This document shows, piece after piece, positions 1 to 42,601 of a stretch of DNA of 42,601 nucleotides. The number at the start of each line of letters is the position of its first letter. The stretch's first letter is position 1. The position numbers were made by a program, and so were the translations under genes. The stretch is from Streptomyces sp. RP5T (GTDB taxonomy: Bacteria > Actinomycetota > Actinomycetes > Streptomycetales > Streptomycetaceae). The notes below the pieces were generated by a model that had not been told where the DNA came from, made no database searches, and saw only the letters and a program-made list of their open reading frames with translations. Where the stretch lies: contig NZ_RSAJ01000012.1 in the NCBI RefSeq assembly GCF_003933965.1, positions 1 to 42,601 of the forward strand, given 5' to 3'.

Positions 1-51
1 GCTCAGGACCCCCCGCCGAAGACCGTCCCGCAGAAGAGGGAATTCCACTGA
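1..51 (+). CDS. 3' end of an upstream gene (partial)
   Basis: Frame 1 is open from the left edge to a TGA at 49-51 and encodes a 16-residue tail ending KREFH. The stop overlaps the ATG of the next gene as TGATG, the usual sign of translational coupling in this window. The product cannot be identified from the tail. In comparable Streptomyces elements a DNA-translocase or coupling-protein gene often precedes a replication-relaxation gene, but that is only context. Confidence 0.5.
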   Translation, partial: AQDPPPKTVPQKREFH

Positions 52-968
52 TGCCCGCCAAGACGCTCCGACCATCCTCAGAGCCGGCCCCGAGCCCCTC
101 CGAGCCGTTGCGCCATCAGATCCTTGCGGCGCTCGCCCAGCACCGTATCGCCACCACCAGACAACTCCTCCTACTGCTGCGGCCAGAAGCGACTCGCTTC
201 GCGCTCTCCAGCCCTATGAAAACGCTGCGCGAGCAAAACCTGATCGACTACGTCGTCCTGCCGCAGTCCAACCGCACCAGGGCCTGGTTCCTCACCCCCG
301 ACGGAGCACATCTCACCCGTGACTGGCCCGCACTGCGCGGCAGGCCTCCGTATCCCATCACCTCAGCCACCGCCGCTTCCCTTCGCACCCCCCACACCCT
401 GACGGTGCTCCGCTCGCACCTGGCTTTCGCCGCTGATGCCCGCCGCCGCGGTGATGAACACGGTCCATGGGACTGGACGCCGGAGGTTTCCCACAACATC
501 GGTGACGGCGAACGCGTCGTGGCTGACGCGGTGTTGCACTACACCGCCATCGAGAGCACAGAACGCCGCAAATTGCGGGCGTTCATCGAGGTTGATCGAG
601 CCACCATGAGCAGCGAGCGCCTCGCCGTGAAGTTGATCGACTACGCGCGATTTTGGTCCTACCAGCCGCAGCCCATTGGCCGGCAGCGCTCCCGCGCCCG
701 TGTACCGGCCCCGGGTCCGACCTGGCTGCGCTGGTACCCCGTTTTTCCACGCATCCTGTTCGTCCTGACCGCAGCCTCCCGGCAGGTCCTCAATGGCCGA
801 AGCAGTGATCTGAAAGCCATGGCCGCACAGCATCCCCTTGTGGCGGCGATGGCACGGCAGGTCCCGCTCGGTGCCGCGATATTGGAGGATCTCGAGGCTG
901 AAGGAGCCACTGGCGACGTATGGATGCCGCTGGGAGGCGGCGAACCTCGTCCGTGGACCGCGCTGTGA
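51..968 (+). CDS. Replication-relaxation family protein
   Basis: A 305-residue protein that looks like the 'replication-relaxation' family found on actinobacterial plasmids and integrative elements. Residues about 22-90 form a winged-helix-like region (LRHQILAALAQHRIATTRQL, then a short basic recognition region and LIDYVVLP). The middle contains an acidic core, DAVLHYTAI...LRAFIEVDRATMS, which resembles the E-x-D core seen in this family, followed by KLIDYARFW. The start is supported by GAGGGA about 9 bases upstream and by the TGATG overlap with the preceding frame. The role is presumably DNA nicking, relaxation or replication control of the element; the exact activity is not established for the family. 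The family assignment is from recognition of the layout, not from a search. Confidence 0.75.
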   Translation: MPAKTLRPSSEPAPSPSEPLRHQILAALAQHRIATTRQLLLLLRPEATRFALSSPMKTLREQNLIDYVVLPQSNRTRAWFLTPDGAHLTRDWPALRGRPPYPITSATAASLRTPHTLTVLRSHLAFAADARRRGDEHGPWDWTPEVSHNIGDGERVVADAVLHYTAIESTERRKLRAFIEVDRATMSSERLAVKLIDYARFWSYQPQPIGRQRSRARVPAPGPTWLRWYPVFPRILFVLTAASRQVLNGRSSDLKAMAAQHPLVAAMARQVPLGAAILEDLEAEGATGDVWMPLGGGEPRPWTAL

Positions 969-1027
969 CGGCGCCGCCCATGCCCTGTTACAAGCACAGC
1001 TCGCGACAACGCGGGCGGCGGGATCAC

Positions 1028-1456
1028 ATGAGAATCAGCTCCGCCCTGGTCGCGGCCGCGCTGGCTGTCGGACTCGGTCTGGCCGCCACAGCCCCTGCCG
1101 GAGCCACGACCGCCGAACCGTCTGGCTCCCTGCCCGTGGTCACGGGAAAGAGCGACAGCGATGTCTCCATCAAACGCGCCTTCACCACATGGGCCACGAA
1201 CGTGAATGTGCGCCACAACGAAAGCAACTTCGCCACCTGCAACAACTCGCCGTCCGTGGCCAACTGTCCGAACGTCCGGGGACAGGTGAATCCGGGCGAC
1301 TCCTTCGAGGCATGGTGTCAGAAGATCGGCAGCCAGACTGTCGGCGGCAACCCGTACTGGGTCTACATCGTCCGGCCTGGCTGGTCAGGCTGGATGGCCA
1401 GTTACTACGTCGACTACCCGGACAACGTCCTTCCGGACACCCCGTTCTGCGCCTGA
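1028..1456 (+). CDS. Secreted SH3b-like small protein
   Basis: A 142-residue exported protein. Residues 1-26 are a signal peptide (MRISSALVAAALAVGLGLAA, then APAGA as a likely signal peptidase I site). The mature part carries an SH3b-like pattern: a VNVRHNES strand like the usual 'VNVRSGPS' opening, a VNPGDSFEAWCQK segment, and a closing YWVYIVRPGWSGWMASYYVDY. Four cysteines (FATC, ANC, AWC, PFC-A end) could form two disulfides outside the cell. ATG at 1028 was chosen because the signal peptide starts there; the frame is open further upstream but that part overlaps the previous gene and has no export signal. Function unknown; such proteins are often cell-wall associated. It precedes a strong terminator. 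Confidence 0.7.
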   Translation: MRISSALVAAALAVGLGLAATAPAGATTAEPSGSLPVVTGKSDSDVSIKRAFTTWATNVNVRHNESNFATCNNSPSVANCPNVRGQVNPGDSFEAWCQKIGSQTVGGNPYWVYIVRPGWSGWMASYYVDYPDNVLPDTPFCA

Positions 1457-1509
1457 GGCACGTATGACCGCGTGAGCTGGGATGCGGTACAGCTCAGCTC
1501 AACGGCTTG

Positions 1510-1551
1510 CCGCGGCTTCCGCCCGAAGCGACGGATGGGCGGAAGCCGCGG
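1510..1551. terminator. Strong bidirectional hairpin terminator
   Basis: Two perfect 15-base complementary arms, CCGCGGCTTCCGCCC (1510-1524) and its reverse complement (1537-1551), flank a 12-base loop. No U-tract follows, as is common in Streptomyces. The hairpin lies between the end of the rightward SH3b-like gene (1456) and the end of the leftward gene (1680), so it can stop transcription from both sides. Confidence 0.8.
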
Positions 1552-1679
1552 GTCGCTCCAAGCACTCAGGGTGCTGCTGCACCGGGCGGTTATGCAGGGG
1601 CGAGCGAGCGGGCCGGGCAAGCACCGCCTTCAAATCGACGGACCTCGCGCCGACATCCCAGAAGTTGAGGATCCGCCAC

Positions 1680-3131
1680 TTACGCCTGGTGGAAGTGCGG
1701 GGGCAGCAGGCCATCACCCGGCCAGAAGTCCTGCTCGGCTACGAGGACGGCGAGGAACCTGTCGACCTCGGCCAGAACCGCGGCGCGGTCGTTCGGACCG
1801 TGGGCGATGAACTCGCCGGCTGCCGCGTCGAAGGCGCGCACGTGACTGTGCGGGCCAGCGCAGATGAGGGCGCGCGCGATCTCGGGGAGGCCGAGGCTGA
1901 GGGCGTCGCACTCTCTGGCGTGGACGAGTTGCACGAGATCGGTGGTGACCTTCTCCCAGTCGCCGACCGCCGGCCAGTCAGCACCGCCGTCCAGTTCGTG
2001 GGTGAGGGTGGAGAGCGGGATGATCTCGCCCGGGTTGCGTCGCTGCGTGAGGCGGTCGTGAATCCGGGCGCCGTCGGGTTGTTGCACCTGGGGGTGCAGC
2101 AGGGAGGCCGCGGCGACCAGGGTGGTGTTGATCTCCTGGGTGCCGTCGCAGGTGTAGTACGGCTCGTGCGCGAAGAGCAGGTAGACGTCGGTGGTGCGGG
2201 CTGCGTCCTCGGGCTGGGACTGAGGCATGGGTCGGTATCCCTCCGGCGGTGACGTGTTGGTGTTGGGCGAGGGTGTGGGCCGTGCCGCGGGTTCGAAGCC
2301 GGGCGGGAGCGGGCCCAGCGGTCCTTCGCCGGCGCAGGGCTGGCAGGCCTCGGCGGTCGGCGGCTCGGCATGGGTGCGCTCCACGGTCTGGGCGACTTGG
2401 TCGGCGAGCTGGACCATCAGCCGTTCCCGGTCGATGAGGCGGGTCCAGACCGAGCGGGTGTCCTCGTTCTGGAGCAGGTCGGCGGCGTCCCACAGCAGGT
2501 TCTGGCCGATCTCGGCCGAGCGGCGCAGTTCGTAGCGGTCGCTGTCGGCGGCAGTCTGGACGATGTTGGTGTGCAGGGCGGCGAGCCGCTGGAGATACTG
2601 GCAGGCGGCCTCTTCTTCGACGATGCGAGCGTGCTCACGGGCCCGGTCGTCGAGCCGGTCAGGCAGGGCTTCGGCGAGCAGCGGGGCGAGCAGCATCGCC
2701 GGAAGGACGACGTCGGCCGGAAGGCCGTGGCTGAGGGCGGACAGCGCGGCGAAGAGGCTGATGATCCCCACGAGGACTGTGGAAAACCGCAGGGATGCGG
2801 TGCTTGTGGCGGTCAGCGCGATGCGGTGCGCGGGGTGCCGGGTCAGCCAGCGCAGGGCCAGCCGCTGTGGCAGCGTCGCGCCCGGGGTGAGCACCCCGAT
2901 CTGTCGAGGGAGGTCAGGCAGGGTGCCGTCGCAGGGCACGGTCCACGTCAGCCATCCCCACCCGGTGCGCTCATGCACGAGCGCGGGCTCACACGTGCCG
3001 GTGCACGGGGTGCAGACGCGGCCGGCCAGCAGCGCGCGGGACCATTCTTCCTCCCACCGTCGCGGATCGCGGGCAAAGGGCCGGAGAGGCTGCTGGGGGG
3101 CCGTCCGGGGGCTACGGAGCCTGTCCATCAT
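1680..3131 (-). CDS. Two-pass membrane protein of unknown function
   Basis: A 483-residue protein with no family I recognise. ATG at 3131 gives a 4-base ATGA overlap with the upstream gene; longer starts would run deep into that gene. The N-terminal part has a cysteine cluster (RVCTPCTGTCEP, about residues 36-47). Two adjacent hydrophobic segments follow, FSTVLVGIISLFAALSALS and LPADVVLPAMLLAPLLAEAL (about residues 115-155). Next comes a charged helical stretch (RAREHARIVEEEAACQYLQR), then a proline-rich linker (TPSPNTNTSPPEGYRPMPQS). The C-terminal about 170 residues look globular and acidic, suggesting a cytosolic domain attached to a membrane hairpin. It is transcribed with the winged-helix/zinc protein upstream and probably acts with it. 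Confidence 0.65.
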   Translation of the reverse strand: MMDRLRSPRTAPQQPLRPFARDPRRWEEEWSRALLAGRVCTPCTGTCEPALVHERTGWGWLTWTVPCDGTLPDLPRQIGVLTPGATLPQRLALRWLTRHPAHRIALTATSTASLRFSTVLVGIISLFAALSALSHGLPADVVLPAMLLAPLLAEALPDRLDDRAREHARIVEEEAACQYLQRLAALHTNIVQTAADSDRYELRRSAEIGQNLLWDAADLLQNEDTRSVWTRLIDRERLMVQLADQVAQTVERTHAEPPTAEACQPCAGEGPLGPLPPGFEPAARPTPSPNTNTSPPEGYRPMPQSQPEDAARTTDVYLLFAHEPYYTCDGTQEINTTLVAAASLLHPQVQQPDGARIHDRLTQRRNPGEIIPLSTLTHELDGGADWPAVGDWEKVTTDLVQLVHARECDALSLGLPEIARALICAGPHSHVRAFDAAAGEFIAHGPNDRAAVLAEVDRFLAVLVAEQDFWPGDGLLPPHFHQA

Positions 3132-4564
3132 GAAGTGCTCGCTTCCAGAAAGTCGGTCACGGTCAGGGCGGAGGTGCAGGTGGCGCAGCGGCCGCCGCCG
3201 TCGGGGTGAGCGCGACGGGGAGTCGGTCCGGGGCAGGTGCGGCACAGCGGCCAGTCGAGGCAGGCCGGGCAGAGGTCTTCACCGGGGGCGGTGCCGGGCC
3301 TGCCGCAGCCCGCGCATTCGACGAGCGCCCGGTAGGTGAGCGCCTGGTCGACCGTGCGGGCGGCGGCGGACGACGACGTGGTGGAGGGCTGCGTCGTCCA
3401 CGAGGCCTCGCCCGGGTCAGAGTCGTCGAAGCGGGCAGCGGGAGGCGGGTAGAGCTGTGCGGAGCGCAGTCGGGCGGCGACGATCGCGTCGACGGAGGTG
3501 CGGATCAGGCTCGGCAGCGGGCGGCTGGTGATGACGTGGCGCAGCTGCTCGGAGCTCCAGCCGGCGTCCAGCATCGCGGTCATGACCCGGCCCTGGTCGC
3601 ACAAGGCCTTCTCCTGCAGCAGCAGTTCGGGGTGGGCCGACCCGATGGACAGCAGCAGCCGGGTGCCCGGATCGAGATCCTGCGGCGCCGGCGTGTCCGC
3701 TCGCTGCGGAGGCACAGCAGGGCGGCCGCTCGTGCTGGAGCCGCGGGCGCACGGAGGGACGGAACTGGTCTTCTGCTTGTTGGTCTTCTTACTGATGGTG
3801 TTCTTTGTGGGGCGGTCAGCCAACGTAGGGTTATCCAGTCCTGGATAACCCGACTCTGGTTGCGACCTGGTGTTTTGCAGGGCAGGCAGGTCGGTGATGA
3901 CGTACGTGGCCGTGCCGAGGGTGCCATCGGGATGACGGTCGCGGTCCCGCTGCAGGAATCCGTGCCGCTCGAGCTCCGCCAGCCCGGTCGTCACCGCGTC
4001 CACGCCCTCGCGACCCCGGCGGGCCAGGTCTGCGACCGTCATGTGCCAGCCCTCGCGGTGGGTGCTGATCAGTCCGAACAGGCCCTTGGACTTGAAAGAC
4101 ATGCGATGGTCGCGGAACAGGCCGTTGGCGATCTGGGTGAACTGGTCGCCCGCCATCACGCCGCGGCGGATGCCCATGCCGTAATCGCCCCGGCCGTCCG
4201 CGGGGGCCGACGGCGCGTGGAGCGCTGTGGCGGCGTCCGCCATGAGGGCGTCGACGAAGGTGGGATGGTCGGTGATGGAGTAGACGGCCTCGCCGAGCGT
4301 GCCGGTCGTGCGGCGCAGGCGTTCGCGGATCAGGTAGCCGTGCGTCTCCAGCTCTTTCAGCCCGGTGCGCACCGCGTCCCGTCCGTCGGGTCCGCAGCGG
4401 ACGAGGCCGGCGACGGTCACCTGCCATCCGTTCTGGTGGGTGCTGATGTAGCCGAAGATGCCTTTAGCCTTGAAGCTGAGGCGGCGGTCGCGGAACAGCC
4501 CGTTGGCGATCTGGGTGAACTGGTCGCCCGCCATCAGCCCGCGACGGATCCGTGCTCCGGTCAT
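3128..4564 (-). CDS. Double winged-helix protein with C-terminal zinc-ribbon-like region
   Basis: A 478-residue putative DNA-binding protein. Its N-terminal half holds two tandem copies of an about 100-residue module. Each begins RRG(L/V)MAGDQFTQIANGLFRD, continues with SFK(A/S)KG(I/L)FG and an ISTH..GW segment, then a helix-turn-helix and a wing ending in ...ITD(H/L)P. The first copy is about residues 4-105 and the second about 130-230. This type of module is frequent in Streptomyces plasmid and ICE proteins annotated as helix-turn-helix proteins. A middle region follows, then a C-terminal cysteine-rich region (CAGCGRPG...CPAC...CRTC...CATC) that could bind zinc. ATG 4564 was chosen because it begins the first module; it lacks a good ribosome-binding site, and ATG 4606 is an alternative. 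It is coupled by ATGA to the membrane protein downstream. TGGTCGG boxes lie 130-225 bases upstream and may be its own operators. Confidence 0.7.
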   Translation of the reverse strand: MTGARIRRGLMAGDQFTQIANGLFRDRRLSFKAKGIFGYISTHQNGWQVTVAGLVRCGPDGRDAVRTGLKELETHGYLIRERLRRTTGTLGEAVYSITDHPTFVDALMADAATALHAPSAPADGRGDYGMGIRRGVMAGDQFTQIANGLFRDHRMSFKSKGLFGLISTHREGWHMTVADLARRGREGVDAVTTGLAELERHGFLQRDRDRHPDGTLGTATYVITDLPALQNTRSQPESGYPGLDNPTLADRPTKNTISKKTNKQKTSSVPPCARGSSTSGRPAVPPQRADTPAPQDLDPGTRLLLSIGSAHPELLLQEKALCDQGRVMTAMLDAGWSSEQLRHVITSRPLPSLIRTSVDAIVAARLRSAQLYPPPAARFDDSDPGEASWTTQPSTTSSSAAARTVDQALTYRALVECAGCGRPGTAPGEDLCPACLDWPLCRTCPGPTPRRAHPDGGGRCATCTSALTVTDFLEASTS

Positions 4565-4693
4565 CGCGCGTCCGCACGTGCGCTGTGTGCGCAGCAGCTG
4601 GGGCATCCCGCACCGCTCGCGGAAGCGAGAGGGCCTGTGCCAGCGGTCGAGGGGACGTGCGTGAGATCCATGTAGGCAGCTCACCCGCCGACG

Positions 4694-4789
4694 CCGACCA
4701 AGGCGGCGGCCACAACCCCCGACCAACGATCACGATCCGGCAACACGCACTCTGGGCTGCCGTGGTCGGGGCGTGGTCGGGCCCGACCA
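4694..4789. repeat. Cluster of TGGTCGG boxes (operator- or iteron-like)
   Basis: The heptamer TGGTCGG or its complement occurs five times in 96 bases: CCGACCA at 4694, 4719 and 4783, and TGGTCGG at 4763 and 4774. The last two form a perfect 16-base palindrome at 4774-4789. The cluster is upstream of the leftward winged-helix gene, inside a 343-base stretch (4565-4907) with no other gene I can support. The same box is clustered again at 6683-6775 ahead of the secretion operon, so one regulator may bind both. Confidence 0.55.
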
Positions 4790-4907
4790 GACCAGGACGG
4801 TCTCCAGCCGAGGCGTGGGGCACGGCCTCGAGCCGGTGCACCGCCGCATCGTCTACCAGATGAAGAGATGTGGCCCGCTCTTGAATGCAGGTCTCGGGTC
4901 TGATTTC

Positions 4908-5015
4908 TTAGGCCACGCCGACGATGCCGTACTGGGCGAACTGGCCCATCATCTTGCCGATGTCGGGGCCGCCCGAGTCCTCGGTGGCAAATCTGAGCAG
5001 CTCAGGGAGCAGCAT
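4908..5015 (-). CDS. 35-residue microprotein with a perfect ribosome-binding site
   Basis: A short frame encoding MLLPELLRFATEDSG, then GPDIGKMMGQFAQYGIVGVA and a TAA stop. It is preceded by GAGGAGGT, a near-perfect Shine-Dalgarno sequence, 5 bases before the ATG; few genes in the window have one this good. The amphipathic beginning and small glycine-rich end suggest a membrane-associated or protein-binding peptide, but I do not recognise a family. It lies just beyond a terminator of the HEPN-like gene, so it probably has its own promoter in 5016-5073 or depends on read-through. Confidence 0.55.
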   Translation of the reverse strand: MLLPELLRFATEDSGGPDIGKMMGQFAQYGIVGVA

Positions 5016-5073
5016 GGGGACCTCCTCGCGGTGGGTGCGCAGGGAGGCCTGGCGCGGGTCGGGACATGTGAAA

Positions 5074-5095
5074 GCCCCGGCGGGGGAGCCGGGGC
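5074..5095 (-). terminator. Intrinsic terminator of the HEPN-like gene
   Basis: GCCCCGGC (5074-5081) and GCCGGGGC (5088-5095) form an 8-base-pair hairpin with a 6-base loop. Read on the minus strand the hairpin is followed by TTTC, a short U-tract, and it lies 15 bases after the stop region of the leftward gene that ends at 5111. Confidence 0.7.
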
Positions 5096-5110
5096 CGACG
5101 GATCGCTCCT

Positions 5111-6100
5111 TCAGGGAGTGTCCGGTGCTGACTTCCTCAACTCCTGAGCCTGAGCGTCGTTCTGGGCCTGGATATCCCGCAACATCGTCATAAGCTCGGT
5201 GACCTGGGAATCGAGTCTCGCTTTTTCCATAGCGAGAAGGGGCAGGTCAACGTCCATGACGTCCATCCCGGCCGCGTCCATCTGTTCTATGGTCGGCAGC
5301 ACCAGCGAGCACAGGCTGCATGCGTAACCGGCGTAAGCCGCACGGCGTTCAGTCCGGCTGGCACGACCCAATTGGTTCGAGGTCAGCAGCACGACCGCGT
5401 TCGGGTTCTCGCACCCTGGGCAGGTGACGTGCCCGAAGATGATGAGGCCATCCTCCTCGGTCGGGAACCCGGGAATGCTTCCAAGCCCCGCGTGTTCCTG
5501 GAGGAGTTGCACTGCTGAATCAGGGAGCAGCGCAATCCGCTCTGCGAAGCGGTGGCGAGCTTGTTCGATGAGCCGCTTGACGTCGCGTTCCACCCGTTCG
5601 AGCTGATCATTGAGCGAGATGTCGATCAGGGACTTCCAGGCTTCCCAGTAGTCGACGGGATCCAGGCCGAGATGGGCAAGCAGTGTGTTCGTCGTGCGGC
5701 CGAATGTGGCCAGGACGTCTGCACTGTCCGAGTCGGTGGGCCCGAGGTGGACCACGCCGTTGCGCAGCTCGATCAGTTCGTCCAGTGCTGGATCCTTGGG
5801 CAGCCACCCTGCCGACCGTATGCGCGCCAGGGCCGCCGAGGCGCTGACGGTTCGGATCCGCTCGCCGATTGGCCGCAGACCCGCGAAGTGCAGGAGTACC
5901 CGGTCGTCCTTGACGGCGCCGGTCTCCATCAACAGTACCGGGTTGGTGTTGGCCAGGGCCGCCTTCAAGAGGCGCTCGATGCTGAGGCCAGCGTGCAGGA
6001 CGAACACCTCGTCGTCCTGGTCGCGGTGGGCTTGCAGCGCGAGCCCGGCGAACTTCTTGGCCCCGGCAAGCAGACTCTCGAAGGAGAGCGAATCGTCCAT
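5111..6100 (-). CDS. HEPN-like protein with a zinc-binding CxxC pair
   Basis: A 329-residue soluble protein. The N-terminal about 180 residues are helical and include ELRNGVVHLG near residues 111-120, which fits the R-x4-H signature of HEPN ribonucleases. Helices before it (FVLHAGLSIERLLKAALANT) resemble the first helix of Apea/DUF-type HEPN proteins. The second part has CPGC (about 228) and CSLC (about 262), a spaced CxxC pair typical of a zinc ribbon, and the end (KARLDSQVTELMTMLRDIQA) is a coiled coil. If the HEPN reading is right it could be an RNA-cleaving abortive-infection or toxin-like protein; without structure prediction it stays a motif-level call. It has its own terminator and a candidate promoter. 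No obvious antitoxin partner adjoins it except the 35-residue microprotein downstream. Confidence 0.55.
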   Translation of the reverse strand: MDDSLSFESLLAGAKKFAGLALQAHRDQDDEVFVLHAGLSIERLLKAALANTNPVLLMETGAVKDDRVLLHFAGLRPIGERIRTVSASAALARIRSAGWLPKDPALDELIELRNGVVHLGPTDSDSADVLATFGRTTNTLLAHLGLDPVDYWEAWKSLIDISLNDQLERVERDVKRLIEQARHRFAERIALLPDSAVQLLQEHAGLGSIPGFPTEEDGLIIFGHVTCPGCENPNAVVLLTSNQLGRASRTERRAAYAGYACSLCSLVLPTIEQMDAAGMDVMDVDLPLLAMEKARLDSQVTELMTMLRDIQAQNDAQAQELRKSAPDTP

Positions 6101-6138
6101 GGATGGACGGTAACCGCCCCTGCAACACAGGGCGATGG

Positions 6139-6167
6139 ATTCTAAAACGGCTCGGCCCCAAGGCGAA
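6139..6167 (-). promoter_or_regulatory. Candidate sigma-70-type promoter of the HEPN-like gene
   Basis: On the minus strand TAGAAT (6144-6139) matches a -10 element. TTCGCC, 17 bases further upstream (6167-6162), is a weak -35. The -10 ends about 38 bases before the ATG at 6100. The -35 match is only partial. Confidence 0.35.
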
Positions 6168-6397
6168 CCACACCCAGGAACTCTCCAAGGCTGGGGCCTT
6201 GTTTAGCTCGCAGCGACCCAGATCGACTCGGCTTGGCTGCGATCGGCGGAGCGTTCTCCGGGACGTTCCGTGTGGTGGCTGGCGCGGTCGGCGACGCCGT
6301 CTTCGGAGATCCGGGCGCGGATTGAGGCCCCCCACCTTCCGCGGCCCGGCTGCCGACTTGGTCCTGCGGATCGCGTTGAACAACGTCTCGTTCCGGC

Positions 6398-6609
6398 TGC
6401 GCAATCGGTGCGTCGGGCCGACTGCGCACTCGCGCGTGGGCCGTTGCGCAGAGGCTGCGCACCGAGTCGTGGGTCGTGCGCAATCGGCGTGCACGTGTAA
6501 GTGCGCAGCCTCCGCCCGGGTGGTCGGGAGCCGGCGCATCCGGTTGCCGCTGCGCGGTCCCCGGGAGGCCCGGGGGCTGGGTGCCCGCGGCTTCTCCCCG
6601 CGTTGCGCA
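6398..6609. repeat. Cluster of palindromic TGCGCA hexamers
   Basis: TGCGCA occurs at 6398, 6423, 6445, 6456, 6477, 6502 and 6604. Seven more lie inside the first 440 bases of the next gene (7102, 7130, 7145, 7190, 7222, 7229, 7268). At the base composition of this DNA well under one copy would be expected in either stretch. Most are followed by A or G. Confidence 0.6.
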
Positions 6610-6682
6610 CTGGGCACCGCCTGCCCCGATCACGTGTGATCCGCTGCGTATCGAGCGGGACTCCACGGGGTGCGAAATGTCG

Positions 6683-6775
6683 TGGTCGGGTGTGTGGTCG
6701 GGGCGACCATGGCGCAGACCACGGGTTTGTGTCCCCTTCGTGATCGTGGTCGGGCCTTCGTGGTCGGTGGTCGGG
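6683..6775. repeat. TGGTCGG box cluster ahead of the secretion operon
   Basis: Five TGGTCGG copies start at 6683, 6695, 6747, 6761 and 6768. The second is part of an inverted repeat TGGTCG-GGG-CGACCA (6695-6709). They lie 62-154 bases before the start of the first type IV secretion gene and match the cluster at 4694-4789. Confidence 0.6.
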
Positions 6776-6797
6776 TCGGGGTCGGCGGGTTGCATCG

Positions 6798-6824
6798 GGT
6801 CAGAAGCAACAACTCGTTCTGACC
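6798..6824 (+). promoter_or_regulatory. Inverted repeat before the first secretion gene
   Basis: GGTCAGAA (6798-6805) and TTCTGACC (6817-6824) are perfect 8-base inverted arms around an 11-base spacer. The right arm ends beside the TGGGAG ribosome-binding site at 6825-6830 of the gene starting at 6837. It may be an operator or an mRNA hairpin that limits translation of the operon. Confidence 0.5.
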
Positions 6825-6836
6825 TGGGAGTTTGGA

Positions 6837-7769
6837 ATGTCTCCTGCCATGCAGGCAGCGGAGGAGCACGCTGCTCCTGCGACCGCTGCGGGGGCTCGGC
6901 TGCAGCAGATGCGGCGCCGGGTCCGACTGGGCCGCCTGGGCGTGTGGGCAGCGATGTCGGCCGGCCCCATCGCGCTGGCCGTCGCCGTGGCCACGCCCGC
7001 GACCGTGGTCCGTGCCGCCCCCGCGACGAAGCCGACCACCGTGAAGGCGACGGTGTCGGCAAACCCGTCGGGGTACGCGGCGGTGTTCCTCAGCGCGTGG
7101 CTGCGCAGCCGTGCAGGCGCCGAGAGCACTGCGCAGGCCCGGCTTGCGCAGTCGATGGCCCCGGATGTCGATCTTCCCGGGACGGCGGATGCGCAGCCTG
7201 AGCCGGACTCGGTCGTGGCGGTGCGCAGTGCGCAGCAGACTGGCACGGCGTGGTCGGTGACGGTGGCTGCGCAGTACGCCGACGGCTCGGTGCGCTACTT
7301 CGCGGTGCCGGTTGCCGCTGACTCGAGCGGCGCCTCGTTCACCGTGTCCGGTGCTCCTGGGGTGGTGGCCGGCCCGGCCCGTACCAAGGGGGTTCAGTCG
7401 CCGTACACGGTGGCCGTCCCGGCGGACAGCGATGTGTCGTCCACGGCTGGGGAGTTCCTGGCCGCGTATCTGGCGGGGGTTGGTGAGGTCGACCGCTACC
7501 TCGCGCCTGGCGTGAGTCTGTCGCCCGTCTTGCCCGCTCCGTACCAGACGGTCACGGTCCAGCAGATGCTGGCCGCCGACCAGGGGGCGGTCGCCGAGTC
7601 TGTCCCGGCGGACGGAACCCGGGTGCGGGTGGTGGCTGAGGTCGAGGCCCTCGACAGTGCGGGGCGGTGGCCGCTGGCGTACGAGCTGACGCTCAAGGCC
7701 CGCTCGGGCCGCTGGGAGGTCACCGGGCTTCAGTCCGGCACCGCGCAGGCGGGGGGTGCCCGGTCATGA
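6837..7769 (+). CDS. TcpC/VirB8-like conjugal transfer protein
   Basis: A 310-residue bitopic membrane protein and the first gene of the secretion operon. A cytosolic N-terminus with basic residues (RRRVRLGRLGVW) precedes one transmembrane helix (about 36-58, AAMSAGPIALAVAVATPATV). The extracytoplasmic part has two similar about 110-residue halves, each with a helix such as GYAAVFLSAWLRSR or GEFLAAYLAGVGEVDRY followed by beta strands (WSVTVAAQYADGSVRYFAVPV; YELTLKARSGRWEVTGLQ). That two-domain NTF2-like plan is the TcpC family, the Gram-positive relative of VirB8, which assembles the T4SS channel. TGGGAG lies 6 bases before the ATG. The stop overlaps the next start (ATGA). Part of the coding sequence carries the TGCGCA repeats, here mostly coding Ala-Gln pairs. 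Confidence 0.8.
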   Translation: MSPAMQAAEEHAAPATAAGARLQQMRRRVRLGRLGVWAAMSAGPIALAVAVATPATVVRAAPATKPTTVKATVSANPSGYAAVFLSAWLRSRAGAESTAQARLAQSMAPDVDLPGTADAQPEPDSVVAVRSAQQTGTAWSVTVAAQYADGSVRYFAVPVAADSSGASFTVSGAPGVVAGPARTKGVQSPYTVAVPADSDVSSTAGEFLAAYLAGVGEVDRYLAPGVSLSPVLPAPYQTVTVQQMLAADQGAVAESVPADGTRVRVVAEVEALDSAGRWPLAYELTLKARSGRWEVTGLQSGTAQAGGARS

Positions 7770-8098
7770 CCGGTGTGCTGCTCGCCGGGAAGCTCGACGA
7801 CCTTGGCAACTCGTGGATCAACATGTTCGAGGACTGGGCGACCAAGGGCCTGCAGGCCGGTCTGCTCATGCTCGTGGTCGTCATCATGATCCAAAAGTTC
7901 TCGTTGAAGGCCGGGATCGGTGCGCTGATCCTGATGGTGATCGCGCTCGGCCTGTACAACTCGCGCAACAGCCTTGCCGACATGTTCGAGGACGAGGTCA
8001 AGAACCCGTCGAAGTCGGCACCCGCTGTCCCCGGCATCGTGCACGGTGAGCCTTCGTCCGTCGGTGCGCACTCCGCAGGCGTCGGGGGTTGGCTGTGA
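7766..8098 (+). CDS. Small membrane protein of the T4SS operon
   Basis: A 110-residue protein starting at an ATG that overlaps the previous stop. Residues about 28-62 (LQAGLLMLVVVIMIQKF... GIGALILMVIALGLY) form two hydrophobic helices split by a short basic turn, followed by an acidic, proline-containing tail. The position between TcpC-like and TcpE/VirB3-like genes and the two-helix layout suggest a structural subunit of the inner-membrane complex or a VirB2-like subunit; no signal peptide is seen. Homologues are usually annotated only as membrane proteins. Confidence 0.7.
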   Translation: MTGVLLAGKLDDLGNSWINMFEDWATKGLQAGLLMLVVVIMIQKFSLKAGIGALILMVIALGLYNSRNSLADMFEDEVKNPSKSAPAVPGIVHGEPSSVGAHSAGVGGWL

Positions 8099-8667
8099 GC
8101 GCCGCCGCCACCGCCTCCGTGCGCGTGGGCCGCTTCTACACCTCGGCCCGCCGCCACCCGTGGGTGCTGGGCAAGGTGGCCGACTGGCGTATCCCGCTCG
8201 GCCCGTTCACGCCCGCGCAGATCCTCCTGGCCGTCGGCGGCGGCTTTGTTCTGGTCAAGACGATTGCGCTGTGGTCGTGGCTGGGGCCCCTCCCGATCGC
8301 CGCCTGGCTGCTGGGCATATGGGCGGTGCGCCGTCCGAAGATCGGTGGGCGCGCACCGCTCCCCGCCGCCCTGGGGTGGCTGCTGCTGATGTGGCAGCCG
8401 CGCGGGGGCCGGATCGGCGGTCGCGCGGCCCGCGACCACGGCGCCCGACCCCTGACCGGTGGCTTCGTCATCGAGGGCAACGCCCCGGCCCCGCCGATTG
8501 CTTCGGCTTCGCGGCCGCGAGCGGCCGAGCGTACGCAGCGCCGGGAGCCGTCACGGTCGCGGCCGCGGTCGGGCCCTCGCCCGGCGGCCGTCGCCACTCA
8601 GCCGGTCCGGCCGGTGTCGGGTGTGCAGCAGTTGCTCGCGCTCGCCAAGCAGGGGGGTGCGCGATGA
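8095..8667 (+). CDS. TcpE/VirB3-like conjugal transfer membrane protein
   Basis: A 190-residue protein. GTG at 8095 gives the GTGA overlap with the preceding stop; a TTG at 8089 is a less likely alternative. An N-terminal cytosolic part ends in RIPLGPFTPAQILLAVGGGFVLVKTIALWSWLGPLPIAAWLLGIWAV, two closely spaced transmembrane helices (about 42-85), followed by a basic, arginine-rich tail. A two-helix protein just before the VirB4-type ATPase fits the TcpE/PrgI/VirB3 position in conjugation operons, where it anchors the ATPase. The family call rests on position and topology. Confidence 0.65.
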   Translation: MSAAATASVRVGRFYTSARRHPWVLGKVADWRIPLGPFTPAQILLAVGGGFVLVKTIALWSWLGPLPIAAWLLGIWAVRRPKIGGRAPLPAALGWLLLMWQPRGGRIGGRAARDHGARPLTGGFVIEGNAPAPPIASASRPRAAERTQRREPSRSRPRSGPRPAAVATQPVRPVSGVQQLLALAKQGGAR

Positions 8668-11369
8668 GGGTGCCGATCCGTCATATCGCCGGGCACCTGG
8701 TGTGGTCGACGCACGGCAGTGTGTGGGCCGTCTACCGGCTGCACCCGGGTCCGGACGAGCAGGGCCGCCAGGAGGAGACCGTGCAGGGCACGTATGTGCC
8801 GGCCGCCGTTCGGGAGGAACAGCTCGCCAAGATCACTCATCTGGTGCGGTCCCTGACCGGGGCGCCGCGGCTGTTCGGCCTGTGCGCCCGGGTCGATCCG
8901 GGGGAGGTCGCGCTGCGCATGATCGAGGGCATCGAGCCCTCCGACACGCTGCCGGGCCAGACGCACCCGTGGGTGGAGAACGTCGAGGCCACGCTGGATC
9001 TGCTGGACGGACAGGAGATGCATCGGCGCACCCTGTGGCTGGCGGTCCCGCTCCAGACCGAGGGTGCCGGTCTGCAGATGACTGCGCAGGTGGGCGCGAT
9101 GTGGGCCGAGATCGCCCCGACGCTGGGCATGCGGCCGACGCCGGTTGCGCGGCGGGAAGTGACCGCGTACCAGGAGCAGGCTGCCCGGGTGGAGGCATCT
9201 CTCGCCGGCGGCGCCGCGTTCCGGCCCGCTCGCCCGGCCGAGATCGTGTGGATGGTCCAGCACGCGCTGCACCGCGGTATGGACGAGCCGCTGCTGGCCG
9301 AGGCCGAGAGCAGCGAGCTGTTCGGCGGGCAGGTCCGTGAAGGGGTGCTGCACTCCCCCAGCTACGCCGATCTCGGGCAGGTCCGCCTCCAGGAGGGCGG
9401 CATCGACCCGGACCTCGACGACGTCAACGAGCTCAAGAGCGCCGACCAGCTCACCCGGTCGGGCCGCAGGGCGTGGTGGCGGGTGAACACCGGCTCGCCG
9501 CTGCGCCGGCGGTGGATGCAGATCGAGTCCGACGCCGGCACCGGCTACCAGGCGCAGTTGGCGCTCGCTGAGTGCCCGCCCGCGGTGAGCGCGGATGCCG
9601 CCGATCTGTTCGCTCAGCTGGAGACGCTCGATTTTCCCGTCGACTACACCGTCGACCTCACCCTCGTGCCCGCGGAGAAGGCCCGCAATCAGGTGCGGCG
9701 CAAGAAGAACGAGTTGATCGACCAGGCCGACCAGTACGACGCTCGGCCCACCGGCATGCCCGCCTCGCTCACGGACGCCGCCCGCGACCTGGGTGAGCTG
9801 GACGCCCGCCTGTCGCGCACCTCGGTCGAGGTCGAGGTGCAGTCCGTGACCGTGCTGAGCGTGTGGGGGCCGACCGCGGCGATCTGTGACGCCCGTGCCC
9901 GGGCGTTGGCCTCGCTGCTTGGCAGTGCGGACTACCGGGCCGTGCGCCCGGCCGGCCTGCAGGAGGCGCTGTTCCTGCTCGGGCTGCCAGGCACCACGCG
10001 GCCGGGGGTGGTGCGGGAGTTCACGCAGCACCAGGTCTCGGAGGACTGGGCGTTGGGCGGTGCCTTCACCACGGCGGAGGTCGGCGACCCCAACGGCATG
10101 TTTCTCGGTCTGGACCTGGACTGCGGGACCACCCGTCCCGTCATGATCAACGTGGCGGATGCGCCGAAGCACGACGCCAGCGCCTCCCTGGGCATCGTGG
10201 GTGATCTGGGGGCCGGGAAGTCGGTCCTGCAGAAGCTGATCGCGGAGGCGGTGTGGGCGCGTGGCGGCTGCGCGATCTGTATCGACCGCACCCCTGTGCG
10301 CGAGTGGGCCGCTTTCGCCCGTACCGCAGCGAAGGGCCGTGTTCAGATCATCGACGCCGCGCGCGCCGAGGTGTCCATCGATCCGTTGCGCATGTTCGAC
10401 GGGCCCGAGGGCCGGCACTACGCGCTGTCCTACCTGACGCTGCAGCTCGGGATCGGCCCGATGAGCACGAACGGCGAGGTGCTGCATCACGCCGTGGAGA
10501 AGGCCGCGGCCAGCGACGCCCCCTCTATGCGCCGCGTGCTGGAGGTCCTGGAGGAGATGGCCACGAGCGAGGTGGGCAAGCGGCAGGACGCGGCGTCCAC
10601 GCTCGCCGGTCTCGTCCGCGTGGTCGCCACCAACTCGCTGGCAGCGATGGTGTTCGACCCCGCCCTTCCCCCGGTGCGCCTTGACGCCTCCAGCACGTCC
10701 GACATGATCGTGATCACGACCGCGGGTCTGAAGCTGCCGCCCAAGGCGGCGTTCGCCAATCCGGAGGTCCTGCACCAGCAGCCGCTGGAGGCCCTGATCG
10801 GGCGGGCCGTGCTCTACCTGATCGCGGCGCTGGCCCGGCAGACCGCGTTCGAGGACCCGGAGCGCTTCACCGCGGTGGTCGCGGACGAGTTGTACTGGCT
10901 CACCTCCTCTGCGGAGGGCACCGCGCTGATCCACGAGATCCTCCACGACGGCCGCAAGCACGGCGCCGGCCTGCTCGCCGCCTCCCACGACGCTGAGGAG
11001 CTCGGTCCCGACCGCGGGCTGATGGCCTACCGGGCGCTCGCCCGCACCGCCGATCGTGAACGCGCCCGCCGCGGCATGGAGTTCGTCGGGCTCGACCCGA
11101 ACGATCCGGAGCTGCTGCGGCTGGTGACCACTGGCCTGTCCCCCGTCGGGCAGCGCGGCCGCGAAGGGGAGTTCCTGCTGGCCTGCCCGCGGCAGAACAC
11201 GGGCCGGATCAAGGCCGTCATCCCCCGCATCGACCGGATCACCACCTCCATCACCACCACACCGGGCCACCGGACGAGCGCGAACGCCGCGCACGCCTAC
11301 GCCTCCAGCACGGCCGATACGGCCCGGCCCAAGGAACTTCCCAACCGTGATGTCAAGCCGCGAGTGTGA
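8664..11369 (+). CDS. VirB4-like conjugation ATPase
   Basis: A 901-residue cytosolic ATPase that powers assembly of the conjugation channel. ATG 8664 overlaps the previous stop (ATGA). The N-terminal half is the variable VirB4-type domain. The ATPase core follows, with Walker A GDLGAGKS (about residues 513-520), Walker B VVADELYW (about 736-743) and a downstream arginine-rich segment (ALARTADRERARRGMEF). Size and motif spacing fit the actinobacterial VirB4/TraC-like group. The last codons (about NRDVKPRV) and the stop lie inside the left end of the IS110 element, so the original C-terminus may have been cut and replaced. How much was lost cannot be judged, but the ATPase core is complete. Confidence 0.85.
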   Translation: MRVPIRHIAGHLVWSTHGSVWAVYRLHPGPDEQGRQEETVQGTYVPAAVREEQLAKITHLVRSLTGAPRLFGLCARVDPGEVALRMIEGIEPSDTLPGQTHPWVENVEATLDLLDGQEMHRRTLWLAVPLQTEGAGLQMTAQVGAMWAEIAPTLGMRPTPVARREVTAYQEQAARVEASLAGGAAFRPARPAEIVWMVQHALHRGMDEPLLAEAESSELFGGQVREGVLHSPSYADLGQVRLQEGGIDPDLDDVNELKSADQLTRSGRRAWWRVNTGSPLRRRWMQIESDAGTGYQAQLALAECPPAVSADAADLFAQLETLDFPVDYTVDLTLVPAEKARNQVRRKKNELIDQADQYDARPTGMPASLTDAARDLGELDARLSRTSVEVEVQSVTVLSVWGPTAAICDARARALASLLGSADYRAVRPAGLQEALFLLGLPGTTRPGVVREFTQHQVSEDWALGGAFTTAEVGDPNGMFLGLDLDCGTTRPVMINVADAPKHDASASLGIVGDLGAGKSVLQKLIAEAVWARGGCAICIDRTPVREWAAFARTAAKGRVQIIDAARAEVSIDPLRMFDGPEGRHYALSYLTLQLGIGPMSTNGEVLHHAVEKAAASDAPSMRRVLEVLEEMATSEVGKRQDAASTLAGLVRVVATNSLAAMVFDPALPPVRLDASSTSDMIVITTAGLKLPPKAAFANPEVLHQQPLEALIGRAVLYLIAALARQTAFEDPERFTAVVADELYWLTSSAEGTALIHEILHDGRKHGAGLLAASHDAEELGPDRGLMAYRALARTADRERARRGMEFVGLDPNDPELLRLVTTGLSPVGQRGREGEFLLACPRQNTGRIKAVIPRIDRITTSITTTPGHRTSANAAHAYASSTADTARPKELPNRDVKPRV

Positions 11370-12673
11370 CGGGAGGTGAAGTGTGGAAACACTCTCCGTC
11401 ACGGATCATCGCCCACAGAACGTTGAGGCGTCGCGCGAGGGCCAGCAGGGCTTGCTTGTGTCCCTTGCCCTCGCTTCGCTTCCGGTCGTAGTACGCCTTC
11501 GAGGCCGGGCAGCACTGCAAGCTGACCATGGCCGACAGGTACATGGTCCTGAGCAGACCGCGGTGGTAGCGCCTGGGCCTGCGGAGGTTGCCGCTGACGC
11601 GGCCGGAGTCACGGGGTCTGGGGGCCAGGCCGGCGAAGCCGGCCAAGCGGTCGGAGCTGCCGAAGGCGTCCATGTCGCCGCCAGTTGCGGCGATGAACTC
11701 GGCGCCGAGTTTGGCGCCCATGCCGGGCAGGCTCAAGATCACCTCGGCGTGCGGATGCTCGCGAAACCTGGCCTCGATCAGGGCGTCGAGTTCCGCGATC
11801 TCCTCATCGAGGGCCATCACCCCCTTCGCGAGACGGGCCACCATGGCGGCGGCCAGTTTCTCGCCGGGCAGCGCGGTGTGCTGGGCCTGCGCCGCCTCCA
11901 CAACCGTCTTCGCGATCGAGGCAGCACCCCTGACGCTTCGGTTCTTCAGCCAGGTCTCGATCCGTCTGGCGCCCGCGCGGCGGATCGCGGCCGGAGTCTG
12001 GTGAGCGGTCAGCAGCAGGACATGGCCCTTGCGGGTCAGGTCGAGCGACCGCTCCAACGCGGGGAAGATCTCCAGCAGTTGAGCACGAAGCCGGTTGATC
12101 TGCCGGGTGCGGTCGAACACCAGGTCCAGGCGGCGGGTGGTCAGAGTGCGCAGGTCGACGGCGATCTCGTCGCCGGGCCGCAACAGGCCGATGTCCCGGC
12201 GGACCCGGGCCTGGTCGGCGATGACGAAGGCATCCTTCGCATCCGTCTTGCCCTCACCCCGGTAGGTGGCCGAGGCCCGGTGGACCGCCAGACCTGTGAG
12301 GTAGGCGACGGGCTGACCGTGGCTGACCAGCAGGCCGATCAGCAGGGCAGCGCCGCCATGGTTGAGGTCGACGGCCCACAGCACATCGCCGGACATCTCC
12401 AGCACGTCGCCGATCAGCGCGAGGAGTTCAGTCTCGTCGTTCTGAACCCGGCGGGACAGCAGCCGCTTGCCTTCCGCGTTGATCACGACGCAGTGGTGGT
12501 GCGTCTTGCCGATGTCCACTCCGGCCCAGATCTCGGGCACGGTCACCTCCGCCAGCTCGTCTCACATCGATCCCGCAGACGACCTCGCCGACGTTGTCCT
12601 ACAGCAGCGATCGCAGTCGCATTTCCCAATTGGCGGTCGAGTCGTCGCGGGGCTCCGGGTGGCCAAGTTCCTT
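11331..12673 (-). mobile_element. IS110-family insertion sequence
   Basis: A complete-looking element around one DEDD transposase. AAGGAACTT at 11331-11339 is repeated inverted at 12665-12673 (AAGTTCCTT), suggesting 9-base subterminal or terminal inverted repeats. The exact ends and the core dinucleotide cannot be fixed without an empty site. It interrupts an otherwise tightly coupled operon, between the VirB4-like gene and the 129-residue gene, on the opposite strand. Confidence 0.7.
11353..12546 (-). CDS. IS110-family transposase (DEDD recombinase)
   Basis: A 397-residue recombinase. The N-terminal RuvC-like domain shows the acidic residues of the DEDD group: VDIGK near residue 11, VDLNHGG near 60 and KTDAKDA near 100. 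The C-terminal Tnp20 domain has LPGMGAKLGAEFIAATGGD, the serine-containing PRPRDSGRVSG and the conserved LLRTMYLSAM. The frame is intact and of normal length, so it may be active. IS110 recombinases are guided by a structured RNA from the element's own non-coding end. It is convergent with the VirB4-like gene and overlaps its last 17 bases. Confidence 0.9.
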   Translation of the reverse strand: MTVPEIWAGVDIGKTHHHCVVINAEGKRLLSRRVQNDETELLALIGDVLEMSGDVLWAVDLNHGGAALLIGLLVSHGQPVAYLTGLAVHRASATYRGEGKTDAKDAFVIADQARVRRDIGLLRPGDEIAVDLRTLTTRRLDLVFDRTRQINRLRAQLLEIFPALERSLDLTRKGHVLLLTAHQTPAAIRRAGARRIETWLKNRSVRGAASIAKTVVEAAQAQHTALPGEKLAAAMVARLAKGVMALDEEIAELDALIEARFREHPHAEVILSLPGMGAKLGAEFIAATGGDMDAFGSSDRLAGFAGLAPRPRDSGRVSGNLRRPRRYHRGLLRTMYLSAMVSLQCCPASKAYYDRKRSEGKGHKQALLALARRLNVLWAMIRDGECFHTSPPVTLAA

Positions 12674-12778
12674 AAGCCATCGAGCGGTCTCCCTCATGAC
12701 AGCCATACCCGGGGCCCCTGGGCCCTCCGATCTTACGAACGACCAGATCAGACCCCCTTGAAAGGTAGGACACCTCTC
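12547..12778. other. Non-coding end of the IS plus leader of the next gene
   Basis: This gap contains the non-coding 5' side of the transposase gene (12547-12673), where IS110-group elements usually encode their bridge RNA. It also holds the right end repeat and about 100 bases of leader, ending in AAAGGTAGGA, the ribosome-binding site for the gene at 12779. I see no gene in it. Confidence 0.45.
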
Positions 12779-13168
12779 ATGACCACGTCGTCGTTCAGCT
12801 CAACCCACGCCCGGCGCCTCGCTCGTGCGGCAAGCACCCTGATCGTGATCGCCCTCCCGACCGCTCTGCTCGCCCTGGTCGTGGGGACGGGGGTGCCCGA
12901 GCTGTGGTGGCCGCAGACCGGCAAGGCCTTCGCCGCCGACCAGCCTCATGCAGAACCAGCTCGCCAGGATCCCTGCGATCTGGTCGTGGGCCCGGCCAAG
13001 GAGCACTGCGAGCCCGGCCGCACCCCCACCACGACACCGTCAGTCCCCGCCCCTGAAGCACCCCACCGGGGCGCCAGGGCGGCATCGATAGTTGTTCCAC
13101 CCATGGCGGGCCTGGCCGCCATCGTCGTGTGGCGGCGCCGGCGCTCGGCCGTACATAGGCGGCGCTGA
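12779..13168 (+). CDS. Small two-helix membrane protein of the T4SS operon
   Basis: A 129-residue protein. An N-terminal hydrophobic segment, TLIVIALPTALLALVVGTG (about 20-38), acts as signal anchor. A central proline/threonine-rich exposed stretch follows (RTPTTTPSVPAPEAP) with a cysteine pair. A second helix and a strongly basic end (AGLAAIVVWRRRRSAVHRRR) resemble a stop-transfer anchor. ATG 12779 has AAGGTAGGA at a spacing of 8 bases. The stop TGA directly abuts the ATG of the VirB6-like gene, so both are probably co-translated. No family recognised. Confidence 0.65.
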   Translation: MTTSSFSSTHARRLARAASTLIVIALPTALLALVVGTGVPELWWPQTGKAFAADQPHAEPARQDPCDLVVGPAKEHCEPGRTPTTTPSVPAPEAPHRGARAASIVVPPMAGLAAIVVWRRRRSAVHRRR

Positions 13169-15946
13169 ATGTGGCGCCCAGACCGCGGCACGCTCCGCTC
13201 GGCCGGTCTCGTCGTCCTGCTCTCCGGAGTGTTCCTTCTGGTCAACAGCCAGGTCGTGTACGCGGCGAGCAGCAGCAGTGAGACCGGGGACCTCCTGGCC
13301 CCGCTGAACATCAGCTCCTCCGAGGGTGTGCCGATCAACGGCTACGAGTTGGGCGCGGACGGGGGCTCGATCGTCAGCTTCAAGACGCAGGCCCTCGCCT
13401 TCACCCTGTCCGGCCTGTTCACGATCATCCGGCTGTTGGTCGGGCTGGCGGGCTGGGCCATCGAGGTCGCTCTTCGGTTTCCGCTGCTGAAGATCTTGAT
13501 CGTCCCCGCGCAGAAGGTTGCCGACGCCTACAACAACGTGGTCGTCGACAACCTCGGCATCAAGGGTCTCTTGCTCGCCTGGGCTTTCGTCTTCGCCGGG
13601 TTCATGATCGTGCGCGGGCGTCTCGGCCGCGGTCTCGGCGAGATCTTCCTGACTCTGCTGATCGCGGCGTTCGCGGCCTCGACCTTCGTCCGCCCGGACT
13701 ACCTGCTCACCGAGAACGGGCCGCTGGGCCAGACGCAGCAGGTGGCCGCCGAGGTCGCCCAGGAGAGCGTCAACTCCTACGACTGGGGCGGCAAGATCGC
13801 CAGCACCGACCCCTGCGCGGGCATGGCCGGCAACGCTGAACTCCAGTGCCTGGAGCGTGAAGAGGAAGCACCCGTGTCCGCCGCGGACGTGGCCCGCCCT
13901 CTGCAGGACTCGATCACCAACGCCTTGGTGGTCAAGCCGTTCATGCTGCTGGAGTACGGGCGCATCCTCGACCCCGCCAAGAAGTCCGACCGCGAGGCCT
14001 ACGCCGTTCATCTGAAATGGGTCTCGGGCGGATACAAGGCCTATACCGGCGACGGCGATGACGGTGGCGCGGACTGTTCTCTGGTCGCCTCGGCGGCGCG
14101 GAAGTACTGCGAGGAGCAGAACGAGAAGCTGAAGAGGGTGAAGCACAACTGCTCGCTGATCAAAGGCCCGGCCAAGGAGATCTGCGAGCAGGACGGCATT
14201 TCCAAGGAACTCACCGGCAAGCTGCCCGAGCTGACGCCTGGCGGTGAACTGCTGGACGCCGCCAGCCCGGTGGTGTCCGAAGAGGACCAGGAGTTCGCCG
14301 CGTTCCTGGCGGACATGAAGAAGGCCGGGGACGTCGGCAAGGCGTGCGCCGCCTACGCGGAACAGCCCACCTGGTGGCGGGTCGGCGGCGCCTTCCTGCT
14401 GCTGATCGCCGCCCTGTTCATCTGCGGCATGCTCCTGTCCAGCGCAATCGTGCTGCTCGGGACACAGGGCGTGTGTGCCGGGGCGGCCGCGGTCGGTGGC
14501 GTCACCTTCATCGCGGGCATGCTGCCCGGGCCTGCCCGCCAGTCGGTGTGGAAGTGGCTGTCGATCTGGGGCATCGCCATCATGACCATGGTCGGTGTCT
14601 GCGCGTTCGTCCCATTCTTCGGCATCGCCATCGACGCCACCATCACCAACGGGCCCGACCTGATGGTGGAACGCATCCTGCTGATCGACGTGCTGGCCAT
14701 CGCCGGCGCGGCAGGGCACCGCCGCCTGCTGACCGGGATCACGTCCTTCGGCCATCGGATGGCGATGCGGATGCGGTACGCCAAGGTCGGCGGGACCCAT
14801 CTGCCCGGCGACACCTCCGAGCTCGGCGCCGCTCTCGCCATGCACTCCCCCGGCGCGATGGGCGGATACGGCGGCGGACTGCGCGCCTTCACCAGCGGCG
14901 GGGGCGGCAGGTTCGGGATGCTCGGCACCCGCCAGCGGCTGATGGGTGCCCTCACGTCGCTGGTCGACGGCGCGGGCCTGCCGGTCGACACCGGGCGGAT
15001 GTTCGCCGATGCCACAGCCGAAGCTGGGCGAGGCCTCGCTCCGCTGGCCGCGGCGGCGGCCGGCGCCGGTCTCGGCGCGCGGCTCGGCGCGAAGGGCACG
15101 TACGGGGTGCTCATCGGCCGCCGTCCGGATCGGGAGCAGCTGGCCAAATGGCAAAAGCCCGTCGCCGATGGTGACCCGGGCACCGGCGGGCCCCCGGACG
15201 GCGAGGGCTCAGGCGGCATCGGGCCACGCCGGCCAGGAGGGCCGCCCGACCGGTACCGCAACGAGGAGGGCCAGGTCGTCGACCGTGACTCAGGGCAGGT
15301 GCTGCACGACCAGCACGCCGACCGCACGCTGCTGTCCACCCGTGCCCACAACCGTCTCGTCCGCTTCCGTGGATACCGCATCGCGAGCCGTGGCGGCCGG
15401 GCTGGGTACGGAGCGACTGTCGGGTTGCCAACCAGTGTGCGCCGGGCTCGTGCTGGCGGCTCGCGCTACGCGCACGACGCCCGCCAACAGGTACGGGTAT
15501 GGGCCAACACGGTGCGTGAGGACGGCCGGGGGTGGACGGAGACAGGCCGGCAGGTAGCGCGCGCAAATCGGGAGAGCGGCGACAACGGCGGGATGGGCCC
15601 CTTCACTAGCCGACGCCTGCGGACCCGACCGACATCGACTTCGTCGTCGACCAGGTCGTCCCGCCTCGACCGCACCGGACCGGCCTCGCCGCGCGCAGGT
15701 GCGCCTACGGAGCCCAGCTCGACTCTGGGACCGGCGACACGGTTCGGGGGCAGTCCGCGCACGCGTCCGAGTCCGGAACCGGATGCCCCGGGCGGAACGA
15801 CGAGCAGCAGCGGCCGTAGTGAAGGGCCTGAGCTGATGCGTGAGGTCATGCGCCGAAGCGCAGCTAATGCAGAACGCGCGCGCCAGGCCGAGGCCTTGCG
15901 GGAGATGCGAGAGCGGTGGGGCAACGAGGGCGGTGAGGACGAGTGA
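13169..15946 (+). CDS. VirB6/TrbL-like polytopic membrane protein
   Basis: A 925-residue protein and likely inner-membrane core of the conjugation channel. A signal-like N-terminus (about 10-33) is followed by membrane helices near residues 70-105, 130-165 (GIKGLLLAWAFVFAGFMIV; EIFLTLLIAAFAASTF), and a second group near 395-525 (FLLLIAALFICGMLLSSAIVLLG, WLSIWGIAIMTMVGVCAFVPFFGIA, ILLIDVLAIAGAAG). A large exposed loop with several cysteines lies between the groups. The C-terminal about 350 residues are hydrophilic, rich in Gly, Pro, Arg and Ser, and probably cytosolic. Two helix clusters and the position between VirB4-like and transglycosylase genes are typical of VirB6-type proteins in actinobacterial elements. 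Its stop overlaps the next GTG start. Confidence 0.75.
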   Translation: MWRPDRGTLRSAGLVVLLSGVFLLVNSQVVYAASSSSETGDLLAPLNISSSEGVPINGYELGADGGSIVSFKTQALAFTLSGLFTIIRLLVGLAGWAIEVALRFPLLKILIVPAQKVADAYNNVVVDNLGIKGLLLAWAFVFAGFMIVRGRLGRGLGEIFLTLLIAAFAASTFVRPDYLLTENGPLGQTQQVAAEVAQESVNSYDWGGKIASTDPCAGMAGNAELQCLEREEEAPVSAADVARPLQDSITNALVVKPFMLLEYGRILDPAKKSDREAYAVHLKWVSGGYKAYTGDGDDGGADCSLVASAARKYCEEQNEKLKRVKHNCSLIKGPAKEICEQDGISKELTGKLPELTPGGELLDAASPVVSEEDQEFAAFLADMKKAGDVGKACAAYAEQPTWWRVGGAFLLLIAALFICGMLLSSAIVLLGTQGVCAGAAAVGGVTFIAGMLPGPARQSVWKWLSIWGIAIMTMVGVCAFVPFFGIAIDATITNGPDLMVERILLIDVLAIAGAAGHRRLLTGITSFGHRMAMRMRYAKVGGTHLPGDTSELGAALAMHSPGAMGGYGGGLRAFTSGGGGRFGMLGTRQRLMGALTSLVDGAGLPVDTGRMFADATAEAGRGLAPLAAAAAGAGLGARLGAKGTYGVLIGRRPDREQLAKWQKPVADGDPGTGGPPDGEGSGGIGPRRPGGPPDRYRNEEGQVVDRDSGQVLHDQHADRTLLSTRAHNRLVRFRGYRIASRGGRAGYGATVGLPTSVRRARAGGSRYAHDARQQVRVWANTVREDGRGWTETGRQVARANRESGDNGGMGPFTSRRLRTRPTSTSSSTRSSRLDRTGPASPRAGAPTEPSSTLGPATRFGGSPRTRPSPEPDAPGGTTSSSGRSEGPELMREVMRRSAANAERARQAEALREMRERWGNEGGEDE

Positions 15947-17094
15947 GCGCGTCCCGGCGCCGGTTCGGCCGGTGGGGGTGCATGGTGGTGCTGTTGCTGC
16001 TGGCTGCGGTGTGCTGCGCCGCACCGGTGGGAAACGCGATCAGCGCGTACGTCGCCCTCAAGGCGGGTGCGCAGGAGGACGGCGGGATCGCTGAAGGCGG
16101 CACGGCGGCGGACATCCCACCGCGCATGCTCACCGCCTACAAGAAGGCGGTCCAGCAGGTCGGCAAGCACGTCCCCACGTGCCGGGGCATGCGCTGGCCG
16201 GTCCTCGCGGGGATCGCCAGGGTCGAGTCCAACCATGCCGTCGGGCGCAACATCGCCACCAACGGGGACATCCGCCCACGGATCTACGGAGTGCTCCTCA
16301 ACGGGTCCGGCGCCGGCGGCAACATGACCTCCTTCCGGGACACCGACGGCGGAAGGTGGGACAGCACGTCTCAAGGCGAGCGGGCGGTGGGCCCCTTCCA
16401 ATTCCTGCCCTCCACCTGGGACGATGTCGGCGAAGACGCCAATGGTGACGGAAGGGCGGACCCACACAACGCGGACGACGCCGCGCTCGGCGCCGCGATC
16501 TACCTGTGTGGCAAGGGCCGTGACCTGACCCAGCGTGGCCAGCTCACGGCGGCGATCCTGCAGTACAACCAGTCGGGCACGTACGTCTCGAACGTGCTGG
16601 GCTGGATCGACCAGTACACGGCGGCCGCCAAAGACCCGGGCCTGAAGAACGTCACGGGCACGGTGCGCACCGTCATCGAGGCCGCGCTCTCCCAGCGAGG
16701 TGTCCCCTACTCGTGGGGCGGCGGCAAAGCGACAGGCGCCTCCTACGGGATCTGCTGCTCGCCGAGCGGCAAGAGCGGCACAACCATCAAGGGCTTCGAC
16801 TGTTCCGGGCTGACGCAGTACGCGTACGCGAGAGCCGGGATCCGTCTGCCACGCCTGGCGGCCGACCAGGCCAGTGTGGGAAAGCGGATCCCCGCGGCGC
16901 TTGGCACGTTCGCGCTCAGGCCGGGCGACTTGATCTTCTTCGCGTACGTCCCCGGCCGCGACTCCAGCATCTATCACGTCGGCATCTACGCCGGCAGTGG
17001 ACAGATGATCAACGCCCCCCGCCCGGGCACCGTGGTGCGCCTCGACGCGGTTGACGCCATGTCGGGATACGCGGGAGGGGCCCGTCTGCTATGA
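15943..17094 (+). CDS. Lytic transglycosylase-NlpC/P60 cell-wall hydrolase (VirB1-like)
   Basis: A 383-residue exported two-domain peptidoglycan hydrolase that would open the wall for the conjugation channel. The N-terminal signal anchor is GCMVVLLLLAAVCCAAPVG (about 12-30). Domain 1, about 60-230, is a lytic-transglycosylase-like fold with catalytic-type glutamate in RVESNHAVG, plus GPFQFLPSTWDDVGEDANGD and a C-terminal YNQSGTYVSNVL. Domain 2, about 245-383, is NlpC/P60 with Cys in GFDCSGLTQYAYA, His in YHVGIYAG and a downstream polar residue (NAP). It probably cuts both glycan strands and stem peptides. GTG 15943 is coupled to the VirB6-like stop. This domain fusion is standard in Gram-positive conjugation modules (compare Tn916 Orf14 and TcpG/TcpI types). 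Confidence 0.9.
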   Translation: MSASRRRFGRWGCMVVLLLLAAVCCAAPVGNAISAYVALKAGAQEDGGIAEGGTAADIPPRMLTAYKKAVQQVGKHVPTCRGMRWPVLAGIARVESNHAVGRNIATNGDIRPRIYGVLLNGSGAGGNMTSFRDTDGGRWDSTSQGERAVGPFQFLPSTWDDVGEDANGDGRADPHNADDAALGAAIYLCGKGRDLTQRGQLTAAILQYNQSGTYVSNVLGWIDQYTAAAKDPGLKNVTGTVRTVIEAALSQRGVPYSWGGGKATGASYGICCSPSGKSGTTIKGFDCSGLTQYAYARAGIRLPRLAADQASVGKRIPAALGTFALRPGDLIFFAYVPGRDSSIYHVGIYAGSGQMINAPRPGTVVRLDAVDAMSGYAGGARLL

Positions 17095-17720
17095 CCGCCG
17101 CCCCACGATCTCCCGGCCTGCTCGTGATCACCACCGTCGTCCTGGCCGTTGTCGGGGGCGTGCTCCTGGCCGTGCCGCACGGCCAGGACACGAAGGTCAC
17201 GAAGAAGCCGTCCAAGGCGACTGCGTCGGCCGCTGCGCCGGCCCGCCCTTCGGCCGCTCCGGGTGAGCCGACGGACGGACCGCACGCAACCGCGACGGCA
17301 CCGTCCGCGCGTGCCTCCGCGCTGCCGCCGCACGGCGAAGGCGCGGCTGGTGACCCTGCCATCCAGCAGGTACTGGAAAGTTCCTGGCCCGCCGACCTAC
17401 CCCTCGATGACGAGCGCCAGTTGCTTACCAACGGCCGGGCCCTGCTGCGCGCGGACGCCACCGGTCTCGGCCGCGCCAAGTGGCCAGCTGTGTTCGGCGA
17501 CTCCGGGCAAGCGGTGGCTCCGGCCTTCGCCTCCACCCATTTCCGGATCCAGGCCGCGATCGCCCGCCGCGACGGCGGCCTCACGAAGTCGGTCGTGCAC
17601 CTGGTGTGGGCGGGCACCGACCGCGGCGGCACCTATGCGGACGGCCGCATCACCGAACTGTTCTTCACCCGGATCATCAAGAGGGGAAAGCCAACCTGGG
17701 CTCCGCAGCCTCGTATCTGA
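17091..17720 (+). CDS. Membrane-anchored protein ending the T4SS operon
   Basis: A 209-residue bitopic protein. One transmembrane helix (LLVITTVVLAVVGGVLLAV, about 10-28) is followed by an Ala/Pro/Ser/Thr-rich linker to about residue 85 and a compact extracytoplasmic domain with THFRIQAAIARRDGGLTKSVVHLVWAGTDRGGTYADGRIT. The strand-rich end suggests an NTF2-like or VirB8-like fold, but I cannot assign a family. ATG 17091 overlaps the hydrolase stop (ATGA). It is the last gene of the coupled run; downstream DNA is a relic on the other strand. Confidence 0.65.
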   Translation: MTAAPRSPGLLVITTVVLAVVGGVLLAVPHGQDTKVTKKPSKATASAAAPARPSAAPGEPTDGPHATATAPSARASALPPHGEGAAGDPAIQQVLESSWPADLPLDDERQLLTNGRALLRADATGLGRAKWPAVFGDSGQAVAPAFASTHFRIQAAIARRDGGLTKSVVHLVWAGTDRGGTYADGRITELFFTRIIKRGKPTWAPQPRI

Positions 17721-18077
17721 CGGACCAGAACTCCGAGGGGCCCTTCGGTCAGGCACTCGGTCTGATCACCGGACTCGTCGTAGCCGTCGACGGTCGATAT
17801 CCACGAAATCGTGGCATCAGGGGCGGCGCTCACGACGGGCGATCCAGAAGCCGCTGATGCGGCGGGCGGCCTCAAACTCGCGGCGGAAGCGTTCCCGTGC
17901 TCCGGATTCGGTGGCCTGGTCGGCAGGGAGTGTCTTGACCGCGACCCGGCGGCCGCCGGGCGACTGGGCGAGGTAGACAGTGCCCATGCCGCCGGCGCCG
18001 AGGCGCTCCAGGACGAGGAAGGGCCCCAACCGTTCAGGGGTTCCCGTGCTCACTGCGGAGTCCTCCTTGTGGGCCAT
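17721..18077 (-). pseudogene. Relic of a Ser/Thr protein kinase (N-terminal fragment)
   Basis: The minus frame from 18077 begins a typical actinobacterial Hanks-type kinase: LGPFLVLERLGAGGMGTVYL with the glycine loop, then VAVKTLP with the invariant lysine, then RERFRREFEAARRISGFW. The frame stops at 17817 after 86 residues. The next frame continues with kinase-like sequence (SPVVSAAPDATISWIST), so there is a frameshift near 17850. Catalytic loop, DFG motif and everything after are missing; the remainder was probably deleted where the secretion operon now ends. It cannot encode an active kinase. Confidence 0.75.
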
Positions 18078-18373
18078 TGTCGGTTGCCGGGTATGGCGGC
18101 CCTATCAAAGTACCTGCAGAACCAGGTTGGTTCGCAGAAGTAGTGGTAGAAGCGCTAGCTCGAATAACTCGAAATCCCTTTTCTGCTGTGACCGTTTACG
18201 TCCCGAGTTGTACGGGTGAACTCATTTTTCGTGCTGTGAAATTGACTGGCATATGCGTAATCTTGCGGCTGCGCGAGCGCATTACCGCAGCTTGGATCAG
18301 GCCGCGGCTGTGGACTGCCGATCGGGGCATCTGGGGCAGCGGTCTGCCGCACCGCTTCGTACGGGGAGATCAC
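18078..18373 (+). promoter_or_regulatory. Intergenic promoter region upstream of the pilus block
   Basis: This stretch of about 300 bases is clearly less GC-rich than its surroundings (for example around 18140-18260) and has no gene I can support. It lies between the kinase relic and the first gene of the rightward pilus block, so it should contain that block's promoter. I could not settle on -35 and -10 elements. Confidence 0.4.
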
Positions 18374-18973
18374 GTGACACGAGCACAACGTCGCCCACCT
18401 GGGGTCACCGCTGTTCGCATCCGAAACCACGCAACTGCTTTGCTCATCGCGGGAAGTCTGGTGTCACTGGCCAGCTGCAGCGCCAACGGCCCCAAGGCCT
18501 CGCCCTCCGACCCCAGCACGACTCCCAGCACCGGGCAGCCCGCCTCTCCCGGTTCCACGGCTGATCCAGAGCGGGCCGCGATTCTCGCCGCCTACACCCA
18601 GTCCTGGCAGTCCCGGGCCAAGGCCTACGCCAAGGCATCGTCCGCTGGAACGGACCTGCGGAAGACCACCACGTTGCGGGCCCTTGGGGGCATCGAGCAG
18701 GACCTGAAGGCCATGCGGGAGGCCGGGCAAGTGACGACCGGGTTGCCGGTCATTCACCCCAGGGATCCCGAGGTGACCGCCGGGGAGATCCCCAAGGCCA
18801 CCCTTACGGACTGCGTCGACACCACAAATTGGACGCTGATCGACAAGGCCACGAAGAAGAAGGTCCCGCTGCCGTCGACACGGCTCGTGAAATACGTCAG
18901 CACCGCAAAGCTTCAGAAGTGGGGGACGAAGTGGATGGTCACCGAGTTGACGCCTCAAGACCAGACCTGCTGA
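18374..18973 (+). CDS. Secreted lipoprotein of unknown function
   Basis: A 199-residue lipoprotein. GTG 18374 follows GGGGAG at a spacing of 6 bases and gives a normal signal peptide ending in the lipobox LASC (Cys35). Earlier in-frame starts would put about 100 unlikely residues in front. A Ser/Pro/Thr-rich linker follows the lipid attachment. The domain from about 65 on (AAILAAYTQSWQSRAKAYAK ... WTLIDKATKKKVPLPSTRLVKYVSTAKLQKWGTKWMVTEL) resembles the small NTF2/SnoaL-like exported proteins common in actinobacteria. It overlaps or closely precedes the PKD-like gene and probably shares its transcript with the Tad genes. Confidence 0.7.
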   Translation: MTRAQRRPPGVTAVRIRNHATALLIAGSLVSLASCSANGPKASPSDPSTTPSTGQPASPGSTADPERAAILAAYTQSWQSRAKAYAKASSAGTDLRKTTTLRALGGIEQDLKAMREAGQVTTGLPVIHPRDPEVTAGEIPKATLTDCVDTTNWTLIDKATKKKVPLPSTRLVKYVSTAKLQKWGTKWMVTELTPQDQTC

Positions 18974-19815
18974 TCCGGCGATCCGCCGTATTCGGTTCCG
19001 CTCTCATCCTGGCAGCCGCGGGCACCGCCCAGGCCGGCGACGACCCCAAGGTCGGTGCGGGCAAGTGCAAGGTCGTCATGTTCTGCGTCGGGGTGAGCAC
19101 CGATGGGAAGTCCGGCGGGGAAAGGCCGCAGACGGGCTCCCAGGACGGCGGCGGCAGCGATTTGAAGTGCGGGTACACGAAGATCGACCCGAAGCCGCCG
19201 GCCAGTGCGAAGGAGCTCTGGAAGGGGGCCGATCCGAAGAAGAACGATCTGTACTTCTATTCGTGTTCGGACGGCGGCCAGAACAACCCCGACGGGTTCG
19301 TCGCCGTTCCCACCGGCCAGCAGCCTCGGCAGCAGGCCAATCCTGAGGAGTTGGCGCAGCAGGCCGTCGACTCCATGACGCTGCTGGGCCCCGCCATCCA
19401 CATCAACCCGAAGCCGGGTGGCCAGGGCCTGGTCGGCATGCCGGTCTGGATGGCTGTCGACCAGTCGCCAACGACATGGGGACCCAACACGGCGACCGCG
19501 TCGGCCGGCGGAGTCACCGTAACCGCCACAGCGAAAGTGTCGAAGATCGTGTGGTCGATGGGGGACGGCTCCACGGTCACCTGCACGACGCCCGGCACCG
19601 TCTACCAGAAGTCGTACGGGCTGAGGAAGTCGCCGGACTGCGGTCACGTGTACACCGAGCCGTCGACCGCCGTGTCGGGCGGCACGTACAAGGTCACCGC
19701 GACTTCGACCTGGGTCATCGACTGGAACGGCGGCGGGACCAATGGCCAGCTGACCGAGGTCCGCAACTCTTCCGTGGCGGTGACCATCGTCGAGTCGCAG
19801 GCCGTCAACTCCTGA
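18931..19815 (+). CDS. Exported PKD-like protein upstream of the Tad genes
   Basis: About 294 residues if GTG 18931 is used (GGGGGA lies 4 bases before it); this overlaps the lipoprotein gene by 43 bases. The start is uncertain and CTG 18967 is possible. The N-terminus is a signal peptide (SAVFGSALILAAAGTAQAGDD). The mature part is rich in Gly, Lys and Cys, with a conserved-looking region WMAVDQSPTTWGP and a domain beginning ATAKVSKIVWSMGDGSTVTC and ending VTATSTWVIDWNGGG. The GDG turn followed by Y/H-V-Y and tryptophan-bearing strands is PKD-like. Such proteins occur next to Tad loci in Streptomyces and may be adhesin or pilus-associated. TGA-ATG adjacency links it to the CpaB-like gene. Confidence 0.65.
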   Translation: MDGHRVDASRPDLLIRRSAVFGSALILAAAGTAQAGDDPKVGAGKCKVVMFCVGVSTDGKSGGERPQTGSQDGGGSDLKCGYTKIDPKPPASAKELWKGADPKKNDLYFYSCSDGGQNNPDGFVAVPTGQQPRQQANPEELAQQAVDSMTLLGPAIHINPKPGGQGLVGMPVWMAVDQSPTTWGPNTATASAGGVTVTATAKVSKIVWSMGDGSTVTCTTPGTVYQKSYGLRKSPDCGHVYTEPSTAVSGGTYKVTATSTWVIDWNGGGTNGQLTEVRNSSVAVTIVESQAVNS

Positions 19816-20553
19816 ATGCCGCACGAGATCGAAGGGCCAGCCAGGCCGATGGACAGCACCCAGACCTCCTTTGCGCCGCGAAGCGACGACCCGCGGCAGC
19901 CCGACCTGCCCGTCAGCACCGGCACGAAGAAATCAGGCCGTACCTGGTCGGTACCTGTTCTGCTGCTGCTGGTCACGCTGATCGGAGCGCTCGGCGGCGC
20001 GGTCGTCGTGGCGCGGGCCGGGGATCGCACCGATGTCCTCGCCGTCGCACGGGATGTCCCGGTCGGCCAGCAGGTCACCGGGCAGGACGTGAAGGTCGTG
20101 TCGTTCGCCGACGATCCCGGCCTGTCCCCGATCCCTGCTGCCGACCGGGCTTCGATCGTGGGCCAGCGCGCGGCAGTTGACCTGCACCCCGGGGACCTGC
20201 TCACCCGATCGCAACTGAGCGCGCGCGGCGGACTGGGAGACACCGAGCAGGTGGTCGGGGTCGAGCTCAAGCGGGGCTACGTGCCCCGCGACGAGCTGCG
20301 GCCGGGCGACAAGGTGGCCGCCGTCGTCCTTCCCGCCCAGGCAGCGGACACCGCTTCCACCGGCACCGGGTCCTCGGGCAGTGCCACCCCGGCCACGATC
20401 GACGCGACGGTGAAGTCGGTCGGTACCCCGGACTCCACCGGCGCTCTGGTCGTGAACCTGGTGGTGGCGCCCGCGGACGGGCCGTTGCTGGCGACGAAGG
20501 CCGCGGCCAAGCAGATCGCGCTCGTTCGGCAGCCCCGCCAGAGTGGGAGCTGA
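19816..20553 (+). CDS. CpaB/RcpC-like pilus assembly protein (SAF domain)
   Basis: A 245-residue protein with one transmembrane helix (VPVLLLLVTLIGALGGAVVVARAG, about 46-69). A SAF domain follows: VLAVARDVPVGQQVTGQDVKVVSF and HPGDLLTRSQL, with the repeated beta-clip pattern, then VELKRGYVPRDELRPGDKVAAVVLP. That is the layout of CpaB/RcpC proteins of Tad pili, here short and without the secretin-interacting extension, as expected in bacteria lacking an outer membrane. The ATG at 19816 follows the previous stop directly; ATG 19849 is an alternative. First core gene of the Tad operon. Confidence 0.75.
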   Translation: MPHEIEGPARPMDSTQTSFAPRSDDPRQPDLPVSTGTKKSGRTWSVPVLLLLVTLIGALGGAVVVARAGDRTDVLAVARDVPVGQQVTGQDVKVVSFADDPGLSPIPAADRASIVGQRAAVDLHPGDLLTRSQLSARGGLGDTEQVVGVELKRGYVPRDELRPGDKVAAVVLPAQAADTASTGTGSSGSATPATIDATVKSVGTPDSTGALVVNLVVAPADGPLLATKAAAKQIALVRQPRQSGS

Positions 20554-20556
20554 CCC

Positions 20557-21459
20557 GTGGCTCTGATCGCTTTGGTGTCCGCGAAGTCGGACGGCGTGAC
20601 CACCTCGGCGGCGGCGCTGGCCCTGGCCAGCCGCAGGCCGGTGCTGCTCGCCGAACTCGACATGACCGGCGGTACATTGCGCCACGGCCTGTTGCGTGAC
20701 GTTCCACGCGGTGAACATCACCAGCGGCTGGACGGGAACATCGGGCTGCACCGGCTGCCGCAGGCCGACTGGGAACGTGCCAGCACCTCGCAGGACTTCA
20801 CCCCGCAGGTCGCCCAGCACCTGTGGCCGCTGGACGACAGCGACTACCGGGTCGCGCTGCCCGGGCTGATCGATCCGCGGCAGGCCGCCTCTCTGACGTC
20901 GACCTGGCCGACGCTGCTGAACGTGCTGCAGCTGACGGACCAGCAACTGCGCTGGGACGTCCTGGTCGACGGCGGGCGGATCGTCCTCGAGGGCGGGCGC
21001 CTGCACCCGGTGCTCTCACCCGCGCCGGTGCTGCGAGAGGCCGACGTGGTGCTGCTGGTGGTTCGCATGAGTGAGGAGTCCCAGGCCCTCGCCTACCCGA
21101 TGGTGCGCGCGCTCCAGGACGATCTCGCCACGCATGGGTCCGGCGCCCGGGCCCTGGGGCTGCTCGTCCTCGGTGAGGGCTACCGGCCCGCCGACATCGC
21201 CCGGGGCCTGGACGCGGAGGTCCTGGCCACCCTCCCGTGGGATGAGTCGGCCGCCGCCTATCTGCGTACCGGTGGGCGGATGCCGCGTGGGGTGACGCGC
21301 TCCCGGCTGATGCGCGCCGCACGCGACACGATGGCGCCGCTGCGGGAGCACGCCGACCGCAGGCGCCTGCACCTGCAGATGCGGCAGGTCCGTGCGGCCA
21401 CCCCGGCCGTGGAGCGGATTGTCCAGCAGCTCGCCCAGCGGGGGGTGCGCCATGGCTGA
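20557..21459 (+). CDS. TadZ/CpaE-like MinD-family protein
   Basis: A 300-residue ParA/MinD-type protein that usually places the Tad machine in the cell. The fold is recognisable from LIALVSAKSDGVTTSAAALALASR (strand, P-loop, helix), VLLAELDMTGG (switch-like aspartate), DVLVDGGRI and ADVVLLVVR. The P-loop reads SAKSDGVTTSA instead of KGGVGKT: the lysine just before the threonines is absent, though an earlier lysine remains at the signature-lysine position. Nucleotide hydrolysis may be lost, as is known for some TadZ proteins. GTG 20557 lies three bases after the CpaB-like stop, and the end overlaps the TadA start by 8 bases. Confidence 0.75.
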   Translation: MALIALVSAKSDGVTTSAAALALASRRPVLLAELDMTGGTLRHGLLRDVPRGEHHQRLDGNIGLHRLPQADWERASTSQDFTPQVAQHLWPLDDSDYRVALPGLIDPRQAASLTSTWPTLLNVLQLTDQQLRWDVLVDGGRIVLEGGRLHPVLSPAPVLREADVVLLVVRMSEESQALAYPMVRALQDDLATHGSGARALGLLVLGEGYRPADIARGLDAEVLATLPWDESAAAYLRTGGRMPRGVTRSRLMRAARDTMAPLREHADRRRLHLQMRQVRAATPAVERIVQQLAQRGVRHG

Positions 21460-23056
21460 CTGGCGCACCCCGAACGGCGCCAACGGGCAGAACGTTGCCA
21501 CCCGGCTGGGGGGCCTGCTGTCCGAGCACTCCGCGTCCCGCCCCTCCGCACACCCTGCACCACCTGCCACCGGACCGGGGCCTGCCCCCTCAGCACCTCC
21601 TGCCACGCCGCCCCCCGGCCACCCGGCTCTGGTGCCGCCCGGCGTGGGGCCTGCCGACCTGGGCGCGGCAGCGACCTTGCCCGGGGCGCTTGCTGTGCCG
21701 TGGGGGGAGATAACGGCGGTGCGGCAGCAGGTCGCCGACGACGTCGACCAGGTCAAGAAGGAGCGGCGTCAGGCCGGCGCGCCGCTCGGCGAGAAGGATC
21801 TGGAGGAAGTGGTCCGTGCCCGGGTGCGTTCCCGGGTCGCTCAGTGGGCTCAGGGGTGGTCTCTGACGAATGCGCCGTTGTCGGGCGAGGAGCTGGAGCG
21901 GGTCCGTACCGAGGTCTTCAACCTGATTTTCCTGGCGGGTGCGCTGCAGCGGGTCTTGGACCGGCCGGGCGTGGAGGACGTCCTGGTCGACGGCGACTGG
22001 ATGTACATCGACTCCCACGGCACGCCGCGCGAGCGGGTCCGCTCCCCATTCTCCAGCAGGTCACAGGCCGTCGAGTGGGTCAATCAGATGGCCGCGACGT
22101 CCGGGCACGGCGAGCGGCTGCTGTCGTACGCCACCGGCAAGGTCGAGTTCGACCTGCCGGACGGCTCCCGTGTGGCTGCCACGCTCCTCACCGACGACGT
22201 GACGATCGCGATCCGCCGGCACGTGGCGGAAGCGGCCACCCTGGCTGATCTGGAGGCGTGGGGCACCGTCGACACGATCCTCGCCTCGTTCCTGTCGGCG
22301 GCGGTGAAAGCCGGCCTGTCCATCATCATCGCGGGCGACATGGCCACGGGTAAGACCACGTTGATGCGGGCCCTGGGCCGTGAAGTGCCCGCGCACGAAC
22401 GCCTCGCGACGCTGGAGGGCGAACCCGAGCTGCGGCTGAACCATGACGACCCCGGCCGGCACGCGCACGTGCTGGCCTTCCGGACCCGGGAAGGCAACGG
22501 CGAGCGGGATGCCACCGGTCGTATCACGCTCGCTGACCTGGTGCCCGTCTCCCTGCGCTACAAGGCAACGAGGGTCATGGTTGGCGAGGTCCGCGGCGAT
22601 GAGGCCGTCGCCATGCTGGAGGCGATGATCGCGGGTGGTGCGGGCTCGATGTGCACCCTGCACGCGAAGGACCCCGAGGCCGTGATCGACCGGCTGATGG
22701 TGCCGCTGGCGAGGGCCGGGCTCAGCGATCAAGCTTCCTACCGGCTCATCGCGGCCGCCGTCGATCTCATCGTGTACGTGGACGCGATCGACGAGACCGA
22801 CCGGGGCGGCCAGGTGCACCGGTTCGTCTCGCACGTATGGGAGACGGCCGGCCGCAGCGAGGGGGGCGGGGTGGCGTTGGCGCAGCTCTTCGCGCCCCGC
22901 GAAGACCAGGGCGAGGTGCGGGCCATGCCCACCCGTACACCGATGAACGAGCGCCGGATGCGCAAGCTGGAACGCAAGGGCTTTTACCGGCGCTGGCTGG
23001 TCGACTACCCGAACGGCCAGTGGCGGCCGCTGCGTCGGGCGGGAGGTGCCGCGTGA
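21452..23056 (+). CDS. TadA/CpaF-type secretion ATPase
   Basis: A 534-residue hexameric ATPase of the VirB11/CpaF family that drives Flp-pilus extension (and sometimes retraction). After a proline-rich N-terminus (about 1-75) the N-terminal domain includes VLDRPGVEDVLVDGDWMYID. The ATPase core has Walker A GDMATGKTT (about 292-300), the Asp-box-like ATLEGEPELRL, Walker B VMVGEVRGDEA and a His box around CTLHAKDPEAVIDRL. All catalytic elements are present. ATG 21452 overlaps the TadZ-like stop; the end overlaps the TadB GTG. Confidence 0.9.
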   Translation: MADWRTPNGANGQNVATRLGGLLSEHSASRPSAHPAPPATGPGPAPSAPPATPPPGHPALVPPGVGPADLGAAATLPGALAVPWGEITAVRQQVADDVDQVKKERRQAGAPLGEKDLEEVVRARVRSRVAQWAQGWSLTNAPLSGEELERVRTEVFNLIFLAGALQRVLDRPGVEDVLVDGDWMYIDSHGTPRERVRSPFSSRSQAVEWVNQMAATSGHGERLLSYATGKVEFDLPDGSRVAATLLTDDVTIAIRRHVAEAATLADLEAWGTVDTILASFLSAAVKAGLSIIIAGDMATGKTTLMRALGREVPAHERLATLEGEPELRLNHDDPGRHAHVLAFRTREGNGERDATGRITLADLVPVSLRYKATRVMVGEVRGDEAVAMLEAMIAGGAGSMCTLHAKDPEAVIDRLMVPLARAGLSDQASYRLIAAAVDLIVYVDAIDETDRGGQVHRFVSHVWETAGRSEGGGVALAQLFAPREDQGEVRAMPTRTPMNERRMRKLERKGFYRRWLVDYPNGQWRPLRRAGGAA

Positions 23057-23976
23057 CGCAGTCGTATCTGTCCGCGCTCGGCATGCTCGCTGGCGCGGTG
23101 GTGGTCCTCGGCCTGACCGGGGTCGTCGCCGCACTGCGCGGCTGGCAGCCGGCCGTGCGCGGTGTGCGGGCCGGACGGGTGCGGGGCCGGCTGGTGCGGG
23201 CGGTTGCGGAACTGCCGCCCGGCTGGCGGGACAACTACCGGCTGCTGCTGGCCGGAGCCGCGGGTGTGGGAGTTTTGATGTGGGCGGTCACCGGGTGGCC
23301 GGTGCACGGGCTGCTCGCGTTCGCGACGGTGGCCGGGCTGCCGTTCGTGCTCTACCCGGGCGGTTCCGGCCGCACCGAGGTGGCGCGGCTGGAGGCGATC
23401 GCGGAGTGGCTGCAGCAGCTCGCCAGTGTGCGGGCCGGCGGCAAGCCGCTGGAGTCGACGATCGTGGAACTGGACACGGTTCCGGCGCTGTTGGAGGGCC
23501 CGGTGAGTCGGCTGGCTGACCGGCTGAGCTCCGGGCTGCCCGCGCGGTGGGCCTACAGGGGGCTTGCCGACGACCTTGCCAGCCGCATCGGGGACGACCT
23601 CGCCCAGCTGTTCATGGACCATGTCACCAGCCGCGGCCCGGGACTTGCGCGCGCGTTGTCCGCGCAGGCTGCTCTGGTCGCGCGGCAGGCAGCTGATCTG
23701 CGGGACATCGACGCCGAGCGTGCGAAGGCCCGCTCGGAGGCCCGGCGGGTGTCCCTGTTCGCGATCGCCGTGGTCGCGGTGATCCTCGTCAACGGCAGCT
23801 ATGCCGAACCGTTCGCGACCCCGATCGGTCAGGTCGGGCTGCTGGTGCTGGGCGCCTTGTTCGTCGCGTCGTTGCTGTGGCTGCGGCGGATGGCCGTGAT
23901 GGAGGAGGAGCCGCGCACCCTGCTCACCGCCGAGGAACGCGCACGCGAGCAGGAGAAGGAGAGTGCGGCCCTGTGA
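23053..23976 (+). CDS. TadB-like inner-membrane platform protein
   Basis: A 307-residue GspF/TadB-family protein. GTG 23053 gives the GTGA overlap. Helices are at about 8-30 (LGMLAGAVVVLGLTGVVAAL) and 75-110. A cytosolic helical T2SSF domain (EWLQQLASVRAGGKPLESTI ... RALSAQAALVARQAADLRDIDAERAKARSEARR) follows, and two C-terminal helices (FAIAVVAVILVNGSY; GLLVLGALFVASLLWL). It forms the rotor or platform under the pilus together with TadC. Confidence 0.85.
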   Translation: MTQSYLSALGMLAGAVVVLGLTGVVAALRGWQPAVRGVRAGRVRGRLVRAVAELPPGWRDNYRLLLAGAAGVGVLMWAVTGWPVHGLLAFATVAGLPFVLYPGGSGRTEVARLEAIAEWLQQLASVRAGGKPLESTIVELDTVPALLEGPVSRLADRLSSGLPARWAYRGLADDLASRIGDDLAQLFMDHVTSRGPGLARALSAQAALVARQAADLRDIDAERAKARSEARRVSLFAIAVVAVILVNGSYAEPFATPIGQVGLLVLGALFVASLLWLRRMAVMEEEPRTLLTAEERAREQEKESAAL

Positions 23977-24869
23977 GCCTGTCCGTGCCCGGCATGCTGC
24001 TGGGCTCCCTGACCACGCTCGGCGGCACGCTCGCGGTGCGCAGCCTGCTGCCCCAGCGGACCCCGCTCGATCAGGTCCTGCGCCGCACCCACGCCCCCGC
24101 ACCACGCAGCGCGTCTATACCCTCGGCGAAGGGCCCCGCGCGGTGGGCGGACCGGGTCGGGGCCCGGCTGATGGAGACCGACGCGTTCGTAACCCGGCTG
24201 CCCGCCCGGGACCTGAACCTGCTGGAGATGGCGCCCGCCTCGCTGCTGGGCCGCTGCGTCCTGTATGCGCTGGGCGGGTTCCTCATCCCGCAGTGGATCA
24301 CTCTCCTGTTGCGGTTGGGCGGCCTGACGCTGCCGTTCGTCGTCCCGGCGGCCGCCGGGCTCGGTGTCGCGCTGTTCATGGTGTTCAAGTGCCTGGACGA
24401 CGTCCGGGGCAAAGCCACCGGCGCCCGCCTGGAGTACCGCTACTACATCGCCTCGGTCCTGGAGCGGGTCGCTCTGGCCCGCAACTCCGATGCCGGCGCG
24501 GCCGAGGCCCTCGCCCGGGCCGTGGAGTCGGGGGACGGACGTGCCGCCGTGCGGATCCGGGACACCGTCGAGCACGCCCAGCTGGCCGGGGTCAGCCCCT
24601 GGGATGCGCTCGGCGGGCTCGGCAGCGAACTCGGCGTGCCCGACATCGCCCGCCTGTCCGCCAGCCTGTCGCTCGCGGGTGAGGAACAGGCCGCCGTCTA
24701 CGACCAGTTGGAGGCCCAGGCCGAGGTCGTGCGGCGGGGTCTGCTCTCGGATCGCAAGGAACAGGCGAACGTGGCCACCGAGAAGATGCATGTGCCGTCG
24801 CTGGCGATCGTCTTCCTGATGGCCGTCTTCCTGCTGGCACCGGCCCTCGTCCGCATCCTGGCGCTCTGA
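23973..24869 (+). CDS. TadC-like inner-membrane platform protein
   Basis: A 298-residue GspF/TadC-family protein starting at GTG 23973 (GTGA overlap with TadB). It has helices near 5-25 and a pair near 90-135 (LYALGGFLIPQWITLLLRL; PFVVPAAAGLGVALFMVFK). The T2SSF domain includes YIASVLERVALARNSDAGAAEALARA, ARLSASLSLAGEEQAAVYDQL and AEVVRRGLLSDRKEQANVATEKM. The C-terminal helix is LAIVFLMAVFLLAPALVRIL. The end is followed by a 48-base gap before the pilin, where a separate pilin promoter or processing site could lie. Confidence 0.85.
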   Translation: MSLSVPGMLLGSLTTLGGTLAVRSLLPQRTPLDQVLRRTHAPAPRSASIPSAKGPARWADRVGARLMETDAFVTRLPARDLNLLEMAPASLLGRCVLYALGGFLIPQWITLLLRLGGLTLPFVVPAAAGLGVALFMVFKCLDDVRGKATGARLEYRYYIASVLERVALARNSDAGAAEALARAVESGDGRAAVRIRDTVEHAQLAGVSPWDALGGLGSELGVPDIARLSASLSLAGEEQAAVYDQLEAQAEVVRRGLLSDRKEQANVATEKMHVPSLAIVFLMAVFLLAPALVRILAL

Positions 24870-24917
24870 CCCGCCCGCACGGTGCCGTCGAGCGCCGTGA
24901 ACTTCCGGAGGATAGAA

Positions 24918-25124
24918 ATGCACACCGTACGAATCCGTTTCTCCGCCGTGGTGCGGGCGCTGCGCCGGCACGGCGCGGTGATCCGCGCGCAGTCGAAGGA
25001 CCGTGGCGCCTCGGCGATGGAGTGGGGGCTGATCCTGGTCGCCGGGGGCACGATGGTCGGCGTCGTCTACGCGGCGGCCAACACCACGGTCGGCGAGAAG
25101 GTCACCCAGATTCTGGGCTTTTGA
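24918..25124 (+). CDS. Flp-like pilin
   Basis: A 68-residue prepilin. ATG 24918 has GGAGGAT 6 bases upstream, the best ribosome-binding site of the pilus operon, fitting a high-expression major subunit. A basic leader (RIRFSAVVRALRRHGAVIRAQSKDRG) is followed by GASAMEWGLILVAGGTMVGVVY: a glycine, then a glutamate at about position +5 and a long hydrophobic helix, the Flp/Fap arrangement for prepilin peptidase cleavage after G. The mature peptide is about 40 residues. No TadV-type prepilin peptidase is encoded in the window, so it must be supplied from elsewhere. Confidence 0.8.
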   Translation: MHTVRIRFSAVVRALRRHGAVIRAQSKDRGASAMEWGLILVAGGTMVGVVYAAANTTVGEKVTQILGF

Positions 25125-25126
25125 GC

Positions 25127-25543
25127 ATGCCGGCGACACGCATAGGCCGATGGGGGCAGCTGGCGGGCAGGCAGTGGTGGCGGGACGACCGCGGCTCCAC
25201 AGCCCTGGACATGTCGATGGTCGTCCCGCTCGTCTTCCTGCTGGTGTTCACCCTGATTCAGGGCGGCATCTGGTTCCACGGCCGCTCCGTGGCGCACCAT
25301 GCCGCCCAGCAAGCCGTGGACGCGCAGCGGGCCTACGACGCCGCGCCCGGTGCCGGAGCGGCGGCGGCCGGAGAGTTCCTGGCCCGGATGGGTGGCTCGC
25401 TGAACGGCACAGCGGTGCGGGTCAGCGACGACGGCGAGACCGTGACCGTCTCGGTGGAAGGCACGGTGATCAACCTGGTGCCGGGGTGGAGCGGCCACGT
25501 CCGGCAGAGCGTGAAGGCCCCCGTCGAGAAGTTCCGCCCATGA
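25127..25543 (+). CDS. TadE-like pseudopilin
   Basis: A 138-residue protein starting two bases after the pilin stop. WWRDDRGSTALDMSMVVPLVFLLVFTLIQGGIWF shows the TadE signature: a DRGS cleavage-like site, then a hydrophobic N-terminal helix with an acidic residue (here Asp at the +5-like position). The remainder is a small globular domain with VRVSDDGETVTVSVEGTVIN. Minor pilins of this kind initiate or cap Flp pili. Confidence 0.8.
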   Translation: MPATRIGRWGQLAGRQWWRDDRGSTALDMSMVVPLVFLLVFTLIQGGIWFHGRSVAHHAAQQAVDAQRAYDAAPGAGAAAAGEFLARMGGSLNGTAVRVSDDGETVTVSVEGTVINLVPGWSGHVRQSVKAPVEKFRP

Positions 25544-26043
25544 GGTGGCGAGGGTGCCCGGACGGGCCGGAGCGTGACCGCGGCAGTGCCGCCCTGAGTC
25601 TCGCGATCTTCGTGCCGGTGGCGCTGGTGCTGATCGGCTTCGTGATCGCGTGCGGGCGGGTGGCGCTGGCCGAGGGGGCCGCCGACGCGGCCGCGCGGGA
25701 CGCGGCGCGTACCGCCTCGCTGGCGAGCGACCCGGCCACTGGCGAGGCTGCGGCCCGCCAGGCGGCGCAGTCCAGTCTGGCCAGCTCCGGGATCCACTGC
25801 GCGGGCATCAGCGTCGAGGTGGACACCAGCGGGCTGTCCGCGCCGGTGGGGCAGGCGGCCCGCGTGACGGCCACCGTGTCGTGTACGGCGCCGCTGAGCG
25901 AGCTCGCGCTGCCCGGTGTCGGCGGGTCCACGACCCTCACCAGCACCAAGACGTCCGTCGTGGACACGTGGGCAACGAGAGCCGCTGGGTTCGCGGACGA
26001 GGTGGCATGGAGGACGAACCGGCCCGTGGAGGGCGGGCGATGA
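25540..26043 (+). CDS. TadE/TadF-like minor pilin
   Basis: A 167-residue protein, ATGA-coupled to the gene before. RDRGSAALSLAIFVPVALVLIGFVIACGRVAL is again a DRGS site followed by a hydrophobic helix, but without the usual glutamate. The mature domain contains two cysteines (GIHCAGI and TVSCTAP) that may pair outside the cell. The stop overlaps a possible ATG at 26040, where one would expect the next tad gene; instead the DNA holds a leftward gene. Confidence 0.8.
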   Translation: MRWRGCPDGPERDRGSAALSLAIFVPVALVLIGFVIACGRVALAEGAADAAARDAARTASLASDPATGEAAARQAAQSSLASSGIHCAGISVEVDTSGLSAPVGQAARVTATVSCTAPLSELALPGVGGSTTLTSTKTSVVDTWATRAAGFADEVAWRTNRPVEGGR

Positions 26044-26063
26044 GCGCGCGAGGGTACTTGGGT

Positions 26064-26399
26064 TCACGTTTCGTGCGTCGGGCGGGCACGCGCTCGTGCC
26101 CGGCACACCGCGCGCGCGGTGGACCAGACGGTCTCGAAATCCATGGCAGCGAGGTCCTGCGCCTCATGTGCGTCCCACTCCTGGACCGGCACCTGCGCCG
26201 TGGCACCGAAGGTCGCCTCGTAGTCGGCGAGGGTTCCGGCCTGCTGGGCGGCTTCCGATTCGGCCAACGCGGCTGCGGCGACGGGCCTTTGGAGCGGTCC
26301 TTGGAGTTCGACCTGGCGGGTGACCCAGCCGTCGGCGTCGGCCTCGAGGTAGAACCAGGTGTCTTCCTCGGGCCAATAGCTGCGGAACCAGCGCGTCAT
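26064..26399 (-). CDS. Small soluble protein encoded against the pilus operon
   Basis: A 111-residue protein starting MTRWFRSYWPEEDTWFYLEA, then DADGWVTRQVELQGP. I recognise the pattern as a widespread hypothetical protein of Streptomyces genomes (W-F-R-S-Y-W start, VTRQVELQG, LAEYEATFG-type middle, PVQEWDAHE) without known function. It sits between two Tad genes on the opposite strand and fills their gap almost exactly, so it looks like an insertion into the operon. No ribosome-binding site is obvious. Confidence 0.65.
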   Translation of the reverse strand: MTRWFRSYWPEEDTWFYLEADADGWVTRQVELQGPLQRPVAAAALAESEAAQQAGTLADYEATFGATAQVPVQEWDAHEAQDLAAMDFETVWSTARAVCRARARARPTHET

Positions 26400-26446
26400 G
26401 GCGTCATTGTCCGTGACGGCACTAGGTCCCGCGTGCGGGGTGGCTC

Positions 26447-26890
26447 ATGACCCGTTGGCGTCGATGGCTACAGCTCTATGCCGGCGGCCGGGACCGGGGC
26501 GGCATGGAGCTGTTCTACGCGGGGACCGTCCTGATCGCGTTCCTCATCGTCGGCCTGGTCATCGATGGCGGGCTTGCCCTGGACCGGATGTCGGACGCTG
26601 ACTACGTCGCGCAGGAAGCCGCGCGGGCCGGCGCCCAGCAGATCGACCCGGGCCAGGCCATCACCGGCGACGCGATCGTGGTCGACCCTGACGCCGCGCA
26701 AGCCGCCGCCCGTACCTTCCTCGACCGGGAGGGCGTCGATGGGGAGGTCGCCATCGCCGAGGACGGGCAAAGCCTCACGGTGACCGTGCGCGATACCTAC
26801 CGCCCCTACTTCGCGTCCCTGATCGGTGTCGGTGAGATGCCGGTGACGGGACACGGCACTGCCACGCTGCTTCACCAGCCCGGAGGCTGA
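26447..26890 (+). CDS. TadG/pilus-assembly (TadE-like) protein
   Basis: A 147-residue protein. GMELFYAGTVLIAFLIVGLVIDGGLALDRMSDADYVAQEAARAGAQQID matches the start of TadG-like Flp-pilus proteins: a transmembrane helix, then a helix with DGG...D...A.EAARAGAQ. The C-terminal half is a small strand-rich domain (VAIAEDGQSLTVTVRDTY). It is the last recognisable pilus subunit gene and leads, after 4 bases, into the LysM-BTAD gene. Confidence 0.75.
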   Translation: MTRWRRWLQLYAGGRDRGGMELFYAGTVLIAFLIVGLVIDGGLALDRMSDADYVAQEAARAGAQQIDPGQAITGDAIVVDPDAAQAAARTFLDREGVDGEVAIAEDGQSLTVTVRDTYRPYFASLIGVGEMPVTGHGTATLLHQPGG

Positions 26891-26894
26891 CCCC

Positions 26895-29800
26895 ATGCCC
26901 CACTCCCCCATGCCTGTGCGCCGTCGGAATCGCTCGTGGTCCCGGGCCGTCGTGCGGGGCCTGTTCGCGTTCGTCGTGCTGGCCGTGCTGGTCGTCGGGG
27001 TGCCCGCGCTGTTGCTCGCCGTCGGCACCTTGCCCGCGAGGGTGCCGACGCTGGACGGGGCGCGCGAGGTGCTGCTGAGCCCGGACGATGACGGCTCGGG
27101 GCTGTTGACGGCGATGACCGTGGCGGCGTGGCTCGCGTGGCTGTGGCTCGCGGTCCCCGTCCTGATCGAGATCGTCGCCGTTGTGGCGCGGCGGACGACG
27201 CCGCGGCTGCCGGGCATGGTGACCGGTCAGCGTCTGGCGGGGTTCTTGCTGGGCAGCCTCGTGCTGGCGTCGCCCGCGGCCGCGGCCAGTGCCGCCACCC
27301 CGGCGGTCGCCGCCACCGCGACCCACGTGCCGTCGGCCAGCCCGGCAGCAGGAACCCAGCCGAGCACCGTTGCGGCGACTGCGGTCGCGCAGGAGACGGC
27401 AACAGCCGGGAACTCCCGCGAGTTCACTGTGGGGGCCGACGACAGCACCTGGTGGGAACTGGCCGAGCAGCTGCTGGGGGACGGCACGCGCTACACCGAA
27501 CTGCAGCGCCTCAACCCCGACGTGCCCACCACGGCCACGGTGGTGCCGCAAGGCACGACCCTGCGCGTGCCCGGCAGCGCCACCGCGCATGGGGAGGCGT
27601 CCGGCACGGGCATTCACACACAGCTCGTCTCCACCACACAGGACACCGTCGGCCACGGCGTGGATGGCGGGGACGAGGTGGTCACCGTGGACTCCGGCGA
27701 TTCCCTCTCTCAGATCGCGGCGAAGGAACTGCACGACGGCAGCCAGTGGCCGCGCCTGTTCGAGGCCAGCAAGCACACGGCGCAGCCCGACGGCCTACCG
27801 AAGATCACAGACCCGGATGTGATCTACCCGGGGCAGCAGGTCACCGTGCCCGGGACCGCATCCGAACGTCCCGAGCCCGAGCACCGCCGCGAGGACGTGG
27901 AGAACGGCGCCGGGAACGAACAGTCCGCTCCCCCGGCTCCGCACGACAGCGAGCGCGACTCGGGCCCCGGCGCCGGAGGTGGTGAGGCAGCTACTCCCAG
28001 TAGTGCCGCTACCCCGGGAAACCAGGCTCCGGCTCCCGGAGAGCGAAGCCAGCCGGATTGGTTGCCGAGCCAGGGTGCAGGGCATGGCGGACCGTCGACC
28101 GGCAGCCGCGGGCCGGCGGCAACCTCCTCGGTTGTGCCGTCCGCATCGGCCACGCCCATAACGCCGGCGTCCCGGGCGCCGTCCTCCGATGCACCCGCGT
28201 CGTCGCCCGTGGGTCAAGGGCTGCAGCTGCGGATGGTGCTGGGCGCAGGTGCGCTTCTGGCCGCAGCCGTGACCGGCGCGCTCGCCACGCGCCGCGTGCT
28301 GCAGCGCCGCCGCCGCAAGCCGGGTGAGGCGATCGCGATCGCCTCGGAGACGTCCTTGGCCGAGGCGCAGTTGGCGGCCGCCGCCGAGCCAGACGGATCG
28401 GCCCGTCTGGATGTGGCCCTGCGGACGATGGCCCACCTCGCGGAGGACGAAGCCGGCCTGCCCCCGTTGCGGGCCGCCCGCATCGGGACCCGCACCCTGG
28501 CAGTGCTGCCCGAGGACCCGGCGGCGGATCCGCTGGCGCCGTTCTCAGCAGGACGTGACGGTTGGTGGGTCCTGGCGCAGGATGCCGAGCTCCTGGCCGA
28601 AGAGGAAGCCAGTGAGGTGCCGGCACCGTATCCGGGGCTGGTGACTCTCGGCAGCACCAGGGACGGTGACCTCCTGCTGGTGAACCTGGCCCAGTTGCCC
28701 GCGCTGCTACTCGACGGCGATCCGACACGCGTCACAGAAGTGTGCACGTCGCTCGCGATGGAGATCGGGATGAGCCCGTGGGGCAGCGTGGTCGAGCTGG
28801 TTGCCGTCGGATTCGGTGAGGACCTGCCCCGGCTGCTGCCGACCTCTCGGATCATGCACATGCGGGAGCCTGCGCACGCCCTGCGGGACCTTTCCGAGCG
28901 TCTGCTGGAGGTGCACCAGATGCCGGAGACCAGCCACCAGCCCTATCTGCTGCTGTGCGCGGCATCTCTCGACGGGGACACGGCGTGGCAGGTCGCCGAC
29001 ATCATCGACAAGGCCCGGATTCCGGTATCGCTGATCGCCCCCGCGGCCGCGGCGGCAGCACACTTTCCCGATGCTGAGATCCTCAACGCCGAGCTTGACG
29101 AGCCGCAGCAGCTGGACTGCGCCGGCATCGAGATCACGGTGCAGCGACTTGAGCGCGCCGCCTACCAGCAGATCGCCACGGCACTCGCCGTCTCCGGTCA
29201 GCCGGCAGCGCCGGCCGAAGGGCCGTGGGAGGACGTCCCGGACGAGCCTGAGCCCGAGATGACTCCCCCGGCCACCAGGACACAGAGCGATGACCAGGGC
29301 ACTAACGCCTACGCCAGCACCGCGCCCCAGGCCTTGGTCACGCCGGTCGCGTCGAAGGCGGTGGACGACAGCGAGGTGTTCCCCGCCCTGTTGGCCGCGA
29401 CAGCGGATCCGGCCGGGCTCCGCCTCCTGCCCACCGCGCCAGCTCAAGGTCAGGACGACCGCCACGAGGACCAGATGCGCGGCAAAGACCCGGCAGAGAC
29501 CGAAGCGGCAGAGGAACCCGATGTGCAGCTCCCGTTGGCGGACGACGACGGAGGTGCTGCAGAGGTAGAGGCACACGACCTCCATGCCCCGGAGATCCGT
29601 GTCCTGGGCCCCGTCGAAGTGGACGGCGTGGCCGCCTCGGGGCACGGACCGAGGATCGCGCAACTCGCGGCATTGCTCTACTTCCGGCCCGGTCGCTCCG
29701 CCGATGCGCTGTGCACCGACATGGACCCCCTCGCCCCGTGGAGCTCGAGCACTCTCAACGCCAGGCTGCGGGGCCTACGCAGCGCCCTGGGCAACGACCC

Positions 29801-30407
29801 GGCCGGCGACACGTACGTTCCGCGCCGCCGCACCGGCGACGACCCCTACCGCCTCTCCCCCGCCGTGCGGTGCGACTGGACGAGATTCCTCCAGCTCGCC
29901 GAACACGCGCTGCCCCAGGGACCGGCGGGGCTGCCAGATCTGGAGAAGGCCCTCGCAATGGTGCGGGGGCGGCCGTTCGGTTCGAGGCCGCTGCCCTGGG
30001 CCGAGCCCTACCAGCAGGAGATGATCACGAGGATCATCGACGTCGCCCACACGGTGGCCACACACCGCACCCCGGCAGGCCCGCACCACGACCTCACCGC
30101 GGCCCGACAGGCCATCGCCACCGGCCTCGACGTCGACAACAGCGCCGAGCTCCTCTACAGGGACTGGATGCGGGTTGAGCATGCGGCCGCCAACCGCTCC
30201 GGCCTGCACACCGCGATCACCCAGGTCCAACAGGTCAACAGGTCCCTGGACTGCGATCTCGAGACGGAGACGGAGCAGCTGATCAACGATCTCCTACACA
30301 GGGGAGGCTCGGCACTGCGCAAGGCCCCGAGGCGGGATCACAGGATGCGCGGCGGCCTACCGGTGGGCGGCGACGCCCCCGGGCTGCGTAAGCGAACAAA
30401 TCACTGA
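26895..30407 (+). CDS. Membrane LysM protein with a C-terminal BTAD-type domain
   Basis: A 1170-residue multidomain protein. Three hydrophobic segments are near 20-45, 73-98 and 112-132. Two LysM-type modules follow: about 170-230 (STWWELAEQLLGDGTRYTEL ... VPQGTTLRVP) and 262-320 (DSLSQIAAKELHDGSQWPRL ... IYPGQQVTVP). A Pro/Gly/Ser-rich linker leads to another helix at about 443-463 (MVLGAGALLAAAVTGALATR), then an RRRRK stop-transfer. The cytosolic part has a helical region, an acidic linker, and a final region (EIRVLGPVEVDGV ... LYFRPGRSADALCTDMDPLAPWSSSTLNARLRGLRSALG) resembling the winged-helix plus BTAD domains of SARP-type regulators. This suggests a wall-anchored protein that couples the envelope or pilus to a cytosolic output. 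GGAGG lies 10 bases before the ATG. Confidence 0.8.
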   Translation: MPHSPMPVRRRNRSWSRAVVRGLFAFVVLAVLVVGVPALLLAVGTLPARVPTLDGAREVLLSPDDDGSGLLTAMTVAAWLAWLWLAVPVLIEIVAVVARRTTPRLPGMVTGQRLAGFLLGSLVLASPAAAASAATPAVAATATHVPSASPAAGTQPSTVAATAVAQETATAGNSREFTVGADDSTWWELAEQLLGDGTRYTELQRLNPDVPTTATVVPQGTTLRVPGSATAHGEASGTGIHTQLVSTTQDTVGHGVDGGDEVVTVDSGDSLSQIAAKELHDGSQWPRLFEASKHTAQPDGLPKITDPDVIYPGQQVTVPGTASERPEPEHRREDVENGAGNEQSAPPAPHDSERDSGPGAGGGEAATPSSAATPGNQAPAPGERSQPDWLPSQGAGHGGPSTGSRGPAATSSVVPSASATPITPASRAPSSDAPASSPVGQGLQLRMVLGAGALLAAAVTGALATRRVLQRRRRKPGEAIAIASETSLAEAQLAAAAEPDGSARLDVALRTMAHLAEDEAGLPPLRAARIGTRTLAVLPEDPAADPLAPFSAGRDGWWVLAQDAELLAEEEASEVPAPYPGLVTLGSTRDGDLLLVNLAQLPALLLDGDPTRVTEVCTSLAMEIGMSPWGSVVELVAVGFGEDLPRLLPTSRIMHMREPAHALRDLSERLLEVHQMPETSHQPYLLLCAASLDGDTAWQVADIIDKARIPVSLIAPAAAAAAHFPDAEILNAELDEPQQLDCAGIEITVQRLERAAYQQIATALAVSGQPAAPAEGPWEDVPDEPEPEMTPPATRTQSDDQGTNAYASTAPQALVTPVASKAVDDSEVFPALLAATADPAGLRLLPTAPAQGQDDRHEDQMRGKDPAETEAAEEPDVQLPLADDDGGAAEVEAHDLHAPEIRVLGPVEVDGVAASGHGPRIAQLAALLYFRPGRSADALCTDMDPLAPWSSSTLNARLRGLRSALGNDPAGDTYVPRRRTGDDPYRLSPAVRCDWTRFLQLAEHALPQGPAGLPDLEKALAMVRGRPFGSRPLPWAEPYQQEMITRIIDVAHTVATHRTPAGPHHDLTAARQAIATGLDVDNSAELLYRDWMRVEHAAANRSGLHTAITQVQQVNRSLDCDLETETEQLINDLLHRGGSALRKAPRRDHRMRGGLPVGGDAPGLRKRTNH

Positions 30408-30798
30408 CGGCGGCCTGGTTCGAGCGGACGGGCGGGTCTGCCCTGCCTCCCACGTCGCCCGTACAGTCTGCGCAACCGCGTAGATCTGCCCGGCGAGTTC
30501 GTCATTCAGCGCGCTCGTGTCCCCGTCCTGCGTCCGGCCGGTGACGACGGCCGGCCCATGCAACGGGTAAAAGGGGCGTGCAGCGCCAGGCACTCGCCAG
30601 TGCCCAAGGCATGAGGTTGCCCTCGAGGCCGGTCATCTGCCCGCTGCCGTATACGTGCAGCAGGACGTGCGAGTGGTAGCGGCGTTGACGGACCGCTCCT
30701 TCCGGCCCGACACGGCCGCGGATCGCGGAGGACACAGCGGACTCTGGGAGGTCGAGTTCGGTGAAGGTGCCGGAGGGGGTGATGAGTAGGGCTCGCAT
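30357..30798 (-). pseudogene. Frameshifted small DUF3846-like gene
   Basis: ATG 30798 has a strong ribosome-binding site (GGGAGG, 5 bases away) and starts MRALLITPSGTFTELDLPES. It continues with an acceptable domain up to NLMPWALASAWR (about residue 72), then turns into low-quality sequence. The neighbouring frame resumes sensible protein at FYPLHGPAVVTGRTQDGDTS, ending LNDELAGQIYAVAQTVRATWEA. The switch falls at a CCCCTTTT run near 30570-30580, so one base appears lost or gained, or it is a sequencing error. The opening resembles DUF3846-type small actinobacterial proteins; that name is tentative. Confidence 0.6.
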
Positions 30799-31122
30799 AG
30801 ATCCTCCCGTGATAGGCGTGGGGGCGCTCACTGCGCAGGACGCCGAATACGCAGGTGGCCCGCGGCCCGGGCTGCGCAATGATCAAAAAAGCTTCGCAAT
30901 GCACCTCTGAACAGACATGTCTTGCGATTGCGCAGCCGGTGAGGGCGCCCGGAGTCGGCCCTTGCGCAGGCCGAAGCTAGGCCTCACCGTTGTGCTTACG
31001 CGTGGTGGTGCGTGAGGGCCTGCCAGCGCCGTTCGAAGTCCTCGACCTGGTCGGCGAGATAGACGGTAGTGATGGGCTTGTTGTGCTGCGCAGTGATCCC
31101 CTGGGCTGCGCAGTCCTGCGCA
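30469..31122. repeat. Second TGCGCA cluster
   Basis: TGCGCA occurs at 30469, 30832, 30873, 30929, 30963, 31087, 31107 and 31117, seven of them within 291 bases. They cover the non-coding end between the frameshifted gene and the SpdB-like gene and run into the 3' end of the latter. The same hexamer is clustered at 6398-7273. Confidence 0.55.
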
Positions 31123-32861
31123 ATGGCGTCGAGCGAGGGAATGTCCGTGCGCCCTCGTTGCTCGGCCCAGAGCTTGTAGATCCGGAACGGCAAGAGATAG
31201 CGGCGCAGATTGGAAGGAGTGACCGGTTTCCCGCCGCGGCCGTGCATCCCCTTCGTCGCGAGGAAGAGCGACAGTTGCTCGGCCTCCCGCGTCGATGACT
31301 GCAGTTCCCCGCCACCTTGCGTCTGGACTTCCGACCACGCGAGGTAGTAACGATCGACCGTCGTGAGCTCGGTGACCTCGGTGGCTGGCTCCTCGACATC
31401 TTGGGGCGACGCTTCGTCGATCTGAGCGCTCACCCGAGGGCCCAGGGTGTCCCGGGCCGCGTGCGCGCCCACGCTGGCGGACATTGCGTCCGTGTCCTCT
31501 TCGCGGGGCCGAGGTACATCGGCTGGCTCTCCGGTGGGCAAGCCGGCCTCGGAGAACTCGCGCTGCTGGAAAGCCGTGACGAAGTGCTCCAGGTCTTCTC
31601 CCGCGATGCGGCGTTCGCCTGCGCCGGTGATGCGGTCCCGTTCGTAGACGTATTCGGCAAGGGCGGCGGCGTCGGGGTACGACCCGTGTTCCTGGGCGTA
31701 CGTGGTCCAGGCGTTGTAGAAGTAGTCGTTCCAGGACAGCTCGTCGCCTGTCTGCGGTGCCTCGACGGGCTCAGGGTCAGGCAGTGGACCGTAGCGCTGC
31801 TTGAGGACCTGGAGCAGGGGTTGGAGTTGTTCGTCGGTGAGGGGGGCGCCGGCCGCGGTGGTGATGCCGTGGTCTTGGAGCCAGTACGCGAACTGGGCGG
31901 CTGTGGGCTCGGTCTGGAAGTTCGCGATCCATGCCTGGTAGGCCTCGGCGAAGCCCTCTGCCGGCTCGGCGCCCGCCTGCCCCGACACGAGCGAGCGCTC
32001 TGGCTCCGCGGGTGAGGTCATGGGTTCGGGGTGCACTGTTCCCCTACTGCCCTGCTCCGTCTCCTGCTCCGCAGTTGCTGTGGCCTCAAGTTCGGGTTGT
32101 CCGTGGATCGGGGCGGGCGGCGTCCGGTCGATGGTGAAGGTGAACGCGATCGGCGGCTCGTCGATGCCTGCGGCGGCCAGGCCGGCGGGTGCCGTTTCGG
32201 CGAGCGGAACGCCGTAGCGGGCCAGACGGAGTGGCATCAGCGAGTCCACCGGGGCCTTGCGTCGCCAGCCGCGGCCGAAGCGGGAGCGGAGGCCGACTTC
32301 GTAGACGAGGCGCTCCTGCTCGAGACGGATGACCTGCTCGTAGGAACGCAGTTCCCACAGTTTCATGCGGCGCCAGAGGAGGAACGTGGGGATCGGTGAG
32401 AGGAGCCAGCGGGTAAGGCGTACGCCTTCCATGTGTTTGTCGGCGGTGATGTCGGCGATCCGGCCGATTGCATGGCGGGCGGCCTCTACGGCGACGACGA
32501 AGAGGACCGGGATGACGGCGTGCATGCCGACGCCCAGCGGGTCGGGCCAGGCCGCCGCGCCGTTGAAGGCGATGGTGGCCGCCGTTAGGAGCCAGGCCGT
32601 CTGTCGGAGCAGCGGGAAGGGGATGCGGATCCAGGTCAGGAGGAGGTCCAGGGCCAGGAGAACGCAGATTCCGGCGTCGATGCCGATCGGCAAGACATTC
32701 GCGAAGGTCCCGAAGCCCTTCTGGATCGCCAGTTCACGGACCGCCGCGTACGAGCCCGCGAAGCCAATGCCCGCGATGACGACGGCACCGAACACAAGCG
32801 CGCCGACGAGTACACGATGTGCTCGGGTCAGCCGGGGTATCTCACGGTTCGTCTCAGCCAC
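30996..32861 (-). CDS. DUF2637 (SpdB-like) membrane protein with tandem C-terminal modules
   Basis: A 621-residue protein. The N-terminal about 150 residues are the DUF2637 domain: four membrane helices (VLVGALVFGAVVIAGIGFAG, VLPIGIDAGICVLLALDLLL, WLLTAATIAFNGAAAW, HAVIPVLFVVAVEAARHAIG). DUF2637 proteins include SpdB-type proteins that help plasmids spread within recipient mycelium. An arginine-rich cytosolic stretch and a disordered linker follow. Three related about 60-80-residue modules come next, each with an aromatic 'Y..W' helix and a P-type turn: about 305-360 (AYQAWIANFQTEPTAAQFAY), 375-440 (YFYNAWTTYAQEHGSYPDAA) and 510-575 (YYLAWSEVQTQGG). The last is followed by an extra helical segment. 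It probably bridges the membrane to DNA or partner proteins during spread. Confidence 0.8.
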   Translation of the reverse strand: MAETNREIPRLTRAHRVLVGALVFGAVVIAGIGFAGSYAAVRELAIQKGFGTFANVLPIGIDAGICVLLALDLLLTWIRIPFPLLRQTAWLLTAATIAFNGAAAWPDPLGVGMHAVIPVLFVVAVEAARHAIGRIADITADKHMEGVRLTRWLLSPIPTFLLWRRMKLWELRSYEQVIRLEQERLVYEVGLRSRFGRGWRRKAPVDSLMPLRLARYGVPLAETAPAGLAAAGIDEPPIAFTFTIDRTPPAPIHGQPELEATATAEQETEQGSRGTVHPEPMTSPAEPERSLVSGQAGAEPAEGFAEAYQAWIANFQTEPTAAQFAYWLQDHGITTAAGAPLTDEQLQPLLQVLKQRYGPLPDPEPVEAPQTGDELSWNDYFYNAWTTYAQEHGSYPDAAALAEYVYERDRITGAGERRIAGEDLEHFVTAFQQREFSEAGLPTGEPADVPRPREEDTDAMSASVGAHAARDTLGPRVSAQIDEASPQDVEEPATEVTELTTVDRYYLAWSEVQTQGGGELQSSTREAEQLSLFLATKGMHGRGGKPVTPSNLRRYLLPFRIYKLWAEQRGRTDIPSLDAIAQDCAAQGITAQHNKPITTVYLADQVEDFERRWQALTHHHA

Positions 32862-33314
32862 GTCCGCTCCGTGACGACCTCAAGCCAGTGAGCGTCTGCC
32901 ACCCCACTTGCACCATGACCCAGCCTCCAAGCGACGCTGACCAGGTCACCAGCGGTCCACCTACCTCCCTCACTGATCAAGCGGCTCGGCGATCGTAAGC
33001 AAGCACTGTCGTGCCCTCACCAGCGTCAGATCGCTGGCGAGCGCACGGCGGTCCCGGCTGTCTTGCGGTCACGGAGACGTTCGCCACCCGCCCCACCCTA
33101 AAAGCAAATGGGTCAAGTGGTTTGGTAAGGGACTCAATCATGTCCAGTACGAAAGAATCAACGGCGGCGTAGTGCGCGCAGTGGTGATGCGACTAACCTC
33201 ATCGCTTACTGTCCGCACGCTGAGGGCCACGACTCACGGTGAGTAGCGCTTTCGTCGGTCGGGACCCCGGGGGACGCGTGCGGGGCAGTGACCGGTTTGG
33301 CACAAGGAGGCACG
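32862..33314. promoter_or_regulatory. Divergent promoter region with an ARE-like palindrome
   Basis: A gap of about 450 bases between the leftward SpdB-like and rightward TetR-type genes. I see no gene in it. An imperfect palindrome at 33103-33126, AGCAAAT...GGTTTGGT (5 of 6 outer pairs), resembles the autoregulatory elements bound by gamma-butyrolactone receptors (consensus ends of the A-CAAA...TTTG-T kind). If real, it would let the neighbouring TetR protein control both genes. One TGCGCA-like site lies near 33173. Confidence 0.4.
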
Positions 33315-34025
33315 GTGGCACGGCAGCCGGTTCAGGCGCGAGCTCGGGCGAGGTACGAGGCGATCTTCAAGGCCGCCGCGGAGTTGTTCGCCGAGCAGGG
33401 GTTCGCCGGCACCTCGGTCGACCAGATCCTGGAGCGGGCGGGCGCTTCCAGAGGGTCGTTCTACAACCTCTGGAAGGACAAGGACGAGCTTGCGTACAGC
33501 GTGGTCAAAGAATCTCTGATCATGGACTCGATCACGCCTGCCACGCCCCGTCTGCAGAGCGTCGTCGACGCATCCATCCTCCTGGCGGTGCTTACACCCC
33601 ATGTGACGGTGATCAAAGCTGCGAACCGTCTGGCGACCGAGCAAGGGAAGGCATTCTTCGGATACCTCTGGCGGACCTACACCCCCCTGATCACCGAGCT
33701 GATGACGCAGGCCCGGGACCTGGGCGAACTACAGCCGGGCGTGGACCCCGGCGACTGGGCAGCGCTATGGATCGACGCATGGGTCGGCCTGGACCTGCGC
33801 TTCCGGGAAACCTACGACGACCTACCGGCTGCGGTTCACCGGCTGAACCAGCAGATGGTTCACGCCGTGGCCACCGCGGAGACACTTGCTAGCTTGCAGA
33901 TTTCCACCGGACGCGGCCACGAACTGATCCACAACTCTTCCCACGCAGCCAGCTACTTCGCCTCCGTACAGGCACAGTGGAAAGATAAGCACCGTTCGAC
34001 GCCGACGTCCGCCGCAACAGGCTGA
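33315..34025 (+). CDS. Gamma-butyrolactone-receptor-like TetR regulator (ScbR/ArpA type)
   Basis: A 236-residue repressor. GTG 33315 is preceded by AAGGAGG 4 bases away. Residues about 10-58 form the TetR DNA-binding domain: RYEAIFKAAAELFAEQGFAG, TSVDQILERAGASRGSFYNL and WKDKDELAYSVV. GSFY(N)LW(K)DK is typical of the autoregulator-receptor branch, whose usual text is 'GALYFHFxSKExLA'; this one deviates, so it could be a pseudo-receptor. The ligand-binding half has the tryptophan-containing WAALWIDAWVGLDLR and a C-terminal SYFASVQAQWKD. Such proteins sense small signalling molecules and control antibiotic or plasmid functions. No synthase (AfsA type) is present in the window. Confidence 0.75.
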   Translation: MARQPVQARARARYEAIFKAAAELFAEQGFAGTSVDQILERAGASRGSFYNLWKDKDELAYSVVKESLIMDSITPATPRLQSVVDASILLAVLTPHVTVIKAANRLATEQGKAFFGYLWRTYTPLITELMTQARDLGELQPGVDPGDWAALWIDAWVGLDLRFRETYDDLPAAVHRLNQQMVHAVATAETLASLQISTGRGHELIHNSSHAASYFASVQAQWKDKHRSTPTSAATG

Positions 34026-34240
34026 CGAGCAGGCACTGTTGGCCGTGCCGTAGTTTGCGCTGAGAGCCCTGGCGGGACGCTCAGCAGATGGCCCATACGG
34101 CACCTGGGCGACACCCTCTGGGACCACAGGCACCTTTCTCCCACAGCCCAGAGCACGACGAGAACCGAGACGGCATCCGCCGACACAGACTTGCGGTGAG
34201 CAGCAACTCTTTGGTGTGTAACATGCGGATGCCCGCAACT

Positions 34241-34274
34241 TTTGCCGTACAGTGCGCAGCACCTGTACGGCAAA
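34241..34274. promoter_or_regulatory. Perfect 12-base inverted repeat (operator candidate)
   Basis: TTTGCCGTACAG (34241-34252) and CTGTACGGCAAA (34263-34274) are exact reverse complements around a 10-base spacer containing TGCGCA. The right arm touches the AAAGGAT ribosome-binding site of the gene starting at 34286. The size suits binding of a dimeric regulator, most simply the DNA-binding protein encoded directly downstream. Confidence 0.65.
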
Positions 34275-34285
34275 GGATCATCTAC

Positions 34286-34875
34286 ATGGACGCAGCGGCA
34301 GAGGGCCTGCGCGCGTGGCGCGCCAGTCCTCGACCCCAACCGGCCAAGCCGACAAGGCCTGTTGAGCGGGACGGGGGTACCGATCTCGCCCGTCGGATCG
34401 CGGAGCAGTTCGGCCGGGGCCCGGTTCACGAGGTCAAGACGGTCGTCTACCGGCGTCCCCCTCACGACATGCTCGGCGAGGCCGGCTACTCGCTCGTGTC
34501 GAACTACTTCCTGCGTCGCGTCCTGCCGTACTGCCTGATGCACAACATCATCAGCAAGCTGCAGGCCGCCGTTCTGTCGAACATGATCGGCAGGCAGAAG
34601 AAGGGCAAGATCGAGGCCACCCACGCCGGGCCGCCGCCGAGCTCGCCGTGAAGCGCACCAGTATCGGCCACGTCCTCGACGCGCTGTGCGAGAAGAACCT
34701 CATCCGCAAGGTCAAGAGGTCCTCCTACCAGCTGAACCCCCGCGTCGCGTATAACGGAAACGGCCAGGAGCAGCACGACTTCCTCGCCGAGCTGCGCGCA
34801 CTCGCCCTCGACTCAAAGTTCCCCGACGAACTCGCACCCGAGCTCACGCTGTTCTCGCGGCAAGAACTCGGCTGA
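34286..34875 (+). pseudogene. Frameshifted winged-helix plasmid protein
   Basis: ATG 34286 (AAAGGAT at 7 bases) opens a protein that runs to VLSNMIGRQKKGKIEATH and then loses sense, stopping at 34651. The second half is in another frame: RRAAAELAVKRTSIGHVLDAL, then CEKNLIRKVKRSSYQLNPRVAYNGN, ending RQELG at 34875. One missing base in ACCCACGCCGGG near 34625 would join both into one about 196-residue protein with a helix-turn-helix (RRAAAELAVKRTSIGHVLDAL, a typical HTH) followed by a wing. Function of the family unknown; the context of replication or transfer control is likely. Also possible: a sequencing error or programmed shift. Confidence 0.6.
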
Positions 34876-34894
34876 CCGAAGGGATCCCATCGCC

Positions 34895-35289
34895 ATGATG
34901 ACCACCACGGACTTGCTGGGCATGCTGCACCAACTGCAGCTCACCCCCACGGCGATCGACGTCCTCTCGGTCATGGTCGCGCACCAGGACCCCGGAGGCG
35001 CCGTCGGCATGAAGCAGTCCGAGATCGACGCAGTTCTCGGCGTCGGCCAGGCATCCATGAGCCGCGCCATGGGACTCCTGGTCGACCGCGGCATCGTGCT
35101 GCGCTCCGGCGGCGGCCGCGGCCACCGCTACGCCCTCAACCCCGCCGTGGCCGGCTACGAGTCGCAAGACGAGCTGGAGAAGGAGATGACCCAGCAGCTC
35201 GCCGTTGGCGGCCCTCCCCCGATCAGGGTGCCCGGCTACGCCAAACGCCCCCCAAGCCCGGCAAGGGCGGACTGCAGTCCGTCGCGTAG
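34895..35289 (+). pseudogene. Small winged-helix protein with a frameshift near its end
   Basis: ATG 34895 starts a protein with a MarR-like winged helix: LQLTPTAIDVLSVMVAHQDP, KQSEIDAVLGVGQASMSRAM and LVDRGIVLRSGGGRGHRYALNP. It reads well to about residue 117 (PPPIRVPGYAKRPP) and then runs on in an unnatural frame to 35440. One extra base in the run of six C at about 35250-35255 would give ...PKPGKGGLQSVA and a stop at 35287-35289, directly before a terminator hairpin. I therefore read it as a one-base frameshift or a sequencing error. It follows the other broken winged-helix gene by 19 bases, and both probably formed one regulatory operon. Confidence 0.65.
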
Positions 35290-35310
35290 CGGCCGCCCAC
35301 AACGCAGCGA

Positions 35311-35334
35311 GGCCCCGGCGGGATTGCCGGGGCC
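35311..35334 (+). terminator. Intrinsic terminator
   Basis: GGCCCCGGC (35311-35319) and GCCGGGGCC (35326-35334) form a 9-base-pair hairpin with a 6-base loop, followed by TTCT. It lies 21 bases after the proposed original stop of the winged-helix gene and supports that shorter frame. Confidence 0.75.
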
Positions 35335-35469
35335 TTCTGCACCTGTACGCGAAAGCGTCCACCCCCAGTATGCCCACCCATCTGACAGCCAGCCACCCAG
35401 AGACGGACGGCATCGCCCCGGAGCTCGCCAATCGGGGTGAGAAGGCCGGACTCTTCGACGAGGAAGAGC

Positions 35470-36381
35470 ATGAGCGAATCAGCCCAGTCCGATCGACCCG
35501 AGACTCAAGAGAACGAGCCTCAGGTGATCGCCGACGAAGTGCTCAACGAAGTGGAAAGTCGTCCCGCAGTCGCCGCAGCCAGAGCGCACGCTGAAAGAAA
35601 CATTGCGAAGGCCAAGAGCGGCCGCAACGCGGCTGCCGAAAAGGACGGCTGGACGATCGTGCTCCCCGCAGTATTGGCCGGGCTGGGAGGTCTTTTCCTC
35701 CTAATGTCCTGGGGCATTAACCAGAATATGCCTGCCGAAGACAAGACGGGCCCGGACAGCGGATGGGGGGCCTCCGCGTGCCTGGCCCTCTCTGTCGTGC
35801 TCTTTGTCGTTTACCGCGTTCGTGCAGTCAGCAGGTCGGCGGTGTTTCAGGAACTCGTGCGCGGCGAGGAGCTCAATGTGCGGATGGCAGAACTGGACTT
35901 TGTGCCCGAAACTGATGCACCGCTGTCAGCGAACCGAGCACTCCTCCAGGAATATCACCGTCTGTCCACCAGTCAGGCGCGCGCGGCCTTCCGGCTCGCG
36001 ACGTGGGTGATGGGAGCAGCAGCTCTCCTCGTCCTTGCTGGCGCCGCGGCCGTGGTCGTGACGCACGACACAGCCACCGCGGTCACCCTGGCCTCACTGA
36101 CGGCCTTCATCTCCGCGCTGGGCGGCTATATCTCTTCGACCCTCCTGTCCACCTATCGCGTCTCCGTTGAACAGGCCCGCTTCTACTTCCGCGAACCCCT
36201 GGCAGGCGGCTACCTGCTGGCCGCCGAACATCTCGCCAAGAGACTCGACCCACCGGAACACACGGCTGCCCTCGGACGCGTAGTGGACGGATTCATCCAC
36301 GCGGCCACCAACGTCCCCGGGGCGACGGCCGAGCCGGCCCTTCCCCAAGACCTCCAGCAAGACCCCAGCGAGGGTCCCTAA
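35470..36381 (+). CDS. Membrane protein resembling TRADD-N-associated transmembrane proteins
   Basis: A 303-residue protein. ATG 35470 has GAGGAAGAG just upstream. Two pairs of membrane helices are visible: about 65-88 and 100-118 (ASACLALSVVLFVVYRV), then 178-203 (WVMGAAALLVLAGAAAVVVT) and 207-229 (VTLASLTAFISALGGYISSTLL). The segment YHRLSTSQARAAFRLATW preceding the second pair and the TYRVSVEQARFYFREPLAGG following it fit what I know of the bacterial 'TRADD-N-associated membrane domain' found with effector-associated conflict proteins. Typically the soluble signalling part is separate; none is encoded next door. If the reading is right it is a membrane-acting defence component. Confidence 0.55.
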   Translation: MSESAQSDRPETQENEPQVIADEVLNEVESRPAVAAARAHAERNIAKAKSGRNAAAEKDGWTIVLPAVLAGLGGLFLLMSWGINQNMPAEDKTGPDSGWGASACLALSVVLFVVYRVRAVSRSAVFQELVRGEELNVRMAELDFVPETDAPLSANRALLQEYHRLSTSQARAAFRLATWVMGAAALLVLAGAAAVVVTHDTATAVTLASLTAFISALGGYISSTLLSTYRVSVEQARFYFREPLAGGYLLAAEHLAKRLDPPEHTAALGRVVDGFIHAATNVPGATAEPALPQDLQQDPSEGP

Positions 36382-36870
36382 GCGCCGACCAAGCGGTACT
36401 GGACCGGACGCCGCAGATCCTTTCCCGACCGGTCGACGGATGTGTCTGCCCCGGCGAGTGAGGGGTGTCAGATCGACTCCGATGCGCGTCGGCCCGGACC
36501 CGGCCAGCCGCGCCGTCCTCACCACCACCGCTGGCCCCGCGCCCGACCCCGGCATCTCGCAGCAGCACCCGGGAACACTCACACGATCGGATGAATCGCC
36601 CGCCGGACCCGCCCGCAGTCGCCGCGCCGGCCGCTACGGTGAAACCGTGCCGCCGGACGGATACCGGCCAAACCCGCTCCGCACATGCGGAGATTGACCC
36701 GACAGCAGCTCGCAAGACTGTCTCAGGGTGAACTACCCACCGGCCCGGGAGCGCGCCCTCCGCACATGCGGAGACGACGCAACGGGGCCGCCTGCGCGTC
36801 AGCTTCGGCCCCTTCCGCCGCGCCACAGCGCAAAATCCCCTGCCCGGCCCGCCGGTACCCCGTACCCTGG
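36382..36870. other. Gene-free stretch with a repeated palindrome
   Basis: About 490 bases without a supportable gene. The only structure I see is the pair of identical palindromes described in the next entry. Frames here are low-complexity arginine/proline shadows. Confidence 0.5.
36677..36773. repeat. Two copies of the palindrome CTCCGCACATGCGGAG
   Basis: Exact 16-base copies at 36677-36692 and 36758-36773 (7-base arms, 2-base centre), 81 bases apart. They look like the hairpin core of actinobacterial type I-E CRISPR repeats, but only two exist, the spacing does not fit the usual 61-base period and no cas gene is present. They may instead be operators or small mobile hairpins. Confidence 0.5.
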
Positions 36871-36879
36871 TCGGTCGGC

Positions 36880-37300
36880 ACGGGACCGGCGTCACCGGCC
36901 GGCAGCGGGCGCACCAGGTGCCGCATCGACGGATCCGCCGGGTGGCGATGGGCAGTTGCAGGTCGAACGGGGTTCCGGGCTCCAGGGCGTGGAAAAGTGG
37001 TTGGCCTCGTAGTACGGCGCCACGTGGGGCTTGTGGGTGTGGATGCCGCCGAGCACCGCCTCGTAGCCCTAGCCCTGGCGGGTGTAGGAGCGCTCCAGGT
37101 GGTCGACGAGCCGGTGCCCCAGTCCCTGGCCGCGGGCGCTGTCGGCCACCGACACGGCCTCCAGTTCGACGAGCGTCCGCGACAGCCGCATGCACCACTG
37201 CCGATCCAGTCCCGCCTCCGCCAGCCGCCGGACCGGCGGGATCGCGAGGGTGAGCGCAAGGCGCTCGCAGCCTGGCCAACTGCGGCTGCCGCGGGCGAGG
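36880..37300 (-). pseudogene. GNAT acetyltransferase relic
   Basis: The minus strand encodes the acetyl-CoA-binding core of a GNAT enzyme, TLVELEAVSVADSARGQGLG, then HRLVDHLERSYTRQG. This is followed by a TAG (near 37068) inside the expected chain. After the stop the same frame continues GYEAVLGGIHTHKPHVAPYY and then shifts frame at a TTTT run (near 36996) to FHALEPGTPFDLQLPIATRR. An in-frame stop plus a frameshift, with no clear start, make it a pseudogene. Confidence 0.65.
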
Positions 37301-37312
37301 GGAGGGGCTGGG

Positions 37313-39394
37313 TCACTTGCGGGAGAAGGCAGAGGGCGTCTCCCGATTGCCTGCAACGATGCCGACTACCACCGCACGGTCTGTAGTTGCCCCCTTGGGT
37401 CGGTGCGTGGTGGCCCACGCGAGCTCGTCGGGGCGCAAGTTGCCCTGTGTGTCCTTCTTCGGGGTGAGATCGAGGACAAGAAGCTGCCCGAAGGGGGCGT
37501 TCGTGTTGCTGTACTCGGCGGCCTGGGCGAGGTAGCGGCTCTCGAGGTACGTGTGGTCGTTGTCGGAACCGTCCTGTTTGATCTCGGTCAGATAGCGCAG
37601 GGCGCCGAAGTGCGCCATGACGTCGGCGCGCCCCATGCCGACGTCGACGGGTTCGACGAGAACGACGTTGTGCAGGGGGCCTGCCTGGAGCCACTGGTGG
37701 AAGTCGCGTTGCAGGTCGGCCTCGACGGGTTTGCGCGCTCCCTCTCCCTCGGGCTTGCGCCGGTAGTCGAAGGGAGGCGGAGCCCCTTTCTTCGTCGTAC
37801 CGAAGAGGTTCGTGCGTGTGATGTCGGAGCGGCTCTTGAGGAAGAGGAGCGTCTGCTCCACCAACGCCAAGAACGTCCTGCGCACTTCCCCGGTAAACGA
37901 GGGATGCGCAGACAGCTCGGTCATGAGCTCATCCAACTTGGGCACGATGAGTGGATCGGTGGCTTTGAGGCGGGCGACGTCGCTGTCGTAGGCGAGGCCA
38001 TCAAGGAGAAGCAGCTGCTGGTCGTCCAGGGCGCGGCCGATGCTGAGCGCTCGATCCCGCAGCAGTAGCAGCAGCGTCGGTGCCAGTCGCTGCAGGCGGG
38101 CGATCACTGCCCCGCCGGGGTCGTCGTCATCGCTTCCGTCGCCTGTCGCTGAGGGGGTGGCAGGGTCGCTCTCGCGCTGGGCGGCGGCGTCGACGGCGTT
38201 GAGCAAGGCACTCGCGGTTGCGGTGTCGAAGCTGCGGGCAACGTGCTGGCCCGTCGCCTGGGTGGCATGGCGTAGCTGCGCCAGGAATGCCTGTTGCCGC
38301 AAAAAGCTGTCTTCGATCGCGGGCTGGACCAGAAGAGCCAGGCCCTGACTGGTGTCGTTAGCCAGTGGACAGACGGTGCGGGCGGCGCTATAGGCGGTGA
38401 GGACGGTGTCCAGGGCCTCCCAGGCGTCCAACCAGGCATCTTCCTGGAGGGCAGTGGCCGCGGCGCGCAGCTGGAGGATGAGGCGGTGCCAGGCGATCTC
38501 TGCTGAGCGGCGCGGCTGGAGCCAAGTGGGTTGATGGGTGCGGTGCAGCCAGGCCTCGCGCTGATCCAGAGCGTTGGCGATCTGGTCCGCAGCACCATCG
38601 ATGGCAGCGGCGTCGTGCCGGCCGAAGGCGAGAAGGGCGTCACAGACCGCGGCGTATGTACGGGCGTCGTCGCGGGCCTCCTCGGCCTGGGCGGCGGTCT
38701 CGAATTGCTTGCGGGCCTGTACCAGGTGGGTGGTGATGGAGCCCATGTCCTGGGAGGACAGGGCACGGCGCAGCAGGTCACAGCCGAGCTCGAACATGGC
38801 GTCCACATCGGCGGCTTCGTCGTGGACGAGCTGCTGTAGCAGGGCGCGCACCGTGTCGGCGATGGTGTCCTCATCTGCCCATCGGTCGAGGGTGAGCCCC
38901 AGCAGGCGTGGCAGCCGCTCGAGGAAATCCTCGGGGCCGTCGCTTGGCACGTCCTCGAGGGCCTGCCACACCTTGAAGGGGGTGACCGCGTCGGCGACGG
39001 CCAGGCGGACCGCGCCCTCGAGGCGCGCAGCGGCCAGAAGCGGCGCGCGTTCGATGTGTCCCAGCAGGTCGTCCAGGAGGGCGGTGGTCAGGGACTTGCC
39101 CAGTGACTTGGCGGCCGCGTGGCTGTGCAGCAGGGCGTCCATGGACGCAGTGAGGTGCAGGACGCTCGGCTGTGCGGCCAGTCCTTGCGGGAATGCGGAG
39201 GCCGCGGGCTGCCATTGCGCGTCGCTGCGGTTGTACGCGTCGGCGACGGCTTCGGCCAGGTAGGGGGCGAAGGGGCCGGCGGCGACGTCACCGGCCTGAT
39301 TGGCCACGGTGTCGGGCGTCAGGCCGATGGCAGCAAAGGTGATGGCCTGTCCGTCTGCGGCCAGTTCGGTGAGCCGGTCGGCGAGTTGGGGCAC
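37313..39394 (-). CDS. Large effector-like protein with C-terminal PD-(D/E)XK-type nuclease motif
   Basis: A 693-residue protein. GTG 39394 is preferred (AGGAAAGGA upstream); earlier codons overlap the ATPase gene. Residues 1-560 are mostly helical and of no family I recognise, with repeated heptad-like leucines (for example RLQRLAPTLLLLLRDRALSI). The C-terminal about 130 residues contain ADLQRDFHQWLQ, then GMGRADVMAHFGALRYLTEIKQD: an Asp (about 590) followed by E-x-K (about 603-605), the classical core of PD-(D/E)XK nucleases, and a helix AQAAEYSNTN like the usual Q/E-Y helix. It is the last gene of the three-gene operon, 37 bases after the SMC-like gene, where the toxic effector of ABC-three-component systems normally is. 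DNA cleavage is inferred. Confidence 0.7.
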   Translation of the reverse strand: MPQLADRLTELAADGQAITFAAIGLTPDTVANQAGDVAAGPFAPYLAEAVADAYNRSDAQWQPAASAFPQGLAAQPSVLHLTASMDALLHSHAAAKSLGKSLTTALLDDLLGHIERAPLLAAARLEGAVRLAVADAVTPFKVWQALEDVPSDGPEDFLERLPRLLGLTLDRWADEDTIADTVRALLQQLVHDEAADVDAMFELGCDLLRRALSSQDMGSITTHLVQARKQFETAAQAEEARDDARTYAAVCDALLAFGRHDAAAIDGAADQIANALDQREAWLHRTHQPTWLQPRRSAEIAWHRLILQLRAAATALQEDAWLDAWEALDTVLTAYSAARTVCPLANDTSQGLALLVQPAIEDSFLRQQAFLAQLRHATQATGQHVARSFDTATASALLNAVDAAAQRESDPATPSATGDGSDDDDPGGAVIARLQRLAPTLLLLLRDRALSIGRALDDQQLLLLDGLAYDSDVARLKATDPLIVPKLDELMTELSAHPSFTGEVRRTFLALVEQTLLFLKSRSDITRTNLFGTTKKGAPPPFDYRRKPEGEGARKPVEADLQRDFHQWLQAGPLHNVVLVEPVDVGMGRADVMAHFGALRYLTEIKQDGSDNDHTYLESRYLAQAAEYSNTNAPFGQLLVLDLTPKKDTQGNLRPDELAWATTHRPKGATTDRAVVVGIVAGNRETPSAFSRK

Positions 39395-39431
39395 GGCAAC
39401 CGTCCTTTCCTGCCTGATATCGGGTGTGGAG

Positions 39432-41414
39432 TCACCACAGGGCGGCGCCGGCCTCGGCCTGTCGAATGGTGTCGGCCGGCAGCGTGGCACGGGCGAGATC
39501 GAAGTCCGCGGTAGTGATGACCACCTGCAGGTCGCTCTCGGCGGCAACGGTGGCCAGTTCCGCGAAGAGCTTACGGGCGTCGTCGGGCTGCATCTCCTCG
39601 GACTTGGGGCTGTCGATCAGCAGGAGTCCGGGGTGAGTGGACACGCCGTAACGGCGGCCAACGCGCAGCAGGGCGATGACGACCGCGATACGCAGCCGCA
39701 GTCGCGCGCCGGCGGTTTGGTCCTTGAACCATTCCTGCTTGCTGCCCAGGGGGTAGATCTTCAAGCGGGCGCCGCGGTCGATCGACACCGACTTCAGCGA
39801 GGGCACTCCGAACAGGGTCGCCAGCTCGGCGATCTCCTTGTTGACCTCCTCGAACAATGTCTCGGCGGCCGTCTTGCTGTCCTTCTCCAGCAGATCGGCG
39901 GCGGCTGCGAGGATCTTGATTGTCTTCGCCTCGGCTACGTCCGTGGCTGGTCCTTCCGGCTCACGGAACACGCTGAGCGCGCCTTCCAGCCGCAGCACGT
40001 TCTCCTGAGCGGCAAGACGCGCTGGCAGGTCGGCGGCGGACTGGGCACGTCGCAGGTGTTGCTGAGCGGTCTCCAGCTGGTGAGTGAGGCGGTCGACGAT
40101 CGCCTCCGCCCGTTCCAGTTCCTCTTTGGCGGCAGCTTCGACGGTGGTGCTCGTCTGCAGCCGCTCTTGCGCCTCGGCGGCGACTTCCTGCGGCTCTTCG
40201 TCGTCTCCCGTTACCTCCCGCGCGCACACCGCGCACGTGCGGGCGTGCTGCTCTTGCTGGCGGCGTGCGTCGTCGATCTCCTGGTCGCAGCGCGGGCAGC
40301 TGGCTGGGTTGAGGCCATGGAAGAGGAGGCGGGCTGTGGCGCTTTCGGTGACGTCGTTGAGGAGCTTGGCAGCCTGCTGGCGTTCGCTGCGGGCCCGGCG
40401 GAATACCCGGTTGGCCTCGTCCCATTCGTCTTGTGCGTCGGCCAGGGCCCGGGCGAGTTGGACCGCGTCGTTGGCCAGGTCGACCAGCGACGCGTCGTTC
40501 TCGTCTCCTGGCAGCAGACGGGACAGGCGTGCGTGTGCCTGGGTGAGGTCCGCCTGGAGGCGCTCGCGCTCGGCTGCGCGTTCTTCCGCTTCGGCGGCCG
40601 CCGCGGCCCGGCGTGCTTTGTCCTCGGCGACGCGCACGTCGTGGACGGTTTTGACGCGGGTGAGGGCGGCCGCGGCCGGAAGGTCAAGGAATACCTGCAG
40701 CAGACGGCCCGGTAGTCCGTTGGAAGTGACCTCGCCCAGCAGCGCCTTGTCGCCGCCGGCCGGAAGGTAGACCGCTCCGAAATAGGCGGGCCACCCGTGG
40801 GTCTGGGTGCTGGTTTCTTTGAAGCTGTTGACCAGCGGCTGCAGATCCATGCGGCCCAGCATCAGTTGGGCGATCTGCTCTGCGTAGCTGTCGGTGCTGG
40901 ACGCCCGCAGCAGCGCCGTGATGCCCCGGCCCGGGTCGGGTGACCGTACGCCGGCCAGCGTTGCGAGGTCGCTGCCCGTCAGCACGACGGCCGAGGTGAT
41001 CTCTCCGTCGGCGAGGTCAAGGCGGAACGCCATGGGCTCGCCTGCAACGGTCGCGTCGAGGTCCACCTGGTGCAGCCAGCCGCGGACACGGTTTTGCATC
41101 TCGCTGCGGGGCGTACCGCGAAGACACCAGGTCAGCAGTTCCAGCACCGATGTCTTGCCGCGAAAGTTGGAGGCGACCAGAGCCGTCAGACCGGCAGAGA
41201 ACGCCAGAGGGGTGTCGAAGGGGCCCGGCTCGACGTCACCGGTACGCTCGCCGGCCACTCGCAGCCGGTGTACGTGCAGCGACCGCGGCCGCGCCGGAGA
41301 GATGACCAGCGGCAGCCCGTACTCGGTGAACACGTTGCGGACGTCGTCGACCTTCACGCCTGCCTTGTCGGCGATGCGCGCTTCCAGCAGAGCCTCTGCT
41401 TGTTCTGTGCTCAT
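39432..41414 (-). CDS. SMC/Rad50-like ABC ATPase
   Basis: A 660-residue ATPase. The N-terminal ATPase lobe has the P-loop ASNFRGKTSVLELL (about 81-94), a Rad50/RecN-like 'N-x-x-G-K-S/T' form. Then come a long coiled coil with a CPRC...CAVC pair (about 371-394, like a zinc hook, inside RRQQEQHARTC) and more coiled coil. The second lobe has a signature-like region QTAGARLRLRIAVVIALLRV, Walker B LLLIDSPKSEEM (about 597-606) and the D-loop. ATG 41414 overlaps the upstream stop (ATGA). SMC-like ATPases of this size, with a winged-helix partner and a nuclease-bearing partner, form ABC-three-component/Lamassu-type systems that sense foreign DNA ends or structures and release an effector. Confidence 0.8.
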   Translation of the reverse strand: MSTEQAEALLEARIADKAGVKVDDVRNVFTEYGLPLVISPARPRSLHVHRLRVAGERTGDVEPGPFDTPLAFSAGLTALVASNFRGKTSVLELLTWCLRGTPRSEMQNRVRGWLHQVDLDATVAGEPMAFRLDLADGEITSAVVLTGSDLATLAGVRSPDPGRGITALLRASSTDSYAEQIAQLMLGRMDLQPLVNSFKETSTQTHGWPAYFGAVYLPAGGDKALLGEVTSNGLPGRLLQVFLDLPAAAALTRVKTVHDVRVAEDKARRAAAAAEAEERAAERERLQADLTQAHARLSRLLPGDENDASLVDLANDAVQLARALADAQDEWDEANRVFRRARSERQQAAKLLNDVTESATARLLFHGLNPASCPRCDQEIDDARRQQEQHARTCAVCAREVTGDDEEPQEVAAEAQERLQTSTTVEAAAKEELERAEAIVDRLTHQLETAQQHLRRAQSAADLPARLAAQENVLRLEGALSVFREPEGPATDVAEAKTIKILAAAADLLEKDSKTAAETLFEEVNKEIAELATLFGVPSLKSVSIDRGARLKIYPLGSKQEWFKDQTAGARLRLRIAVVIALLRVGRRYGVSTHPGLLLIDSPKSEEMQPDDARKLFAELATVAAESDLQVVITTADFDLARATLPADTIRQAEAGAALW

Positions 41415-42115
41415 GCCGCCCCCGTTCCCTGTTCCTGCAGTTGCTGCCGGAAGGCCGCTAGCCTCTGTCGCGCCTGCTCACTGATCGCTCCGATCCGGCG
41501 CCCCCGCGGCGTTTCGGCGTACTCGCGCGTCAGGTACTGCTGCTTTTTGAGTTCACTGCCGCTCTTCTCCCCCGCGAGCCGCATGACCAGTTCGACCCTC
41601 TGCACGTAGTAGTCGAATGCCGGCGCCTGGCGGATGATCTCCCGGGCGACGTGACGGCCGTGTTCCAGCAGGAAGTAGTCGTGCTGGCGAACCCGGTTGA
41701 CCGTTCCTCGCCGTCTGCGGACCAGCAGCCCGGCACTGCGCAGCACTGCCAGCGCATCGTCCAGCCACTCGTAGGCACCGAAGTGATGGCGCAGCATGGG
41801 ATAGCGCCGCACCTCGGGCTCCTCGGAATCCAAGATGCGGCCGGCGATGTCCAGCAGTGCCTCTTCGCGGTCGGCCTCGTACTCGGTCAGCAGTTCGTTG
41901 GCCAGATAGTCCGGATTGCGCAGCCAGAAGTCCAGCTTTTGCAGTTTGACCTGCGTTCGCATGACACCCACCGCTCGCTCGAGCGCGGGCACGGCTTTCT
42001 CCACCTCGGTCAGCGGCTCGCATGCCCCGTCGATCAGCAACAGCAGACGCACCGCGTCCTGTTCACGGCTGGTCACCGGATCAACCGGCTCCCGGCTCGC
42101 CCCCTCGTGATCCAT
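41411..42115 (-). CDS. Winged-helix middle component of the ABC-three-component system
   Basis: A 234-residue protein. ATG 42115 (MDHEGASREP) was chosen because a longer start would give an odd Ser/Val-rich extension; its ribosome-binding site is weak. The protein is helical with DAVRLLLLIDGACEPLTEVEKA (about 18-40), a middle part with YEWLDDALAVLRSAGLLVRRRRGTVNRV (winged-helix: helices, recognition part, basic wing) and a C-terminal basic helix (EYAETPRGRRIGAISEQARQRL). This agrees with the 'middle component' proteins of ABC-3C systems, which link sensor ATPase and effector. It is the first gene of the operon, coupled by ATGA to the ATPase gene. Confidence 0.7.
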   Translation of the reverse strand: MDHEGASREPVDPVTSREQDAVRLLLLIDGACEPLTEVEKAVPALERAVGVMRTQVKLQKLDFWLRNPDYLANELLTEYEADREEALLDIAGRILDSEEPEVRRYPMLRHHFGAYEWLDDALAVLRSAGLLVRRRRGTVNRVRQHDYFLLEHGRHVAREIIRQAPAFDYYVQRVELVMRLAGEKSGSELKKQQYLTREYAETPRGRRIGAISEQARQRLAAFRQQLQEQGTGAA

Positions 42116-42270
42116 CGCGACAGCGTAACCATCCGCACATGAACCTGACCATGGGGTGACCACTCGAATGTACGCACCTACACGTACCGGGCTCAGGATG
42201 AAGCCGGAGATGGTCGCTACCGACAACGCCTCGTACTCCGACAGTGATCCGGAGGGGTGTGCTTCCGGTC
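42116..42270. promoter_or_regulatory. Leader of the three-gene defence operon
   Basis: The 155 bases between the end of the GIY-YIG frame and the start of the middle component should contain the operon promoter on the minus strand. I could not identify convincing -35/-10 elements. Confidence 0.3.
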
Positions 42271-42601
42271 TCAGATCGATGAGCCCCGGTTGCGGTTGGC
42301 GAAGGGGAGCGCTCCATAAAGCGCGGTGAATTCCGCGATCAGCTCCGCCTCGGCTTGGCCGGCGGGCGGATTGGTCACGGTGCGCCAGGCGACCAGGAGC
42401 GTGTCGGAGTCCGCCAGCTGCCAGATGTACGTGCCGCCGCGGTGCCCGGCGTTGCGCCCCTGGCCCTGGCGGCGGTAGGCGTTCAGCCGCCTGCTCAACC
42501 CTTGGCGGCCAGCGGCCTTGCCGACGTACACCACTGTGGCGCCGGGCACCCAGGCGCTGTTCAGGGTGGCGGTCGTCGTGGAGGGGTCGTGGCCTTTGCG
42601 A
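42271..42601 (-). CDS. GIY-YIG-type nuclease domain protein (5' end outside the window)
   Basis: The minus frame is open from the right edge to a stop at 42271, so the gene starts outside the window; about 110 residues are visible. They include [20 protein letters not shown] (the second half of the GIY-YIG motif followed by the conserved arginine) and a helix [22 protein letters not shown] with a glutamate and the Asn-containing end typical of the family. The first motif strand is weak ([17 protein letters not shown]), as in other small actinobacterial members. Such proteins can be homing-type or defence nucleases. The reading direction fits a separate leftward unit preceding the three-gene operon. 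Confidence 0.65.

Follow-up and report, generated by a model that had tools for sequence, protein, structure and literature searches.

Relationship to described transfer systems

Conjugation in Streptomyces is commonly described as a TraB process. In the account given in PMC12857230, TraB/Spd transfer employs an FtsK-like translocase together with Spd proteins; it resembles the locus analysed here in serving plasmid transfer between mycelia, but as outlined there it operates without T4SS channel genes or a pilus. The same source describes T4SSs whose parts cooperate with a type IV pilus during mating, namely those of IncI R64 and PAPI-1, which differ from the present locus in being Gram-negative systems with another class of T4SS and a pilus not of the Tad type. 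T4SS-type elements in Streptomyces have already been published (PMC9513070), and a tad locus beside VirB4 and TcpC has been reported on a linear plasmid of Cutibacterium acnes, where an FtsK-like protein is present and the functional link was left open by the authors in the description given (PMC5696575). Going by these reports, neither T4SS elements in Streptomyces nor the pairing of Tad with a T4SS is new as such.

For plasmid pI of S. mirabilis, conjugative transfer was demonstrated by experiment, and its description gives it no TraB of its own (PMC9195940). As the same report places a TraB homologue on the host chromosome and a VirD4/TraC/VirB4 set outside pI, aid to its transfer from either of these is possible. 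No FtsK/TraB match was found on pI (L060) by profile search. This plasmid is a distant relative of the present locus and shares TcpC, VirB4 and two further genes, cpl and rlx (see below), in order, but it has an M23 peptidase instead of the SLT-NlpC enzyme, its VirB4 is only 36% identical and its Tad genes lie 232 kb away.

The window, a stretch of 42,601 nucleotides from Streptomyces sp. RP5T, shares TcpC, a TcpF-like VirB4, a putative VirB6-like protein and SLT/NlpC-P60 genes with the Tn916/pCW3-type (MPF_FA) systems. It differs from these in its putative coupling ATPase and in an attached Tad pilus, and TcpE could not be detected. The cassette contains no recognisable MobT or other relaxase of a classical type.

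The T4SS block

All genes given below lie on the + strand unless stated otherwise. Three MPF_FA components were matched by profile: TcpC (VirB8-like; 6837–7769; PF12642, E 3.7e-9, above the cut-off), a VirB4-type ATPase (8664–11369; PF12846, AAA_10, E 1e-37) and a VirB1-like lytic transglycosylase with an NlpC/P60 peptidase domain (15943–17094; PF13406, SLT_2, and PF00877, NLPC_P60, E 2e-22). The best NCBIfam model for the VirB4 protein was TcpF (NF052333, E 3e-24, under the curated cut-off). A polytopic membrane protein with nine predicted TM segments (13169–15946) is probably VirB6-like; it gave no Pfam match in the profile search and a weak NCBIfam match (E 6e-5, far under the cut-off) to the model for the mobilome membrane protein CD3337/EF1877, and 47 related loci were found. 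Three small membrane proteins accompany these genes. The first, s1 (7766–8098), has a conserved position that fits TcpE/VirB3, with no HMM support for this in the profile searches; s2 (8125–8667) is conserved and gave no HMM match to TcpE/VirB3 in the NCBIfam search, and s3 (12779–13168, coordinates of the ORF) is homologous to the s3 of plasmid L054. These genes are followed by hypA (17091–17720), whose conserved product has a single TM segment at its N-terminus.

An IS110-family insertion (11338–12769; PF01548/PF02371) lies between virB4 and s3, with its breakpoint at 11337/12770 against the S. cavernae locus L008. Its transposase is encoded on the − strand (11353–12540), and the final codons of virB4 are IS110-derived. 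An earlier note on this DNA had described two long coupled gene runs, the first including TcpC-, TcpE-, VirB4- and VirB6-like and transglycosylase-NlpC/P60 genes. Both blocks do lie on the + strand where it placed them, and profiles back TcpC, VirB4 and the SLT-NlpC/P60 enzyme; the VirB6-like assignment stands by its weak match, TcpE is without profile support and the T4SS run is split by IS110 after virB4.

The Flp/Tad pilus block

The Tad run opens with the conserved gene hypB (18401–18973), followed by agbp (18973–19815), a conserved gene with no family match whose product is annotated as 'ATP/GTP-binding' in relatives, CpaB/RcpC with a SAF domain (19816–20553; PF08666, E 2.7e-7) and a TadZ-like protein (20557–21459), which was assigned by position and homologues and gave no HMM match. 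The TadA ATPase (21632–23056; PF00437, T2SSE, E 1.7e-20) precedes TadB (23053–23976), which has no Pfam match and is 76% identical to the L055 protein at the same position, and TadC (23973–24869; PF00482, T2SSF, E 2.8e-7). A Flp pilin (24918–25124) was recognised by the signal motif DRG/ASAMEW, with no HMM match. It is followed by two TadE-like pseudopilins (25127–25543, PF07811, E 5.8e-11; 25540–26043, PF07811, E 5.4e-5) and a TadG-like protein (26504–26890, an earlier start at 26447 being possible; PF13400, E 1.8e-4, 22.2 bits against a cut-off of 22.3). A large LysM membrane protein (26895–30407; PF01476) forms the end of the cassette. The window thus holds TadA, TadB, TadC, TadZ, CpaB, Flp and TadE/G, with TadZ, TadB and Flp identified by homology, position or motif, and the nearly complete Flp/Tad locus of the earlier note is borne out. 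So is the missing prepilin peptidase: no A24 peptidase was found in the window, and the search for TadV gave a sole A24 match in the genome, on contig C508. An A24 peptidase of their own was found on 12 of 27 plasmids.

The best NCBIfam model for TadA was TadA itself (TIGR03819, E 6.6e-47, under its own cut-off) with VirB11 models next, and the contig carries no other T2SSE-family ATPase. Both observations would suit a Tad machine that lends parts to the T4SS, with TadA as a VirB11-like ATPase, or that takes up DNA, in either case without a mating pilus; transformation in Micrococcus luteus needs the tad locus, as cited in PMC5696575. However, the whole pilus set has been kept, pilin and pseudopilins included, and not tadA alone. 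Tn916-type systems also function without VirB11, which counts against such lending, and we regard this explanation as very improbable.

The putative coupling ATPase and Replic_Relax genes

Most relatives carry two genes between the T4SS and Tad blocks: cpl, for a probably TrwB/HerA-like ATPase, and rlx, for a protein of the Replic_Relax family. In the window, a 5′ remnant of the local cpl (17705–17791) is followed by a deletion of ~3.6 kb relative to S. cavernae L008. This missing stretch includes the coupling-ATPase gene, and the gap between the blocks is a deletion scar. The first 51 nucleotides of the window (1–51) encode the C-terminal tail of a displaced cpl, in an open frame whose stop overlaps the start of rlx (51–968; PF13814, E 4.9e-23); the remainder of this cpl ends contig C487 (L058, 10663–13238), and no overlapping sequence was found between C487 and the window's contig. 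In S. canus L064 cpl and rlx are contiguous in the same displaced layout, and are 94% and 91% identical. In S. canus DSM 40017 the displaced pair lies on a single contig and the interval from hypA to hypB lacks a full cpl, for which reason a pure assembly artefact was rejected as the cause of the missing local cpl. Total loss of the coupling gene was likewise rejected, as cpl is present on C487; cpl was found in all 43 host genomes searched. The search for a coupling protein and a relaxase that the earlier note had proposed led to cpl on the adjoining contig and to rlx, which lies in the window but before the range the note had covered (6837–30407) and for which relaxase activity is putative.

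This copy may be impaired, given the deleted local cpl, the placement of cpl-rlx upstream instead and the IS110 copy between virB4 and s3. A decaying locus which has lost transfer is a doubtful but real prospect, with the IS110 insertion possibly polar. The remaining cassette genes are nevertheless open frames, the second cpl-rlx pair is in place upstream, the same layout has been kept in S. canus, and dN/dS is low across the 12 genes from tcpC to part of tadA.

The cpl protein matched no Pfam or NCBIfam family in the profile searches, and neither it nor VirB4 matched in PDB sequence searches. Alignment of cpl by hhalign with the L062 coupling protein, TrwB, the R388 VirB4 and the pCF10 FtsK-like protein gave nothing significant, the highest probability (4.8%) being with the last of these. 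The structure models of cpl and rlx are of low confidence (pLDDT ~50). With the cpl model of the L008 relative, TrwB was the best Foldseek hit (prob 1.00, E 0.002), and VIA gave Z scores of 11.6 for DndH, 10.2 for VirB4, 8.9 for TrwB, 8.6 for Cag-beta and 8.1 for HerA, with the unrelated oxidase EncM also reaching 8.7 on the N-terminal part. On the resemblance of this low-confidence model to TrwB, VirB4 and HerA, cpl is a candidate coupling ATPase. For rlx, a winged helix and a second domain of uncertain fold are predicted. Three of its five weak matches in the PDB sequence search were winged-helix regulators, and Foldseek ranked MspJI and Cap4 first (E 0.05 and more). A PD-(D/E)XK-like nuclease found no confirmation in VIA, which ranked unrelated proteins and winged-helix regulators.

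The cassette in relatives

The window carries one version of a conserved cassette of 22 genes, which is present in one contiguous stretch on plasmids L053–L055. A similar order was seen on Curtobacterium pCff119, where an FtsK protein replaces cpl-rlx and the last gene encodes an A24 peptidase. Because the gene order recurs in relatives and dN/dS is low (0.10–0.51 for the 12 genes), the two blocks of the window are more than a chance neighbourhood. One T2SSE/TadA-type ATPase was found on each of 23 actinobacterial plasmids with a VirB4 of this type, from six families; this sample was evenly spaced and drawn only from plasmids bearing this VirB4, and PF00437 alone cannot tell TadA from VirB11, no Tad neighbours being seen in W09, W10 and W25–W27. 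The TadA-type gene was within 25 kb of VirB4 in 19 of the 23, and in 18 it lay downstream on the VirB4 strand (three hand-picked records removed and W05, lacking VirB4 coordinates, left out). In a random-placement test on 26 records, 22 were within 25 kb against 8.5 expected, and none of 20,000 trials reached 22. Tad genes were inside the fetched stretch in 32 of 47 Streptomyces loci, the tadE1 matches in these surveys coming from references other than the window's own.

The T4SS and Tad blocks are also seen to re-assort in evolution. The correlation of T4SS with Tad distances was modest (0.37 for virB4-tadZ), compared with 0.74 for virB4-cpl and 0.89 for cpaB-tadZ. Locus L047 has an intact-looking T4SS-cpl-rlx set with the LysM gene, and its genome gave no TadA match at E <= 1e-50. 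No plasmid-type TadA was found for L026, L029 or L041; the stretches of L026 and L029 yielded no rlx, and in L041 virB6 is broken and hypA absent. TadA and cpl share one contig in L006.

This re-assortment, the T4SS locus without Tad and the 232 kb between the blocks on pI would fit a Tad pilus that is co-inherited cargo for adhesion or colonisation, with the plasmid transferred by the T4SS alone; in other bacteria, adhesion and colonisation by Tad pili are described in PMC5696575. Set against such cargo is the T2SSE/TadA-type gene on each of the 23 plasmids of the VirB4 sample, which spans six families; the gene is mostly near and on the same strand. The LysM gene was present on 41 of 42 plasmids with a VirB4 at least 50% identical (homologues occurred on 50 plasmids at E <= 1e-30), but as it also lies beside the Tad-less T4SS, this count speaks for the cassette and not for Tad alone. 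We hold the cargo explanation to be rather unlikely.

FtsK/TraB-type domains above the cut-off were found on four of 20 Streptomyces plasmids with the cassette or relatives of it. No FtsK match was found on contigs C333 or C487; those in the host genome lie on eight other contigs not assigned to a replicon. MOB-suite classed 76 of 97 VirB6 plasmids as non-mobilizable, 21 as mobilizable and none as conjugative.

Proposed role in conjugation

On balance we lean towards the view that the window contains the greater part of a cassette for conjugation carried by actinobacterial, usually linear plasmids, in which a Tn916/pCW3-like T4SS core acts together with a dedicated pilus of the Flp/Tad type. 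A mating role of the Tad pilus is likely. An A24 peptidase whose gene lies at another place in the genome would process the Flp pilin, from which TadA, TadB and TadC would build a pilus to contact and hold the recipient hypha. The SLT-NlpC/P60 enzyme would then open the peptidoglycan, and TcpC, VirB6, VirB4 and the small membrane proteins would form the channel into which cpl, as a TrwB/HerA-like ATPase, would feed DNA prepared by rlx. Transfer in Streptomyces would in that case proceed via a T4SS and not by TraB alone. The transfer mode other than TraB that the earlier note had envisaged keeps its basis in an envelope-spanning T4SS and a pilus on mobile DNA, while the part of the pilus in transfer is inferred.

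More tentatively, these systems could constitute a distinct conjugation class of actinobacterial, mostly linear plasmids, with a T4SS and an obligatory Tad mating pilus. Different coupling ATPases could serve in it: cpl, together with rlx, in Streptomyces, and FtsK- or VirD4-like proteins in other hosts. In place of a classical relaxase, the DNA may be piloted by the Replic_Relax protein or by the terminal protein attached covalently at the ends of the plasmid.

The pairing of T4SS and Tad on every comparable actinobacterial plasmid sampled makes the spread of these mostly linear plasmids testable. If the cassette works in transfer, the crossing of two cell envelopes by linear plasmids could be tested through simple gene deletions, and a large set of giant plasmids in actinobacteria would be self-transmissible by a route which current tools miss.

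Gene content of the window

The window represents one entire contig (42,601 bp) of a draft genome of 9.59 Mb in 1,346 contigs. Using profile searches, TcpC, a VirB4-type ATPase and an SLT and NlpC/P60 enzyme were detected on its plus strand, together with CpaB (SAF), TadA, a T2SSF protein, two TadE proteins, a TadG-like protein and a LysM protein, with the TadA matching the TadA model more closely than VirB11. The ORF coordinates show that genes within each block mostly overlap or abut. The earlier note had described a T4SS core and Tad pilus genes together; this pairing is real and stronger than first stated, while a TcpE-like gene, also proposed there, found no profile support in the window. 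Flp, both TadE proteins and the TadG-like protein carry what we take to be DRG-type leader sites. An IS110 transposase gene (11353–12540, minus strand) separates virB4 from the gene that follows, the insertion replacing only the last virB4 codons in comparison with Streptomyces cavernae (L008).

A complete-looking Lamassu defence system of three genes was identified at 37313–42226 on the minus strand (LmuA, E 6e-200; LmuB, E 2e-196; LmuC, E 3e-91), as was a DUF2637 protein (30996–32861, minus strand, E 2e-46), whose family also occurs near the cassette in loci L062 and L066 and on plasmid L053. The protein encoded at 3128–4726 (minus strand) has weak HTH_36 and MarR-like helix-turn-helix matches and is possibly a plasmid replication initiator. 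L008, L018, L040, L045 and L005 share this stretch and its neighbour (1680–3245), in each case upstream of tcpC.

Putative coupling ATPase and candidate relaxase

Most relatives have a gene (cpl) for an ATPase of about 870 aa between the T4SS and Tad blocks, often followed by a Replic_Relax gene (rlx). Between the window's blocks about 3.6 kb is absent, with some 85–90 bp of the cpl start left. The earlier note had proposed a search of neighbouring sequence for a coupling protein, and the sole cpl found in the genome lies, as an open frame, at the end of contig C487, where a DprA-like DNA recombination-mediator gene is located upstream of it (L058, 951–2108). The window starts with the matching kind of cpl tail, followed by rlx (51–968). 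No overlap was found between the two contigs; in S. canus DSM 40017, cpl (94%) and rlx (91%) adjoin each other at this site, flanked by the neighbours seen on C487. L008 and L018 have a central cpl, and their upstream rlx stands without a cpl next to it. The candidate for the relaxase sought alongside the coupling protein is rlx, a Replic_Relax gene whose product has a winged helix, the remainder of the product being uncertain.

The cpl product carries a Walker motif and a predicted N-terminal TM helix. For the predicted model of its L008 relative (pLDDT 50), the best Foldseek match was TrwB, and VIA matches included DndH, VirB4, TrwB, Cag-beta and HerA (Z 8.1–11.6), with an unrelated oxidase also reaching Z 8.7 over the N-terminal part. 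As a VirB4 is already present, a coupling role would be the simplest reading of cpl. In L062, where cpl was not found, a protein annotated as VirD4-type is encoded upstream of tcpC. Replic_Relax was detected on 18/20 Streptomyces plasmids and 0/7 others, and FtsK-type domains above cut-off on 4/20 and 7/7, respectively, a split which points to an exchangeable coupling unit.

Prepilin peptidase

The prepilin peptidase was correctly reported as missing from the window, the genome's one A24 match being on contig C508. At least one A24 gene was present in 43/43 relatives' genomes, and 12 of 27 plasmids encode one themselves. Where a genome had a chromosomal-type TadA match, an A24 gene lay 8–22 kb from it in 15 of 16 cases. 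In this strain the plasmid pilin is therefore probably matured by the host.

Conservation among Streptomyces loci

All 47 relatives in named genomes belong to Streptomyces. On linear plasmids L053, L054 and L055 the order is tcpC-s1-s2-virB4-s3-virB6-slt-hypA-cpl-rlx, continuing hypB-agbp-cpaB-tadZ-tadA-tadB-tadC-flp-tadE-tadE-tadG-lysM (s1–s3, small membrane protein genes, s3 lacking annotation in L055; hypA, hypB and agbp, conserved genes). A type III-B-like CRISPR gene set (cas6, Cmr3) is annotated at 40139–49001 of L054.

Tad genes lie inside the fetched stretch in 32/47 loci. L006, L010, L019, L021 and L027 have TadA about 13–24 kb past virB6, on the same contig and strand; it is about 84 kb away in L049, and a plasmid-type TadA is on a different contig in L025, L028 and L032. 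L033 and L046 stop within virB6, with cpl, rlx and TadA found consecutively on another contig of the L046 genome. No plasmid-type TadA was detected at E ≤ 1e-50 in the genomes of L026, L029, L041 and L047. Of these, L041 lacks hypA and has a broken virB6, the L026 and L029 stretches yielded no rlx (a broken copy on a separate contig is the closest in the L029 genome), and the T4SS locus of L047 looks intact.

Compared with L008 and L018, dN/dS was 0.10–0.12 for virB4, 0.11–0.16 for tadZ, 0.14–0.15 for cpaB and 0.20–0.24 for the compared part of tadA, the highest of 12 tested genes being hypA (0.51). Distance-matrix values, calculated without species-tree control, were 0.74 for virB4-cpl, 0.83 for cpl-rlx and 0.89 for cpaB-tadZ, but 0.37 (p 0.003) for virB4-tadZ; the lower value between blocks than within them points to blocks that are paired yet exchanging alleles. 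The window VirB4 is nearest L054 (88%) and its Tad genes nearest L055 (62–81%), with the LysM protein slightly nearer L054 (56%) than L055 (50%). This mixture of nearest relatives points to module exchange.

Distribution among plasmids

A tblastn search with VirB4 matched 420 plasmid records. From the evenly spaced listing of these, 23 of the 29 actinobacterial rows H121–H149 were sampled (omitting H131, H135, H136, H145, H148 and H149; rows with lower coverage were also left aside), covering Streptomycetaceae, Promicromonosporaceae, Microbacteriaceae, Nocardiaceae, Micrococcaceae and Brevibacteriaceae. One T2SSE/TadA-type gene was present in each (23/23), and also on four plasmids hand-chosen as matches of VirB6 or TadA searches (27/27 in all), a PF00437 match by itself leaving VirB11 as an alternative to TadA. 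Tad genes nearby, or matches to TadA or TadZ, were observed in W07, W08 and many of the Streptomyces records but not in W09, W10 and W25–W27. Where VirB4 coordinates were available (26 records), virB4 and the TadA-type gene lay a median of 15 kb apart, with 22 pairs within 25 kb (8.5 expected) and the TadA-type gene on the same strand and downstream in 21; excluding three hand-picked records, these counts were 19/23 and 18/23. It should also be noted that 23/27 records were deposited as linear.

A LysM gene was also found on 41 of all 42 plasmids with VirB4 of ≥50% identity when listings were compared, and at least 42 of 50 LysM plasmids were confirmed VirB4 carriers among the VirB4 matches listed, which covered 60 of 131 VirB4 records. 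The T4SS-Tad-LysM order recurs in Curtobacterium pCff119, with an A24 peptidase after LysM. In contrast, the pCF10 stretch has a Tn916-type T4SS without annotated Tad genes.

Relation to described transfer systems

According to PMC9195940, S. lividans and Kribbella can receive the S. mirabilis plasmid pI, which encodes TcpC and an AAA ATPase resembling SCP1.146; a TraB homologue is absent from the plasmid, with one on the host chromosome, and a VirD4/TraC/VirB4 set is located elsewhere. M. avium linear plasmids have VirB4 and TcpC inside a T7SS cluster (PMC12803027), and T4SS-type ICEs occur in Streptomyces and actinobacteria (PMC9513070, PMC3218068). The Cutibacterium acnes linear plasmid is the subject of PMC5696575; R64, PAPI-1 and TraB are covered in PMC12857230, with further literature in PMC12915292. 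Among the open-access papers listed, judged by title, abstract and passages, none was seen to test the Streptomyces cassette as a whole or to describe it as such. The window's copy may be impaired. For the cassette in general, we lean slightly towards a T4SS and Tad transfer system as the best explanation, in which the Tad pilus would take part in mating.
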